Origin: Blastomyces gilchristii SLH14081
Lineage: Eukaryota > Ascomycota > Eurotiomycetes > Onygenales > Ajellomycetaceae
DNA: 64,000 bases
Direction of reading: 5' to 3'
Assembly: GCF_000003855.2 (NCBI RefSeq)
Contig: NW_003101681.1
Location: forward strand, 5,099,698 to 5,163,697
The notes under the pieces were generated by a model. That model was given only the letters and a program-made list of their open reading frames with translations. It was not told the origin of the DNA and did no database searches. Position numbers and translations under genes: made by a program. Positions 1 through 64,000 of the stretch are shown here, in pieces. Position 1 is the first letter of the stretch. Each line of letters starts with the position of its first letter.

Positions 1-1267
1 CAACAAGAAACATGCCTCTTCGAGAGTTTACTTTATCATGCAACCATGCTCCGCCAGGGTTATAAATAAGGCCTGCGGTGGTTAACCATAGTGCGCTAAG
101 GAGAAGCGGCATATGGCCGGTCATGCCTAAGTTTTGATACAGCAGTACTGCATAGTTATTCTAAACGCGGCGTTAGCAATGAATCGTAGCTACCGAGCAA
201 GTTTGCCATGTGTGGTGAAACTCACAATAATGAGGGGGCCGCCAAACTCTGCACCCCACTGCGTCAAAAACCCGATGGTCATCCGCTTTCTGTAAGACTT
301 TTTCTTGAACACGGCAGTCCACACACCATGGCCTGTTGTAGCAAGCTTTTCGGCTTCAAGTTTGAGCTGTTCTTTGGTCTGGATAAATTCCTCCTTCGCC
401 ACTAAGTTGTCTGGATCTTCTTTTGACTGCCGTAGTCGTCGAATGACCTCCCAGGCTTCATCAAGTTTCCCTTTTGATATTAGCCACCTGGGCGATCTTG
501 GAAGCCAAGGGGACCCTATCAGCAAAACTAGGGGGCTTAGAGTCTGCAAACACAGAGGGAACCGCCAGGCGAAAGTGGGGCTTTTTGCTGTTGCAAAGTA
601 ACACCCATAACCAACCCAGCTGGAGAGCATGTAGCCGAAGACCAAGAATATTGGATGGTGTCCCACCAACCAGCCACGTACAAAGGGGCTCGACATCTCT
701 GCGAGATACATTGGACAGACGGTGACGAGAATTCCAATTGCAGTACCAGAGACAAATCGACCGGCTTGAAACATCCTACCTCTAAAGTTAGCTTTGAGCT
801 GTCACCGCTGCCAAATAGTCAGCCATACTTCAAGTTAACCGCTGCTCCCTGTAGAGCACCACCTAGTACAGCTAAGAACGACCCAAGTTGGATATTCGCT
901 TTGCGACCTACGGCTTCGCAAGACCACATCATAAACAGAGACCCAACAGCGCCTCCAGCGCTAAAGACTCCGTTCGCAGTAGCAATCGCATTGGTCGTGA
1001 CCGTGGTATAACCAGGCTGGCCCTGCAATGGGAGCTTGAAAAAATCGTACCAGCCAGGTTGACCGATAGTGCTGCCTATGACAGACGCACAGTAGCCATA
1101 TGTCTAAAGGATATCCGAAGCAGAGTGGTTAGCTCAAGCCAGCGTTGAAAGTACAGTGAAGCGCTAGGATACCAGGGAAAGACAATATCACGTACGAAGG
1201 ACCCTAGAGAAACGAACACTATCACTAATCGATTATATCGACTAGTTTGTGCTCCGAAATTTGCCAT
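1..1267 (-). CDS. MFS sugar transporter (partial, 4 exons, C-terminus off window)
   Basis: Major facilitator superfamily sugar porter of the plasma membrane. My model has exons 1267-1196, 1103-829, 775-226 and 160 to beyond position 1; introns (92, 53 and 65 nt) start GTACGT, GTATGG and GTGAGT and end in AG. Splicing joins family blocks: RLVIVFVSLGSF to TYGYCASVIGSTIGQPGWY, then AVNLK to MFQAGRFVSG, then GGPLII to NNYAVLLYQNLGM. The PxSPRW block after TM6 (LPRSPRWLISKGKLDEA) and the GRK loop after TM2 are visible. No stop or frameshift interrupts the part seen; the remaining TM helices lie left of the window. Substrate cannot be told from sequence; lactose/hexose permease-like fungal transporters look closest. 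The DNA just upstream (1310-1440) is pyrimidine-rich on the coding strand, as in many fungal promoters. Confidence 0.9.
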
Positions 1268-2854
1268 ATTGAGCCCAAGGTTGAAGAGATCAGTGATTAG
1301 TGAAGTTGGAGTTAGTGGGAGGGAGAAGGAAAGGTCTTAAAACTTAAATACCATGAAAAAGGGGAGAGGAGTGGGGACAAGAACAAGGAAGAAAGCCAAC
1401 AGAAAAAAAGCCCGAGAGGTCCACTCAAAGAAAGGTGAAGAACAATGTTCTAGGGAATAATAAGGACACAGGCAATTGTAGACTGTTTTAAAGGATCAAG
1501 CAGGTTGAGATGTAGTACGGGATATGTCTCTCCTGCTTGTGCTCTGCAATACCCGAGCAGCGCTTCAAGATCACCATGCCAGGGACCAAAGAAAAAAAAG
1601 AAAAAGGAAAGGAAAAACGAGAATGAGATGTTCTCAGAACCCGATGTGAGAACCATTTGGAATGCACGAGAGGAAGACAGATAATTGATGAAAAGAAGCT
1701 GGCAGTATCGAGCTATACATTTCGCAACATTAGACTTGGCTGGTAAGACCAACCATCCCCAAGAATAGCAGGGAATCCTATAGGTAGACCGATTTGGAAA
1801 TGAAAAGGAAATCCTAGTAACTGTCAGAAGTTACAAGATACATGGTCATCAAAGCCACGAGTTTCTGTGTAATCAATTGTCAGCCATTGCACCGCCTTGG
1901 GATATATTCCTTTACCGCGCAAGCCTGGACCACCATATCTCCATACCGCCAACCTGGGTGGAAATTCTCAATTGAATATTCACAAGAGAAGAAAGAAAAT
2001 GAAAGAAACGGAAAGAAAAAACAAAGAGAAGAGAAGAGCTTCAAAGAAAGTCTTCAATTTTTTTCGTGTTTTAAGTTTCCGATGCAGTGAGGACTTGGGC
2101 CCCTTTTTTGCATATCGTTCCCTAACTTCACTTGTACCTGGACCATGTTCATCGGTGGTTTTCCCGGGCGCGGGAGGTAGAAACGGCATCAAGCAATTTG
2201 CCAGCATCGCCTGAGGAGGTTTGCAGTCTATACATACGCCAGTCAACGTATCTATCTGTTGCCTTGGCCGAGCTGATTGATCGCTGGCTAAATATCGGCG
2301 ACGGAACCGCACACTATGCCAAATTAGCCAGGACAGATGCCCCCGCCAGTCAGATCATAACTTTTGGATAGACCGACGGCTAGAGTAAGTGGGAAGCAAT
2401 GCTCTAGCTATCTGCCAACCCGCTTGAATCTATTTGTGGGAAGCCTGACAATTGCAATGTCGGTGATGTTTTTGTCTTGCACCTGATGACTCAGCAGCTC
2501 AGCCCCTAAACTTTCCGGTTGGCTTGAACCAAGATCATCCAAACCACAGGAGCATTGCCGACTCGCGATCGTTCGCATTATTTCCGTCGTTTATTTTCCA
2601 AACCCCTTTGATTCCCGGAAATAAGCTGCATTGTGACTTTCCGGAACTCTCCGAGTATCAGAGGCTGTTGGGTTACCTGAGTTTGTGATACTCGCGTGGT
2701 CTGATAGCGTGGGTGATGTTGGGCTTGGATCAAGCGAAAATCTGCAGCTTAGCCCTTTACCGCCGATTTATATCGGGAACAGCAGTCTGGAAATGAATAT
2801 CGTGTTTAATACTAGCATGATGGTCTCGTCGTTGGAGATGATTTCTTCCGTTCG

Positions 2855-2913
<59 letters not shown>

Positions 2914-3397
2914 AGCTACCCGTTATATGGAAATGCACATGCTGGGGATGTAATTTTCCCCGTTCTACGGAGTCTATCCACCCCCGATTTGGCCATATAT
3001 TTATGTGGCATTTATCAGTGGCTGGTAGAATTATTCCTTCTTGAACTAATTGAGAATCGAAGAATGCCTCCATCTACGATTATCTGTGGTTTTCGACGGT
3101 GCAAAACCGAATAACAGAACCCTCAACGCATTCAATCACACCATTGCTTTGTTATCTAACGGGCTAACGTGACAGGTCTCTGAGCATAATGCCGTTATAT
3201 ACGGGAGAGGTCTCTTGCAAAACTCGTGGCAAGAAGTACTCTTTTGCTGTAGAGATAATTCGAATAATGGGATTATTACCACAATAAATGTTCTGCAATC
3301 ATCCTCTCGCTTGGAGCACGCCTCAGGGCATTTTAATCACCTCCTAGGGAACAAATCTCACCACTCATTCATCATCAATCTTGGAGAGCCTGCTCGA
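1268..3397. other. Intergenic spacer, no supported gene
   Basis: About 2.1 kb between the divergent transporter and cyclase genes. It presumably holds both promoters. Short open frames here have no recognisable domain or splice structure. A 50-nt T homopolymer at 2860-2909 is the only striking feature. Confidence 0.6.
2860..2909. repeat. 50-nt T homopolymer
   Basis: An uninterrupted run of T (A on the minus strand). It may be the tail of a minus-strand retroposed copy, a poly(dA:dT) promoter tract, or sequencing/assembly length noise. I saw no target-site duplication around it. Confidence 0.95.
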
Positions 3398-3408
3398 GTA
3401 TATAAAGG
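3398..3408 (+). promoter_or_regulatory. TATA-like box upstream of the cyclase gene
   Basis: GTATATAAAGG lies about 200 bp before the start codon at 3608, correctly oriented for the plus-strand gene. The distance allows a 5' UTR of about 150 nt. Confidence 0.4.
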
Positions 3409-3607
3409 TATTGAGAGTGTCATTGTTTTGAATCGAAACCAGCATGTAGCCTGGGCCTGATTCCCTTGTGTCACACCATGATGTTGCACATAGTGGGATT
3501 GTACGACATTAAGACAAACCTCAATCTCGATTTTTAGTTCTCCCACTCTTAATATATCTCATCGACCACAAATATATATCATTGCCAAAGAACAAACGCC
3601 TGCAACC

Positions 3608-4963
3608 ATGGCCCAGACATCGCCATTCGACACCCCCTTCGACGAGCTCCCAAACCCTCGCCAGGTATGGGTAGGCACGCCGGGGAGCCCGGAGGAAGGG
3701 ATGGGAAAACTTTCCCTTTTGACTCCAGCAGTCGTCTCCGAAGCAGCAGCAGAAATCAAAACAGGCATGCGAGTGACCCTTGGTTGGGAGATGACGAAGC
3801 TTGAACTAGCAAATCTAAACCGACAACCGTGCCAGCATCATATCATCTCCCTTCTAAACGGTCTTGCCTTTGATGATGTTTACATCATGAACCCTCGTGC
3901 GTTACCTAACAAGTGGCATGTCTTTGTTGAGAGTACCTTTTAGTTAACAGGTGTATAAGAACAAAGCAGCCAGTGGGACGGGCTACGTCATTTTTCGCAA
4001 TCAGTGACTGCCACCGATGGCAAGGCCGCGGAAAGAGTTTTCTATGGAGGAACAACTGCCAGTGAAATACTCAATCGATCAAACGATCGCATCGGGATGC
4101 AATACTGGGCTCGTCAAGGAATTACAGGTAGGGCTCCCCACATTCTTTGACGCGGTCTATATATAGCATTGTGATAATTCGCAAAAGCGTTCCTAACGTA
4201 CTTCTTTTCGCCTCTTACTTTAGGCCGTGGGGTTCTCATTGATTATGCCTCCTACGCCTCAAAGAAAGGGATTAAATATAGCACCTTTTCAACCCATCAA
4301 ATCAGCCTATCGGATATCTTAGAGATCGCTGCTGACTGTAACCTGACATTCAAACGTGGGGATATTCTATTTATTAGGATCGGGGTGACCAATGAGTGGG
4401 ACAATGTGATGACCGATGATCAAAAACGGGCATACTCGGTGAATCCGAAGCCGGAACATGCGGGCGTTGAAGCTACTACTCAAATGCTCCGCTGGCTATG
4501 GGACACTGGATTCTCTGCCGTTGCAGGTGATGCTATCAGCTGGGAAGTGAGTGCGTTTCTGATCGTTAAGCAGATCTACAACGGCCTTGTTTATAAGGGT
4601 AAATAAATATGCGTATGATCTCTTGGCTGACATGGTGTATTCCGCTTCCAGGTCTATCCTCCGCAGAACCCAGATATCTTCCTGCACGAGTATCTGCTTG
4701 CAGGCTGGGGAGTTCCAATCGGTAAGCAAACCAAGGATTCATGATCTATAGATCTACCCTGTTTATTTGGTTTGGAGCATCACCACGTCCCTGGGTTTGG
4801 TGAAGATGCTAACCTTACTTACCATATAGGAGAGCTTTTCGACCTCGAAGCACTATCACGCACCTGCCATGAACTGGGCAGATGGACCTTCTTCCTCTCG
4901 TCAGTGCCCCTTAATATGCCTGGTGGCGTTTCTTCGCCGCCAAACGCAATTGCAATTTTCTGA
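3608..4963 (+). CDS. Cyclase-family (kynurenine formamidase-like) protein, 5 exons, complete
   Basis: Predicted soluble enzyme of the PF04199 cyclase / kynurenine-formamidase-like family; such proteins are metal-dependent amidohydrolases, but the substrate of the fungal branch is unknown to me. Model: exons 3608-3896, 3960-4127, 4224-4546, 4652-4721, 4830-4963, summing to 984 nt (327 aa plus stop). Donors are GTGCGT, GTAGGG, GTGAGT, GTAAGC; acceptors end AAG or AG. Joined exons give continuous family text: MNPQQSSQWDGLRHFSQSV, WARQGITGRGVLIDYASYA, AVAGDAISWEVYPPQNPDI, LAGWGVPIGELFDLEALS. The QWDGLRH segment sits where the family metal-binding HxGTHxD motif normally lies, the usual fungal variant. 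The start is supported by the TATA-like box at 3398 and by normal family length. No decay is seen. Confidence 0.9.
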
Positions 4964-7900
4964 TCGGGGTTGTCTAAATGAACATCCTCGATGGTGTGTT
5001 TCATCGCTTTAAATTGAAACGGGTCATACAGAAACGGGAAGAGAATGCAGAGTAATTTGATAAGCTTTCGGCTCCACGACCCCTTTTTTATCGAATTTCT
5101 AATATCCAATTTTCATGAGCTTTTCAGGATCTCCATTCTCCTTATCTGCATCTTCCGAAGAATTATTGGCTACTCACAAATGATTTGACTTACACTTTGA
5201 GTTTACTTTCGGAGAGGGATAGTAATCCTAACAATTATACGGCAGTTTCGGGATATTTTTTACCCTCACTAAGTTGACTTGAGTGTTGATACCATCCATA
5301 TTAGTCCGCGTTCTCTCCGCGTCTCCCACCCTTCTTCACCTGAAAAGATTAAAGCAAGATTTCCAATCTCCTCCCTACAAGCTTGAACGAGTATACACAG
5401 TATCAAACTACTGTTACTCTAAACCTTACGCAGCTGCACACTTCTCAAATCGCCAACCTCCCCCTATGACTTAGCCCCGCCCTACACCATCAGCTGCAAT
5501 CCAATATACCGAAGCCGCAAACATGTATATTGTAAATCTACTTATCAAAAGGAAATAGTATGCGTAGCGCATAGCCTTTATATCATCCGGTCCCCACAGT
5601 ACATCTGTTGTGGCTGAGCCCACAGCATTTAATAAGACGCTCAATATGCAATAGTTGCTCTTAATTACAACAACTCTCTTATCATCAGATATACATCTCC
5701 AGTACGCCCGCGAATTAAACCCACCCACGCACGCGTCTCTTCCTTCCCAGAACCCTGCCAGTGATTTTGTAGTGATTTTGTATGAGCTGTACATACCCGA
5801 CCAAAAAACAAGGTGTCACAAGCATAAAACCCCAACTATGAAAACTATCGTTTTATATGAGTATTATAAATCATCTACTATACGTGTAATGTACTGTACA
5901 TGGAGACACCTAGGTATCTTGTACAGTCCATACCCAGCAAAGTACAGTACAGGCTTGCTTTATCCCGCACGCTAGCCCAACGGTTTCAGAGGACGCCCAC
6001 CTGGTTGGTGCATTTTCAAATATCTACCTATATAGTTGTTACCATCCAGCCTGTCTGGGCTGGCTATGCAACAAAATTTCGGATTGACCGGACGACCTGG
6101 GCTTGATGCCGTTTTCATCAAACTATAACCAATTTTCTTGGGAGGGACATGCCATGACCCCTCCGCTCGGGTATGTCGATGGAGTTTCGAATGGAAGGGC
6201 TGGGAAAGGGCGGCAGTTAAGTGGATGGGGAAAACGCTGGTTCATGTATATCATATATATATATAAATGGATAGACAGATTGTGTCAGTTGTTTAGGAGT
6301 CAGCCCTAGGCCCCTAGCCCTATAATGAGAATGGATAAACACATGAGAAACCAACTCTATTATAAGTGGCGGAGTATTTGTTCGGATAACAGGCATGAGT
6401 TGCAGGATAAAGAAAGTAAAAAGATGTCTTTGGCACAATATTGCATTTGGATGCACATGGCATATATGTATCTATGATGTTATGAGTGCTGTCAATTGCT
6501 TTCTCAAGTTGGCAAGCAGAAAGATACCGATACCTAGGGACTCGCTCGCATCTTGCTCAGTCAATTATTCTATGCTAGGTAGAAATGTCCCTGTAGATTC
6601 TCACCAGCAGTAACACATAAATAACTCCTCACGCAGCTACAGCCCTGAACACCTCCGCACCTGGGCCTTTTATTAATGGGCGCTCATTATTCAGAAATAT
6701 CCCATATCACGGGAGACGGGCCACACATGACGGAGCCCAAAATAAGATAGATACGGACTCCACCGTCGTGGCAAAGCACCCCGGCTTCCCGGGAACTCGA
6801 AAATTCTGTATCCAACGCGGCCAAAACCAGGTCCCCGGCGGACCTTGCACTTGTAACCGGAGCTGCACTGGATCTTGTATCTCAACCCCCTTGGCCCTGG
6901 TATTTTGTATCTCCTTGTAGCTGTTTTCCCAGCAGGCATTGGTCATTGGTCATTGGTCTTGCTCTGCCGGCCCTTGTACCCCCTTTATCCCTCCTCCTTG
7001 AGACACGACTGGGCAATGCGGGGCGCGAAGGGAAGCCGTCGCTTACTTGGCTTTTAGCAGGCAGAATTAACGGCCCTCTGCTATTACACATGTTCCACAC
7101 CCTAATTTAGTACAAGCTCAGACCATCGAGTTCTTAATCGGGTCCCTCAAAGTGGGAGAAGGCGGAGTCTTGGGACACGGTATAGCGACGGGGAAAGGAA
7201 AAAAAAAAAAAAAGCCTTAACCCATAGTCTCACGGATGCACATGATAGGAGAGGCAGAATGTGTAGTTAACCATCGATTCTATTCGGACTCGGAACAAAA
7301 CGCAGGGGTCATTTCTTGTTCAGGCGCAAACACATCAAAAGACCTACACAGGGTTCCCCTCTAGCACAACGCAGCACAAGAGGTAACACCATGTTAAACC
7401 CTCGATGTAGCGAGAGTAGCTCATAGCCAAATTCGATCATATCGATTTCAAATAGGAAGAAAGGAACAAAAATATATGCACATTTCAATGTATGATCCGC
7501 GTGCCCAGACCCTGGCATCTTGTTATATTCAGTTTGTCCGCTTAGACAAACATAGAGAAGGACTGAGGGGTCGTTCTGAGAGGTATGTACATGTACAAAA
7601 CATACCTGCATTAGCCATAAGTATAAAGGATTGGTGTTAATCTGTTTACTCATTCGGCAACGGCCGTCACACACGGTGATCCAAACGGTATTTCCTCCTC
7701 CTTTTCAGATGTAAGATAAGAAGGGGACAGGCTCACTCTTCATTTCCTCCAGACATAACAGAGCAATGATATTTTTTTCCCACTTCTATTTCCGTGTTGG
7801 CAAACCTAACCGCTGATAATGAAATTGTGGGATCAATATCGGAATTTTTGTTAGGTGTGGACGGAGACTGGCCCGGACGGAGTTCAAAGAGAAACGAGGG

Positions 7901-8328
7901 AGACAGCAAAAAATAAAATCACACTGTTTCAAGGACAGAGATCAAGCAACGGCGACTAAACCTTGCTATATATCATCTTGTTCCGGCGGGCGAGCCTCTC
8001 CTGATCTATCCATCCATCCATCCATCCATCCATCCAGCCAATCCCCGCCCCCCCCTCCCATCCCACCCCCTCTTTTTATATATTTCCCTTTTCTAGTTCG
8101 TTTGTTGAGTTTTCATGATTTGTCTGACTCGGAAGTATATGGTTTGATTGAGGGTTATTGATTGAAAAGTACTTTTGCTTTTCGCCGTTCGTTTAACACT
8201 TTTCGTCGACGAGGGCAGGATCAGAAAAGGAAGAGGAAGCACAGAAAGGGGTAAGAAGGCAAATAAAGAAGAGATAAGCAGTATACCAGGTAGCCTCTGA
8301 AGGGGAAACCACGGGGGAAACCCAAAAT
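4964..8328. other. Long intergenic spacer
   Basis: About 3.4 kb without a gene I can support. Contents seen: AT dinucleotide tract near 6251-6263, three direct GGTCATT units at about 6941-6959, A13 at 7201-7213, a (CATC)n array at about 8007-8035 and a C-rich tract at about 8045-8071. The last two lie 260-330 bp upstream of the rhodopsin-domain gene and belong to its promoter or 5' UTR region. Confidence 0.6.
8006..8071 (+). repeat. (CATC)n microsatellite followed by C-rich tract
   Basis: About seven CATC units, then a run of cytosines interrupted by T and A. It sits in the upstream region of the gene starting at 8329. Such pyrimidine-rich stretches are common just upstream of fungal transcription starts. 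Confidence 0.85.
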
Positions 8329-9865
8329 ATGGCATCAATGGCCGCCGCAACGGAACCAGCTCTGGCGCCTCCATTGGGCATCGAGTCCAACTTCGACGGG
8401 CAGGAGGAGGCATTGCATGTATGGAATCTCGTCACGCAGGGGCTCTGCATCTCCTTAACGTCGATATTTTTCTTCTTGCGGATGTACGTTCGAGTCTACG
8501 TTAATAGGGGGTTCGGAAGGGAAGACTGTAAGCTGCAGCTGCTTGTCCTGACCTTCATAATTTGCCGCAAATAGGAGCTAACGAATATAAAAAAGGGTGT
8601 TGTTCTCTTGCCTGGGTACGGTCATCCACAAAACGTCTGTTAAGCTACAGGGACAATATAGCTGACTTAGCTCTTTAGTTTCTCGGAGTTGGATATTCCA
8701 TCATTGCGATTCTGAGTCCGTATTCCCCTGAAATATAACCCATTTGTTTATTCCATTCAGTAGACTGACTCAGATCTTTGCAGTGGGTAAATATGGTGGT
8801 GGGTATCACCAATGGGATGTCCCGAAGTCGGACATTGTCCCGTTCAACAAGGTACGTAAAAACATAGCATCAGACACATAGTATCATATCACCCATCAGG
8901 GTGTAGTGCGCAGATACTAATGACATAAAACCGCCATCCATCGAGCAACAAAAATAGACCGTGTACGGAACAATGGTCATATACGGGCCGGCCGCATTTC
9001 TCACGAAGGCATCCATCCTCCTCATCCTAACCCGAGTTTTTGCACCTTACCGCAAGACAGTAAGGTTCATATACGTATATTTTGGGGTCCTGCTCGCATA
9101 TTATGTCCCCGCGATCATCGTTAAGGTCCGCATCTGCATGCCCATCTCGTACTTTTGGATGGGCCAGGATTCGGAGGGATCCTGCTTGGATGAACGCGCG
9201 ATTATTCTGGCCGATGCAATTATCAGCGTCGTGAGCGACCTGACGATCCTGGTCCTGCCGCTTCTCCTGACCCATTCGCTGCAAATGTCTCTCAAGAAGA
9301 AAATCCGCGTCATTGGCATCTTGGGGGCTGGTGGTTTGGCTTGTGCGTCGAGCATTGTGAGACTGGTCCTGATTGTTCAGAAGGGGAACGCCAAAGACCA
9401 GACTTATGTGTTCATGCAAATCAATCTCTGGGGGTAAGCAATTAATAAAGTGCAACCCGCTCAACTTATCTTTTAGGTAGCTAAAATGAAATCGACAAAC
9501 ATAGTAACGCGGAAGTGAGCATCGGAATAATCTGCGCCTGTCTCCCATCCCTGGCCGCGCTGCTCAACCGCATATCGAACGAATACATGTCGCGCAATGG
9601 CAGCCGGAGCTATGACTGCGAGCTTGCTGGAACAGACACACTGACAGGGTCCAAAATAGCTGGGTCCCAAGGGAGCTTTAACGATGCAGGATCTGAGCAA
9701 GAAATCCTAGCCTCACACGCACAATCCGACATGAAGGTTGAAACTGCTATCCGAGCAGATGAGCCAGGAACGATGCATTCGCACCACCGCGCGCTTCACT
9801 CTTTTACCGGCCGTGGGATCATGAAGACGGTTGATGTTTCGCATACAATCACCACCAAGGAATAA
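8329..9865 (+). CDS. Seven-TM fungal rhodopsin-domain (SAT5/PTH11-like) membrane protein, 6 exons, complete
   Basis: Integral membrane protein of the fungal rhodopsin-domain family (PF20684 type), a seven-helix receptor-like family of mostly unknown ligand. Model: exons 8329-8527, 8596-8615, 8679-8715, 8784-8851, 8958-9433, 9505-9865, total 1161 nt (386 aa plus stop). The 20-nt and 37-nt exons are needed to read GREDWCCSLAWFLGVGYS and then IAILMGKYGGGYHQWDVP, conserved family text between TM1 and TM3; a CTAAC branch site lies 13 nt before the second acceptor. TVYGTMVIYGPAAFLTKAS, ISVVSDLTILVLPL and GNAEVSIGIICACLPSL are the typical TM3, TM5 and TM7 blocks. The last 95 or so residues form a hydrophilic cytoplasmic tail. 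No CFEM domain precedes TM1. Confidence 0.9.
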
Positions 9866-10137
9866 ATTCTGAGGGAAGATGTCGAGCGGATTGGAAGTGG
9901 TTGGTGCTTCGATAATAACTTGATCGGTCCCTGGTTACGGAAGAGCGAGATATTGGCTGGACTGACAATAACGCAACTTCATTCAATTTCAATAACCAGT
10001 TAGTTATTTTTTTTCTTCTTTTTGGCAGAATTCTGAATCGATCACAGTGTGTTATAGCTTCCGCGTAGTTTTTTCTTCTCCAGAATTTGCTCTTCGTGTG
10101 GTGAACGGAAAGAAAAGAGAAGAAATAGCTGTCATCC

Positions 10138-11010
10138 ATGGATCTCTCTCATCTCATCAATCCACGCCTCAATCCCGTTCCCAATGCTGAATGGCTAGAG
10201 AATTCTATGTCGAGAATTTCCGTCAACGAGAGCCCCTTTCCCGCCCTCTTCATCTTCATACATAACTGCATTGCGAAGTCAGTCAACAGCTGTAAATCCT
10301 CATTTCATCCACTTGACGCGTTGTGTCATCGCGTCTAAACATGGCATTCTTTGACGCACCCCTGGGAAGCACTGGGACACCGCCGAGATGCTTCTCGTTT
10401 CACCAATCGTTACTCCAAGTGCCAGGCCGGCTTCGACTCCCCTCCCCTTCCAAAAGATGCAAAGTCACACCATTAGCTGAACCCTCGTCTGCGAAGAAAA
10501 ATCGCGCTCATTACGAGCACCGCTTCTGCAAAAGTTTGTCTAGAGACTGTCCAGCGGTCGAGCTTCCCAAATCCTCTCGGATGGCCCTCTTTTACCCCTC
10601 AAGCTCGGATTGGTAAGTATAACATAAGCGTCCGAAGTTTCTTTCATCAAGAAGAACAACCGACTAACGCTATTGTTGTAACGTTATAATAATAATTGTT
10701 GTAGATGGGAGTCGAACCTTTCTCCCACATCCACAATGCGCGTCATGAGCGCCTCAGCAACCTCCCCTGTCACCGGTACGACATATTACTCTCCCGTTTG
10801 ACCTTCGAGATGACCCAGGCACATTTGAAAATACCGAAAACAGAAAAACGTCCCGGAGAATATTGTCTCGGGGCCGAACCTATGGCATGTTTCTCTAACG
10901 TTAACTTTAAAACTATCTCCTTCTATTATTATCTAACCAAGATGTCGCCCAAGCCTTTGCCAAGAACAAATAGCGGGACCTCAAATCTCCGGAGCGGGCC
11001 CAGCATATAA
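10138..11010 (+). pseudogene. Unrecognised coding-like stretch, possibly spliced or decayed
   Basis: I do not recognise this. Three consecutive open frames (from 10138, 10323 and 10705) lie in different phases. The first begins MDLSHLINPRLNPVPNAEW after a purine-rich leader. A shift near 10240 would give a Pro/Ser-rich stretch, and the second has a basic SAKKNRAHYEHRF patch. A good intron candidate runs from GTAAGT at 10614 to TTGTAG at 10704 with a CTAAC branch site. Composition looks like a low-complexity regulatory protein N-terminus, but no single frame holds it together. It could be a host gene truncated near the element border, or non-coding DNA. Evidence is weak. Confidence 0.25.
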
Positions 11011-12390
11011 GCCTCGAATTGAGGGGACTGGGAGCCTTTCTTTCACAATATCAGAAACCTACTTCCAAGACCAAGGCATTTCGATCGCTGAGGTGATGTA
11101 CAGAGTACTTGACTGGTTACCGTCGTCATCGCTTGCCACATCCATCAGGCGGCGAAAATCACCTGTTTTTACACGACAAGCACCGACCAGGAAGCAATGT
11201 ATATAGAAGCGCTCTTTGGAATGAAGATGGGGACGTCCTTGGGTTTTCAGATATGCCCTAAAACGCGGGGGAAGTTAATGTAGGATTGGATTGGATTGGT
11301 GTACTGGGATCGCGGCCGTGGAGCTTATTTATCGAAATAAATAGGGCACAGTAACTCATTTTTTAAAAAGGCATTACTGCAGCTGGTTTATCCAGATAAT
11401 GCAAAAGCACATACAAACTCATGTGCGTGTCTTTCATGGCATTTTTCCACGTCATTTTCTTTCTATCTTTAGACTGACTGATATGCAATAGAGTTAAGAT
11501 ATGATTTATGAAAACCACCTTCCTTTTCCAATACTAAACAAAAAGCACGAAGCTTGTTGTTCGTCTTCGCAGTGTCTACTGCAGTCAACCACTACTATAT
11601 TTTCGTTCCTGGCTTCCTGACATTAGTTGTATAGAGCCCTACTAACCATACAATAAACCTGTGCTGGGAGATCATTGCTGTGAAACATTTATTATTAGTC
11701 TCTCACTCTATCTATTAAGCAAATAGTTCAATAGAAAACATTGTTCTTGTAGAGTAGAAAAGCTGCTCATTCTGGGGAGTACTCTATACTGGGATACATG
11801 AACACGATTAATCAGAGTTAATGACAAGAATTGAATATAGCATCAATCTGAACTTCTCATTCGCCCGTAAACCGTGTAGAGGCGAATGGATGTGTGTGTA
11901 CATGTATATAAATGGTTGAACCTTACATTCAAATCCATACATTTATGTATGGATAGAATAATAGTAATTCAAATAATAGTGAGAGGTCTGGATGTTACAT
12001 CTACAGACAAATATCAAGCTGTTCTCAGGGAATCATTTACCATATAGACATTGAGGTACATGTACATATGCAGACACACGATTGGAAGTGATAGAGGACA
12101 GTATGGGACTTGCCATACTTCAATCCTTCGTAGTAGTATTAATAATTACAGATGTACGGAGTGACTCTGGGTGACGCCTAATTTGATTGCACTGGTTGTG
12201 GCCTTGGGTACATTTTATGTGGCACTTCATTTTGAAGGGCTCGCTGCTTTTATTGGGTGTTCAGCCGCCAAGTGGCTGCTTTTACTAAATTTACTGATAC
12301 CAGCACTTCTATCCAGACTCAACCCATGAGGGCCAAAGCAATCAAATCCACCATGGCTGGGTATATATACCACTATGCCCCCGAGTGTGT
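11011..12390. other. AT-shifted host spacer before the decay boundary
   Basis: No gene seen. GC content drops after about 11.33 kb, but CpG dinucleotides still occur (roughly 18 by eye up to 12.39 kb), unlike everything to the right. I therefore treat it as host intergenic DNA flanking the decayed tract. Confidence 0.5.
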
Positions 12391-12605
12391 CCCAGATGGG
12401 ATATACATGAATTGCTTTTCATCTCATACAAAATCATGTTCTTCTATTCTATTTAGCACTAAGATCTGAGCCTTATCATGATGAATAAACCTCAAATTGA
12501 AAAATGCAAGAGTCATTATATGAAGATTGTTCACAGTCCATCTTGAGATGTTAAACCAGATCTTGAGAATTCAACAAAAGTTAGCATGCAGTGGGTGAGA
12601 AACTG

Positions 12606-12615
12606 CTATAAAAGA
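12606..12615 (+). promoter_or_regulatory. TATA-like box upstream of the captain relic
   Basis: GCTATAAAAG lies about 100-130 bp before the first region that translates like the DUF3435 protein, in the right orientation. Confidence 0.3.
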
Positions 12616-12719
12616 TAAGTTTGTATAACTCTCTTCATTCTTCTAATCATTTACTTATTTCTTTAGATTTGTTAAGAAGAAGCTTAATTCACTCATTTCA
12701 TACTACTGAATAAAGAATT

Positions 12720-14719
12720 TGATAATGAATCTTGTTGAGACCTTTCTACACTGATATCTTGATAAGTATAATGTGAAATCTCTATCAGGCTTCCTTATAC
12801 TGATTTATTTCTGAAGAATATATTATTACTATGAGATGAATAAAGACTTTCTCTATAATCTGAAGTATAAGATAAAAGAGATATATCTATCTGTGTTATG
12901 AATTTAACAGATATATCTCACTGTTTCTGTAGCTCATCTGTACTATAATCAAAATTGAATACAGTCTATGTGAGATAGTTAAGTCTCAGTCATCTTACAA
13001 TGCAGATTCTCTTCTCTATCTTTTACATACTGCAGCTCTATCTGCAGTGTTCTTTTCAATACATAGACAGAGAAGTCAGTATAAAATAATATGAAAGATG
13101 ATAACAGTAACATCTACACACTCAGAAATCATTCTTAAAAGCTCAGAGTACTGTAGAATGAATGATGCTCTTCTCTGAGAAGATCTTGAACTCTTTATAA
13201 TTACAGATTCTGAGTATTCATTCTGTCAGATTCTTCTTATAAGAGTGATATATTAACTCAACAAAGATAAGTGAAATAAGAACAAGCTGTAAGTTCTATC
13301 ACTGACTCATCTTTTGAATTTAGAACTGATCTTTATCTTCAGTTCAATCTTTATATACACTGAATGAAATGATAATCTAGCATTTTGTATCATTCAGAAT
13401 ATAATAGAGTTTGTATTTATGAATCAGATCTTCAGCAGTGAGTATATCAAGAAGCCTCAAGATATCTGATATCATATCAAAGTGCCAGCACACAGAAAAA
13501 GCACACTGATTCATTTTAAAGCTTTTATAAAAGATGTGCCTGTGTTCTGATCTGAAGTCTGTGACATGTATGAAAACTGAATTACTCATTCAACAAGGGC
13601 TCTAACAGCAGTTCAATTTAAAGAGAATGAGACAAAGTTATGTATAGACACAGGTCTTAAGAATCCAGGCTCATTATACAAGTACAGAAAGGGAGCTGCA
13701 GTGCACTTTGACAGTTGATTCATCTCTGTAGCTAGAGAATATATAGAGTCTCTGACATGTGCTGCTATACAGGGAATACAACTGAACATTGAAGAAATCA
13801 TATAATGAGTCATGCAGAGAGTCATATCTTTCAGAAATATATTAATCAATGTGTGAATATGAATATGCAGTCAGTGTTTCTTGAAACAGTAATTAAAGAT
13901 ACTCTGATTAAACTCTTCTATCATTCAAATCTTATCTGTGACTTCTCTACTTCAAAACATCTAAATGATGATCAGAAGAAAACAGTCAAGAAAGATATGA
14001 AGCTGAGAGAATTAAAGTATGAATATCAGTGTCTTCAAAATAATCTCATTGCATAGTACAGATAGTTAAAGAATGTATGAGATACAGTTGAAGATTGCAG
14101 ATATTATATACTGAGTCAGTGAATTCAATTCAGATGAAAGAAATTACAAAAGAAAGTCTTTAATAAGATATATCATAACTTCTTTGAAAATGTTGATAAT
14201 GATATTATTGAGAAAAATTATCATGATCAGAATACTAGCTTTATTCCAGATACATCTCTGATTCTTTCAGAATAGAAGAAATTAGCTGATCTTGACTTTT
14301 AAAACTGAGATGTAAGTACTGTCTCTGAGTCACAGTTACTTGAGAATTGTATTTAATCTCTGGAACTTTGTCTTGCTCTTCATCATCTTCACATGCTCAA
14401 GCATCTGATGTTCAAGATTGTCCTCACAGAGCTAGCACAGAATAAGTCCTTCTCAGTCAACTTTTCAATTCAGAGCTCAACAGGTTTGCAGTGTTCTGAC
14501 TGTTTAGATAATCTGAATTATCACTCAGCAGCACAGCAATACATCTTCAGCAGCAAGTATATCTTAAAGAATTACATTAATGATGTGCATCTGACAAACA
14601 GAGACTTTTCAAAACAAGTAGAGTATCACTACTCTGATTGTAAGACATCTTTGATTTTTAAAATATATTTCTATAATTACATTGTAACTGTACATGACAT
14701 TCTACTCTCTGATGCATGA
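12720..14719 (+). pseudogene. DUF3435 tyrosine recombinase relic (Starship captain-type)
   Basis: Tyrosine-recombinase family proteins with DUF3435 excise and insert Starship elements. The relic starts with YLDKYNVKSLSGFLILIYF, resembling the N-terminal core-binding part, then is badly broken in the middle. It becomes clear from about 13660: LYKYRKGAAVHFD (box II Arg-type block), MSHAESHIFQKYINQCVNM (the family's MGH...Y block), then LNDDQKKTVKKDMKLRELK and KKVFNKIYHNFFENVDNDI, the helical region after the catalytic core. The C-terminus has a C2H2-like finger (CSDCLDNLNYH ... NYINDVHL, about 14490-14590) and a second C/H pair, as many DUF3435 proteins do. The stop is at 14717. Many in-frame stops mean it is dead. 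Family assignment is from memory; which captain family is unknown. Confidence 0.72.
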
Positions 14720-16045
14720 GAAAGCTTCTTCTTACTTTATATAAGCACTTCAGTGTTATTATTAAAATATTATCATTCTTCTGCTTCTTTCTGTGCTTGA
14801 AATATAAAGTCAAGACTGAGAAAACATGAATGCTGTTGAGTGAGAATATTTCAATGACTGTTATAAAGAGACTGTCACAGCTTTACATGTAATCTTCACT
14901 TACAGAAATCTCTCTTTATTATGAAATGAAGTGGTCACTTTCAGTGCATCTCAAGCTGATGTCTCTTCACAGAGTAGAAGTGACTGATTGAAAAGATAGT
15001 GAATTCTGAGATTCATATATGAGAGAATAAGTCAATGAAAGATCATGCAGAGAATGATGATTGATTAGAATCTTCATCTGATGTAATGTGTCAATATCAA
15101 TTTCAGTCTTGATTTATTTTATACTATGCTTATCTTGATTGTTTTCTTATTTGCTTCTGTTTTCTTCATTTAATCTTATTTCACTTCTCAGATTTTATTC
15201 CAGCTCAGAAGTTCTATTGATATTGTCTATTACATTCTCACTCAATGTTTACCTGGTCTACACTCATGATATGACATTTTCTTTGTGTGTGTTTCTTTGT
15301 ATATGTCTTTGTTTGTTTACTCTTCCCTCTCTTTTTTTGTCTCTCTCTTTGGTTTTTCTTCAAATCATTTCAGTTTGTCAATTTTATCACTCATGAATAT
15401 AGGTCATATGACTACTTCTCAGTGAGAGTTTACTATTGTGTCAGTATTTTCTCATAATGTATGAAAGCTTCTAGAAAGTGACAGAGTCTTTGAGCTTCAG
15501 TCATCTCTAGATATTTAGTTGTTCAAACTTATTAACTATAGATGTAATGAATAGCAATATTCACACTTCTTCAGATAGAATATTTACTGCTTGCAGTGTT
15601 TCAACATAAGTTCTTTCTTTCTGTAGATGCAGTTTACAGTTTAGCTATAATTCATTTAACTTATTTTATCTTTGCACTGAATAAATGTCTAATAATACTT
15701 CATTATTGCTCTTCTGTACAAATGATAATGAGAAATACATCTTGTTTGATTTTCTGTCATACATGTGTTTTTTTGTTTCTCTTTGACAAGGTCAATAATT
15801 CATGGAAGTTTAGTTACAAGAGTAAAACAATGGCCATAGTTCATAGTGCTTAGTTGTTTAAAAATATTTATTTATGAATGGTTATTCATCAATGTTGTCT
15901 GAAGACAGGGCATAATTAGCACAATTTTCTGTCACTCAATTTATGAATGCAAGTGACAAGATATCAAGACTGCTGAGATATATATAGAGCTGCATCAAAG
16001 ACCTGTTCACTTCCTCTATTCTTCTCTGTTTTTCACCTCATAACA
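14720..16045. other. No supported gene; pyrimidine-rich patch
   Basis: CpG-free AT-rich DNA. A strongly T/C-rich stretch lies at about 15136-15390. I recognise no domain in any frame. Confidence 0.5.
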
Positions 16046-17170
16046 ATGAATACTCTATCTGAATTCATTAATGAAGCAGACTGCCGCATTACAAGCCTGT
16101 CATCAGAAATTATCACACTGATTCTTAAGAGTCTACCTGACTTTGACACTCTTTTTGTGATGATTTAAACATGTCAAAGACTTCTTTCAGTGTTCACATT
16201 CACAAAAGAGACAATTTTACACTCAGTGTTTTCAAACATAATTTGTGCTGCATTCAAGCACAACTGATCAGATAATCAAATGATAAATAGTGATTTCAGT
16301 CTTATCATCTGACAATTGATCATAGCAATTCAAAAAGATTTTATTTCTAGAGAACTTGCACTTGACTTCTTTGAAAAAAGCTGGATATTTCTAAGATTTA
16401 AAAGGCTTGAAGAGATACTCATTCTGATTGAAATAGCCTTGGCCTGATCACTGTGTTCCAGAGGCTTCAAATCAGACACAATTGAATTTCTTGAGAAAAT
16501 CAAGTGTAAAAAGTTTAATTGATCTAGAAAAATGTGTCATCAGCATGAACATTCAACTCTTTCACCTCTGCTGAAGCTCAAAAGAAGACTTGAAGAGAAA
16601 TCATTCAATCAAATTGACCCATACTATGACAGCTTGAGAGAGACACTGTTGGCTATTGTTCAGTCAAATGAAATTGTTTATATAACTCATAGTATTCATC
16701 TGCATCATGGGAAATTAATTCAGTGAGACTTTATTTTAGTGAGACTCAGCAGAGTATTATCAAATGAAACAAACTGATTTAAACTGAAGAATGTAAAAGA
16801 CAACATGATGTTAATATTGATATATCTGTCAATCATCACTTCAACCTCATCACTCAAGTGATGATTATCAAGATTCAAGGAACAGGCTACTCAGCTGTCA
16901 TATTACATTTATCAAGCTCTCAAAATCACATCTCAGGGCAACTTGTTCTATTCAGAGATAAGTCAATGACTTAAGAAAAATATTTTGAAAAGACACTTTT
17001 CTTGTTACATGCTACAGTTTCATTTACATTACAACAAGATCTGTTTAATCTCTGCAATGCTTCCTTTACAATACAAATCTCTAAGTTTGATTATTGTATC
17101 AGGGTTTCATATCCGAGTCAGTATCAATCTCTGAGAAGACCACCCGGGTTTGGCATCTAACAGACAATGC
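16046..17170 (+). pseudogene. F-box-like protein relic
   Basis: A start codon at 16046 follows a pyrimidine-rich leader. The N-terminus reads through to ITSLSSEIITLILKSLPDF and then DTLF...TCQRLLSVF, which fits a fungal F-box helix triplet (LPxEIxxxILxxLPxxxxLxxxxxTCRRL). F-box proteins are substrate adaptors of SCF ubiquitin ligases. Downstream about 300 codons stay loosely in one frame, including a 64-codon open stretch at 16532-16726 with LRETLLAIVQSNEIVY, with stops at likely former Arg/Trp/Gln codons. No other domain is visible. The F-box identity rests on about 40 residues. Confidence 0.5.
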
Positions 17171-19534
17171 ATTAAATGATGGAATTCAACATACAATCTG
17201 GAAAAGATCAGTATTCTCACCTGTTTAGATTGAGCACTATTGATCTGCTCTTTTTTATTTTTTCCTGTTATTTTTTTTCTGTTTTGTCATCTTGTACTCT
17301 CAGTATGCAGCATTCAATGAAGTCAAAGTCTCTCTAACTGTTCTGTTTCTATGTACTTGTCACACTTGCTTTTGCTCTGTATAATATCCCTTCCAAGAAA
17401 GGTTCAGTGCAATGCATGAGTATACTCTGTGAGGTTCATGATGAAAGCTGTATCACATTATTAGCTTTTCTTTCTGAGCTTCTGACTGAAACCCTTATCT
17501 CAAAGCAGTTGTCTGTGATTCATGTTCAATGATAATGTGTTTATAAGCATATGAATCATCTTTATTATAGTGAAACTTGCACCAGAACTCACTTTGTGTA
17601 ATGAAATTATTATACATTATACATTAAGTCGCCATTATCAGGCTCTAAATGCCCTAAGATTCAGCTCATAAGATTCTAGAGTAATTGTAGCAGATGAAAT
17701 AGTACATATGAGATGAGCAGTCAGCTCTTCATACATGATTGTTACTCCTTCTTCTTCATCATACCAGTGTACTTCTGTCGCTCATCTGACAAGAGGCCTG
17801 GCGCAGTCTTGTTCTTATTACACCTCTATAAGATGTCATCTGTTACACCCCTCTGTTCTACTGAGCTGGATGATGCTGCACAAAAAGAGAAGTGTAATGA
17901 TGATGAAGATGCTCTTTCAGACTTCATTGCACTGAATGAGTCAGTAACAACTGAACTATGTACCAAGTTGAACTGAAATTGATCAGCCAATCTCAGTAAA
18001 TTCCCTTATGTTTGATGAGTACATTCATTGAGGAAAATATTGAAATTGCTCTCTACAGTGATACATCATGATTTTCATGACAGCTATGAAATATTTCATC
18101 ACAATGTGTGAATTTTAAAAACAAAGTAATAGCACTGCAACCTCTGTTATCTATCACTTTGACATTCAATTGAAGATATCACATCATTGTATGCCTTGAT
18201 AATGGGATTGTATAAGTATTTCAGGTCTTGTGAGATATCAACAATAATTCCTCTGCTCTCATACAGAAAAAGAATGTCTTATATAGCTCTGCAAAGAGAT
18301 TTGACACACTCAAATATTGAGAAAAACTCAGATAAAATATTCTCAAACTCATCTGCACTCATGTCACTTCACTTAATTCTTGCAATCTCCCTGTAAGTAT
18401 CAGTGTATCATTTTGTCAGTAAACTGTTATTCAGTGGAGAAAATTCAACTGTTAAGATGCATTTAAATTCACCAGCTCTGATATTGTCTTATTTGATATT
18501 TGTGAATTTCTCATGACTTCCAGCGCATTATATTTCTAATATACTATCTCTTAATCAGTCATGTAACTGATACAACATCTGCAACTGCTTTAACTTGTCC
18601 CAATCATGATGAGCACATTGCCAGATAAGCATGTAGAAGAACAACTCAAGATTATGCTGATAGATATAGTCAATATAATGTCATCTCAATTGATGATGTC
18701 ATGGAAGTTACACTGACTAAAAATGCCAAGCCCTGAGTAAGAGAAAAGAAAATATTTTGATTGAAGAGATTTGTGATGAACTTAGTGACAGATGAGTCAT
18801 TCTTTGCAGAACTCTGATCATGTGAAGAGATGTAAGACTGTAGACTACTGAGACAAAAGAGCTCAGTCATCACCAGTGCACTGCTGATAGAAGAGCTGAT
18901 CAACTCAGGACTCTCAACAGGGACTACAGCTCTTCACATGAACTATGTGTGCAGATGTACTGATTTTGAGAGACAGAATATTCAAATTCCTCTGTTGAAT
19001 GATAAATTCATGATTCTTTGATAAACCATCAGTCTATCTCACATCATCTGACTGAAATGACTCTTTTCACAGGGTTTTTAGACTCTGAAGCAAAAATACA
19101 TCAAGCAGAATTAGAGAAACAGCTATTGTATAATAGTGTCAAATATGAACTGAACACTGCTGATAACTGAAGATATGTTGAGCTTGATGAACTCATCAGA
19201 CTGTTGTTAGAAAGCATAGGCTTAGAGATACATCAATGCATTCTACAAAAGATATTATAACTAATAAATACATAGGCTAATCATGACTTGATAACATGGT
19301 GAATCTCAACATCCAAATCCTTCAAACCTTTGCAGAAGCAAATATACATCATTCCGATTTGTATCATATCAGGAGAATCATGTGTTATCCAGAGAGAGAT
19401 TAAAAGCCTTTTGATTCCTGACCAATATGTAAGATTGAAGAATGATATCAATATTCAGCCAGAACTAGAATCAGAACTGGAATGTGTCTTCACATTATTT
19501 GAGTTGTCAAAGAAGCTCACTTCATGTTCAATCA
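17171..19534. other. Decayed, unassigned sequence
   Basis: Fragments of coding-like text occur. At 17713-17976 an open frame ends in an acidic KCNDDEDALSDFIALNESV segment. At about 18640-18960 a plus-strand frame with few stops contains RLLRQKSSVITSALLIEEL. I recognise neither. Confidence 0.4.
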
Positions 19535-21328
19535 TCAACCTGCATAATTCTGCATTCTATTGAAAGGATTGAAATCAATGACATGGTTCACATTGTTCAA
19601 GAATATGAGAATTTGATTGAATGAGTTAAAGTTGTCCACAGTTTGCATATTTATCTTCCTTATGTTTTGTGAAACTCTCTGATTACCTGGGACAGCTCTC
19701 ACATTGTTGGCTTGCTCATCTGCAGAGGGTTGAACTGCTAGACTATGTAATGGCATGAAAGGATTGAATGCATTATCATACACATTCATGTGAACACAGG
19801 AGAGAGTGTATGCAGTTCATGATATGAATGTTACAGAGTTCATGTTTTCAATTTCACTTGCTGTATTATTATTCAACTGTCTTTCCATATTTCCATTCAC
19901 AGCTCACTGAAGCTCTGAAATTGTGGGGAAGAAGAACAGATTTACTAGAGTGCAGAGTTCATTTGATGAAGGTTCTATTTGAATATTAGTTAGCTATTTA
20001 AAATGTAGTTTCTCAATGTCAAACCTTTAGTGTAAGATACATTGTTAGTGACATTTGTCAGAATGTCTAGAGATACTGACTGTGAGTATGATGCATTATT
20101 GTTGATTTCTGTATCATCAGCTCTTGAGTTCACTGGTACGGGTGGTTCAGGTTGACAGCTATAAGACAGCTCTCAGCAATTAGAATTTAGCAGAGTTTCT
20201 ATGAGAACTCATCTTTTTCTCTCTCTCTTCATCAGTTTCTTTGAAATGCTGTCTCTTCTCTCATCTTTTCTCTTTCAAGATGCTAACATCTTCTTCCCCC
20301 CGGGCTGCTGTGGTTGTGGTTCTGATAAAAATCAGCATATGATAAAAATGCAATCTCACTTGTGAGGATTTGTACCATAAAATCACACATGTAGCTGGCA
20401 AATGAGAGATACAATTTTCTCAATCTTTGCTAGTAGATGATTCATCACTGTCTTTATAACTTCATGAGCATTTCTTTTTTTATTGACATTCACAGAATTC
20501 TTTCACTGATACTCTATGTCTGAGACTGTTCATTTTCTCTCAGCCTTTTTTGGAACATTCTTCTTGTGTAGCTCCTCAATCGTAGTGGAAAAGGTGGTCC
20601 CCGTGGATGGTAGATGCACCTCATATCTGATAACTACCTTTCAGTAATGAACATCTATTCGCAATCACAAAGTAGACTTACATTGTATGATCAACATCAG
20701 GGATATAAATCATAGCATCATAACCGCTCAAATCATTAGATATGGAGTTGTACTTCCCTCCTCTGCGAATCATCTGTGGCCACTTCTCACAAATCTGGGA
20801 ATGAAAGCTAGCTGAGATCAAGCCGGATTGTAAGAGCTGTTCGGGAAGGTCCGCAGGGGTGTCATATAAGCTATCAAAATGAGCTATCACCATCAAGAGT
20901 ACTCGCCACTATATAGTATTGACATCTGTCAATTGACCCACAGTATTCATCAGGCTGATGAAGAAGTTCAAAGAAGCTGTATCTTGTTGAGAAGAGCTGC
21001 ACCATGAAATAAAGAAGTCAGGGTCATCATCTCAAATCCAGACTGTTATCTTCACAGCTATGTCAATATCACTTTCATCTGCTGAATAGCTGGTGATTGC
21101 CTTGTAGACACAATTTGTTTATTTGTTAAGAATGCAATTCTTTCACATCTTAGGAACTTTATCCCAGAATTGCATAATAATGTCAATAAGCTATAATGAA
21201 ATTAGCCTTGTATCACTAAGAGAAGCATGGAATATTTGAAAAATCTCTTCATTATCACATTGTGACTCATTGTGAAGCTTCATCTCATTTATCAGTCTTC
21301 AAAGTTCTGTACTGATTTCATTCCTCAT
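19535..21328 (-). pseudogene. Unknown protein relic with one preserved intron
   Basis: Function not recognised. Starting from ATG at 21328 one frame runs through MRNEISTEL, YKAITSYSADESDIDIAVK and the intact stretch MMVIAHFDSLYDTPADLPEQ to IYIPDVDHT. There a textbook 48-nt intron (20681-20634, GTAAGT...GGTAG) restores the frame into IRYEVHLPSTGTTFSTTIEE. The C-terminal part is basic, with KKNVPKKAERK and then a Lys/Arg/Ser-rich region with a QPQQPGGKK segment, followed at 19789-19535 by an open stretch containing QPSADEQANNVRAVPGNQRV. Stops fall at plausible Arg/Trp/Gln sites. The preserved splice sites suggest a real former gene, and the 20560-20860 part keeps more CpG than its surroundings. 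Confidence 0.5.
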
Positions 21329-23586
21329 TGTGTTAAATGAATGAAGTGAGGTTGAAGAAATATTCACTCTTTCAATTTGTCTGTGAAGACCAGTTCTATG
21401 AACACTATTCTGAATTTGTTGACTATTATTTACATGTAAACAAGTGTCACCTAATCTGGCTTGTGACTATTCATCATTCAACTAGCTTGAGTGTTACTTT
21501 GATCTTCTCTTTCAGCAAAACTACTACTTTGGTGAAAAGAACTATGACTATCATCATCATTCATTGAAGTTCTTGTGATGGTCTAGATTGCTGATCAATG
21601 TGATATTGTATCTGAGTCTCTATTTCTGATAGTGGATCATGTACTCATCGCCTAAGCTACTCATGTCATTGGATCATTCTACTATGAAAATGCAGCTTGT
21701 TCCCCGTCTCATTTGATCTGTTCATTAAGGATCATAACTCTTGATAGTATCTGCCTCATCTTTCATGATCAGGGTCACTTCTAAAACTAATGCAGTGTCC
21801 AATCATTCCCACATATGATTTGAATGACTACTTTCACATCATCTCTCAGTCTGGGACAATGTTGTGTTATAGTTGCTTTGGCCTCTAAGCATTGTCAACA
21901 TTACTCAGTTTCTCAGTTTCTTCTGGCCAAAGCTGCACCATGATGACCTAGACTCTCAGCAAGAGTGATATTGAGTCTGAAAATGAGTCTTTTTGGATTT
22001 TCCTTTGCCTAATGAGGACAGTGGTTGATTGTCACTGATCTATTATCACTTAGCTATCTATGCATATGTGCGGGGTGTCTCAGGGAAGGCCAGAAGCATG
22101 CAAAGTGCAGTCAGAAGTGCCAGTCAAGGACACAGCTTGTGTTGATCATCATGAAAGTGTGAGTGCAATATACATGTTCAGTATGAGTATCTGTCATCCT
22201 CATGCAAAGAAATCACAACAGATTAATAACAATAGTGTAACTAATTATACAGGCTCTGAATAATATTTTGCTGTCCAGTATTTGCTGAAGTGAGAACAGG
22301 CATACCCTCTCAGTCATTGAAGAAGTGCTATTCAAGGTGCACAGAGAGTGATTGTCTGAGAGCTATAAATCACATCAACATCACTCTGTGACAGATCATT
22401 TCAAAATGAACTAACTTGACTGTCTTTTCTTACAAAATGTATGCTAACATCTCATATGCACTTCTGTCAGCAGTGCTCATCATATTAAGTGCAGTGCATC
22501 TCATCTTGCTTACTATTCACTGTCCTCAGTCTCACTGTTTGTCTGAGATATCAATCTTCATTCTCTTTATCTGTGTCAATGCTGTTGTCATTGACATTGG
22601 TCTGTCAGGCTTAAGATACAGGGGTGAGCAGTCCCTTCTACTGACATGATGATGATAAATGCTAAATGCTTGTTTCAGATATGTCAGCATTCTACTATCT
22701 CTTGAGAATATGTACAGCATTTCCATTAGCTCTAGAGATATGTTATTCCCAGTCTCCTGCTTTGGTCCTTGCTAATCATGATGTCTAGATGATTCAGCAG
22801 ATTAAAATTCAGACTGGATCACTTATGAACACTCTGCTGCATCAATTATTTCTAGAATATGAGTTTCTATTCTTCACAGTAAAGCTTGTTTTAATCTTAT
22901 AGTGTGTACACTCTTCTCTCTGATCTTGATAGGCCTTGTGCTCATTGAGTTAGCTCAGTTGTCTACAAGGTGTTGATGAAAGATACAGGTGTGATTGTGT
23001 CTATTGACTACATGATACTTGTGATTGCCAGTCTGCTTTTTTAGCATGGAATTTGTGATATATCATCTCAGGACTCTGTGATCTGTGAAGTTACAATCCA
23101 TGCATTTCTTGTTATTGTAACAGCAGAATTTGTCACAGATGAACTCTTTCATGACTGACTGCTTTCAATTTAAGTAAGTTCAGTGAAATCACAGTTCTCT
23201 CTTCAATATGTGCTGATATGACTTCAGATGATGTTGATTATCACTATTGATGTCTATATAGCTTGAAATATTTTCACTCAGCCTGAGGAACTGAGAAATA
23301 CTATGCTGTTACATGGCTTTCTGAACAACACATCTGATATTTTTTGTTTCTGATTGCATTGAAATGTGACTGTCTGTGAATACTAGTCAGTGTAGCAAGG
23401 CCTCATTCTCTTCTAAATTTACTTACTTCTAATTGCTTAAATGTTGAATAGTTTTAGCTATTTTCATTTCTATATAATTTCTCAGGTTTTCCTGTACAGC
23501 CCTTCATCTCTCAGTGTGTTTTTATTTGACTTTTTTTCCCTCTACAACCCTGGCCAATCTGTCATTGCATACTTCTCAAAAATATC
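21329..23586. other. Decayed, unassigned sequence
   Basis: An open plus frame at 22416-22649 (LLSAVLIILSAVHLILLTI) is hydrophobic and could be a membrane-protein fragment or chance in T-rich DNA. Nothing else is recognised. Confidence 0.35.
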
Positions 23587-25018
23587 ATGAATCAGATATC
23601 AAGTCTTGTTGATTCTCTTTTAAATATCATATTTTCTGAATTTATATTTATTGACATATTTTATAAAGCTCTTAATCTGAGCCTTCTGTTCAATATTCTG
23701 ATTGTCAGATATGCATTTGTTTATATCTGTATTTAAGTATATAATGAAATCTGGAAATTCTGTACTGTGAAGATATAAATTGAATTACACAGTGAGAAGT
23801 ATGAACATCTAATTATCTTTCTTAAATTCTGAGTTATCAGATGCCTGTCTCAGAGAGTTAGAAGTGAGAAATGAAGTGAAAAGAATATATCTGAGAAGTC
23901 AGAGTGAGACTGAAAAATCATTGAAGTATTGCAGTATTATTGATTTTAACTTAATAAAACTTGTTTATTTCTATTCAGAGACTCAATATTTCAGTTTCAA
24001 TGAATAGAAAGAAGCTTTGAGTTTTACTTTGAGAAGTGCTACAGTCTGTGAGTTTTAGACTGATTCTGTAAGTCAATTGAAAGATTACTTGTAAAAGTCA
24101 GATTACTTCACATCTTCAAGAATAAATCTCACATTATAATTTTCAGCTCAGAAGAGAAGTGTGTCTGTCAGACTAAGATATTATAACAATCTGTCAAAAG
24201 TATCAGCTGTCAGTTACTTGAAAGTATCTCTCTGACAGAGAGATAAAAGGAAGAAGTTTGTAATGATATGTGCAAGTTCTTGAAAGCTCAGTGAGTATAT
24301 ATGAAAACAGAAAGATTATACTACTGTGATTACCTATTTAGTGAACCCTCTGAGACTGGGAAAACTAGCCTTGTGCAAGCTTTGGCAGGCAAATATGATC
24401 TGAATATTTATATGTTGAGCTTGACAGACTAAAACATGACTGATGAAGAACTTCAGTGACTCTGTAGCCATCTATCACACTGTTGTGTCCTTCTCATTGA
24501 GGATATTGACAGTGCTGAAATCAATCATGAGAAAATGCAAGCCATACAGAAGAATGGCATGAGGCAAAATAACCAAGTATCACTCTCTGGCCTCTTGAAC
24601 GCGATTGACGGTGTCTTATCATCCAATGGGAGAATCTTGGTCATGATCACAAACTGCTGACATCAACTTGATGCGGCCCTTATCCGCCCGGGACATGTGG
24701 ACATGGAAGTGAAATTTACACTGATATCAAAGAAGCAAATAAAATCGATTTTCCAGCATATGTATGCTCACAGATGCTGTACCAATCTTGCAGACATAAC
24801 TGCTGAGTTCATCAATCAAGTTCCTGATTGTCAGTATAGCTCAGCAGATATTCAGAACTATCTATAGAAATATAGTAATTCTAATTATGCTGTTATGGAA
24901 GCTCAGAAGCAATTTCTGATAAAGAAGTGAACTTTTGCATCATTTTCTGCATGATATTCATTGATGATTGATGACTTGCTTAGCTAGGAAATGAAACCTG
25001 GAGAATATCACACAGTTT
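23587..25018 (+). pseudogene. BCS1-like AAA ATPase relic
   Basis: Mitochondrial BCS1-type AAA ATPases have an N-terminal TM/BCS1_N domain and one AAA module. From ATG at 23587 the relic reads through a hydrophobic segment, then EKYEHLIIFLNSELSDACL (BCS1_N-like), then YLFSEPSETGKTSLVQALAG (decayed Walker A, about 24328-24387), VLLIEDIDSA (Walker B, 24487-24516), SLSGLLNAIDGVLSSNGRIL, and LDAALIRPGHVDMEVKF, where the sensor/Arg-finger region has R changed to H. Two glycines of the Walker A GPPGTGKT have become Glu and Ser/Glu. Several stops replace expected Gln, Trp or Arg. Length (about 477 codons) fits the family. It is multicopy in many filamentous fungi; why it is here is unknown. Confidence 0.85.
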
Positions 25019-25528
25019 AAATTTCATATATATATGATATATGATTCATGTAAATGACTGATACTGTACATAAGTCAATTGATGGGCATGCAAATATTGG
25101 TTTAAGTTGATGAAGAGCCATACATCAACAGGAAGTGTGAAGGATGTACTGTGCAAAATCATTGAGTTGGTATACCTGTGATGGTCACAGCAGAGAACAT
25201 CATCAGTGCTCTAGAAGCAGGCCATTATTTCCGATCTGGTGTTGAAATAATAATGCTAAAAATGCATAGTTATCCCACAACAGTGATCTGAGAGACACAA
25301 CCAGGGCATCTTGTTACCAGTATTTCAGTACAATTTTCACTCATTCTTTTCTAACTGATTGAATTATTAGTATTATATGATCAAATTTGAGTTAATGAAG
25401 CTGCTAAGATTATTTTCCTCAGTTTCAAAGTCTAGATCTGTTGTTGTCATCACTATCTATGAACAAATGTATACATATAGAGGGAGAAGCTGTCCTCCAA
25501 ACATAAACAGCATTGAAAGCCATGTTCA
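25019..25528. other. No supported gene
   Basis: AT-rich spacer between the AAA ATPase relic and the acidic open frame. Contains an ATATATATGATATATGAT patch near 25027. Confidence 0.5.
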
Positions 25529-25870
25529 TTGTCCCTCCCTTTCTTTGATATGACTGTCAAACTACCTAGTCGACCTAGGACAGCAGGAGAAGTATTACCT
25601 TCCACGGATCATTCCCATGTAGAGATGGAGAAAGATGAGGAAGAGAATGAAGAGAATGAAGAGGATGAAGGGGATGAAGAGGATGAAGGGGAGGTAGAGA
25701 CAGAGAAAGACAAGGAAGAGGAGGAAGAGAATGAAGAGGACAAAGAGAATGAAGAGAATGAAGAGGAAGAGAAGGAAGGGGCGGAGACAGGCAGTACCAG
25801 TGACTACCACTCTGAATTGGGGGAAGAAGACTTAATTCCTCTCACACCAAGTGTCACTGATTATCTGTAA
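25529..25870 (+). other. Acidic Glu-rich open frame over a GAAGAGAAT-type microsatellite
   Basis: A 113-codon uninterrupted frame whose middle is almost all Glu/Asp/Asn/Lys, encoded by a purine repeat (about 25625-25785). The flanks, with CpG sites and a SGTSD-like Ser-rich end, look like ordinary protein (PLTPSVTDYL at the C-terminus). It could be the acidic terminal segment of a gene whose rest is decayed. The frame may be open merely because the repeat cannot make stops. Function unknown. Confidence 0.35.
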
Positions 25871-28800
25871 GAACCCTGTTTCACATCAAAAATGCTTATT
25901 CCAGCTAATAATCTCAGAAATCTAGTAAGAGAACCCTGAAGAGACTTGACTTGCACAAGCTAAATAAGCAGTACAGCTGAACATATCATGTATTTTGTGA
26001 GAGAATGTACCTTTTGATGAGTGCTTTCTTTATACAGTGAAGAAACATGTTTACTAACTGATTAATAGCTGAATGATGAGCCTGAGAAGAATCAGATGAA
26101 CATGATAAATGATTACACTCAATACTCATTGCATAAAATCTGACCAGAACACAGGTGCATCAGATATACAAAGATATTTTAAGTGAATTATTTCTCACTC
26201 TCATAAGTAAAAGCTCTCAGCATATTCTTGATATGAGAACAGGAACAGATATCTGAGCAATAGAATATACTGAGTGTGTAAATCAGAAGCTGATATCTAT
26301 GAATATTACTTTGAGTCTGACTAATCACTATAGCAGCAAACATCTCAGTGCACTGATTTGAGAAAATGATTTGAGCTCAATTCAATCTTTCTTATAAGAA
26401 GTGTACTCACTCTACAAAATATATTCTGACTTATGATTGATTTCAGTGTTTCATCAAATTGCACTTTTGAGATTAATAACTTTGAGAAATGGAATTTGCT
26501 GTACAAATTTAATCTCATTCATGAATGAGAGTTGAATAATTCAATCTCTGACTGTGAAAAACTGTGCAGAGAAGCTTTTAAGCATTTAAAACCTGATGAA
26601 TACTTTAAACTCAAATCACTTAAGTATGACTTTCTCTCAGATAATGAGACACATAAAAAAGCTGTACATACTCTTGAATGACAACAGTATGTTATAGAGA
26701 ATTGAGATAAACTGAAAAAGCCTTTTTACAGAGTAATAATCTGCACATAGAGAATGAAAAATGCTGGCTTTATCAATATTAAAATTTGAAGATTCATGAT
26801 ATATCAAGCTTTATACATTCAATGAAGACTTACTACTAAAGTGAAATAGATTTCAATAGAGTCATGATAAGAATGTAATAAATTAAAGCTATTAAGCAGT
26901 TTTACTCTTCAGAATATTCTGAAAGAACTAGAAGTATTTTCACTTCAGGTTTTCACTCAGAGCTTTAAATAATCAATGAATAAGTTATAAGTATATCTGA
27001 TGCAAGTGAGATCTGATCTGAAAAGAGAGGAACTTCACATATACCGCGAATTATATATAATATACAGACAAAAGCTGAAGCTGAAAGTGAAAGAGTAGAG
27101 AAGAATGTATATTTAAACCTATTAATTATCTTCTAGTTCTTTGCAGAAATCTCAGATAATGCACTATAGATCATTAGCATAGTATCATGACTCACAGATA
27201 AAAAGTTCTACTTTCCTTCAAGGTCAGTGAAACTAGGCCTTAGATCAATTTGAGAGGTGTGACTACATATCAGTGTATGCAGGCATCTAATAACTCAAGA
27301 ATCTTCTTTCAGTACATCTGATGATTTCTGAGTGTATTGTATCTAGAGTGAAGAAACTTTGACTGTACTGCAATTACTTATATGAATGAAGATGTTCTCT
27401 GTCTCTTCAGTCAAACAGTTGTCTATTGCATAGAGATTCTTCAATCCTGCATGAAAGCTTTTGTCAATGAGACTTGGTTTGATAAATCACTCAATGCAGA
27501 TAATAACAACTTCCTGACACATTGAATGATCACTTATGAATTCAAAACCTACTTTCAATTCCATCTCAATGCTGAGGTTCTCACAACACTAGAGAAGAGT
27601 CTGAAGTTTCTTAAACAATGTATACAATGATTCAGAAGTAACTGATGAAGTAATCTGCACAGCTTGTTCATTGACTGAGCTGTCTGATAATGAGCCTTCT
27701 CTCTTCCTTTCAATTGTCAAATGCTGATGAATATTCCAGAAGGCATTTATGAAGCACTTATACAGTGTTTCTCACAATCATATCACAATTAGCTCTTCTA
27801 ACTGACACCTGCTTAATCTGGTTATGTCACACAATGATCATGTCAAATCTCACACTACACACTTGATCATTGAGAATGCTTCTTATTTGAATGATTTTCA
27901 CCAAGTTTATCAAGCTTTCTGGCCACTATCACCAGCAATCATTAGATTGTCTCTTATTCCTAGTCTCAGCCCTCTTCAGTTATGTTCATTGCTTCATCAA
28001 GATGTACACTTTATTCAGTCTTCACAAGATACAGATCATCTTCTCTTTGTTCAGTGACAGATAATTAATATTTCATAGAACATGTGAGGAAATCACAAGG
28101 CTTTTTGATTTACTCAAATCAATGACAATCACCAAAGGTGATTAATAACTGCATGGCTCATATTTTTGCAGCAGAGAGTTAGAGAAAGAGATTCAAGACT
28201 GCTGAAAAAGCAGCTGCAGCAGCTGACTGAAAAAGATATTTCTGTTCAGCTCTCTTCCTTTGCAGAGCTCAAAGTGAGAGTTTCAGAATGAGTATAATTT
28301 GAGATATACTGATGGCCTGTATTTACTCTTCTCTATCTGATGTAGGGCACTGTTTAATTTTCTGTTGTACATGTGTTGTTTGTTCCTAGTTGATATAAAT
28401 CAAGGGAAATTGATTGATTACTCAAAATAGAACATTCAGAAAATTAGAAATTCCAGATGCACAGAGCTCAAACCTGAACTTTGACAGTTAAATCTAAATA
28501 TGTCTATAAACTCCCCTGTGTGATATTTATCAAATATATCCCAGGAACTCTGCTGTGCAGCAGGGGCTTGTTCCTCAGCTATTCATGCTTCAACACTTTG
28601 ATCCCACAGATGCATAGTTTTGGCACCGGCGCCTTATGGCTATACACAGCTGAACTGTCATTTGCAACTGATGAGTTGTACAGGTCTATATCTCAACAGA
28701 GCCCCTTGACACTAAGCCAAATGTTTGATTCTTGCTTGTTTTGGACAATTGAATATATTCTTGACACCTTTGTATAGCAAGGCCTATGAAATGATTGCCT

Positions 28801-29240
28801 ATGCGATCTGTATGAATGGCCATACATAGACTTGAAGAAAACTACAATGCTTGGGTCTCTCAGCCCAGACCCAGGTGCACTCAGCACACTTAAAAACTTT
28901 GCATACTTGAGCAAATCTTATCTCAGCATGCTCAGCCTCTCTTCTCAATATTTTCAGATTAGCATGATCAACTAAACTCCTTTAGACTTCTGTCAAGTCC
29001 TGCTAACTTCTGAATCAATAAGAGACTTCACATGTGCTCACAATCTAATATCTTATAGAGAGTCTGAAAAGAAACAGTTTCATTATATATGAAAAATCAA
29101 TATCACTTATATAAAATATTTGATTGACTTTGAAATTATATATCTACTTTAAATATCTGTCTGATCATCATTAAACTGATATTTTTTAAATTCTCAGTCA
29201 TTCTGCTATTATCTCTGCTATTTTACAACTCACTATCTCT
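25871..29240. other. Decayed, unassigned sequence (probable relic coding fragments)
   Basis: Plus-strand fragments such as REAFKHLKPDEYFKLKSLKY (about 26560-26620) and open stretches at 27824-28057 and 28481-28777 look like former protein, but I cannot name a family. The last contains a small CpG-retaining patch near 28625. A transposase or an LRR/F-box-type C-terminus are possible readings only. Confidence 0.35.
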
Positions 29241-30267
29241 TCTCATTATATTATAATTATTGATAAAAGACAGTGTGTCTTTTGAATCTCAAGATATTCA
29301 ATGTCAGATATGCTTCAGCTAATATTCTTTATCACTTAAAGATGAATTCTCTCTATAATCACTACAGTCTCTTAATAATATAGATGATGAATATAATATA
29401 TCAGACAGTGACTTAACAGAGCTTAAATCTATTAATACTTCTTCAGAATTTGAGATTACTGATACTGATACTGATACTCTGCAAGCTTGTTCATAATTAA
29501 ATTACTATGACTCATAGTATCTGTCTACAATATCTTATAATTAGTAGAAAAGATAGTTAAAATTATCTTATATTATTAGAATATTATAGTGAAATAGTTA
29601 AGAAATGAAGATCTTTATAGAGACTTGAATTCAGAGTTCTAATATCTTAACTTATTAATAATATAGTACTTCTATAAAGCAGTGAAATACACTATATTCA
29701 GCACTTTTCAAAGTAGAAATATTCAATGATAATCAATATTATACTGTCTTACTTATATAGAAGCTGAAATATCTTATTAATACTCTTTTCTTTATAAAAT
29801 TCAATTATAATTCTGATCTGAATATTATTGACTTTCAGACTACTTTTGAGATTATTCAGACTGATGTGTTAACTTGATTTGATCTACTTACTTCTATTCT
29901 AAAAAATAAATATGTCAATTGAAAGAGCTATGAATAAGACTCAGATAAAATAACAGCTATCAAATAACTATTTATTATTATAAGTATTATATATCACTCT
30001 TATTTCTTAAAAAACTTGAACTTCTTCAGCTCTATTCTCTCTGTATATTTTTATAACTTAGAAGTAAAATGATAAGTAATAGAAATTATTTTTAACTTTA
30101 AACTCTATCACAGCTATGTAATAAGAAATAGATTGATAATGAAAATTACTAAATAAGAGAAGATATGACTTAATATTCTTAACTTATTAATATTTCTATC
30201 TAATATCTTAAACTTCTAGTAATCTCTGATAATATCTGTTATTTTCTAACATGTTCTTTGAACTTCT
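29241..30267 (+). pseudogene. DUF6589 protein relic, N-terminal half (interrupted by LINE)
   Basis: Heavily decayed, extremely AT-rich. Reading through stops gives NLNFFSSILSVYFYNLEVK and IEIIFNFKLYHSYVI, matching the region ahead of the DNMNFKKTVRDE core in DUF6589 proteins (fungal family of unknown function, often high copy). The gene continues at 31438 after a LINE insertion. The short direct repeat at 30255-30267 marks the break. Confidence 0.65.
30255..30267. repeat. Left target-site duplication of the LINE insertion
   Basis: TCTTTGAACTTCT, identical to 31425-31437. The two copies exactly bracket the non-DUF6589 sequence. Confidence 0.85.
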
Positions 30268-31424
30268 TCAAACTCATTGAAATAAAATCTCATAAAAGAG
30301 GAAATAGTTTGAAAGAGGCATGAATATTCTCTGATAGTCAAGCTGCTTTAAAAAGACTTAGAAATAGTCAGATTCATAATGATCAAATGAATCTTGAACT
30401 GATTTTAAACTCTGTTTTGAAAATTCAAAAGAGAAGAACATCAAAACTGATAATTCATCTACATTGAGTTCCTGCTCATATGAATATTCATGGTAATGAA
30501 TTGGCTGATTCAGCTGCAAAAAAGGGTTCAGAATTAAGCAGATCTATTCAAAAAACAGTGTCCTGGTCTTTCATAAAGAGAAAGATAAAAGAATCTTGTT
30601 TAAATAAGTGAAATGAAAGCTGGCAGAAACAAAAGAAGAGCATATATTATTCAAGATTTGAGATAAAATCAAAGTGGAAATCTTGTTCAATTAAATGCAA
30701 AAAGAAAATATTCTCATTCATAATTCAGCTAAAACTAGGACATGGTTATTTCAAATCCTATATACAAAGATTTGATGATAGATTTGATTCAACAGAGTGC
30801 TCATTCTGCAATACAAATGAGAATTCTGAGCATATTATAATACATTGTGCATTATACAATAGTCTCAGAGTCAGATTAAAGAAGAAGTATGATTTAAATC
30901 AATTAAATATGAGGTTCTCATTCTCAACTGAGACAGGACTTAAATACTTAATAGACTTTCTATCAGAAACTCAAGCAGCTACAAGAAAATAGCTCAACTC
31001 AGAAGTATCTGAATATGAAGAGATGGAAATTGATTAGATATAGTCTGTTAAAACAGCTATACACTATCTTTTAATAATTTTATTTTATTATAGTCTCTCT
31101 TTACTGTACTTGTTTCTTTCTGTTCTTTTCTATCTATCTATTTAATGTGTCTATCTTTAAGACTATGTTCTCTTTTCCTTTGTCATGATATTTTCAAATG
31201 GTTTCAAAGTATCAGAAGGTGTTGAAATACTGCAATTTGTAAACAGTTTTTATATTCTGAGCTGGAATTTTCTGATTTTGCATATCTGAAATTGATAAAT
31301 GTATAATAGTTGACTCTATAGATATAGGAAAAACTCTGAGAACTAAAGGTTCTCAGGTAGATATCATAGTCTCTGACTGCATACATCTATAATTGAAGAA
31401 TAATAATAATAATAATAATAATAA
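30268..31424 (+). mobile_element. 5'-truncated non-LTR retrotransposon (LINE, I/Tad-like) with RNase H, Zn knuckle and (AAT)n tail
   Basis: About 1.16 kb 3' end of a LINE. It opens within an RNase H domain: IFSDSQAALKRLRNSQI, then LHxVPAHMNIHGNELADSAA (usual HWVPGHxGIxGNExAD; the Trp codon is now TGA). It continues to LKLGHGYFKSYIQRF and a terminal CX2CX7HX4C knuckle (about 30798-30850), ending at TAG 30990. About 400 bp of 3' UTR follow, then an AAT-repeat tail (31399-31424). Missing upstream endonuclease and reverse transcriptase, a simple-repeat tail and a 13-bp target duplication are the marks of target-primed reverse transcription with 5' truncation. It lies inside the DUF6589 relic, so it inserted later. 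Confidence 0.88.
31399..31424 (+). repeat. (AAT)n tail of the LINE
   Basis: Eight to nine AAT units directly before the right target-site duplication. TAA-type tails are known for I-clade LINEs. Confidence 0.9.
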
Positions 31425-31437
31425 TCTTTGAACTTCT
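31425..31437. repeat. Right target-site duplication of the LINE insertion
   Basis: TCTTTGAACTTCT, second copy of the sequence at 30255-30267; DUF6589 coding text resumes right after it. Confidence 0.85.
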
Positions 31438-33320
31438 ATTAACTTCTGAGTCAATCACTTGACTAATTCTTACTGTTAGATTAAACTTCAGCAGCTTGTC
31501 AAAGATTCTTGAGCTGTTATAGTCTATGATAATATGAACTTCAAGAAGACTGTATAAGATGAGATAATCAGATATAATAATTTCATAACTGCTGTAACTA
31601 CTGCTGCTGTAATTATTTCTTCTAAGATTTCAGAATCTGATCTAACTCAGATCATGCATGATTTCACAAGACTATTAACACTGTAAGAAATCATTGATAT
31701 ATCTAATATAACAGATAATAATAATAAGCTTCAGAAGTAAATAATATCATGTTTTATTTCAGATACTATTTGAAAGATTTATAATAATAAGATTAAAAGT
31801 GTTTTCAGTACTGTAAATAATTTACTATTTTAAATATCTATTATTAATACACTTTCTATGTATAGAATGTGTTTTCAGCAGTTGAGTACTATTTTTGAAA
31901 ATGAGAGCACTATTGCAGAAACTATGAGAGTTCATGAGAAGATATTTAATAATTTTCTTGATTTATTAAGAGATTATACAGCATTTTCAACTCATCTCTT
32001 TTCAGTGTATGAAGATACTTTGATTATAAAACTTATTTAATCAGTCAAGATAAAGCAGTTAAAATCTACAGATATCTTTAAACAGTGCAACTAACTTCAT
32101 TCTATTTTTAAATAATTTCATATTTAAATGAATCTACTCTTCACTATTATTTATACTCATTTTGAAGCTGAAGTCTCTGAGAAGACTCATCACTGTATTC
32201 AGTTTAATCTTACTTATTAAAACTGAAATTCTATAACTACTATCAATCTGAAATATCATCTTCTTAAGTCAGTGATTTCTCAGAGCTTTATATCTTGAAG
32301 TCTTACTCTATTTTATACTATTATATAATATTGAGATTATTCAGTTAGTAATCTTGAGTGCTCAGAAGATATTGATTCTATTATATAATAGCTTAGTTCT
32401 TCACAGTATCTTCAGCTTATTAAAGATGTATACATCAAAGTATTTACTCTTAATATCTGAAATAAAATTAACTCTCAAATCTCTCAGCTTACTCAAGATA
32501 TTGAATTCTGTATTATATATTATCTTCTCTGAGAATATGAATTATTCATTTGAATATACTATGCTGTTAAGCATGATAATATTGAACTTCTTAAGTACTT
32601 TATTTTATCTCTGATTATCTTCTTTCTTAGTACTGATTAATATAATTATGTCACTGAGATGCTTCATTATTTTTAAATACTTCAATTCATCAAAATCTCT
32701 TCTCTATATTAAGTGATTATAACTGCAGATCTTGTCAACTGATCTGAAAAACCTGACTTCTTCAAAGCAATTGATCTAGGTATGAAACATCTCAATGATA
32801 GCTGTAAGCTGAAGATGAAATGTTATAAAAATTTAATAAAGAATATCTATCTTATATTTGATTGAGTCTGTCTGTTAAATATATGAGTTCATCAGCTATA
32901 GTAGATTTTAGAGTCTATCTTTGAGCATTCACTTACTGAGAAATATATAAGTGCTGTTACTAAGCTTGAGATATTCTCTACTACTAAAAGTCTGTTGAAG
33001 AATGATTATATCTCATCTTGAGATTTACTTTTACTATCAAAGAAATGTATGTTTGACTTCTTGAATATACTTTTGATTGAAGTGAAAAGTCTGAAGAAGA
33101 AGATTAAGTACTTTAATTAAGTGTGAATTCAGCAGCAGCTGATTACAATGAACTTGAATTTAAATAATATAATTATTAATGCTGAAGTTGAGTCTTATTC
33201 TGAGAAATTCAATGATAATATAGAGTAAGATTCTATTTTTATTGAAAATATACTATCTTTATCTACTGTAAATAATCTATCTGATACTTTGAAAACAATT
33301 CTGAAGAAGAATAATTAAAA
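31438..33320 (+). pseudogene. DUF6589 protein relic, C-terminal half
   Basis: Text characteristic of DUF6589 runs the full length: YDNMNFKKTV*DE (about 31540), MHDFTRLL, IFENESTIAETMRVHEKIF, LFSVYEDTLIIKLIQSVKI, then FHI*MNLLFTIIYTHFE, AVKHDNIELLKY, KPDFFKAIDLGMKHLN and CKLKMKCYKN near 32760-32830. Stars replace Arg, Trp and Gln of relatives, e.g. N*LHSIFK*FHI for an NWMLGIPAWFHIQ-like block. The region is far more AT- and TpA-rich than the cargo on either side. DUF6589 proteins are of unknown function; their copy number in fungi suggests a transposon-borne gene, which is inference. Removing the LINE restores one continuous gene from 29.25 to 33.3 kb. Confidence 0.85.
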
Positions 33321-34600
33321 CTGATGAATATACTGTAGCTTTTAGACTGGCCGCTGAGATCATGAATTTCACATTTAATTTCATTTGGTCTGGTCTCATA
33401 CATTTCTTGGTGTGAATCCCGCTGGGACTAGTTATTAAAAAAACATGCAAAGTGACTATATATAAGATCTTAAAATGAAACCATGACTTGAAAAAAATGA
33501 GAAAGTGATTTCATTTGATCTCATTTATTCTCATTCTTAGCATAAAGTTACTATTTTTAGACATTTTAAGGTTTTTTTAGACTATTTTTAATTTTTTAAA
33601 AAGTAACACTTTTTGATAATACTCAAATGAGATTTAAAGTCATTTAAAGCAATAAAAATAATTTAAATTGAGAAGTGGAAATCATGGTCTTATTTGAAAA
33701 ATGTGACAAGAGTAGACAGTAAGTCTTACTGAGACAGTATGAGACTACTATCTAATGTTAAAACTGTGTAATGAGATTGATCAAATTGATAATAAGACTA
33801 TCAAAAAATCTGGTCCTGGTCTCAGACACAGTCACATGATCAGTCTAGTAGCTTTACTTACTTCATCTTCATTTAATATATAATATTACATTTTCACTGA
33901 TAAATATATTAATAATTGAACTTCTGTATTGTTCTGTTAACTTATGAGCTAATTAAATATCAAGATTTAAAATAAACATGACTAACATCTGATAAATTTT
34001 ATTTTTGAGATATTATTTTCTATATTAACTAATTTATATTTATAACTGATACTTACAAAGAATGTCTGCATAGAATCTTCAATACATTCATTTATACAGA
34101 TTACTTATTTATTAGAGTTCTACTTGAAATCTTCTTCATAAAGCAGAGCAGTATAAATAAAATAAGAATCTAAATTATCAGAGCACTGCTTTCTGATGAA
34201 GAAGAAGATAATCTCTTTGACAGTAACTGATATGACTGCATTGATGAGAATGCACTGAGATTCTTGAGCTTGTGTTTGAAGATACTATATTCATTCTTGT
34301 GTACAATAATCTGACAGTGAGAACAAGAATTCTCAGACTTGGTTATCTGAGCTCTCTTCTTCTCAGAGTACACTCAACATTTCTCATTATTCTCTTAACA
34401 GGCAGTACATCTGTTCTCTTTCAACAGCTGCTCACTCAGCTCTGTCTTCATTATTCAGTCAATATGGCCTCACATCCTCTGCTTCTGCAGAGAGAAGCAC
34501 TGGAACTTCTTATAGAAGATCAATCATCATTTCTCTGATTTCTGGGGCTGATAGAATGATGAGCTCTTGCTCATCATTCAATTTCAATCCTGTCTTAGCT
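33321..34600. other. AT-rich remainder and unassigned sequence
   Basis: 33321-34150 shares the extreme AT content of the DUF6589 block. TAGACTGG at about 33342 and the inverse of TCAGTCTA near 33840 might be ends of a small element of about 500 bp; the match is short. At 34272-34538 there is an 88-codon open frame with no recognisable domain. Confidence 0.35.
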
Positions 34601-34607
34601 GGCTTGT

Positions 34608-34638
34608 CAGCTGTGTCTGCTCTCAACAGACACAGCTG
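34608..34638. other. Perfect 12-bp inverted repeat (hairpin, 7-nt loop)
   Basis: CAGCTGTGTCTG and CAGACACAGCTG separated by 7 nt. There is no T-run for a terminator role, and it borders the G-rich patch. Confidence 0.7.
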
Positions 34639-34792
34639 GCGGACAGAGTGTTGAGAGAGAGGGGGATGTCATATGATATTGTTGACAGTGGTGGCGGCAG
34701 TGGGGGGGAGGGAGTGCTCAATATAAGAGACAGCTGAGAGGGCGGGGGAGGTGGGCTCATCAGTGCAGGGGGTGAGGGGGGCGGGGGGAGCC
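34639..34792 (+). other. G-rich island with many G-runs (potential G-quadruplex)
   Basis: About 150 bp of strongly G-skewed plus strand with runs of three to seven guanines (GGGGGGG, GGGCGGGGG, GGGGGTGAGGGGGGC). It contrasts sharply with the AT-rich surroundings and holds several CpGs. Intramolecular four-strand folding is possible by pattern only. Confidence 0.7.
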
Positions 34793-35536
34793 ATAATGGC
34801 TCTGAGAAGGGAAAGGGAAAGCTAATGTGACATGTCAGTGATTGATTCTTTCTCTATCACATATATCTCATTCATATTCATATTGCTTACTTGATTGATT
34901 TCAACAGAACTTCTTCCTCTGCAAAGAACAGAGAAGAGAAGAAGCCTGAGAAAGAGAAATACTGAGTCTAAGAAATGAGATAAACAAAGATTAATTCACA
35001 GAAGAAAGTGAAAATCTAGAAGATATCTTCAGTGATGATGATTGAGAGAATGATGCATTATTTCTACAAGCTACAATATTGATGATTACTTACTATGTTC
35101 TGCCAAGAATTTCTAGAAGATGATATGAATGCAAATTCATTGAGCCAAAACTCACTTTCAGCAAATTCAACTTTGAAATCAAACTAGTCAACTCAATCTT
35201 GAGCCAGTCAGTCTCAGATGTAATGATTGACGGGTGTAGCAGTGTAACTATCAAAATGTGTGCTTTATGAAGAAAATATCCCAGACAATTGACTTCCTGA
35301 CAATGCAAGGCTCAAGTTGTAGAGATAAGAAGAGAAACAAGAAGAAGTAGAAATAACAAAGAGAAGTAATGTCTGAGCATAAACAATCAATTAAGAAGGG
35401 TTTTCAGCTTCCTCACTTGTCATGACATGAATCCTCTGTTTCAATTGTCTTGAGTTAGAAAAAATCTGTTTAGAACTTCTTCATCATCTCTCCTGACCCT
35501 GTGAGCTTTGCAACAGCAAGGTCTTGAGTGACTATT
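34793..35536. other. Unassigned decayed sequence
   Basis: A minus-strand open stretch at 35308-35093 (MHCQEVNCLGYFLHKAHIL) may be the tail of the gene that starts at 37690, but continuity was not established. Confidence 0.35.
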
Positions 35537-37486
35537 TCAATACTTCTCTCTCTGCTCATGTGTCACACTGTATATGAACTTCACTGCTTCTTCAACAGAT
35601 TCAATATTCTTGTTCCTACAAATAGCTTCTGCAATCATGAGCTCTTCTGCTTTGTCAAGTACTTTTGCTATATTTGAGTGAGAATCAACTTTCTCTGTAT
35701 ATACTTCATTGATGTGGTGATAGAAGCAGCATACTACTGAGGACAATCTTTCACTATTGAGATTTCAATGTTGTGAAACTGCTACTTATAAAATCCCAAA
35801 CTCATTCATTTCTGAAACCTTGAACCTCAGCTCTTTCCACTCACTTGATTCAACTTTCTCAATCTCTGGGAAGCTTTCAGTGGCTTTGACAACAGCCAAA
35901 CCACCAGCTTGTGTGATGTTGAGAAGCTCATGGCTGTTATTTTCATTTTTCACAACAACTTGAGCAAAGTTGCTGTATACATTTATATAGGAAATTCTCT
36001 GTTTATGTACTGTGTATCCAGGTCACACACATCATGAAACCTTTTGAAGAGGGATCTGGACTTGTCTTCTTCTCATATTTCTGAGAGACAAGATCTGAGC
36101 TGCTGTCTGAGTTGTTTGAGCAGTCATTGTTTGAGCTGGAGGTGAAATAGTTGTAGTCAATTCCATTGCTCGACTACAGGCTATTAGCAGCTGCTAGGAC
36201 AAAGTGAGATGAAGACATTACTTATCAATGTGAGCATGAGAAATCACTATTTCCTGATATGTCCTGATAATACTGAGCTCATTGCAATTGACATCTTGTG
36301 TGAATCTTCACTTAACATGTCAGACATTGTTTGTAACTTGTTATATCAGTCATGATCATGTTCATACAAACAAGACACTCTGTAGTTGCACACGGAGTCC
36401 AGGTCTCTGAATATCTCAATTCAGCAAATGCACTATTAACTTTAGCTCTTATTTCTCAAAATGCCCCTGTATTTTGAATGTTGATATGTAGATGAAAATA
36501 TGTCTTGCTAATAGTTGATTCATTTATATGATGTAGCTGTGACAGTTGATCATTTTGTGAATTCAGTTCTGAGATTTGAAAGTTCAGCTCAGTGATCTTT
36601 ATAGTAACTTTCTAATATATTGATGTAAGTTGCTCAGTTGATGCTTCTTTAACAATTTCATTTCACAACTTCATTATAAGTGAGATAAGCTGATACCAAA
36701 GTGACACTCAGTACATCCTGAGATCTTCTGAGTATGTATATCTTTTCACTGATAGTAACTCAGCTCATTCTTCAGAAAGATGTAGAGACTTGTATAGTGC
36801 TTGAAGTTTTGCAGACTTGAAGAAGCTTTATGAGTTGAAAAACAGCTGAATCTGGATTTTATCTGTGAACTGACAGTTTTTTTTGATGATATTATATCTC
36901 ACAATTTTTTCATTAATTTTACAGAGAGTGCTAAGTGTATTAGCAATCTCTCATGAAACACCAGCATAATTTGTTATCCTGGTTGCATCAGTAATGCTGC
37001 TTTGATGGCTGGCCTGACATGCTTCATATAGCATTATTATATGCTATGTTGCTGCAATGTGGCAATGCTGATAATATCTATTCAAGAGTTTCTCTATCAC
37101 TGAAACATCGGCTGGATCCCACTGAAGGCCTGCAAGAGCCTGCCTTGTTCAAGTGACAGCATGAGTTAATTCTAACAGAGTTAGTGCAAAAGACTTGTTC
37201 TATTTCACAGCTTCTGATGCTTACTCTCAAGAGCATTCTTTTCTAATTATTTATCCTTCTCAGAGTGAAACTTGTCAGGGTTTATCACCACTGCAGCATG
37301 TGCAATCACCTTTCTGTATATTTCTGCCCTCATCTGAGGAGCTGTGATGGTGAGCACAGTGTGCACATTTTCAGAAGCCTGGTCAACAATTGCTTTGATG
37401 AGCTGGAGACAGTTCTTGATGCTAAGTGTTAAAGTGTGCATTTCATTCATAGCCTCATCTTTATCAACAGCAACATCATCATCATT

Positions 37487-37524
<38 letters not shown>

Positions 37525-37690
37525 TTTGATGATACACAGAGGCAGGGTCGTCATCGAATCCATCACAAGGCGGAAAAAGATGTGCCATGAAGGAGGCAAA
37601 AGTGGAAGAAGGAGAAGAGAGAGTGAGAGGAGTGGAATTAGCAGCATCAGCACTGAGGTCAGATGAGATGGTGGAAGTGATATCAGTCAT
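35537..37690 (-). pseudogene. Large unknown protein relic: acidic N-terminus, helical middle, Cys-rich segment
   Basis: Function not recognised. It starts at ATG 37690 with 147 uninterrupted codons: a Ser/Thr/Ala-rich head, a poly-Asp tract (NDDDDDDDDDDDDNDDD) encoded by an ATC/GAT microsatellite at 37474-37524, then helical SIKNCLQLIKAIVDQASEN. After a stop or frame slip near 37247 the text goes on as LAGLQWDPADVSVIEKLLNR and a long helix-rich region. A cysteine cluster CATTECLVCMN...CLTC (about 36395-36225) looks like a RING/PHD-type zinc site. A further open stretch, MSSVVCCFYHHINEVYTEK, lies at 35746-35537. Stops replace likely Arg/Gln/Trp. Domain order suggests a regulator or a transposon-borne protein; neither is proven. 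Confidence 0.5.
37474..37524. repeat. (ATC)n/(GAT)n trinucleotide microsatellite
   Basis: About 17 units with few interruptions. In the minus frame it encodes poly-Asp within the unknown protein starting at 37690. Confidence 0.9.
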
Positions 37691-38109
37691 TGTTTAGAAA
37701 AATCAAGTTTTGTTTGAAAAGTGTAAAAGTGTAAGATGAATGTACAGTGTGTTTAATAAAGATAATAGATAGTTTATGAGATGCAGTCTAGATTTTATAT
37801 TCTTTCAGAGATCACATCTTTCTTTTTCACAGTCACAGTCATGCTTGTATTTCTGTCAGTCATAGTCTGAGTCACACTTATTGAGATGATAACTGTGACC
37901 TATTTTCTTCTTTAAATGATCAGCTAGAAAATCAAGATGAGCATAATTTATTTCACAGATGACAAAAATATTTTCAATCTGATTTTTTTCAAATATTTCA
38001 TAAGAATGCTGACAATCACTCTGCTCTTTTTTCTCTTATATTTTCATGCAATTATATTGAAGATAGAGTATGCTCTCTCTATGAACTGTGATGTATTCAA
38101 GAAAAGTCT

Positions 38110-38811
38110 AAACTAACAGGTCACAGAATCAGTCAAACAATTTCTGTTCAGATAACTGAGTCAGTCATCTATCAAGTGACTGTTGGCACTGGAGAGAAAT
38201 ACCTCTTTGAATCAGGGCATATCAATGCTGATGTTGAGAATAAGATTGTTTTTGAGTTTCAGACTTTGAATCATATCTTAACTTAATCAAGCTTGACCTG
38301 TTCATGCACATCATTGCAGCAACTGAACTCAGGTTTCAAGCAGTTCAATTCAACTGACTGTGAAGATCTTATGCTGTCTGTGACTGTTAATACTCTCAAG
38401 CCTTAGTGATTCTTCTGCTGCCAGAATGTATCTTCCTCTCACTGCCATGCAGGAATGATATTTGCAGTCAACCTGGGGAAACATATGAACAAATTTCTAG
38501 TGAATGTGAGGAGAGAAAGCACAGTTGACATTTCAGGTATGACTAAAGAAACACAACCATCAGTGATGTCGCGTGGCTTCGCGCCATCAGCTGGCTGGTA
38601 TCTAAATTCAACAGGGGTGTTTCCAACCGGCGTGTTTCCAACAACTCTAACTCTATGGCACTCAACAGGAACAGAAGCATCTGGGAGATCAGTCTCTTTG
38701 CCTTCACAGCCACCACCCGAGGCTTTTACATCATCTGGAAACAATGAGCCACAGGCAGTCTTTCTATTGATCACGCTCATGCTTCTTCTAGCTAAGCTGA
38801 ACCATTTATAA
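38110..38811 (+). pseudogene. GPI-anchored cupredoxin (extracellular plastocyanin-like) relic
   Basis: Fungal extracellular Ser-rich cupredoxins are single-domain blue-copper-type proteins with a GPI tail. The reading is YQVTVGTGEKYLFESGHI, NKIVFEFQTLNHILT (first His ligand), a Cys-containing CTSLQQLNSGFKQFN segment, then FFCCQNVSSSHCHAGMIFAV, carrying the Cys, His and Met ligand spacing. From 38455 the frame is fully open for 118 codons: a Ser/Thr/Pro-rich linker and a hydrophobic C-terminus VFLLITLMLLLAKL, typical of a GPI signal. Stops at LT*SS and KP**FF break the copper domain, so it is not functional as read. The signal peptide was not located; an upstream exon may hold it. CpG sites are partly retained at 38575-38650. 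Confidence 0.72.
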
Positions 38812-39689
38812 TTTGTGAAGAGTGAGTGAATTGAGCTTTCTGATTATTACAAAGTTTTGTGTATGAGAGAATGTGATTAATCTTGAAAGATTCTTCTTTA
38901 TCACTGTTGTTCTGCTAGTCAATAATATTATATATGTACTGAACAAGAAAAGCATGATAGCACAAGTTCTTCATACACTAAATAAAGAACAATGAAGCTT
39001 AATCAATCCTAGTTAGCAGTATATACTCTGTTAAATGAAAGCTCATACTGCAATTCAAAGCTCATTACTGTGCTTCAAGTTCAAACACAAAAGAATCAAC
39101 TTGATAAGAATATATAGTGAGACATCTTTGTATATAGCTTCACTTCTGTTTTCATTGAACAAAGACTTATGCAAGATTGCTCTGCTTCAGCTCTGAATCA
39201 ATAATTCACAGCATATCAGCAATTATCAGAAATCTCAAAAGCTCACCATGAGTGCAAAAGACAAGGTACAGATCACAAGAAGATAAAGACAGCAAATATC
39301 TATTAACTACATATTAGTCAGTACAAACAAATATTGATGAATCAGTTCATGTCACTTTTACATACTTCTGTGCCATATCTCAAACTTCATTGAATTATTC
39401 TGTGAATGAACCCCTTGTGACACACCTTCAGTGGCAGATTGAGAATCAAAAAGTCATTATAGAAGCTCAGTCAGCTACAGTGTCAAAATGTATTGAGAAA
39501 CTAAGTAAAGTCTTAGAGAAGAGACAATAGAATTGAAAAGTGATTGATAATTTGAAGCAACATCTATCTTGTGTACATGTATTTACATTTCTTCTTCTTT
39601 TCATTCAATCTCCTCTCACATGTATCACATTGAACTCAGAAGAATGCTCTGTGATTAGAAGCATCAAAGGCCCCATCTAGGCCTTGTTC

Positions 39690-42600
39690 ATCTATATACC
39701 ATTGAGTAGTATTGAGAGATCTGTTTATCAACAATACAGTGTCATTAGACTGTAGTGTCATGGTAATCTTCTTCTGAAGATGCTGAACAGAGAATTGAAT
39801 AGATCAGCAGTAACATTGACATTTCACACATATATCATCCTCACTTAGATAGAGACTCAGATTGATGTCATTCTTGTAAAATTTGTGATAAGCTGGTCAG
39901 AGTGTCAATAATACTCTGATAATAGGCTGAGCTGGTTCATAGCATCTAATAGTCCCAATGCAGAGAAAGAAGCCATTTTGAAACTCTGAAATTGAGTTCA
40001 ATTTAAAGAAGAGGCTTGAAGCAAGAAGAGTTAAAAGAGTCTCTTTCATCTTGTGTGCTTCTGACAGATTCTTTTGAATAGATTGAGAGATGTTCTTCAT
40101 CACACTGATATCAACAATCAACAGCTGTGTGCCTGTGAAGAAGTGATTGAAGCAGAAGTAGTTCTTGCAGATTTGATTATCAAGCTCACTCTGAAGTTCA
40201 TTCCAGGTCTCCTCACCATCAAACAAAGACATGTAGAAGTGATAAATGTGAGGAAGTCATTCATCTAGAAGGATGTTGCATGAATCTGATGTTTTCAGAA
40301 TTCTTAAGACAGTTCCTGTATCCAGGGAGATTACAACATGCAGTTTTAGTATTCACAGTCACAGGCACCACACTTCCAACAGCTCTAAGTGAATTGAGTT
40401 ATTGTGCTGCTGTTTCATACCGCCGTCCTGGAAACTATCAATAAAGAGAATATCAATGAATGGAAACAGCCTGTTCAGGGGTCAGAAAAAGAAATTAAAA
40501 TTTGAGACTTGAAACCTACACAGAAGCAGCTGAGATAGCTCTTACACTGTAAAATGTTAGCAGGGTAAGATGAACATTGACAGATCAGAACTTCAGAACT
40601 CACACTTGCCAGACAAATAACTCATCATCAACTCTAGTTTGGAGACAATCATACACTGTGAAGTCAGTGAGTGAAAAGATGAAAGTATAGATGAACACAC
40701 ATATCACAGTCATTGCACAAGAGTGTCTCATCATTATAGTTGATAAAAAGAAAGGGAGTCTCATCTGCAATAGAGATAGATGTCACAGCAACCCTTCAGC
40801 CTGTAATCATGATTTGAGAGGTGTCAAACATATGTAATGTTGCCCTGTAGTGCTGCATAAAGATATGCTTCAAGGCCCTGCTGTCATACATGCCATCTGC
40901 TGTCCAGATTTTGACCAGATGCTATAGCTTGAACACACAATCTCTCTGCTGTTCCTCAAAAAACCCTTTCATCAATTGTTGAAAGCACTCACTGCACTTT
41001 TCAGCACCATTCTGACATATACCTATATCAAGTGAAATGTCTCCACCTGAGAGATGTTAGCTCTGAATTCATGGAAGAGGTTTACTCTTCAAGAGAGATT
41101 GAAAATATATGAATCTGAGCTTATTTCAATGAAATAGTTGATGAGGTTTTGCAACTGTAGATTGCACAGAAGCCTCTTTTGCATGAAAACTAGCAACCTG
41201 GCAGGAATAATGCTCAACAGCCCTTCACCATCAATGCTGAGGAGACAGGCAGCAAAAGTAGATAACTTGATTCTCATCTTCAATGCTGTGAGTGTGTTGC
41301 ACAAAGAGTATTTAGTTACAACATACTCACTCTCTGCATCAGCACAGCCTTCACTGAATCACTTCATGCAGCTATCACAAAGAGCATGGTCACATGAAAG
41401 GCAGTATTCCGTGCAGTGAACTACACAGACAAGATAAACAGAGTTGAGTCTCAATAAAGCTAGATGCTTTCTCTGCTGATTTAGGTTGTATCTGTGAATA
41501 TGTGAAGAAGAGTCTTCTTTCATGCTCATGAATTCAAATAGTCTTTATATCTGATTATTGACATTCTGGCACATCAACTCTGCAAGGGCACAATTGTCTA
41601 ACACTTGCTTGTATGCACTATAGCAGACCTTTGAATACAAAGTCTGAAACACAGCCTGAGATGAGAATTCTAAGTTTGAGTAAGCTAAGGTCAAGAACAA
41701 CCAGGGCTCAGGAGACATGTCATGCATTAGAGAAGAATACACATTCATCAGAATCACTGATACAGTGTATGACACCAGATCTTCATAAGACATCTGCTTA
41801 TTGATCCCCTGACTCAGAACTGTTGATAGATGAGGCATCAGTGAGTCACTGACAGGGTTTAGCTGTCTTGATGAATGTATGAAGTCAAATGATGTGAATA
41901 TATTAGCTGTGACATGTCACAGTGCATCTTCATAGAAGGCATTCATATGCATTGTAGAAAAGAGAACTTGATGAATTTTCTGTGCTGATCAGACAAGATT
42001 GAGCTCCCTTGTAATATCCGCATGTAGATCTAGATAGTGAGCATCTGAAGATAGCTCACCTGGCGGGTGTTGTGATATGCTAATATCTGTAAAGATGAAA
42101 AGAAAGAGCAGATTGTTAACAATATTCAAAAGAAAAAATTCCTCATTCAACAGCATCTGTGTGATGCTGTCATTATCCTTCTCAGTGACAATGATGATGT
42201 GAGGGCGAATGATGTCTGGCAAGTTGAATATGAATTCAATGATTACTCATTTTATCAGAAGAGATTGAACAGCTTTCAGGTCTTCAACATCATCTGTAAA
42301 GATACAGATAACATCACAGAAGAGAAAGAGAAGTCAGACAAGAATGAGATAAAAGGAATCAAACAAGGAGTCAGGTCACTGAACTGATACACTCTCATGA
42401 CAGTGACATAACTGAGAGCTGCTTGGTGTGTGTATCACTGCACAGCACATTGAATTGCAGTCTGCAAAAATTCTGAAATAGATGAACTGAATAGAAATGT
42501 TGTCTACTTGTAAATTTACAGTGTGTCACTGCTGAAAGCAGCTTCTATAATGATTGATTCAGCAAAGTTGCTGCAATGCATCATTCTTGATCTTTTCACT

Positions 42601-42995
42601 TAAGAGAAATATTAACTGAGGAAATTGTTCTGAAGGCTGGTTCATCTCAGCCATAACACATGCCATCTGTCATTCAGTCTCAAGAAGAGGTTCAGCCTCT
42701 TCATCAATCAATTCCAATCATGATATATGATTGCACTGCAGTATGATGGTTTTGATTTGTGATATAAACACAGTGACTGCAGAGCCTTATTTATCATTTG
42801 AAGCCAGGCCCGGCAACCCGGGCACAGGCCACAGGCCATGATAATTGTGTTGAGACTAGTCATCATAAAAGCATGGCTCTGTGATTGTGCAGGCTTGCCA
42901 TGATAAATGTGTGATCCCTTGATTATACAGTATATAATTCTCAAAAGTGAGAGAAGTCTCTTCTGAAGCATCAGGTTCACTCTTCTTTCTATCAT
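39690..42995 (-). pseudogene. Patatin-like phospholipase (PLP) relic
   Basis: Patatin-like lipid acyl hydrolases use a Ser-Asp dyad (GxSxG and DG[A/G]) and a DGGGxRG oxyanion loop. Reading through stops from about 42995: a cysteine-containing N-terminal region, then LLSIDGEGLLSIIPARLL (loop, GGGxRG now GEGLLS), LQNLINYFIEISSDSY (nucleophile elbow GTSSGG now ISSDSY, serine context lost), LVKIWTADGMYDSRALK and MFDTSQIMITG*RVAVTSIS, matching fungal PLPs, then a C-terminal FKLNSISEFQNGFFLCIGTI block in an open stretch at 40232-39897. Large open pieces at 42222-41989 and 41838-41545 belong to the N-terminal half. It is head-to-head with the DUF3723 relic starting about 43.06 kb. PLPs are a standard Starship cargo class. 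Confidence 0.8.
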
Positions 42996-43059
42996 CTTTC
43001 ACTAATCATTCTGCTGTAGCAATGGTCTCAGAGACCTATGTTCTCAATCTATCTATGAA

Positions 43060-45292
43060 GAAAGATAGGTGTTGACTAGAGTCAGTGAAGATTGATTTGA
43101 CACATCTAAAGTTTGACAGAGAACAAGCAGGGATTGTAGCTCAATATGTCAGCCAGTTCAATGTGAAATGATTGATGAACAAGTTTGAGACAGACCAGTG
43201 TCACTGGCTGAAGCCTCAGCATTGAATATCTGTCATCATTGAACAGACTGTTTTTGAGCAAATCCTGAGTTACAATTCAATGACAAGCCTTAGTCAGTTC
43301 ATTTCAGTTGTCATAAATCTCCTGACTGACTGCATGCTTCAAGGCTTGCAGAGATGAGTGTGCAAAGCAGCAGCAGCTGAATGACTTAATCTCAATGATC
43401 AGTGATGAGTTGTCAAGTTCTATGATATCAATGACCTGTCTTCTGAGGCTCTCAGAAGCCTTCAGAAGTATCAAGATACCTCTCAAGAGTTGTCTAGTGA
43501 AGAGATATACTGGAATGTAATGTACCATCAGCAGCAGAGAGATGAAACAAAGATTGATGAATGATTGACAAGATGAGCAGGGCATTCAACCTATTACTGA
43601 AATTTCAACCAGCTTCAGAAAGAAAGCTGGAAGATTTATCTAATCTATGATGCATTAAGCAAGCTGCATCAATTTCCTGAGCTCTGGTGATTCTGAAATA
43701 TAGGCAGTCTGAACCTTCTCTTATCAATGAGATGTTCTGAGATGTGTGGAAACTTTATCTGTCTTATTGTCATAATACTGATCTCAGATAGAAGCTCTCA
43801 AACAGTCTAAGTCACATCTGAAATGTGTGAAACCAGATCATGAGCAATAGGCCTGATCTTTTGAATGCTAATTCTGTGAACAGTCTCAAGGGTCATTGCC
43901 TCTACTTGTCAAAGAATGATCATGAGTATATTGATGAGCTCTTTGAGAATGAAGCAGTGTTTCCTCATTTCAATAAATCAGAAGAATGAGAGTTGCTTCA
44001 TCAGCAATTGATGAAGACTCAAATCATCATCTCTTTCTTCTGAATATTTATCAAGGATGTCAAACAGTTGAACCTGATAGTGAAGCTTTTAAAGAGGTTT
44101 CAGTCTTCAAAATACAAAGACACTGTTCAGAAGAGAATGAAGTGATGTTATAAATAACCAGCTCATGATTTCTATATCCAGATATCTGAGATCACACACC
44201 GCTGAGAATGGAATGTGGAATGCTATGGCTTCTGATTGACATATCACCAGGTGGTTCTTGCGGTGATGCAGCACTTTGTCGGGCTAGTTCCAGGATCTCT
44301 GCCACTTAAAATGCATAAGGTCCCACCTTCTCAACTCCAGGAAAATCCCCTGGTTCTGTGAAATCAATTGAAAACCCTTTCATCATCAGTTGACTTCATT
44401 CTAAGATCAGAATCTTTTGTTAGAGACAATGATTGCTCCTTACAGAATAGAAACAACAATGCCCTAGATACTGATGCCTCTCATCCGCGTCTCACATGCA
44501 ATGAGCTGAGAAAATGATCAATCAGTAGCTATTATGAGATGACAGATGACCTCTCATATTACTCAGACAGGAAATATCTCTATCTTGATAACATCTACTC
44601 ACACCCAGGAGATGTGCCTTGATCACAAATGACATTCTTCACAGTCAAGCAGAACTTCATACTTGTATACTTTCTGCAATGTGAACAGTGAGATGTCTGC
44701 CCTAATGTGAAACAACATTATATCATACTAGTTAATACTGATATGCACAATGCTGATATGAATGTGAAGCAAAATTATACTGAATCAACTAATACTGATA
44801 TGCGTGATGGGCCAGCAGCAACCCTGTCATCAACCAGTCATATCAGAATGCTGGCAGGAGTCACCTCAGCTGAATTACATACAGATGTTGCTATTACAGA
44901 ACAAGATCTTGAATGATGCAGAATGAAGATAAATTTATCACTGAGAGTATTCACAGCTTACTACAAGAATATAGCATCACAAGTTGAACACAAGTATGAG
45001 ATCATTTTCAACACAGAGACATCTGAAATCACATGTATTCTTGATATTGACTCTCTCTCAAACTCTCATTGACTAAAGAGTGATATCTGGTGCATGACTC
45101 CTCTACATAAGAGTCATCTTATCATTGTTACTTCAACAGAGGTTTCATCAGAGCTTCAGAGAGTGAAATTAATTTTTATAGAAAGTACATCATATCAAGA
45201 CTTTCAACAAAAACTTTTATTTTCTGATTATATCTTAACAAGGATTCAAGAAGCTACAATGTTTCCAGACCTCAAACTGAGAACAAGATAAT
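43060..45292 (+). pseudogene. DUF3723 protein relic
   Basis: DUF3723 proteins are fungal proteins of unknown function that recur in Starship elements. Read-through gives AGIVAQYVSQFNVK, NLNDQ**VVKFYDINDLSSE, LIYDALSKLHQFPELW, then after a phase change NQIMSNRPDLLNANSVNSL, HEYIDELFENEAVFPHF, PAHDFYIQISEITHR*EWNV and a run to KLIFIESTSYQDFQQKLLF at the C-terminus, stop at about 45290. The 3' half contains near-duplicate MHNADMNVKQNYTES / MRDGPAATLSSTSH blocks, so the tail is repeat-like. Stops sit at expected Arg/Trp. It diverges from the PLP relic with under 100 bp between presumed starts. Family identity is from recognition of several separated blocks. Confidence 0.78.
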
Positions 45293-46077
45293 GAGTGTTA
45301 ATATCATACAGAGAGTTGATACAACTCTGAGCTTTCTTTATTTATTGACATTATTTGTATAAATTGATTAAGTCTATCTAAGGTCTCAATGTTTATCACA
45401 TCAACTGGGATTTTCATCTCTCAAACTTATTTCAGATGCACTTTTCTCATCAAGTTTCATCTCAGTGAGTCTGATTTTCAACTGTGAAGAATTTAATATA
45501 GTGAAAGAGTAGTAATTCAACTTCTTTTTTCAGTCTACTCTCACTTTTGCTTCAGGATCAAAATCCTCTGACAGTCAGCATTCAGTGAGAGAAAAGTGCT
45601 CATTCTTTCTTCTTAATTAATTACATGTATCTGTATTATGAGGTGAATTTTACTCACTACTTCTTTCTTGCTTGGAGACCATGTGTCTTCAGAATGAGAA
45701 ACATATTTAAAAAATTTTCCCAGGTCATTATCACTCTTCTTTTCTAGGATGCATATATAAAGATATCACTGTCTTTCAGTATCACACTCATCTCAGTACA
45801 ATTTGTCTGCTTCTTTGAAGAGTGAAATTTTTCCATGATGAAATCTCTCACAGTCACACTTTGTCTTCTTTTTCACAGCATGTTCAATGCACCAATGTTC
45901 ATATCTTCACTTTGAGTCTTGATTATGATTTATCTTGAATTGGAAAAAGAGAAAAGGATACAATGTGTAAAGTTTAGTGACTATAGAGAACTGTCATTCT
46001 TTTGCTATCTTTTAAATGCACCCAGCACTAAATTTATATTGAATATTCATTCTGTTAAGCACATTCATTGTGGGTGT
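45293..46077. other. No supported gene
   Basis: CpG-poor spacer between DUF3723 and the 31-bp minisatellite. No domain recognised. Confidence 0.5.
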
Positions 46078-46263
46078 ATTTTCAGGTGAGTGCATCCATC
46101 CCGGGTCTATTTTCAGGCAAGCGCATCCATTCTGAGTGTATTTTCAGGCAAGTGCATTCATCCCGGGTCTATTTTCAGGCGAGCACATTCATTCTGGGTC
46201 TATTTTCAGGCAAGTGCATTCATCCCGGGTCTATTTTCAGGCAAGTGCATCCATCCCGGGTCT
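46078..46263. repeat. Minisatellite, six copies of a 31-bp unit
   Basis: Six contiguous 31-bp copies begin ATTTTCAGG and end near CCCGGGTCT or a variant. A more decayed copy is visible just left of 46078. Because 31 is not a multiple of three, each frame cycles through the same peptides, which is why all three plus frames are open. Copies keep GCGC and CCCGGG CpG sites that are rare in the flanks. Confidence 0.93.
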
Positions 46264-46479
46264 GTCTGTGTTTATATCTACCAGCTTTAATATGCTCCTC
46301 ACTTGCACTTCTGTTGCTCAAAAATTAAAATAATCACTCTTCATATGAATATTTTAAAAATTTATGCCTACATAGCAGCTGAGATGGCTGCGGCCCTGCT
46401 ACTTCATCAACATATTCTTAGTAGTATATCATATCTACTTGATCAAAGAATCACTATTAAGCTAACTCTGTGACTGTAT

Positions 46480-48225
46480 CTTTTTCACTGTTGTTGATTT
46501 TACAGCTCTGTCATCTGATTCAGGGCAGTTCTACATGTCCTACACCTAGCTAGCACTTTCACATGTAATGTTGTGAGTGTCAATACTCTTCATGAAGCTG
46601 GTTCAAGGGCTGGATTCCTTGCTCTACTATATATAACTCTGCTGTTCTTTGATCAACAATTCAGCCTAGCTGCTGAGCTTCTTGAAGTGTTCCTCAAAGC
46701 ATACTGCATTCTTCATGAAGTCTTCAGTATTATGGCTGTTGTACAGTCAACTGTGCATGTGATAATCTCTGCTTAAGATAGAGTGTTTGATCTTGATGAC
46801 CATGCGCTTTGTTACAGTTTTATAGTAAGTAATTATTGTCTATAATTCATATTCATTACTCATATTTTACATTCTAGACTGCTGTGACACTCACAGTACT
46901 TTTTATGATTGTGTAATCTTGAATTCACTCATTGATGTATGATCTTTACATCTCTAGTCATATCCTTCTCAGTATTGCTACTTTGATCATGGTGTGACTT
47001 CATTTAGAACAGCCTATCAATTTTTGTGAGCTTCATGTCATTTGTATGATTCTTGTGACGGGATTATTCTCCAGTATGATAGCTTTATACATAGTTCACA
47101 TTGTCCTTTGTAATATGCCCTCGCCACTCACTATCACAGATGTAATTAGGAAAGATGGAGCTGTGAAGCTCACCTTTCATCCCTTACAAGCTTGAAAGAT
47201 CCGCCCAGGGCAGCATGTATATCTGTGTGTTCCAGCTGTGAGCTTCTGATCCTTTACACAATCCCATCTGTTCAACATTATCTGGAGTGAGAATGAGTCA
47301 AATGCCACTTCTGTCTCTATAATTGCTAAGATGGAAAGTGGATTCACACAAGCATTGACAGAGGGCTTTCATCGACACCTTAGAGTCATTGTGAATGAGC
47401 CATATGAGAGTCTCAGAATGGATTTGTGAGAGAAGATGTATTCATATGATGCGGTGGTATTATTCACTACTGAAATTGAAATCATGGGCCAGCTTCTATA
47501 TGTCTGCAAACTGCTTCAATACTTTATATCAGAGCAGAAGACAATGACTGAGCAGGGTGATGATATTCATAAATATTGAATTTCAGTGATTTAGAAAGTA
47601 GAAGAGCAGTGTAAGAATTAAAAATATTCTATTATTAATATTATAGCTGATGAAAGTCCTAGATTGTCATAAGTGAATTTGTGATTAAATGAATCAGCTG
47701 CTTGTGAAAGATGATGAGACTTTGATAGATCTTTCTCAGATTCATCACACAGAGATGCTAACCCTCTCACAGATTCTAAATATCTCTCTGTATATCAAAA
47801 ATAATGCTGATCATCTTCAGTGGGAAGAGAAATCATCCAGACAGATTCAGAAGCATGTGAGAAAGGCAAACTCACAGATCATTCTGGTAAGAGAGCTGTA
47901 AGAGTGGTCAACCAAGATACTTGTAACTGATATACACTCTTCATTGAAATCTTCATACAATAGACTAACAGCATACAGTCTCAGCCAGTGCTACAGTCTG
48001 TGACAAGATTTGCAATATCATCATATCTGAAAAAAGACTTCACTTTCAAGAACTTGCATTTCAGTCTTCTGAGGTTTCAGCTGACTACTGAGCATCTCAG
48101 AAGACATTGTAGTCTCCTCTCACTCTGTACAAAAGAAAAGATTGCTCATTCATGGTCTAGGATGAATTAGAAGATATTGCTATGTCTCATGAACACTGAT
48201 GACTTTCAATCTGTTCAGAGGTGAT
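46480..48225 (+). pseudogene. Ferric reductase (FRE family) relic
   Basis: Ferric reductases move electrons from NADPH via FAD and two hemes across the plasma membrane to Fe(III). An open stretch at 46573-46776 reads EAGSRAGFLALLYITLLFF with a His-containing helix (ILHEVFSIMAVVQSTVHVII), the ferric-reductase TM domain. At about 47194-47285 KIRPGQHVYLCVPAVSF*SF and TQSHLFNI match the FAD-binding block (HPF[TN]I). YDAVVLFTTEIEIMGQLLYV (about 47450) is the decayed NADPH-binding GTGIG block. DDETLIDLSQIHHTEMLTLS at 47689-47901 and a C-terminal KKDFTFKNLHFSLLRFQLTT end the gene. Some heme-helix sequence near 46850-47050 is too decayed to read. FREs are a classic Starship cargo; a cupredoxin relic nearby also concerns metals. 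Confidence 0.83.
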
Positions 48226-49749
48226 GAGAACAATGTTGCTTATAAACCACTTGTAAATTTGATGAAAAACAAAATTGATTGAGTGGTGATCCAGCGGGGT
48301 TGTATCATATTTCTAGATAGGTTCTAGTATACAAATGACTTTTCCCCATCTTCATTCATTCTTATCTCTTAGTCTCACCAAATGTTTCGTGTCATGAAAT
48401 AAGCAACTTGCCACTAGTATGAAAGGAGAAAGAATCCATTGTTAATTCTGCATAGATTCATGCAGAGATCATTTCCTCAAATTCATGTCACAAGACAACA
48501 CTATATGATATGACTGTGTAGAAACTGACTGTGTAGAAACTGAGAATTGCTCTTTTAAATTCTTCTCTCTATTTTTGAATCTTGATTTCTTCTCAACATG
48601 CTCATTGAAGTTACAGATTATTGAAGATATTATTATAATAGGTCATCCCTTCAAAGTCATACAATGTATTTCACTGACATTCACATCTAGATAAACATGC
48701 TGAATGATTTCTGTATTCTTAGAGTTATCTGGGAGTATCTGTGTAATTAATCTATAACATCTTCTGACCAGTAAGATGTACTTTTAGTGATTTACTCACC
48801 TGATAAAATCATCCCTTGTTAAGTCTCATCTATGATATTATCTCAGTCCTCTGCCATCTTTGCAGATTTAACTACAAAGAAGCATGAGATTCATCTGGTG
48901 AAAGAGAACATTCAAGAGATGCTTTTGATTCTTTATTCTCTTCACTATCAATGATGGAAGCAGTTGAACCAGGAGAGAATATCAATCCGGGTTGGCCTGG
49001 ACGCGGTTAGCAAACATACACTTAATCATCTTTTCAGGAAATATCAGTTGATGTCTGTCATTATGCTGTTTATGACTTTCATCTACAAATTCCTAAGCAG
49101 TGACTTTAGATGTGATGTGGAGACACTGCAGTTAGCTTTGACTGAGAAATGATAAACCTGCTCTCAGGAATTTCATAAAATAGCTGCTCTCTGTGTGCAG
49201 TACCTTCATCCTGATACTGAAGTCCTAAGACTGATAAATGCATTTATATCTGACTCACTTTCAGATAAGTGTGGATTCTTTGCAAGCACTTATACAAATC
49301 TAATACTCTATAGAAAGGATTGAGAAAAGAGATACAAATCATGAAATAAAAACTTCTAAATCTTCTTGAGACAGCACAGCAGAAGCTGAAGAGTGATAGA
49401 TGCAGCTATGAAATATTGAAGAACAACTCTGCTGATGAATTTCTCTCTAATATTGACTTCTCTGATAAAATTGCAGCCTACAATTGCAACTGCTGCTGCC
49501 CCTTGTTTCAGGTAGAATATTACTGCAATGACTATCTTGCTCTGATGCAACAGTTCTGATATAATAAGTTCATTGCTGATATTACTGAGTGCTTTCAGCA
49601 CTGGGCCATGAACTTGAAAAAGTTGCATAAATGTTCAGCCGGGGTGTACTGTCCGCTTATTCAGGTGGTATTTTGGCTTATGAATCAGTCATACATCATA
49701 CAGAAATCACACCACAGCTTCTCTTTGTATAGTTAGATAGATTGATTGG
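48226..49749. other. Decayed, unassigned sequence
   Basis: Open stretches at 48964-49152 (plus) and 49628-49356 (minus, QGAAAVAIVGCNFIREVNIR) are not recognised. CpG sites persist near 48990-49005 (GGCCTGGACGCGG). Confidence 0.35.
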
Positions 49750-50520
49750 TGATCATTACTGTCTGAAGAAAATAATGCCTGTAAGCATATATTTGTGATT
49801 TACATCAAAAAACTCATCTTTTCTCTTCTCATATTCTTTTTTATATCTAATAACCTGTTTTCTGCACATCAGATATAAAATTGTAATGATCCTCATTCCT
49901 GAAAGCCTTGATATGGTGTTGACATGCTCATTCATGCAAGAGATACAAAAAGCATGATCACAGAACAAAACCACTTCAGCTGTAATAAAGCATATAGAAC
50001 AAAACACCACAGTATTGTCTGAGTTCAGATTGCTTAGCAAAATATTAACATTCAACTCTCTTGTTAAAGATGTATATAGATCATATCAGAGTTCAGTGAA
50101 GTCACTTTTTCAGTAGTTTCTGTTTATCACAGGTCATTTTCTTTCAAGTAATTAGTGCAAAGTCAAAGAGCATCTGAGGCTTTTCTTACCTGCTTTCTAT
50201 ATTCCTTCAAGATAGATTGGGTTCTCTGGAGAGGAGTCTGACTCACTTTCATAAGAATTTCAGATGAATAAGAGCTCATGATACACATTGTTATCAAGGG
50301 AATTCCTCAAGGAGAATCTACATTCCTCACTAAAAGTGAAGAGAGAAGCTGTATGATAGGTGATTTCTACTCTGTAGTTGATAGTAACTGAATACACTGG
50401 CCCACAGTTCATACAAATATAGAAAGAAGAGGCAGCAGAGTGTAAATGATTGAAATCAATCAAGTCTGAGAACATTTCACAGGGCATGTCAAGAGAACAA
50501 GGCATATAGAAGGCCATGAT
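49750..50520 (-). pseudogene. RING-finger-like protein relic
   Basis: Open stretches at 50517-50260 and 50055-49756 lie in compatible phase with decayed text between. The second contains CSICFITAEVVLFCDHAFCISC followed by MCRKQVIRYKKEYEKRKD, i.e. CX2C...CXHXXCX2C...CXXC-like spacing of a C3HC4 RING with the final pair partly lost. RING proteins are usually ubiquitin ligases. It may be a stand-alone gene or the N-terminal zinc region of a larger one; the PLP relic also has a cysteine cluster ahead of its catalytic domain. Confidence 0.5.
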
Positions 50521-51176
50521 AAGAGTCTGCTTATAAGTCTTCTACTAAAGTAGTTATATCTTTGATCTCAGCATCACTGAAGGATGAGCTTCTGGCTTTA
50601 TACTTCTATATTAGTTTATTAATAGCTTTCTGAAGATGATGCTTATTTGAAATCCCCTATTTTTGAATCTCACATCAGAGAGATTGATAAACATTTAAGT
50701 GACAACCCCAGTCCTGGCTACTCAACTGGGATCAACAGCTAAACTTAAAATCATCAACAATGAAACCTTTTCACTTTCAGTCTAACTAGAACCTCACAGC
50801 CAGCTGTGTAACTACTCTTCTCACTATTCATTGACTTATTCTCAATGGATGCACTGCACAGATATATACTTGAAATGTATGCACTCAACAGTTGTTGACT
50901 TACAGGGATTGAGTTATTCTAATAACTCCTGGCGTGTATCTATATTACATGTACATGTACTTTGTTGAATTGACTCAATTTCCTATCAAATATGAAATGA
51001 TGGAATAAATAGATTGCAAAACTAATTTATCTTGAGCAATAAGTTGATCAATGCCTTGGATTAACTAGCCCTCATTCATTATAAATACTCATATCTCTTT
51101 ATATCAATTCATAGCTTCCTCTCTTCACTGCACTTCTCAACCCTATCTTCTTCTTCAAATTTCAAATATTCTTTAC
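50521..51176. other. No supported gene
   Basis: AT-rich, CpG-poor. A palindromic ACATGTACATGT motif lies near 50948. Nothing else seen. Confidence 0.45.
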
Positions 51177-51910
51177 CTTGTAATAGCAACTTTCACTGAA
51201 GAGGAATTTGAACAACTACTTTGTGATTTCAAGAATAACACTCTCAGTGATTTCAGACAAAATTTGTGTAGCAATATAGATCTCTTCAAAGTTGAGTTAT
51301 CACAATCTCTGAATTTTAACACAACTTCTCATTCTATGGACATTACTCAGACTCTGAAGATACAGCTGATGAAGATACAAAATAAGTAAGTAAACTCAAG
51401 GATTGATCATTATTTTTCATAATTAACCTTGCTCCAGGCTACAATCAGTGAAGAGGTAGGCAAAAATGCAAAAATAAGATCTGGAAATTCTCTCACTCAC
51501 TTTCAAATAGTGCATTTGAAGATTCAATGAAGACAATGAATAAACTTGTGCAATTACATACAGAGTGAGTTTAACTAGACAGATTTTATGACAGTGTCTA
51601 TATCTAACTCTAGTACAGGCTTCACTCAATGAAGAGGTAAGAAAAGCAGATTCTCTAATTCAGAGAGATATGTTGCTTACTTCAATCAAAAGCCTTGTTG
51701 AAGAATTGATTCACTACATGAAACAGCTGGGCCCATGAACTGCAGAAGTGACTACAGCTCTTCAGAAACTTGAAGAATCATCACTTTCTGCAACTTAACT
51801 TAAAGAAGGGAAAATGTTTTTATCTTATCTACAATTGTTTTATGAGAATATAGCTATAGATGAAATTGTGAGAAAAAATTCAATTGAACTGCTGTATGTC
51901 TATAGTTAAC
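51177..51910 (+). pseudogene. Unknown spliced helical protein relic
   Basis: Not recognised. A first segment, TFTEEEFEQLLCDFKNNTLS to KIQLMKIQNK, ends near a GTAAGT-like donor at about 51385. Two acceptor-like sites (CTCCAG|GC at about 51437, GTACAG|GC at about 51617) are each followed by a near-identical small block, TISEEVGK and SLNEEVRK. The second block then continues as ADSLIQRDMLLTSIKSLVEE and LHYM..LEESSLSAT for about 90 codons with two stops. The text is Leu/Glu/Lys-rich and probably helical. The duplicated acceptor plus exon start may reflect a small internal duplication. Confidence 0.4.
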
Positions 51911-52074
51911 AACTTAAGATATTCTCAAAGACAATAATCTTTTCACTTCAAGCAGCAGTTGGCCTTGACATATTTCTCTCTTAATACCCTCCAGACTGCA
52001 TATATTTTAGTCAAATCAAGACTGATTTGATACTTTACAATGTTAGCTAGCCATTTTTAGACCTCTTTAGAAAT

Positions 52075-52399
52075 TCTTACACACCTTGTTTATAATAATC
52101 TGATCAGCTTCTGAAGAATTCAGCAAGTTAGATATATTTAAATTGCTGATGAAGAGATTGTTCAGAAATTAATCAACTGCTTCTTCATTTCACCAATGAG
52201 ATGAATCAAGCTCTGAGGAACTTCTATGTATGCTGATCAGCTTGTCACTGATACTGAGAAGTTCTTGAGAGAATTCTCTTTGTTTGAGCAAGTCAGAGAT
52301 TGCTCTCTGATAAACACTCTGTGATGCAAAATATACTGCAACCACAGTCTCTTCCTCTGTCCATGTGAAACCTGGCATCTTCCTCATCAAATACCTCAT
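52075..52399 (-). pseudogene. SANT/Myb-like DNA-binding domain relic
   Basis: From ATG 52399: PGFTWTEEETVVAVYFASQS, then AISDLLKQREFSQELLSISD, then KLISIHRSSSELDSSHW. The WTxEE start and the spacing to the second and third helices fit a fungal SANT/Myb-like domain. About 40 more codons follow after a TGA with VDxFLNNLFISNLNIS. Myb/SANT genes have been noted as recurrent in some Starships, which would fit; the match here rests on one domain. Confidence 0.5.
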
Positions 52400-53492
52400 G
52401 TAATGCTGAATAGGTCACCCGATACATCCGGTCAATAAGTGGCATTGAACTTGAAGAAGTCTTTGATCACTGTGATACTGATAATTATGTTAATTAACAT
52501 TTATTAGCAGATATCAGTATCACTTACTCTAACAACAATTTCAGAGTCCTTCACAGTGAATTTGACCAATTCATTTATATAATCATGGCCTAATCTCAGA
52601 TCAATGTATCGGTTGACCTCTCCAGAATCTCAGTCATGTATGCTTGAACTTAGGTATGAATGTAATGCTCGTATTACAGTCAGCTTGGCATTGATTGCAG
52701 GTGGGATTCGACTATATCCTCTTCACTGGAGCAATTCTGACACAGTCTCATGACATATCTTTCATGACACAAAATAAAGCAGAATGACTTCCTCTTCAAG
52801 TGATCATAATCTCCATGTTTGAGTCATTGCTGTGGTTGTAAACATGCTGCTCTGCCTAACAGAATACAGTCCTCTATTTATGTTTGATCTCTTCCTAATG
52901 TGCTGCATTTTCTGTATTTCTCAATGAAGCCTCATGTCTTCCATCCATGCTAGTCCGCTATTTCACAAGATCTCACAGCAATCTATCATGTCTTGAAAGT
53001 GAGCATCTACTTGTAGTTCTTGAATGATGAGTGATTGCTGAAGTTGTTTCATTTCTGTGCGCTTATGTCCTGGAGTTGAGTGCTCAGATCTGAATCTGTC
53101 AATTATTTAGAGAATTCTTAGCAGTCTCACTGAATAATAAAGCTATGCCATTTTTATCTTAGTAAATGCAGCACAGCTCATAATCTATTACAATTACCAC
53201 TGAGATGATGTCATAATGACTTATTACAGGTTCAAAGCTCAACACTATTGATGATAAAGAGTACTTTCTCTTTTGATTGAGAGACTGATACATTGTCAGT
53301 TGAGCCAATAAGAAACTGTAAGCAGATCTTAAGTTACTGAATGAGGAAATGATTTTCTTTCTAATTATATCTCAAATCACAGTGCTTATATAAAACTATA
53401 TAATCAGGAACTGATCTGAGCTTCTCTTTTTGTTTTTATTTTCTTCAAATGTCAGAGACTTTTTTATTTCACTTCAAGAAACATTCTAAAGA
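52400..53492. other. No supported gene
   Basis: Decayed spacer; short CpG-containing patches at about 52416-52440 and 52605. It includes the upstream region of the coiled-coil frame that starts at 53493. Confidence 0.45.
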
Positions 53493-54135
53493 ATGAAAAA
53501 CAAGCAGCAATCAATGACTCTCACACAAGCATCTTGGTCAAGTGAGGATGAACTGTGCTGCATCCATGAACAAGTGCTTCAGCTACAAAACAATCTTTAC
53601 CAGGTGATGAGAGCCACTCATCAAGATCAACATATCATCAATCAGCTTCAACTGGAACGAGATCAGCTTCAAACATTGGTCAACAGATTCAAGGATACTG
53701 ACACAAGATACAGACAATTATTGAGCTGGGAGTGCACCACTCATTCACTCACACAGAATGAGCTTCAAATGAAGAAAGCATCCCGCGCAGAGATGACCCA
53801 GGTCAACATGAAATTGCACTGTGAGCTTGTACAGACCCATACTGCTCAAGTGATTGCTGAAAGGGCATTTGCATGAGAGAAAGATCTTCATCAGAAAACT
53901 GCCACTGAACTGCATCATACACAGAGAAAAATCAACCTAACTGATGAACTGATACACACCATGCTCATTGAAGACAGTCAATTCAAATCACATATCTGTC
54001 AGCTTACAGATGTTGCTCTGATTCTTGAATCCCAGATGAAGAAGAAGTATAAAATAGTTTTAAAGGAGAAGAACAAGCATATTATGACACTGGAGAAAAT
54101 GCTGCTGTACTTGAGAAGAGAAAGAACATCATGAT
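53493..54135 (+). pseudogene. Coiled-coil protein relic, one early stop
   Basis: An open frame of 127 codons from ATG 53493 continues in the same phase past a single TGA (53874) for another 85 or so codons. The sequence is dense in Gln, Leu, Glu and Lys heptads (LQLERDQLQTLVNRFKDTDT, ELQMKKASRAEMTQVNMK, KEKNKHIMTLEKMLLYLRRE) with no other domain. Coiled-coil proteins of this size are common and carry no specific function. It is better preserved than most neighbours. Confidence 0.5.
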
Positions 54136-54479
54136 CACATCAAACTTGATCACACTGAACTCAAAGTGCATCTCCATCTTAAATTATCTATTATGATTAT
54201 TAATTATTGAAAAATTTAATGTAACAATTGTTTTATTGCTATATATACATCATCAAATGCACTGCTCTTCATTGAATTCACTAATATTTGACTCATTCAG
54301 GTGGAATCTCAATATTCTTTAGCACTGACTCACATGCAGCATGAATATATCATCTGAGACAGAATAGACCTGAGAAACACTGAAGAAATTCATGCTACAC
54401 TGGCAGTTAGCTACATTCATAAGAAATCAAATGAAGTCTCTTGATTACTCTAAGCAGCTCCTTGGCTGTTTTCCTTTTA

Positions 54480-55213
54480 GTCAGAGATTGAAATTCGCGA
54501 AGATCAGTTCCTCAGTTATCATGGGCCAGAGTGTTTTCATGTTGTGAAGCAGTCTCCAGCTTCAAGCATTCAACAATTATCTGGCCCAATGATTGAAGAT
54601 CAGACTGTGCTGTCCCAGAATTTATCTCTCTAAGCATACTTGCAGCAATATTGGCTACAGTTTCATCAGCTCTGCAATTTCTCAGAATGAAGAAAGCATA
54701 TCAATTTTAAGTGCTGAGGGCTTTGTAGATAGCAGTACACATTCAGAGCTGAGATTCCCATGAACCAGCTCTAAGTGACTATGAATATAATTCAATCCTT
54801 CAAGAATCTTCTTGCAAAACACCACAACTTCAAATTGGCTGAGAGGCCTGATTGATGTTCAAAATATCTGCACCAGAGAGACATTCATAATCTTGTAAAA
54901 GATGTTGATAATGTCATCATGATACATTGCCTCATGCAGCATCACAACATTCTTGTGAGATACATGTTGCAGTTTTGACAGCTAACTCTTATCCTTGGCC
55001 TTCATCTTCTTGAAAATCCTCTCATCAAATGAGGTGCTTCTTTTGTAAACAAGAATGCCCTGTTCTGCTTGAGATAATTTGAAAGATTGTTGAAATCAGT
55101 TCTATGAGTTTTTCTCAGCTGTAAGACTTTGCTGCAAGCTTACTGAAATCATGTGATGAAGCTTCTGTGGCCTTTACAAATATTTCAAAGACTTCATGCC
55201 CAATAGCAGGCAT
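54480..55213 (-). pseudogene. Protein kinase-like domain relic
   Basis: Text on the minus strand: MPAIGHEVFEIFVKATEASS, then after a phase shift near 55030 FDERIFKKMKAKDKS*LSKL, HKNVVMLHEAMYHDDIINIF, VVFCKKILEGLNYIHSHLEL, VHGNLSSECVLLSTKPSALK and DLQSLGQIIVECLKLETASQ. This follows the order of kinase subdomains IV to VIB, VII and IX. The catalytic HRD appears as HGN, so the ancestor may have been a pseudokinase-like protein; such HGN/HGD kinase-like domains are common in fungi. Stops interrupt the hinge region. Confidence 0.6.
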
Positions 55214-55595
55214 TTTGATGCAGAAGACTGAGAGGCTAGGTCACTGCACAGAAACAGTGTGTCACAACAGCAAGCTTTAATATCAGTGTTTTTTTCATTC
55301 ATTTTCAGCAGTGCAATCTCAGTAAATTTCAATGAGTCATATTCTCACAATATGACTGATAACCAGTTGAATGAATAAATAATGAGTGAATGCCCACTGA
55401 ATCATTGAGTCACCAACCCACGAACAAAATTTGTGGCCCCTGAGAGTCATAAATTACAAAAGCCACAAACTATAAGCTCCTTTCTAGAAATATAAATATG
55501 CTTGCTAAATCCTCTCACAATTCTGGATTTTATGAAGCAACTCATGCTTCTTTCAATCACTCTATTTCCTTAATTAATTTAAATTTGCTACAGTC
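55214..55595. other. Intergenic spacer
   Basis: Likely shared upstream region between the minus kinase-like relic and the plus repeat-protein frame. Contains a TATAAATATG-like patch near 55491. Confidence 0.4.
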
Positions 55596-56288
55596 ATGAA
55601 TATCTATCAAACTCACACTGATGAAAGTTCTCTTGTGAAGAACTCTGATATTATTAATTCTGCTTCAACTTCTCTCATTCTGGTAGCATCAGATGCTAAG
55701 CAGTCAGATATAAAGAAGTCACTCATCACATTCTCTGAATCAGCAACAAAGAAACCACCCTCTAAGAGCAAGCTGGCTGCTGAGAAAGCTTTATTATTCA
55801 GAATCTCTCAGTCAGATCTGAAGAAGTCATTCTTTGCATTTTTCATATCAGTAAAAACAAAACCACTCTCTAAGAGCTTCAAGCCCGCTGCTGAGAAAGC
55901 TTCACTCTTTGAAATCTCTCAGTATCTGGAGAAGTCATCCTTTGCCTTTTCCACACCAGCAACAAAGAAACCATGTTCTGAGAGTGTCAAGGTGACCACT
56001 GAGAAAGCTTCACTGTTTAGAATCTCTCAGTCAAATCTGGAGAAGTCATCCTTTGTCTTTTCCACACCAGCAACAAAGAAACCATGTTCTGAGAGTGTCA
56101 AGATAATCACTGAGAAAGCTTCACTATTTGAAATCTCTCAGTCAGATCTGAAGAAGTCACTCTTTGTCTTTTCCACATCAGTAATAAACAAGCCAGCAGC
56201 TGCTTCACTATTCAGAAGCTCTCAGTCAGATCTGAAGAAGTCATCTTTTGCCTCAGCTGACAAAAGAAAAAAGCCTTCTCTGTTTTGA
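55596..56288 (+). CDS. Repeat protein, 230 codons uninterrupted, 36-37-residue repeats
   Basis: This is the longest open frame in the decayed tract. After a short Ser/Thr-rich head it holds about five repeats of 36-37 residues with the pattern EKASLFxISQSDLxKSSF then AFSTPATKKPxSESxK. Unit starts lie near 55782, 55893, 56001 and 56112 (spacings 111, 108 and 111 bp, all in phase). Alternating basic and Ser/Phe motifs recall disordered nuclear or nucleoporin-like proteins, but no FG-repeat identity is proven. A recent in-phase expansion after most CpG loss could explain why it is open. It ends in a Lys-rich KRKKPSLF tail. Whether it is expressed is unknown. Confidence 0.45.
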   Translation: MNIYQTHTDESSLVKNSDIINSASTSLILVASDAKQSDIKKSLITFSESATKKPPSKSKLAAEKALLFRISQSDLKKSFFAFFISVKTKPLSKSFKPAAEKASLFEISQYLEKSSFAFSTPATKKPCSESVKVTTEKASLFRISQSNLEKSSFVFSTPATKKPCSESVKIITEKASLFEISQSDLKKSLFVFSTSVINKPAAASLFRSSQSDLKKSSFASADKRKKPSLF

Positions 56289-57239
56289 TACTTCTTTCAA
56301 CAAGAAGTAAACATTGTTTGATACTTTAAAACAGGTAGACAGGAGACTCAATCAGAACCTTGACAATGAGTTAACTGACTTTAAAGTTAGGTTAACTGAA
56401 CAATTTCAATAGCAATGCTAAATAAAAAAAAGTGAATTGAGATTGAATAAGAAAGTATGAAAGAGTGAAAGAGATGAAAAATGAAACAATGAAACTTTTC
56501 TTTCTTATTACTAGCTTCTTGAGTCTGTCTAGATGATCAAGAACTATTTCCCCTCTATATTAGAGCAGTCTTATGCAAATAAAAAATCTGTTCTGTTACA
56601 TCTAAAACCTCTCCTCATCATATTAATATTATATCTAAGTCATACAATCTCTTTCTCTTCAACTGTGAATATTTCAACTCTCTCACACAGAAAATAAATG
56701 AGTAATCTTTTTCATATGATTTCTATATCTTCTCTGCAAACTGATGCTGTAGTCTTTGCAGATCTACTCTGAAAAGAGGTAATTTTTATATACTTTTTGA
56801 ATCATGCTAGCATTCACTGTTCTTGACTGTAAAAGCTTAGCATGCTGGCCCGGGCAGCTGCTGTAGGTTTCTATTAGTTAGTTAACTAACTTACAGTCTA
56901 GTGCAACTCCCCTCATTGTGCCAAGATATCAAGACATTCAATCAGTCATAGGGCTGAGCTGTTTCTTTGGCGCAGAAGTTCACATTTATGCATTCCTGAC
57001 AATTTTGATTGTTTTTTCTTGGCTTTCTCACATAGCTGAGTGAGTCAGAATGGTGAGGCCACAGATTTGAATTACAAAGTCAATGAATTCAGATCACATG
57101 GTCAAATTCAATTGTGAATCAAGATGATGTGAGCCAGGGTTTCAGATTGTAGATTGTGGCCCAAGCATGCAAGCATCATGGCAAAGCAACTTATCATCTC
57201 AAGAATTATCATTATCAGTGACCTTTCACTTAAAAAATA
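56289..57239. other. No supported gene
   Basis: AT-rich spacer; one CpG-containing CCCGGGC site at about 56848. No domain seen. Confidence 0.45.
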
Positions 57240-57940
57240 TGACATTCTTCATGAGCATTGTTTCTGTGGCCTTTTCACTCAGCATTGTGTCATTCTCTGA
57301 TGAGTGTTGACTCTCTAATGAACTTTTAATTTTATGGCCTTTTTCACTGAGATATGGCCCTTCTCAAGGGATTTTACTAATGGTGACTAATAGTTCAAAA
57401 CTGTGACATTCTCTAAGAGTCTTACTTCCCCAGAGATGTTGACATCACATGAGATTCTATTTTTATTGCCTTTTCACTCAGAATTCTGACACTTCTCAAG
57501 AAGCTACTTCCTCAAGAGGCTTACTTCTCTAGGGATGTTGACATCACATGAGATTCTATTTTTGTTGTCTTTTCACTCAGAATTCTGGCACTTCTCAAGA
57601 AGCTTACTTTCTCAAAGAACTCACTTCCTCAAGGATTCTGACTCCACATGAGACTCACTTTCTCAAGGAGCTCACTTCCTCAAGAAGCTCACTTCCTCAG
57701 AGATACTAACACTGCATGAGATTCTATCTTTGTTATCTGTTCACTTAAAATTCTGACACTTCTCAAGAAGCTACTCTCTCAAGAGACTTACTTCTCTAGA
57801 AATACTAACACTGCATGAAATTTCAGTTTTTATTGTCTTTTCACTCAGAATTCCGGTGCTTCTCAAGAAGCTTACTTTCTCAGAGATACTGACACTGTAT
57901 GAAGTTCTCATCATTACTGCCTTTTCATGCAAGATTGTGA
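57240..57940. repeat. Degenerate tandem repeat, about 99-bp unit with 15-18-bp subrepeats
   Basis: GAGATTCTAT-type anchors at 57451, 57550, 57718 and 57817 give spacings of 99, 168 and 99 bp. Each unit carries CCTTTTCACTCAGAATTC and CTTCTCAAGAAGCT. The 168-bp interval is lengthened by extra CTCACTTCCTCAAG subrepeats. A 99-bp period equals 33 codons; on the minus strand fragments such as SEKTIKTEISCSVSISREVS read partly open, so it may be the repeat domain of a lost gene. Confidence 0.8.
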
Positions 57941-59930
57941 TACTTTCTGAGAATTCATCTTCATCAGCATTCTTGCAAATTCCCTAACTCTCATAGAGAA
58001 AGTATAGTTTTAATCATGAGTCATCACTTCACTGACTTCCAGAAGTGAACCATATTAGAGTATTCTCAGCAGATAAGTGATATGATAACAGGGTTAACTC
58101 TAATCAATGTAAGAGAAGGCACATGAATAAATGACTGTGTATTATAATATCAAATAAAGAAATGAGTGATTTGAGATCTCATCTTTCATCACTTGTATGT
58201 TGATAATGTAATGTGCTCAGATGTTTCTTTCACTGCATCTTCTTCTCTCTTCTCTTTTGTTTCTTCTTCTACTTTCACAGTCAGAGCCTCGCATTTTCAG
58301 AGAGACAGTTGTCTGAGAGATATGTTTCCATCACATAAAGTACACAGTGAACATATTTATTATTTCATCATACTTTATCTTCAATATGATGAATCTTAAG
58401 GCTCTTTTCAACCTGCTGCACCTCACATCAATAGTGACAATTTTTCAATTCATCATGAGTTAAAGGTTCTGTTGTAGTCTCAGAATCTGAGATATTGTCT
58501 CTGTCTTCAGATTTGATATTGTCAGAATGTTGAGACTGATTATTTGAGGTCCTGTCTATAGACAGCTGTGTGAGAGAGATGTTGAGAGGAGCTGCAGTCT
58601 TGAATGAGAAATTGAAGTAGAAGAATAAGAATGAGGTGTTATTAAGCATCTACTGAAGGCATAGGTTTGAAAGAATGTCTTCTGAAGAAAGTCACTCAAC
58701 ATCTCATAATAAGCTGGAAGAGTGAATTGCTGTGCACTGGATGACAAAAGTTGACTGAGTAGTGATGAAGAATTCTCAGCTTCATGTCTATTCATGCTGA
58801 GAATGTGCAGAGATACAAAGTAGAAAGAGAATATTTAAAGCAAGACAGACAATTATTGAAGCAGGAAAAAGACTTGGAGAAGAGTGAAGACTGTATTCAA
58901 ATGAGAGAGAAAGAGTCTTTTATAATTCTTTATACTTGTTGAACTGGTCACACTGTCTGTCAGCAATTCCTTTCACCTGGTTCATACTTCTCAGAGAAAG
59001 CTCAAGGTTTCTCTGATACTCATCTCACTGTGCCCTCTCACAAAAAGAGCATAGAGATGAAGTCAGAGATGTATCTGCACTGATTCTGATGCAGATGATT
59101 GACTGGGATGTAGTTCTGTCTTTTCATTACATGTCAGCCCCATGCCCCTGGCCTTATTGACTGGAGGAGAGGATTGAACAGTTTCAACTGATTGATGTTG
59201 ATGAAAGAAGAGTCTAAGTTTGTTTAATCTGACACTCACATTGCTGCGCCCTTTTGACAGAAGCTGGCATGAATAATAGAGTCAGAGCATGAGCTGCATT
59301 TGACATTTTCCTTCATTTTGCTTTTGTGTAAAAAGCCCCTATGAGGTTGTCAAACCGCACTCATGACTGTGTCACAAAGTCTTGATGCAGGTCATGCCTC
59401 AGATATTGCTTCATATTAAGTGTTTTCACTAAGAGTAGAGACATCCATGGGCTTGAGAGACAGAGACAAAGCCAGGCGCATCTTTTGACTGATATACATG
59501 GTTGAGTGAAGCTCCACCTTTCTGATGTATGTCATTCCCTGCTTCTTGTCTCCGGCCCTATTGATTGTAGGAATGGGATTGAGCGGTTTCAACTTCCTGA
59601 TATGTGATGAGGGATAAAAAGAGGAATGAATTGAGCTATTTGATTGACTGGTTGATATTGACTGAATGAGAGCTCAAGCATGAGTGTGTGACTAGAAGCA
59701 CTTCTGTGTTAATCCATCTCATCAATGCAACCCCCTCTGATTCAGCAGCTTCTTCAGTGTGAATAATTGATGATTCATCTCCAGCTACTATTTTTTCTAC
59801 CTCTCTTGATCAGTCTCAACCTATTTTTGTTTGTAGAGAGAGGGGGAGGAATATGAAATATATAAAGATCTCAAGTGCCTTCTAGATCAAGATCAAGGAG
59901 AGAACAACATTCTCATCTCATCTCACAACA
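57941..59930. other. Decayed sequence with diverged direct repeats
   Basis: Minus open stretches at 58795-58556 and 58649-58428 overlap in different phases (AENSSSLLSQLLSSSAQQF), probably one frameshifted relic of unknown type. A block at about 59145-59215 recurs in diverged form at about 59550-59615 (GGCCxTATTGAxTGxAGGA ... GTTTCAACT), about 400 bp apart. Confidence 0.4.
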
Positions 59931-60905
59931 TGGCTATCTTCATGTATGATATCACCTCCTCTGAATCTGCTGACAGTTCTCTCTCATCTCAGCTGCACAC
60001 AGTGCATCTCCTGAAAGCATACACTTCTGATTCTCAGTCAAATGAAGAGCCTCAGCATCTCTTTTCAATGCTCATGCCCTCCTGAGTCTCTGCACTCAAG
60101 AATACAGCAAGTGAGATGTTTGCTGATTATTCTGTCCTGCTATTCACTGTCTCTGGTCTTGATGATGTTAACTGAGATGATTGAATTCTGTTTGACTCTT
60201 TCCCAGTTGATGTTCCCTCATCATCACTTCAACTATCAGATTTCTCTGACAACCTCATCAAGAAGGCTCACTCAAGCCTGAATGATGTTATCAATGACTC
60301 ATTAAATCAACAAGAGTCAACTCCTCCCCTAGTCCCCGACTATTGCAAAGATAACACATCAGAGCTGTTGAATTACTCAAATGATTTCATCAAGGCTGAT
60401 CCACACCTGGGTAAGGAACATGTTCAAGCTCACTGATCAGAGCAAGTTACACTAGATAAGTAGAAATACATTCTCTTGCCTCTTTCTCAGATGACTATCC
60501 TGAAACTGATGTGTAAGAGAGACAGGGATGAGATGTATCAGATAGTAGAATGAATAGAAGAAGCACAGGGATATGACACACAAGAAAAGTTGTGAAAGTG
60601 CTCAGATTCTGCTGATAAGACTCAGCACTGACTTCATGAAAAACATTTCTCACACCTTACTCATGCAGAAGACTCAATCATAATCAATGAGTCAATGAGT
60701 GTCACTGACATGTCTCGCCATTCTGATCAATTTATCGTCATTCCAGATCTCTGATGAAATGTAAAGAGGGTTTTCAGAGGCTTTGAAGTGCATGTCAAGA
60801 TAACATTGAATGACATGCAGAAGTATGGAGATTTGAAGCTGCTGACAGATTTCTGGGCAAAGAATCATCATCAAACAAAGTCATGTGGATTGAGTCAATG
60901 CTGAT
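59931..60905 (+). pseudogene. Unknown protein relic
   Basis: From ATG 59931 a single phase runs about 320 codons: MAIFMYDITSSESADSSLSS, an acidic and Ser/Asp-rich middle (LFDSFPVDVPSSSLQLSDFS, SSLNDVINDSLNQQESTPPL), then MTILKLMCKRDRDEMYQIVE and a basic C-terminal part RVFRGFEVHVKITLNDMQKY. About ten stops fall inside. A GGTAAGG donor near 60408 hints at an intron. The family is not recognised; general composition resembles a disordered regulatory protein. Confidence 0.4.
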
Positions 60906-61349
60906 CAATATAGAGGATGATTCAATCTCACAACATCTTTTTCATTTTTCTCTCAAGTTAGTGAGTTTTAGTCTTAATTGTATTTGTCATGTCAACAGTC
61001 AAAGTTTGTGCAAGAAGTCTCTTTTCTAGATTAAACATCTTTCACATGCCATCTCAATCATCAGTTTTGACTCAGCTTGTACAGTGCTGTTCTCTTATCT
61101 CTGTATCACAAGCAGGTTCTTTGCTGTGAATGTGAGACCAGTGTAGCATAAATGAGAACAATCTCAATGATGAGTCTATAACATTTTCAAACAGCTCTGG
61201 CCAGATATATCATTTAATCACTTGACAAAGCTCTGCAGGCATTTCTTCAGAATAAAAAAAAGGAATAGATAGATAGATTGATTCTATTCATTTACTCTGA
61301 ATAAATTCTCTATAATGAGGATAGAATCAGGTCAGCATATTCATTTCCT

Positions 61350-62787
61350 ACATTCATAAGTGAGTTGAGTAATGAGATGCTCAAGATCCTGCATCTAGCC
61401 ATTCTCCTGCGTCTGAGCCACTGCTCTCTACTCATACATCACTCACAGATAACTTAATAAGCCCAGCTGATGAAGATGTGTCAGTGTCACAAGCTTCATG
61501 AACATCAGCAAGGGAAAAAGGTCCTGCATCTAGTCATCTTTCTGTGCCTGAGCCACTGCTCTCTGCTCATACATCACTCACAGATGACTCAATGAGCTCA
61601 GCTGATAAAGATGTGTCAGTGTCATGAGCTCCATGAACATCAGCAAGAGAGAAAGAATCCTGAGACTGAGAAGTTTGCATGGCTATGTCATGATAGACAG
61701 TGAAGCCATCTCTATATTTGAAGAGGTTGAAAATGGGTGTTGATGATGAGTAGAGGCTTGTGACTTTGCTGACTGGGCTGGAACAAGCTGGATCTAGATG
61801 ATGTTGTTAATCTTCAGTAGGGAAAGATAATTCATGAAAGACTGTTGAGTAAGAGGCTTTGTAACTAGAAGTACTCAACTGATTATTAAAAAGATGCATA
61901 AATTGCTCATCAGGTTTGATTGCTGAGAGAATGAAGACAGGTTGTTACTCAAATGTTGAGTTTGTTATTAACATTGCATTTCATCATTTCAGTGAGAAGA
62001 TTGATTTTCCAATCTCTGATGAAGATTGGTGACTTTTGAAATATTTTGAGTTTCTTAACTTGCTTGAGCTTTTGAAATCTTGATTCAAGTTACATTTGAC
62101 AGCTTTTCTGACAGTAATATAAACCAATGTACTTGCATCTGAATATCATGTTAATTTCAAACACTATAATCATAAGATATGAATGAATCTATCAATATGT
62201 TCATTCTCATAGTGCTTCTCTATTTCTCTAACTTGGTATATCTCATTCAACACTGCTGACTTCTCACATGGAGTAAGCTGACATTGTTGAACATTCTTCC
62301 CAGCTTCTCTTAGCTTGTGAACAGTCATTCTCTGAGCACAGATGTGAAGTATGTGAATAAGAAGCTTGATCTGATCTGTTAAATAATAAGTATATGAATA
62401 GAAAGTTAGATCTTATGAGTACATATCAGGCTTCTTCAAATGATCAGGCTTCTTATAAATCACATCAACAGGCCATCAGAATGATTTGATTTTATCAGGT
62501 TCTCTCAGTTTCTCTTCATTGTAGAGATGTATGAACTGCTTTTGTGATTCAATAATCTTTATATAAGCCTTGGCAATCTGACAGCAGTTAAGTTACTGAA
62601 ATCTGACAAAAGTCTCTATATAATAAGCTGTGATTCTTTCCTTATCTTCAATTGATATGCCTGTCTTGTCTCTTGCATCATCATCAAAATCATCATCAGT
62701 CTCAGAGTGTTGATATTTCTGTGAGTTTGCATTTATCAGGTCTTGTTTTTGAGTGACTCATTGCTGAAATTGAGCCTTCATATTCAT
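61350..62787 (-). pseudogene. DUF2841-like protein relic with duplicated C-terminal segment
   Basis: From ATG 62787 (MNMKAQFQQ) the frame passes an acidic ETDDDFDDDARDK stretch, then GISIEDKERITAYYIETFV, QIAKAYIKIIESQKQFIHLY, KSF*WPVDVIYKKPDHLKKP, QIKLLIHILHICAQ, KLREAGKNVQQCQLTP and VLNEIYQVREIEKHYENEHI. The WWP block (Trp now TGA), the IKLLIHIL helix and the final EIYxVRxxExxYExxEID helix match what I remember of fungal DUF2841 proteins, whose function is unknown. The C-terminal third, after IFNLFKYRDGFTVYHDIAMQ, contains two 45-residue repeats (61388-61657). Stops are few. Confidence 0.5.
61388..61657. repeat. Tandem duplication, two copies of 135 bp (45 codons)
   Basis: CCTGCATCTAG starts at 61388 and again at 61523; copies are about 87 percent alike by eye. 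The period is a multiple of three and both copies read in the minus frame of the DUF2841-like relic (SLADVHxAxDTDTS ... SSVSDV), so it arose as an in-phase coding duplication. Confidence 0.85.
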
Positions 62788-63760
62788 GGGAAATAAGTGG
62801 TGATGAAATGGCAGTATTGATGATGAGAAGTCATATTGAACTTTCCCAGTCTCATTCAGATATATCATTGCATAATGTGAGAGCTCATGATACAGTTATT
62901 CAAGTTTCAGAGAAGCAGTGCCTAGAGCCTGGCTATTGGCCATTATGTGTTATTGTAGTCTTAGTGTTGTCAGATGTCAATCTTGAATGTTCAAAAGATA
63001 TGAATAATTCAAGAAAATATCTGAGATCATAAGTGAGGCAATATATTAATGAAAAGCCATGGAGTAAAAATGGGTGCAGAGATATACTTATACTCAGGTT
63101 CATCTTGATATGATCCTGATGTGAATTGTCTTTTCTTCAACTTTCAAGTGAGATGCTGGATAAATTTCTGAAGCATCAAGCCTCTCAATTCAGCTGATAA
63201 AAGAATGTTTCACACTCACATCTGAAAGAATTGAGCTGATTGTTTTCTGCCGCGACAGCTCTTGCAGTAATAAGAAAAATTTGGCTTTGATGAGATGACT
63301 GATACTAAATTCAGAAAGGCCTGAGTGAATATCTTGCTCAGACAGCATCTTAGATTTTCCTGTTCTAGTAAGTGTTCAATATCTTAGCATTTAAGACTTT
63401 CCTGTTTTATGCTTACCTGCTGGCTGTTTCTGCTTGTTGCTGTTATTGAATGCTGGGGGCAATCAGGCTTGATGTGAACTTCAGAGCATATGAGCATCAC
63501 ATCTTCTGAGTCATCTGCATCAACACAGTTCTACACTGATCTTAACTGTAAATGCTGTTATCTGTGCATGCGTCAATTTAAAATGAAAGTGAAAGTGAAC
63601 AAGCATGAGAGACTCAGTCATATCTGCAGCAGGAAATTCAAAAATGTCAAGACTTGAATACACAATGAAGACCTTGGCATTGTGTGTTTTCTAAAAGAAG
63701 AGAAAAGATGATAGAAGAAAGAAGATGAGTAAAATTAAGAAAAAGAAAAGCTGTGAAAAA
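62788..63760. other. No supported gene
   Basis: CpG-poor spacer with an open plus frame at 62808-63032 that overlaps the upstream region of the DUF2841-like gene and has no recognisable domain. Confidence 0.4.
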
Positions 63761-63920
63761 AGTTAGTCAGATTGGAAATATAAGAAACAACTTTCATCTC
63801 ATGAAAAAAAGTCTTTGTATGATATTCATTTCTTGAGTTGAAAAGTTAGTCAGATTGAAAATATAAGAAATAACTTTCATCTCATGAAAAAAAGTCTTTG
63901 CATAATATTCATTTCTTGGG
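63761..63920. repeat. Tandem repeat, two copies of about 83 bp
   Basis: AGTTAGTCAGATT at 63761 recurs at 63844; the copies share CAACTTTCATCTCATG and AAAGTCTTTG blocks with only a few differences. Non-coding as far as I can see. Confidence 0.88.
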
Positions 63921-64000
63921 TCTGTCTTAGTTTTAAATGATATTTGCTCTTTCTATCATTCTACTGTGCAGAGATATCATTTTGCAGTTAACATGTGATT

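What the first reader, a model, noticed from the sequence alone, without database searches (positions are those of the whole stretch)
12390..64000. A decayed Starship-type giant transposon hidden in a gene-poor isochore
Seen: DUF3435-type recombinase relic as the first gene inside the boundary, reading inward, then patatin-like phospholipase, DUF3723, ferric reductase and a SANT/Myb-like gene, all broken by stops. Known: in Starships the DUF3435 captain sits at one end and DUF3723, PLP, FRE and NLR genes are the recurrent accessory set. Inference: at least 52 kb of this window is the captain-proximal part of one inactivated Starship. Such fully mutated copies are easy to miss because standard gene calling returns almost nothing.
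Basis: partly seen in the sequence, partly recalled or inferred. Interest (0 to 1): 0.93.

Follow-up and report, generated by a model that had tools for sequence, protein, structure and literature searches.

The report
Mutation-killed Starship giant transposon in Blastomyces
A 90,000-base "Starship" jumping element that carried its own genes moved within the genome of the fungus Blastomyces and was then wrecked in both places by what looks like the fungus's anti-repeat mutation system; its jumping enzyme is almost the same as one in the related fungus Histoplasma, which suggests it crossed between the two.

Summary
The window lies in a 74.8-Mb Blastomyces genome. The gene-poor block is one discrete Starship of 90,103 bp (window 12,154 to 102,256 on the extended contig), with a DUF3435 captain relic at its 5' end, short terminal inverted repeats and the direct repeat GTACGGAGT. 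A second copy (82,412 bp) lies 4.8 Mb away between unrelated flanks with the same ends; 19 of 19 samples of it match in order. A third copy keeps only the captain end. The element is dead but not old: 1,339 of 1,343 sampled differences between the two copies are C:G/T:A transitions, made independently in each copy, which fits repeat-induced point mutation (RIP) after a recent transposition. The captain has 7 of 601 residue differences from a Histoplasma capsulatum protein that C-to-T changes cannot explain; a flanking host gene has 81 of 391. Horizontal transfer is likely. The repeat shares most of its bases with the published Tardis-type Starship target and matches the SomA-binding motif. DUF3723, a ferric-reductase-type FAD domain and a BCS1-like ATPase are confirmed; patatin and SANT/Myb are not.

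The parts
12154..64000 (+). In-window part of one Starship; the whole element runs from 12,154 to 102,256 on the extended contig (90,103 bp)
   Evidence: Shared ends and collinearity with copy B at C2:236,166-318,577
12154..12162 (+). Left direct repeat GTACGGAGT (right copy at 102,248-102,256)
   Evidence: Same 9 bp at 4 of 4 ends of the two full copies, with flanks that show no similarity
12163..12183 (+). Left terminal inverted repeat; shares 10 exact bases (ACGCCTAATT) with the reverse complement of the right end
   Evidence: of 20,000 draws of 25-bp pairs (pairs under 60 bp apart or with N skipped but kept in the 20,000), 20 from the element and 7 from the left flank reach 10 bp
12481..14716 (+). 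Captain relic (DUF3435 tyrosine recombinase), matched in four stretches
   Evidence: PF11917 hits; matches to Histoplasma P0001/P0002 from their first Met on
24334..24891 (+). Relic of a BCS1-like AAA ATPase
   Evidence: PF00004 E 9.8e-14; BCS1 lid E 1e-5, just under its cut-off
29200..34000 (.). Nested transposon block (related to an RNase H stretch at 80-81.6 kb; DUF6589 stretch at 31,762-32,808), apparently mutated before the last jump
   Evidence: PF20231 E 6.4e-25; related stretch has PF00075 RNase H; cross-hits within the element; 98.4% and 98.7% identity between copies against 88.9-94.6% in the body
43199..44397 (+). DUF3723 relic (recurrent Starship accessory gene)
   Evidence: PF12520; same gene in copy B at C2:285,345-286,546
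47160..47378 (+). Ferric-reductase-type FAD-binding domain relic
   Evidence: PF08022 27.3 bits, above the cut-off of 22
55578..56288 (+). Repeat ORF (111-bp, 37-residue units), the only stop-to-stop frame of 150 aa or more in the in-window part of the block; function unknown

Best explanation
The block is a Starship giant transposon. Its captain, a DUF3435 tyrosine recombinase, most likely recombined the element's ends with a GTACGGAGT site in the chromosome, so that the 9-bp motif now stands at both ends. The element sat in the genome as one intact copy long enough to collect smaller transposons, which were mutated there because they were repeats. It then moved or copied to a second site, which put two roughly 85-kb identical sequences in one genome. 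RIP of the Onygenalean kind (CpG, then CpC, then CpA) then mutated both copies separately along nearly their whole length, sparing some CpGs in the last 70 bp (right) to 230 bp (left), and destroyed the captain and cargo. The captain's near-identity to a Histoplasma protein says that the lineage passed between the two genera by horizontal transfer. Shown: ends, repeats, collinearity of the samples, mutation spectrum, independence of the CpG hits, captain similarity. Inferred: captain catalysis, meiotic RIP, the order TE-mutation before duplication (the TE stretches were set aside after seeing the data), direction and date of transfer, and any link between the target motif and SomA binding.
For: Captain first and inward. 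Two full copies with exact common ends, GTACGGAGT at all four junctions and no BLAST similarity among the flanks fetched. 19 of 19 samples of copy B hit the window copy, best hits in one order. 1,343 mismatches in 18,683 aligned bases, 1,339 of them transitions; 145 dinucleotides read TG in one copy and CA in the other, as two independent hits on one CpG would leave. Loss per copy by context in the body, assuming independence: CpC 0.38, CpA 0.11, CpT 0.02, and 0.90 where the next base is itself G/A-variable, the mark of former CpGs. A Coccidioides review reports repeat-induced mutation 'especially affecting CpG and CpC' (PMC9409882, one passage). Five stretches in repeat-rich parts are 95.9-99.1% alike between the copies, the other 15 88.9-94.6%. 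5 CpGs in the last 69 bp are intact in both copies. Captain against H. capsulatum P0002: 416 of 601 residues identical, 178 explicable by C-to-T/G-to-A, 7 not; host gene against Histoplasma 81 of 391 not explicable.
Against: No empty site from another strain could be fetched. No intact copy of this element was seen in this genome, so activity is inferred. The horizontal-transfer test rests on one mobile gene and one host gene; a stricter count gives 21 of 601 unexplained for the window captain, 33 of 511 for copy B and 31 of 485 for copy C, part of it from codons read across introns. Of the five stretches set aside as nested TE, the one at 93.2 kb had no second hit within the element. Patatin is absent. 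Which methylase gene is RID is not settled.
Confidence: 0.85

Rival explanations
1. An old segmental duplication of an AT-rich isochore that happens to contain Starship-like genes, not a mobile unit.
For: Blastomyces genomes hold long GC-poor tracts enriched for gypsy elements (PMC4595289, passages), and a second AT-rich block starts near 144 kb.
Against: Homology stops at GTACGGAGT on both sides of both copies and the flanks show no similarity; 4 transversions in 18,683 bases is not old.
Confidence: 0.03
2. A composite: a small captain element inserted beside cargo relics that arrived as unrelated insertions.
For: Copy C matches in place only from the captain end to about 17.75 kb among the points sampled, and lacks the 3' terminus; nested TEs are present.
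Against: Copy B has the same order over the full length in 19 of 19 samples and the same 3' end.
Confidence: 0.04
3. No horizontal transfer: the captain has been inherited vertically in Blastomyces and Histoplasma and is simply conserved.
For: Both genera are in one family (Ajellomycetaceae, by recall); only one host gene served as control; stricter counts leave 3.5-6.5% of captain residues unexplained.
Against: The captain family is not slow: H. ohiense against H. capsulatum 90%, Coccidioides immitis 53-59% and A. fumigatus 47-50%. The window captain has 1.2% unexplained residues against H. capsulatum, less than the host gene has even against B. silverae (4.3%).
Confidence: 0.15
4. Slow deamination of methylated CpG over a long time, not RIP, caused the decay.
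For: CpG is by far the most affected site, and cytosine methylase genes are present.
Against: CpC and CpA are also mutated, CpG loss stops short of the ends, flanks keep CpG o/e mostly 0.65-1.1, and transversions are almost nil.
Confidence: 0.12

Closest known systems
Tardis-type Starship of Aspergillus fumigatus (Tardis h1; PMC12153272, passages read)
   Same: Predicted target TACGGAGTAG with a 9-11 bp direct repeat (shares TACGGAGT(A) with the repeat here); mean length 81.7 kb (here 82.4 and 90.1 kb); motif over-represented in the host genome; the paper says the repeat is conserved among other Eurotiomycetes, citing earlier work
   Different: Other genus; two full copies in one genome, both mutated, whereas the paper finds Starships in A. 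fumigatus at most single-copy with few exceptions; family assignment by captain tree not done here (closest A. fumigatus captain P0127 is 50% to the Histoplasma relative, but is not labelled Tardis)
Histoplasma captains P0002 (I7I51_03469, H. capsulatum) and P0001 (H. ohiense)
   Same: Same protein from the first Met on; apart from C-to-T-type changes 594 of 601 residues agree with P0002
Multi-copy Starships degraded by RIP in other fungi
   Same: PMC12153272 states, citing earlier work, that RIP can degrade multi-copy Starships and may limit copy number (passage)
   Different: Here the order of events can be proposed from two copies: nested TEs mutated first, then duplication, then independent mutation of both copies

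Membership tests
Starship | DUF3435 tyrosine-recombinase captain at the 5' end, reading inward | tested here: met
Starship | Flanking short direct repeats at precise boundaries | tested here: met
   GTACGGAGT at 4 of 4 ends of the two full copies
Starship | Terminal inverted repeats (18 of 20 in A. fumigatus, PMC12153272, passage) | tested here: met
   10 exact bases within 25 bp of both ends; chance about 20 in 20,000. Short and imperfect
Starship | Giant unit with cargo, found at different loci with the same ends | tested here: met
   90,103 and 82,412 bp; 19 of 19 samples hit
Starship | Recurrent accessory genes DUF3723, FRE, PLP, NLR | tested here: inconclusive
   DUF3723 and FAD_binding_8 present; patatin not found; NLR not searched by its own profile
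Starship | Captain-catalysed transposition | not testable with these tools
   Captain is broken in all three copies seen
Tardis-type Starship | Direct repeat/target TACGGAGTAG (CTACGGAGTA) | tested here: met
   TACGGAGT in the repeat and A after it in both copies; the next base (C, T) and the one before (G) differ from the published consensus
Tardis-type Starship | Captain groups with Tardis captains in a tree | not tested
   No labelled Tardis captain was at hand
RIP | C:G-to-T:A only, confined to the repeated unit | tested here: met
   1,339 of 1,343 mismatches are transitions; flanks not depleted
RIP | RID-type cytosine methylase in the genome | tested here: inconclusive
   Four PF00145 matches in three genes, one with BAH (DIM-2-like by recall) and one compact one; none proved to be RID
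Horizontal transfer | Element gene closer between hosts than host genes are | tested here: met
   7 of 601 against 81 of 391 unexplained residues; one gene each; strict count 21 of 601

The most novel reading that the evidence does not exclude
Tardis-class captains use a genome-wide transcription-factor box as their attachment site: the direct repeat GTACGGAGT with its flanking A and C at the window copy's right junction is the SomA-binding motif GTACTCCGTAC read on the other strand, which occurs 622 times in this genome against 10 for the reversed control. Such elements would therefore land in promoters and carry the box at both ends, and one of them recently passed between Histoplasma and Blastomyces, two genera of human pathogens, before RIP killed it in Blastomyces.
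Probability: 0.5. Interest if true: 0.85.

Novelty: new member of a known kind. Interest (0 to 1): 0.72.

Why it matters
No paper in the searched library holds Starship, captain and Blastomyces together (0 papers), and none of the 16 papers with three of Starship, Histoplasma, transposon and captain mentions Histoplasma (2021 on); bioRxiv and supplements were not searched. If right, it adds gene transfer by giant transposons to the endemic dimorphic pathogens. It is a clean natural record of how genome defence can kill a Starship once it has two copies. It also makes a published open question testable: the A. fumigatus Starship paper asked what the Tardis motif is and pointed to a C6 zinc-cluster motif; the ChIP-seq and gel-shift motif of SomA shares TACGGAGTA with it, 9 of the 10 published bases. 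Fully mutated Starships like this one can escape gene calling, so surveys that start from intact captains may undercount them.

Tried and rejected
Classic CpA-type RIP indices fail here (TpA/ApT 0.58-0.89 in the block against 0.75 in the flank) and would miss the mutation; the pairwise spectrum of two copies was needed. An 18-kb DNA query missed even itself, so short queries were used. Special sparing of the ends by mismatch runs is not convincing (a 90-bp run at the left end and 45 bp at the right, but runs up to 94 bp in the body); only CpG retention at the ends is. Pfam scans of 40 stop-masked pieces of the element (10 each; some overlap) gave AAA, BCS1 lid, DUF6589, FAD_binding_8 and RNase H, weak hits taken as chance (Cpf1 REC2, ECT2 PH, SYCP2, ASFV_360) and nothing else; they do not cover all frames. 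The RNase H of the 30-kb block was not itself scored by Pfam; the related stretch at 80-81.6 kb was. Copy C was sampled at 17 points (16, 1) besides its 5-kb end: 5 samples hit, only two of them (280,500 and 278,500) in the place expected, the other three in sequence from 91.7-97.6 kb of the window copy; 12 gave no hit. Its status (truncated, or other cargo) is open. In the pairwise count one of 21 pieces of copy B (252,000) was left out because it spans an insertion, and one (296,000) was used in part; the five stretches called nested TE were chosen after their identity and cross-hits had been seen. For the captain test 12 of the proteins found were compared. A search for papers by the motif letters gave 248 papers of which 30 were listed, mostly unrelated; the SomA paper was picked from that list.
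Full report
WHERE IT IS. The window is C2:5,099,698-5,163,697 of a 74.8-Mb genome in 75 contigs. A single-exon gene 4 kb left of the window is 100% identical over the aligned part to Blastomyces dermatitidis ER-3 BDCG_04494 (P0004), 92% to B. silverae and 73% to Histoplasma capsulatum (392 of 393 residues for P0004), so the host is Blastomyces (the species and strain were not determined further). Blastomyces genomes are known for long GC-poor tracts (PMC4595289, passages).

THE UNIT. GC and CpG fall sharply at about 12.3 kb and rise again at about 102.1 kb in the extended contig. A DNA search with 12,300-15,300 found two further long copies at 90-91%: B at C2:about 318 kb and C at C24:about 284 kb, both on the other strand; four shorter matches (63-506 bp) cover only its last 500 bp. 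Homology with B starts at 12,152 and with C between 12,147 and 12,154. The right end of the block matches B up to window coordinate 102,257. At both ends of both full copies stands GTACGGAGT, and the flanks fetched (about 3 kb left, about 1 kb right) show no similarity. The window copy is 90,103 bp and B is 82,412 bp from repeat to repeat. The two ends carry an imperfect inverted repeat with 10 exact bases; 20 of 20,000 random draws from the element and 7 of 20,000 from the flank do as well. C-to-T-tolerant patterns for the two termini hit three 5' ends (window copy, B, C) and two 3' ends (window copy, B) in the genome, and nothing with the reversed control.

ONE ELEMENT, NOT A PILE. Nineteen 800-bp samples of B, 4 kb apart, all hit the window copy, best hits in one order. 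The window copy has about 7 kb more between 78.6 and 89.2 kb, and about 0.5 kb more near 78 kb. DUF3723 lies 30-31 kb from the captain in both. Copy C matches in place from the captain end to 17.75 kb; 12 of its 17 further samples give no hit.

HOW IT DIED. Over 18,683 aligned bases in 20 stretches the copies differ at 1,343, of which 4 are transversions. 145 dinucleotides read TG in one copy and CA in the other; 18 CpGs are intact in both and 20 in one, so roughly nine in ten former CpGs were hit (my estimate from these counts, assuming independence). In the 15 body stretches the chance of loss per copy is 0.38 for CpC, 0.11 for CpA and 0.02 for CpT. This order fits the CpG and CpC preference reported for Coccidioides (PMC9409882, one passage) and differs from the CpA preference of most fungi (PMC2621366, passages). 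The standard TpA index would not show it. Four of five stretches in repeat-rich parts are 97.8-99.1% identical and show no TG/CA pairs, the fifth (97.6 kb) is 95.9% with four; the 15 body stretches are 88.9-94.6%. These five were set aside after seeing them; the one at 93.2 kb had no second hit within the element, though an out-of-place piece of copy C matches it at 86.6%. Read plainly: the small transposons inside were already mutated when the element was duplicated, while the body was not. Three cytosine-methylase genes are present; which of them is RID is not settled. CpGs survive in both copies within about 70 bp of the right end and at three places within 230 bp of the left end, as expected if mutation follows the paired repeat and fades at its edges. 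Copy C is also mutated: it differs from the other two by 176-207 transitions and 1-2 transversions over 2,002 bases.

HORIZONTAL TRANSFER. The captain, read with X at each stop, found three proteins at E of 1e-3 or better, all from Histoplasma. Of 601 residues of H. capsulatum P0002 covered, 416 are identical, 178 differ in a way that C-to-T or G-to-A could produce, and 7 do not. This takes the better of two overlapping matches at introns. A stricter count gives 21 of 601 for the window copy, 33 of 511 for B and 31 of 485 for C. Against P0001 it is 30 of 672 (strict 45), and against ten other captains chosen from the hit list 31.7-44.5%. In a gap-free stretch of 253 codons 90.6% of differing codons are of the C-to-T kind, against a mean of 11.1% (maximum 16.5%) in 500 shuffles; 6 of the 8 unexplained codons lie in its first ten, at the intron. 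The host control gene has 81 of 391 unexplained against Histoplasma and 17 of 393 against B. silverae. The captain is thus closer to Histoplasma's than this host gene is between two Blastomyces species. With one gene on each side this is good but not final evidence; direction is unknown.

TARGET SITE. The A. fumigatus Starship paper gives TACGGAGTAG as the Tardis target, notes that CTACGGAGTA is strongly over-represented, suggests a transcription-factor site, points to predicted C6 zinc-cluster motifs, says the repeat is conserved among other Eurotiomycetes, and calls the motif of interest for future research (PMC12153272, passages). The word SomA does not occur in its main text. The SomA paper gives GTACTCCGTAC as the top ChIP-seq motif, found in 119 of 476, and tested by gel shift (PMC7667024, passages). 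Its reverse complement, GTACGGAGTAC, stands exactly at the right junction of the window copy; copy B has GTACGGAGTAT there. GTACGGAGTAC occurs 622 times in this genome, the reversed control 10 times. No listed paper that holds the SomA motif also holds 'Starship' (10 papers with two of three terms, three with the motif, none of these with Starship). That the motif is bound by SomA in Blastomyces, or that it is a promoter element there, is untested.

CARGO. Confirmed by profile: DUF3723, FAD_binding_8 of the ferric-reductase type, BCS1-like AAA ATPase. Not found: patatin, SANT/Myb. The rest of the cargo gave no convincing Pfam match in the frames scanned.

VERDICT. A real Starship, not named in Blastomyces in the papers searched, of Tardis type by its target site (captain tree not done), killed by RIP-like mutation after a recent jump, and probably exchanged with Histoplasma.

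Noticed in passing
G000, whole genome: 88 DUF3435 matches, many broken by stops (counts are lower bounds): the genome looks like a graveyard of Starship captains; some frames are unbroken.
   Followed up: no
Extended contig, about 86-88 kb in window coordinates (L011): A pocket with CpG o/e 0.45 inside the otherwise nearly CpG-free element, within the stretch where copy B is about 7 kb shorter; perhaps a young insertion.
   Followed up: no
Extended contig, 144-250 kb in window coordinates (L018-L027): A second AT-rich block, mostly more heavily mutated (CpC/GpG o/e often 0.1-0.3), right of about 42 kb of normal DNA.
   Followed up: no
window 31,762-32,808: DUF6589 (PF20231, E 6.4e-25) within the nested transposon block; its link to the retroelement is unclear.
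   Followed up: no
window 55,578-56,288: A 236-residue open frame of 37-residue repeats, the only one of 150 aa or more in the in-window part of the block; no convincing Pfam hit.
   Followed up: partly
C24:about 250-284.5 kb: Copy C shares the captain end but lacks the 3' end and, at the points sampled, the later cargo; truncated, or a sister element with other cargo.
   Followed up: partly
C2:319,746-319,763: Two overlapping GTACGGAGTAC boxes about 1.2 kb outside the captain end of copy B.
   Followed up: no
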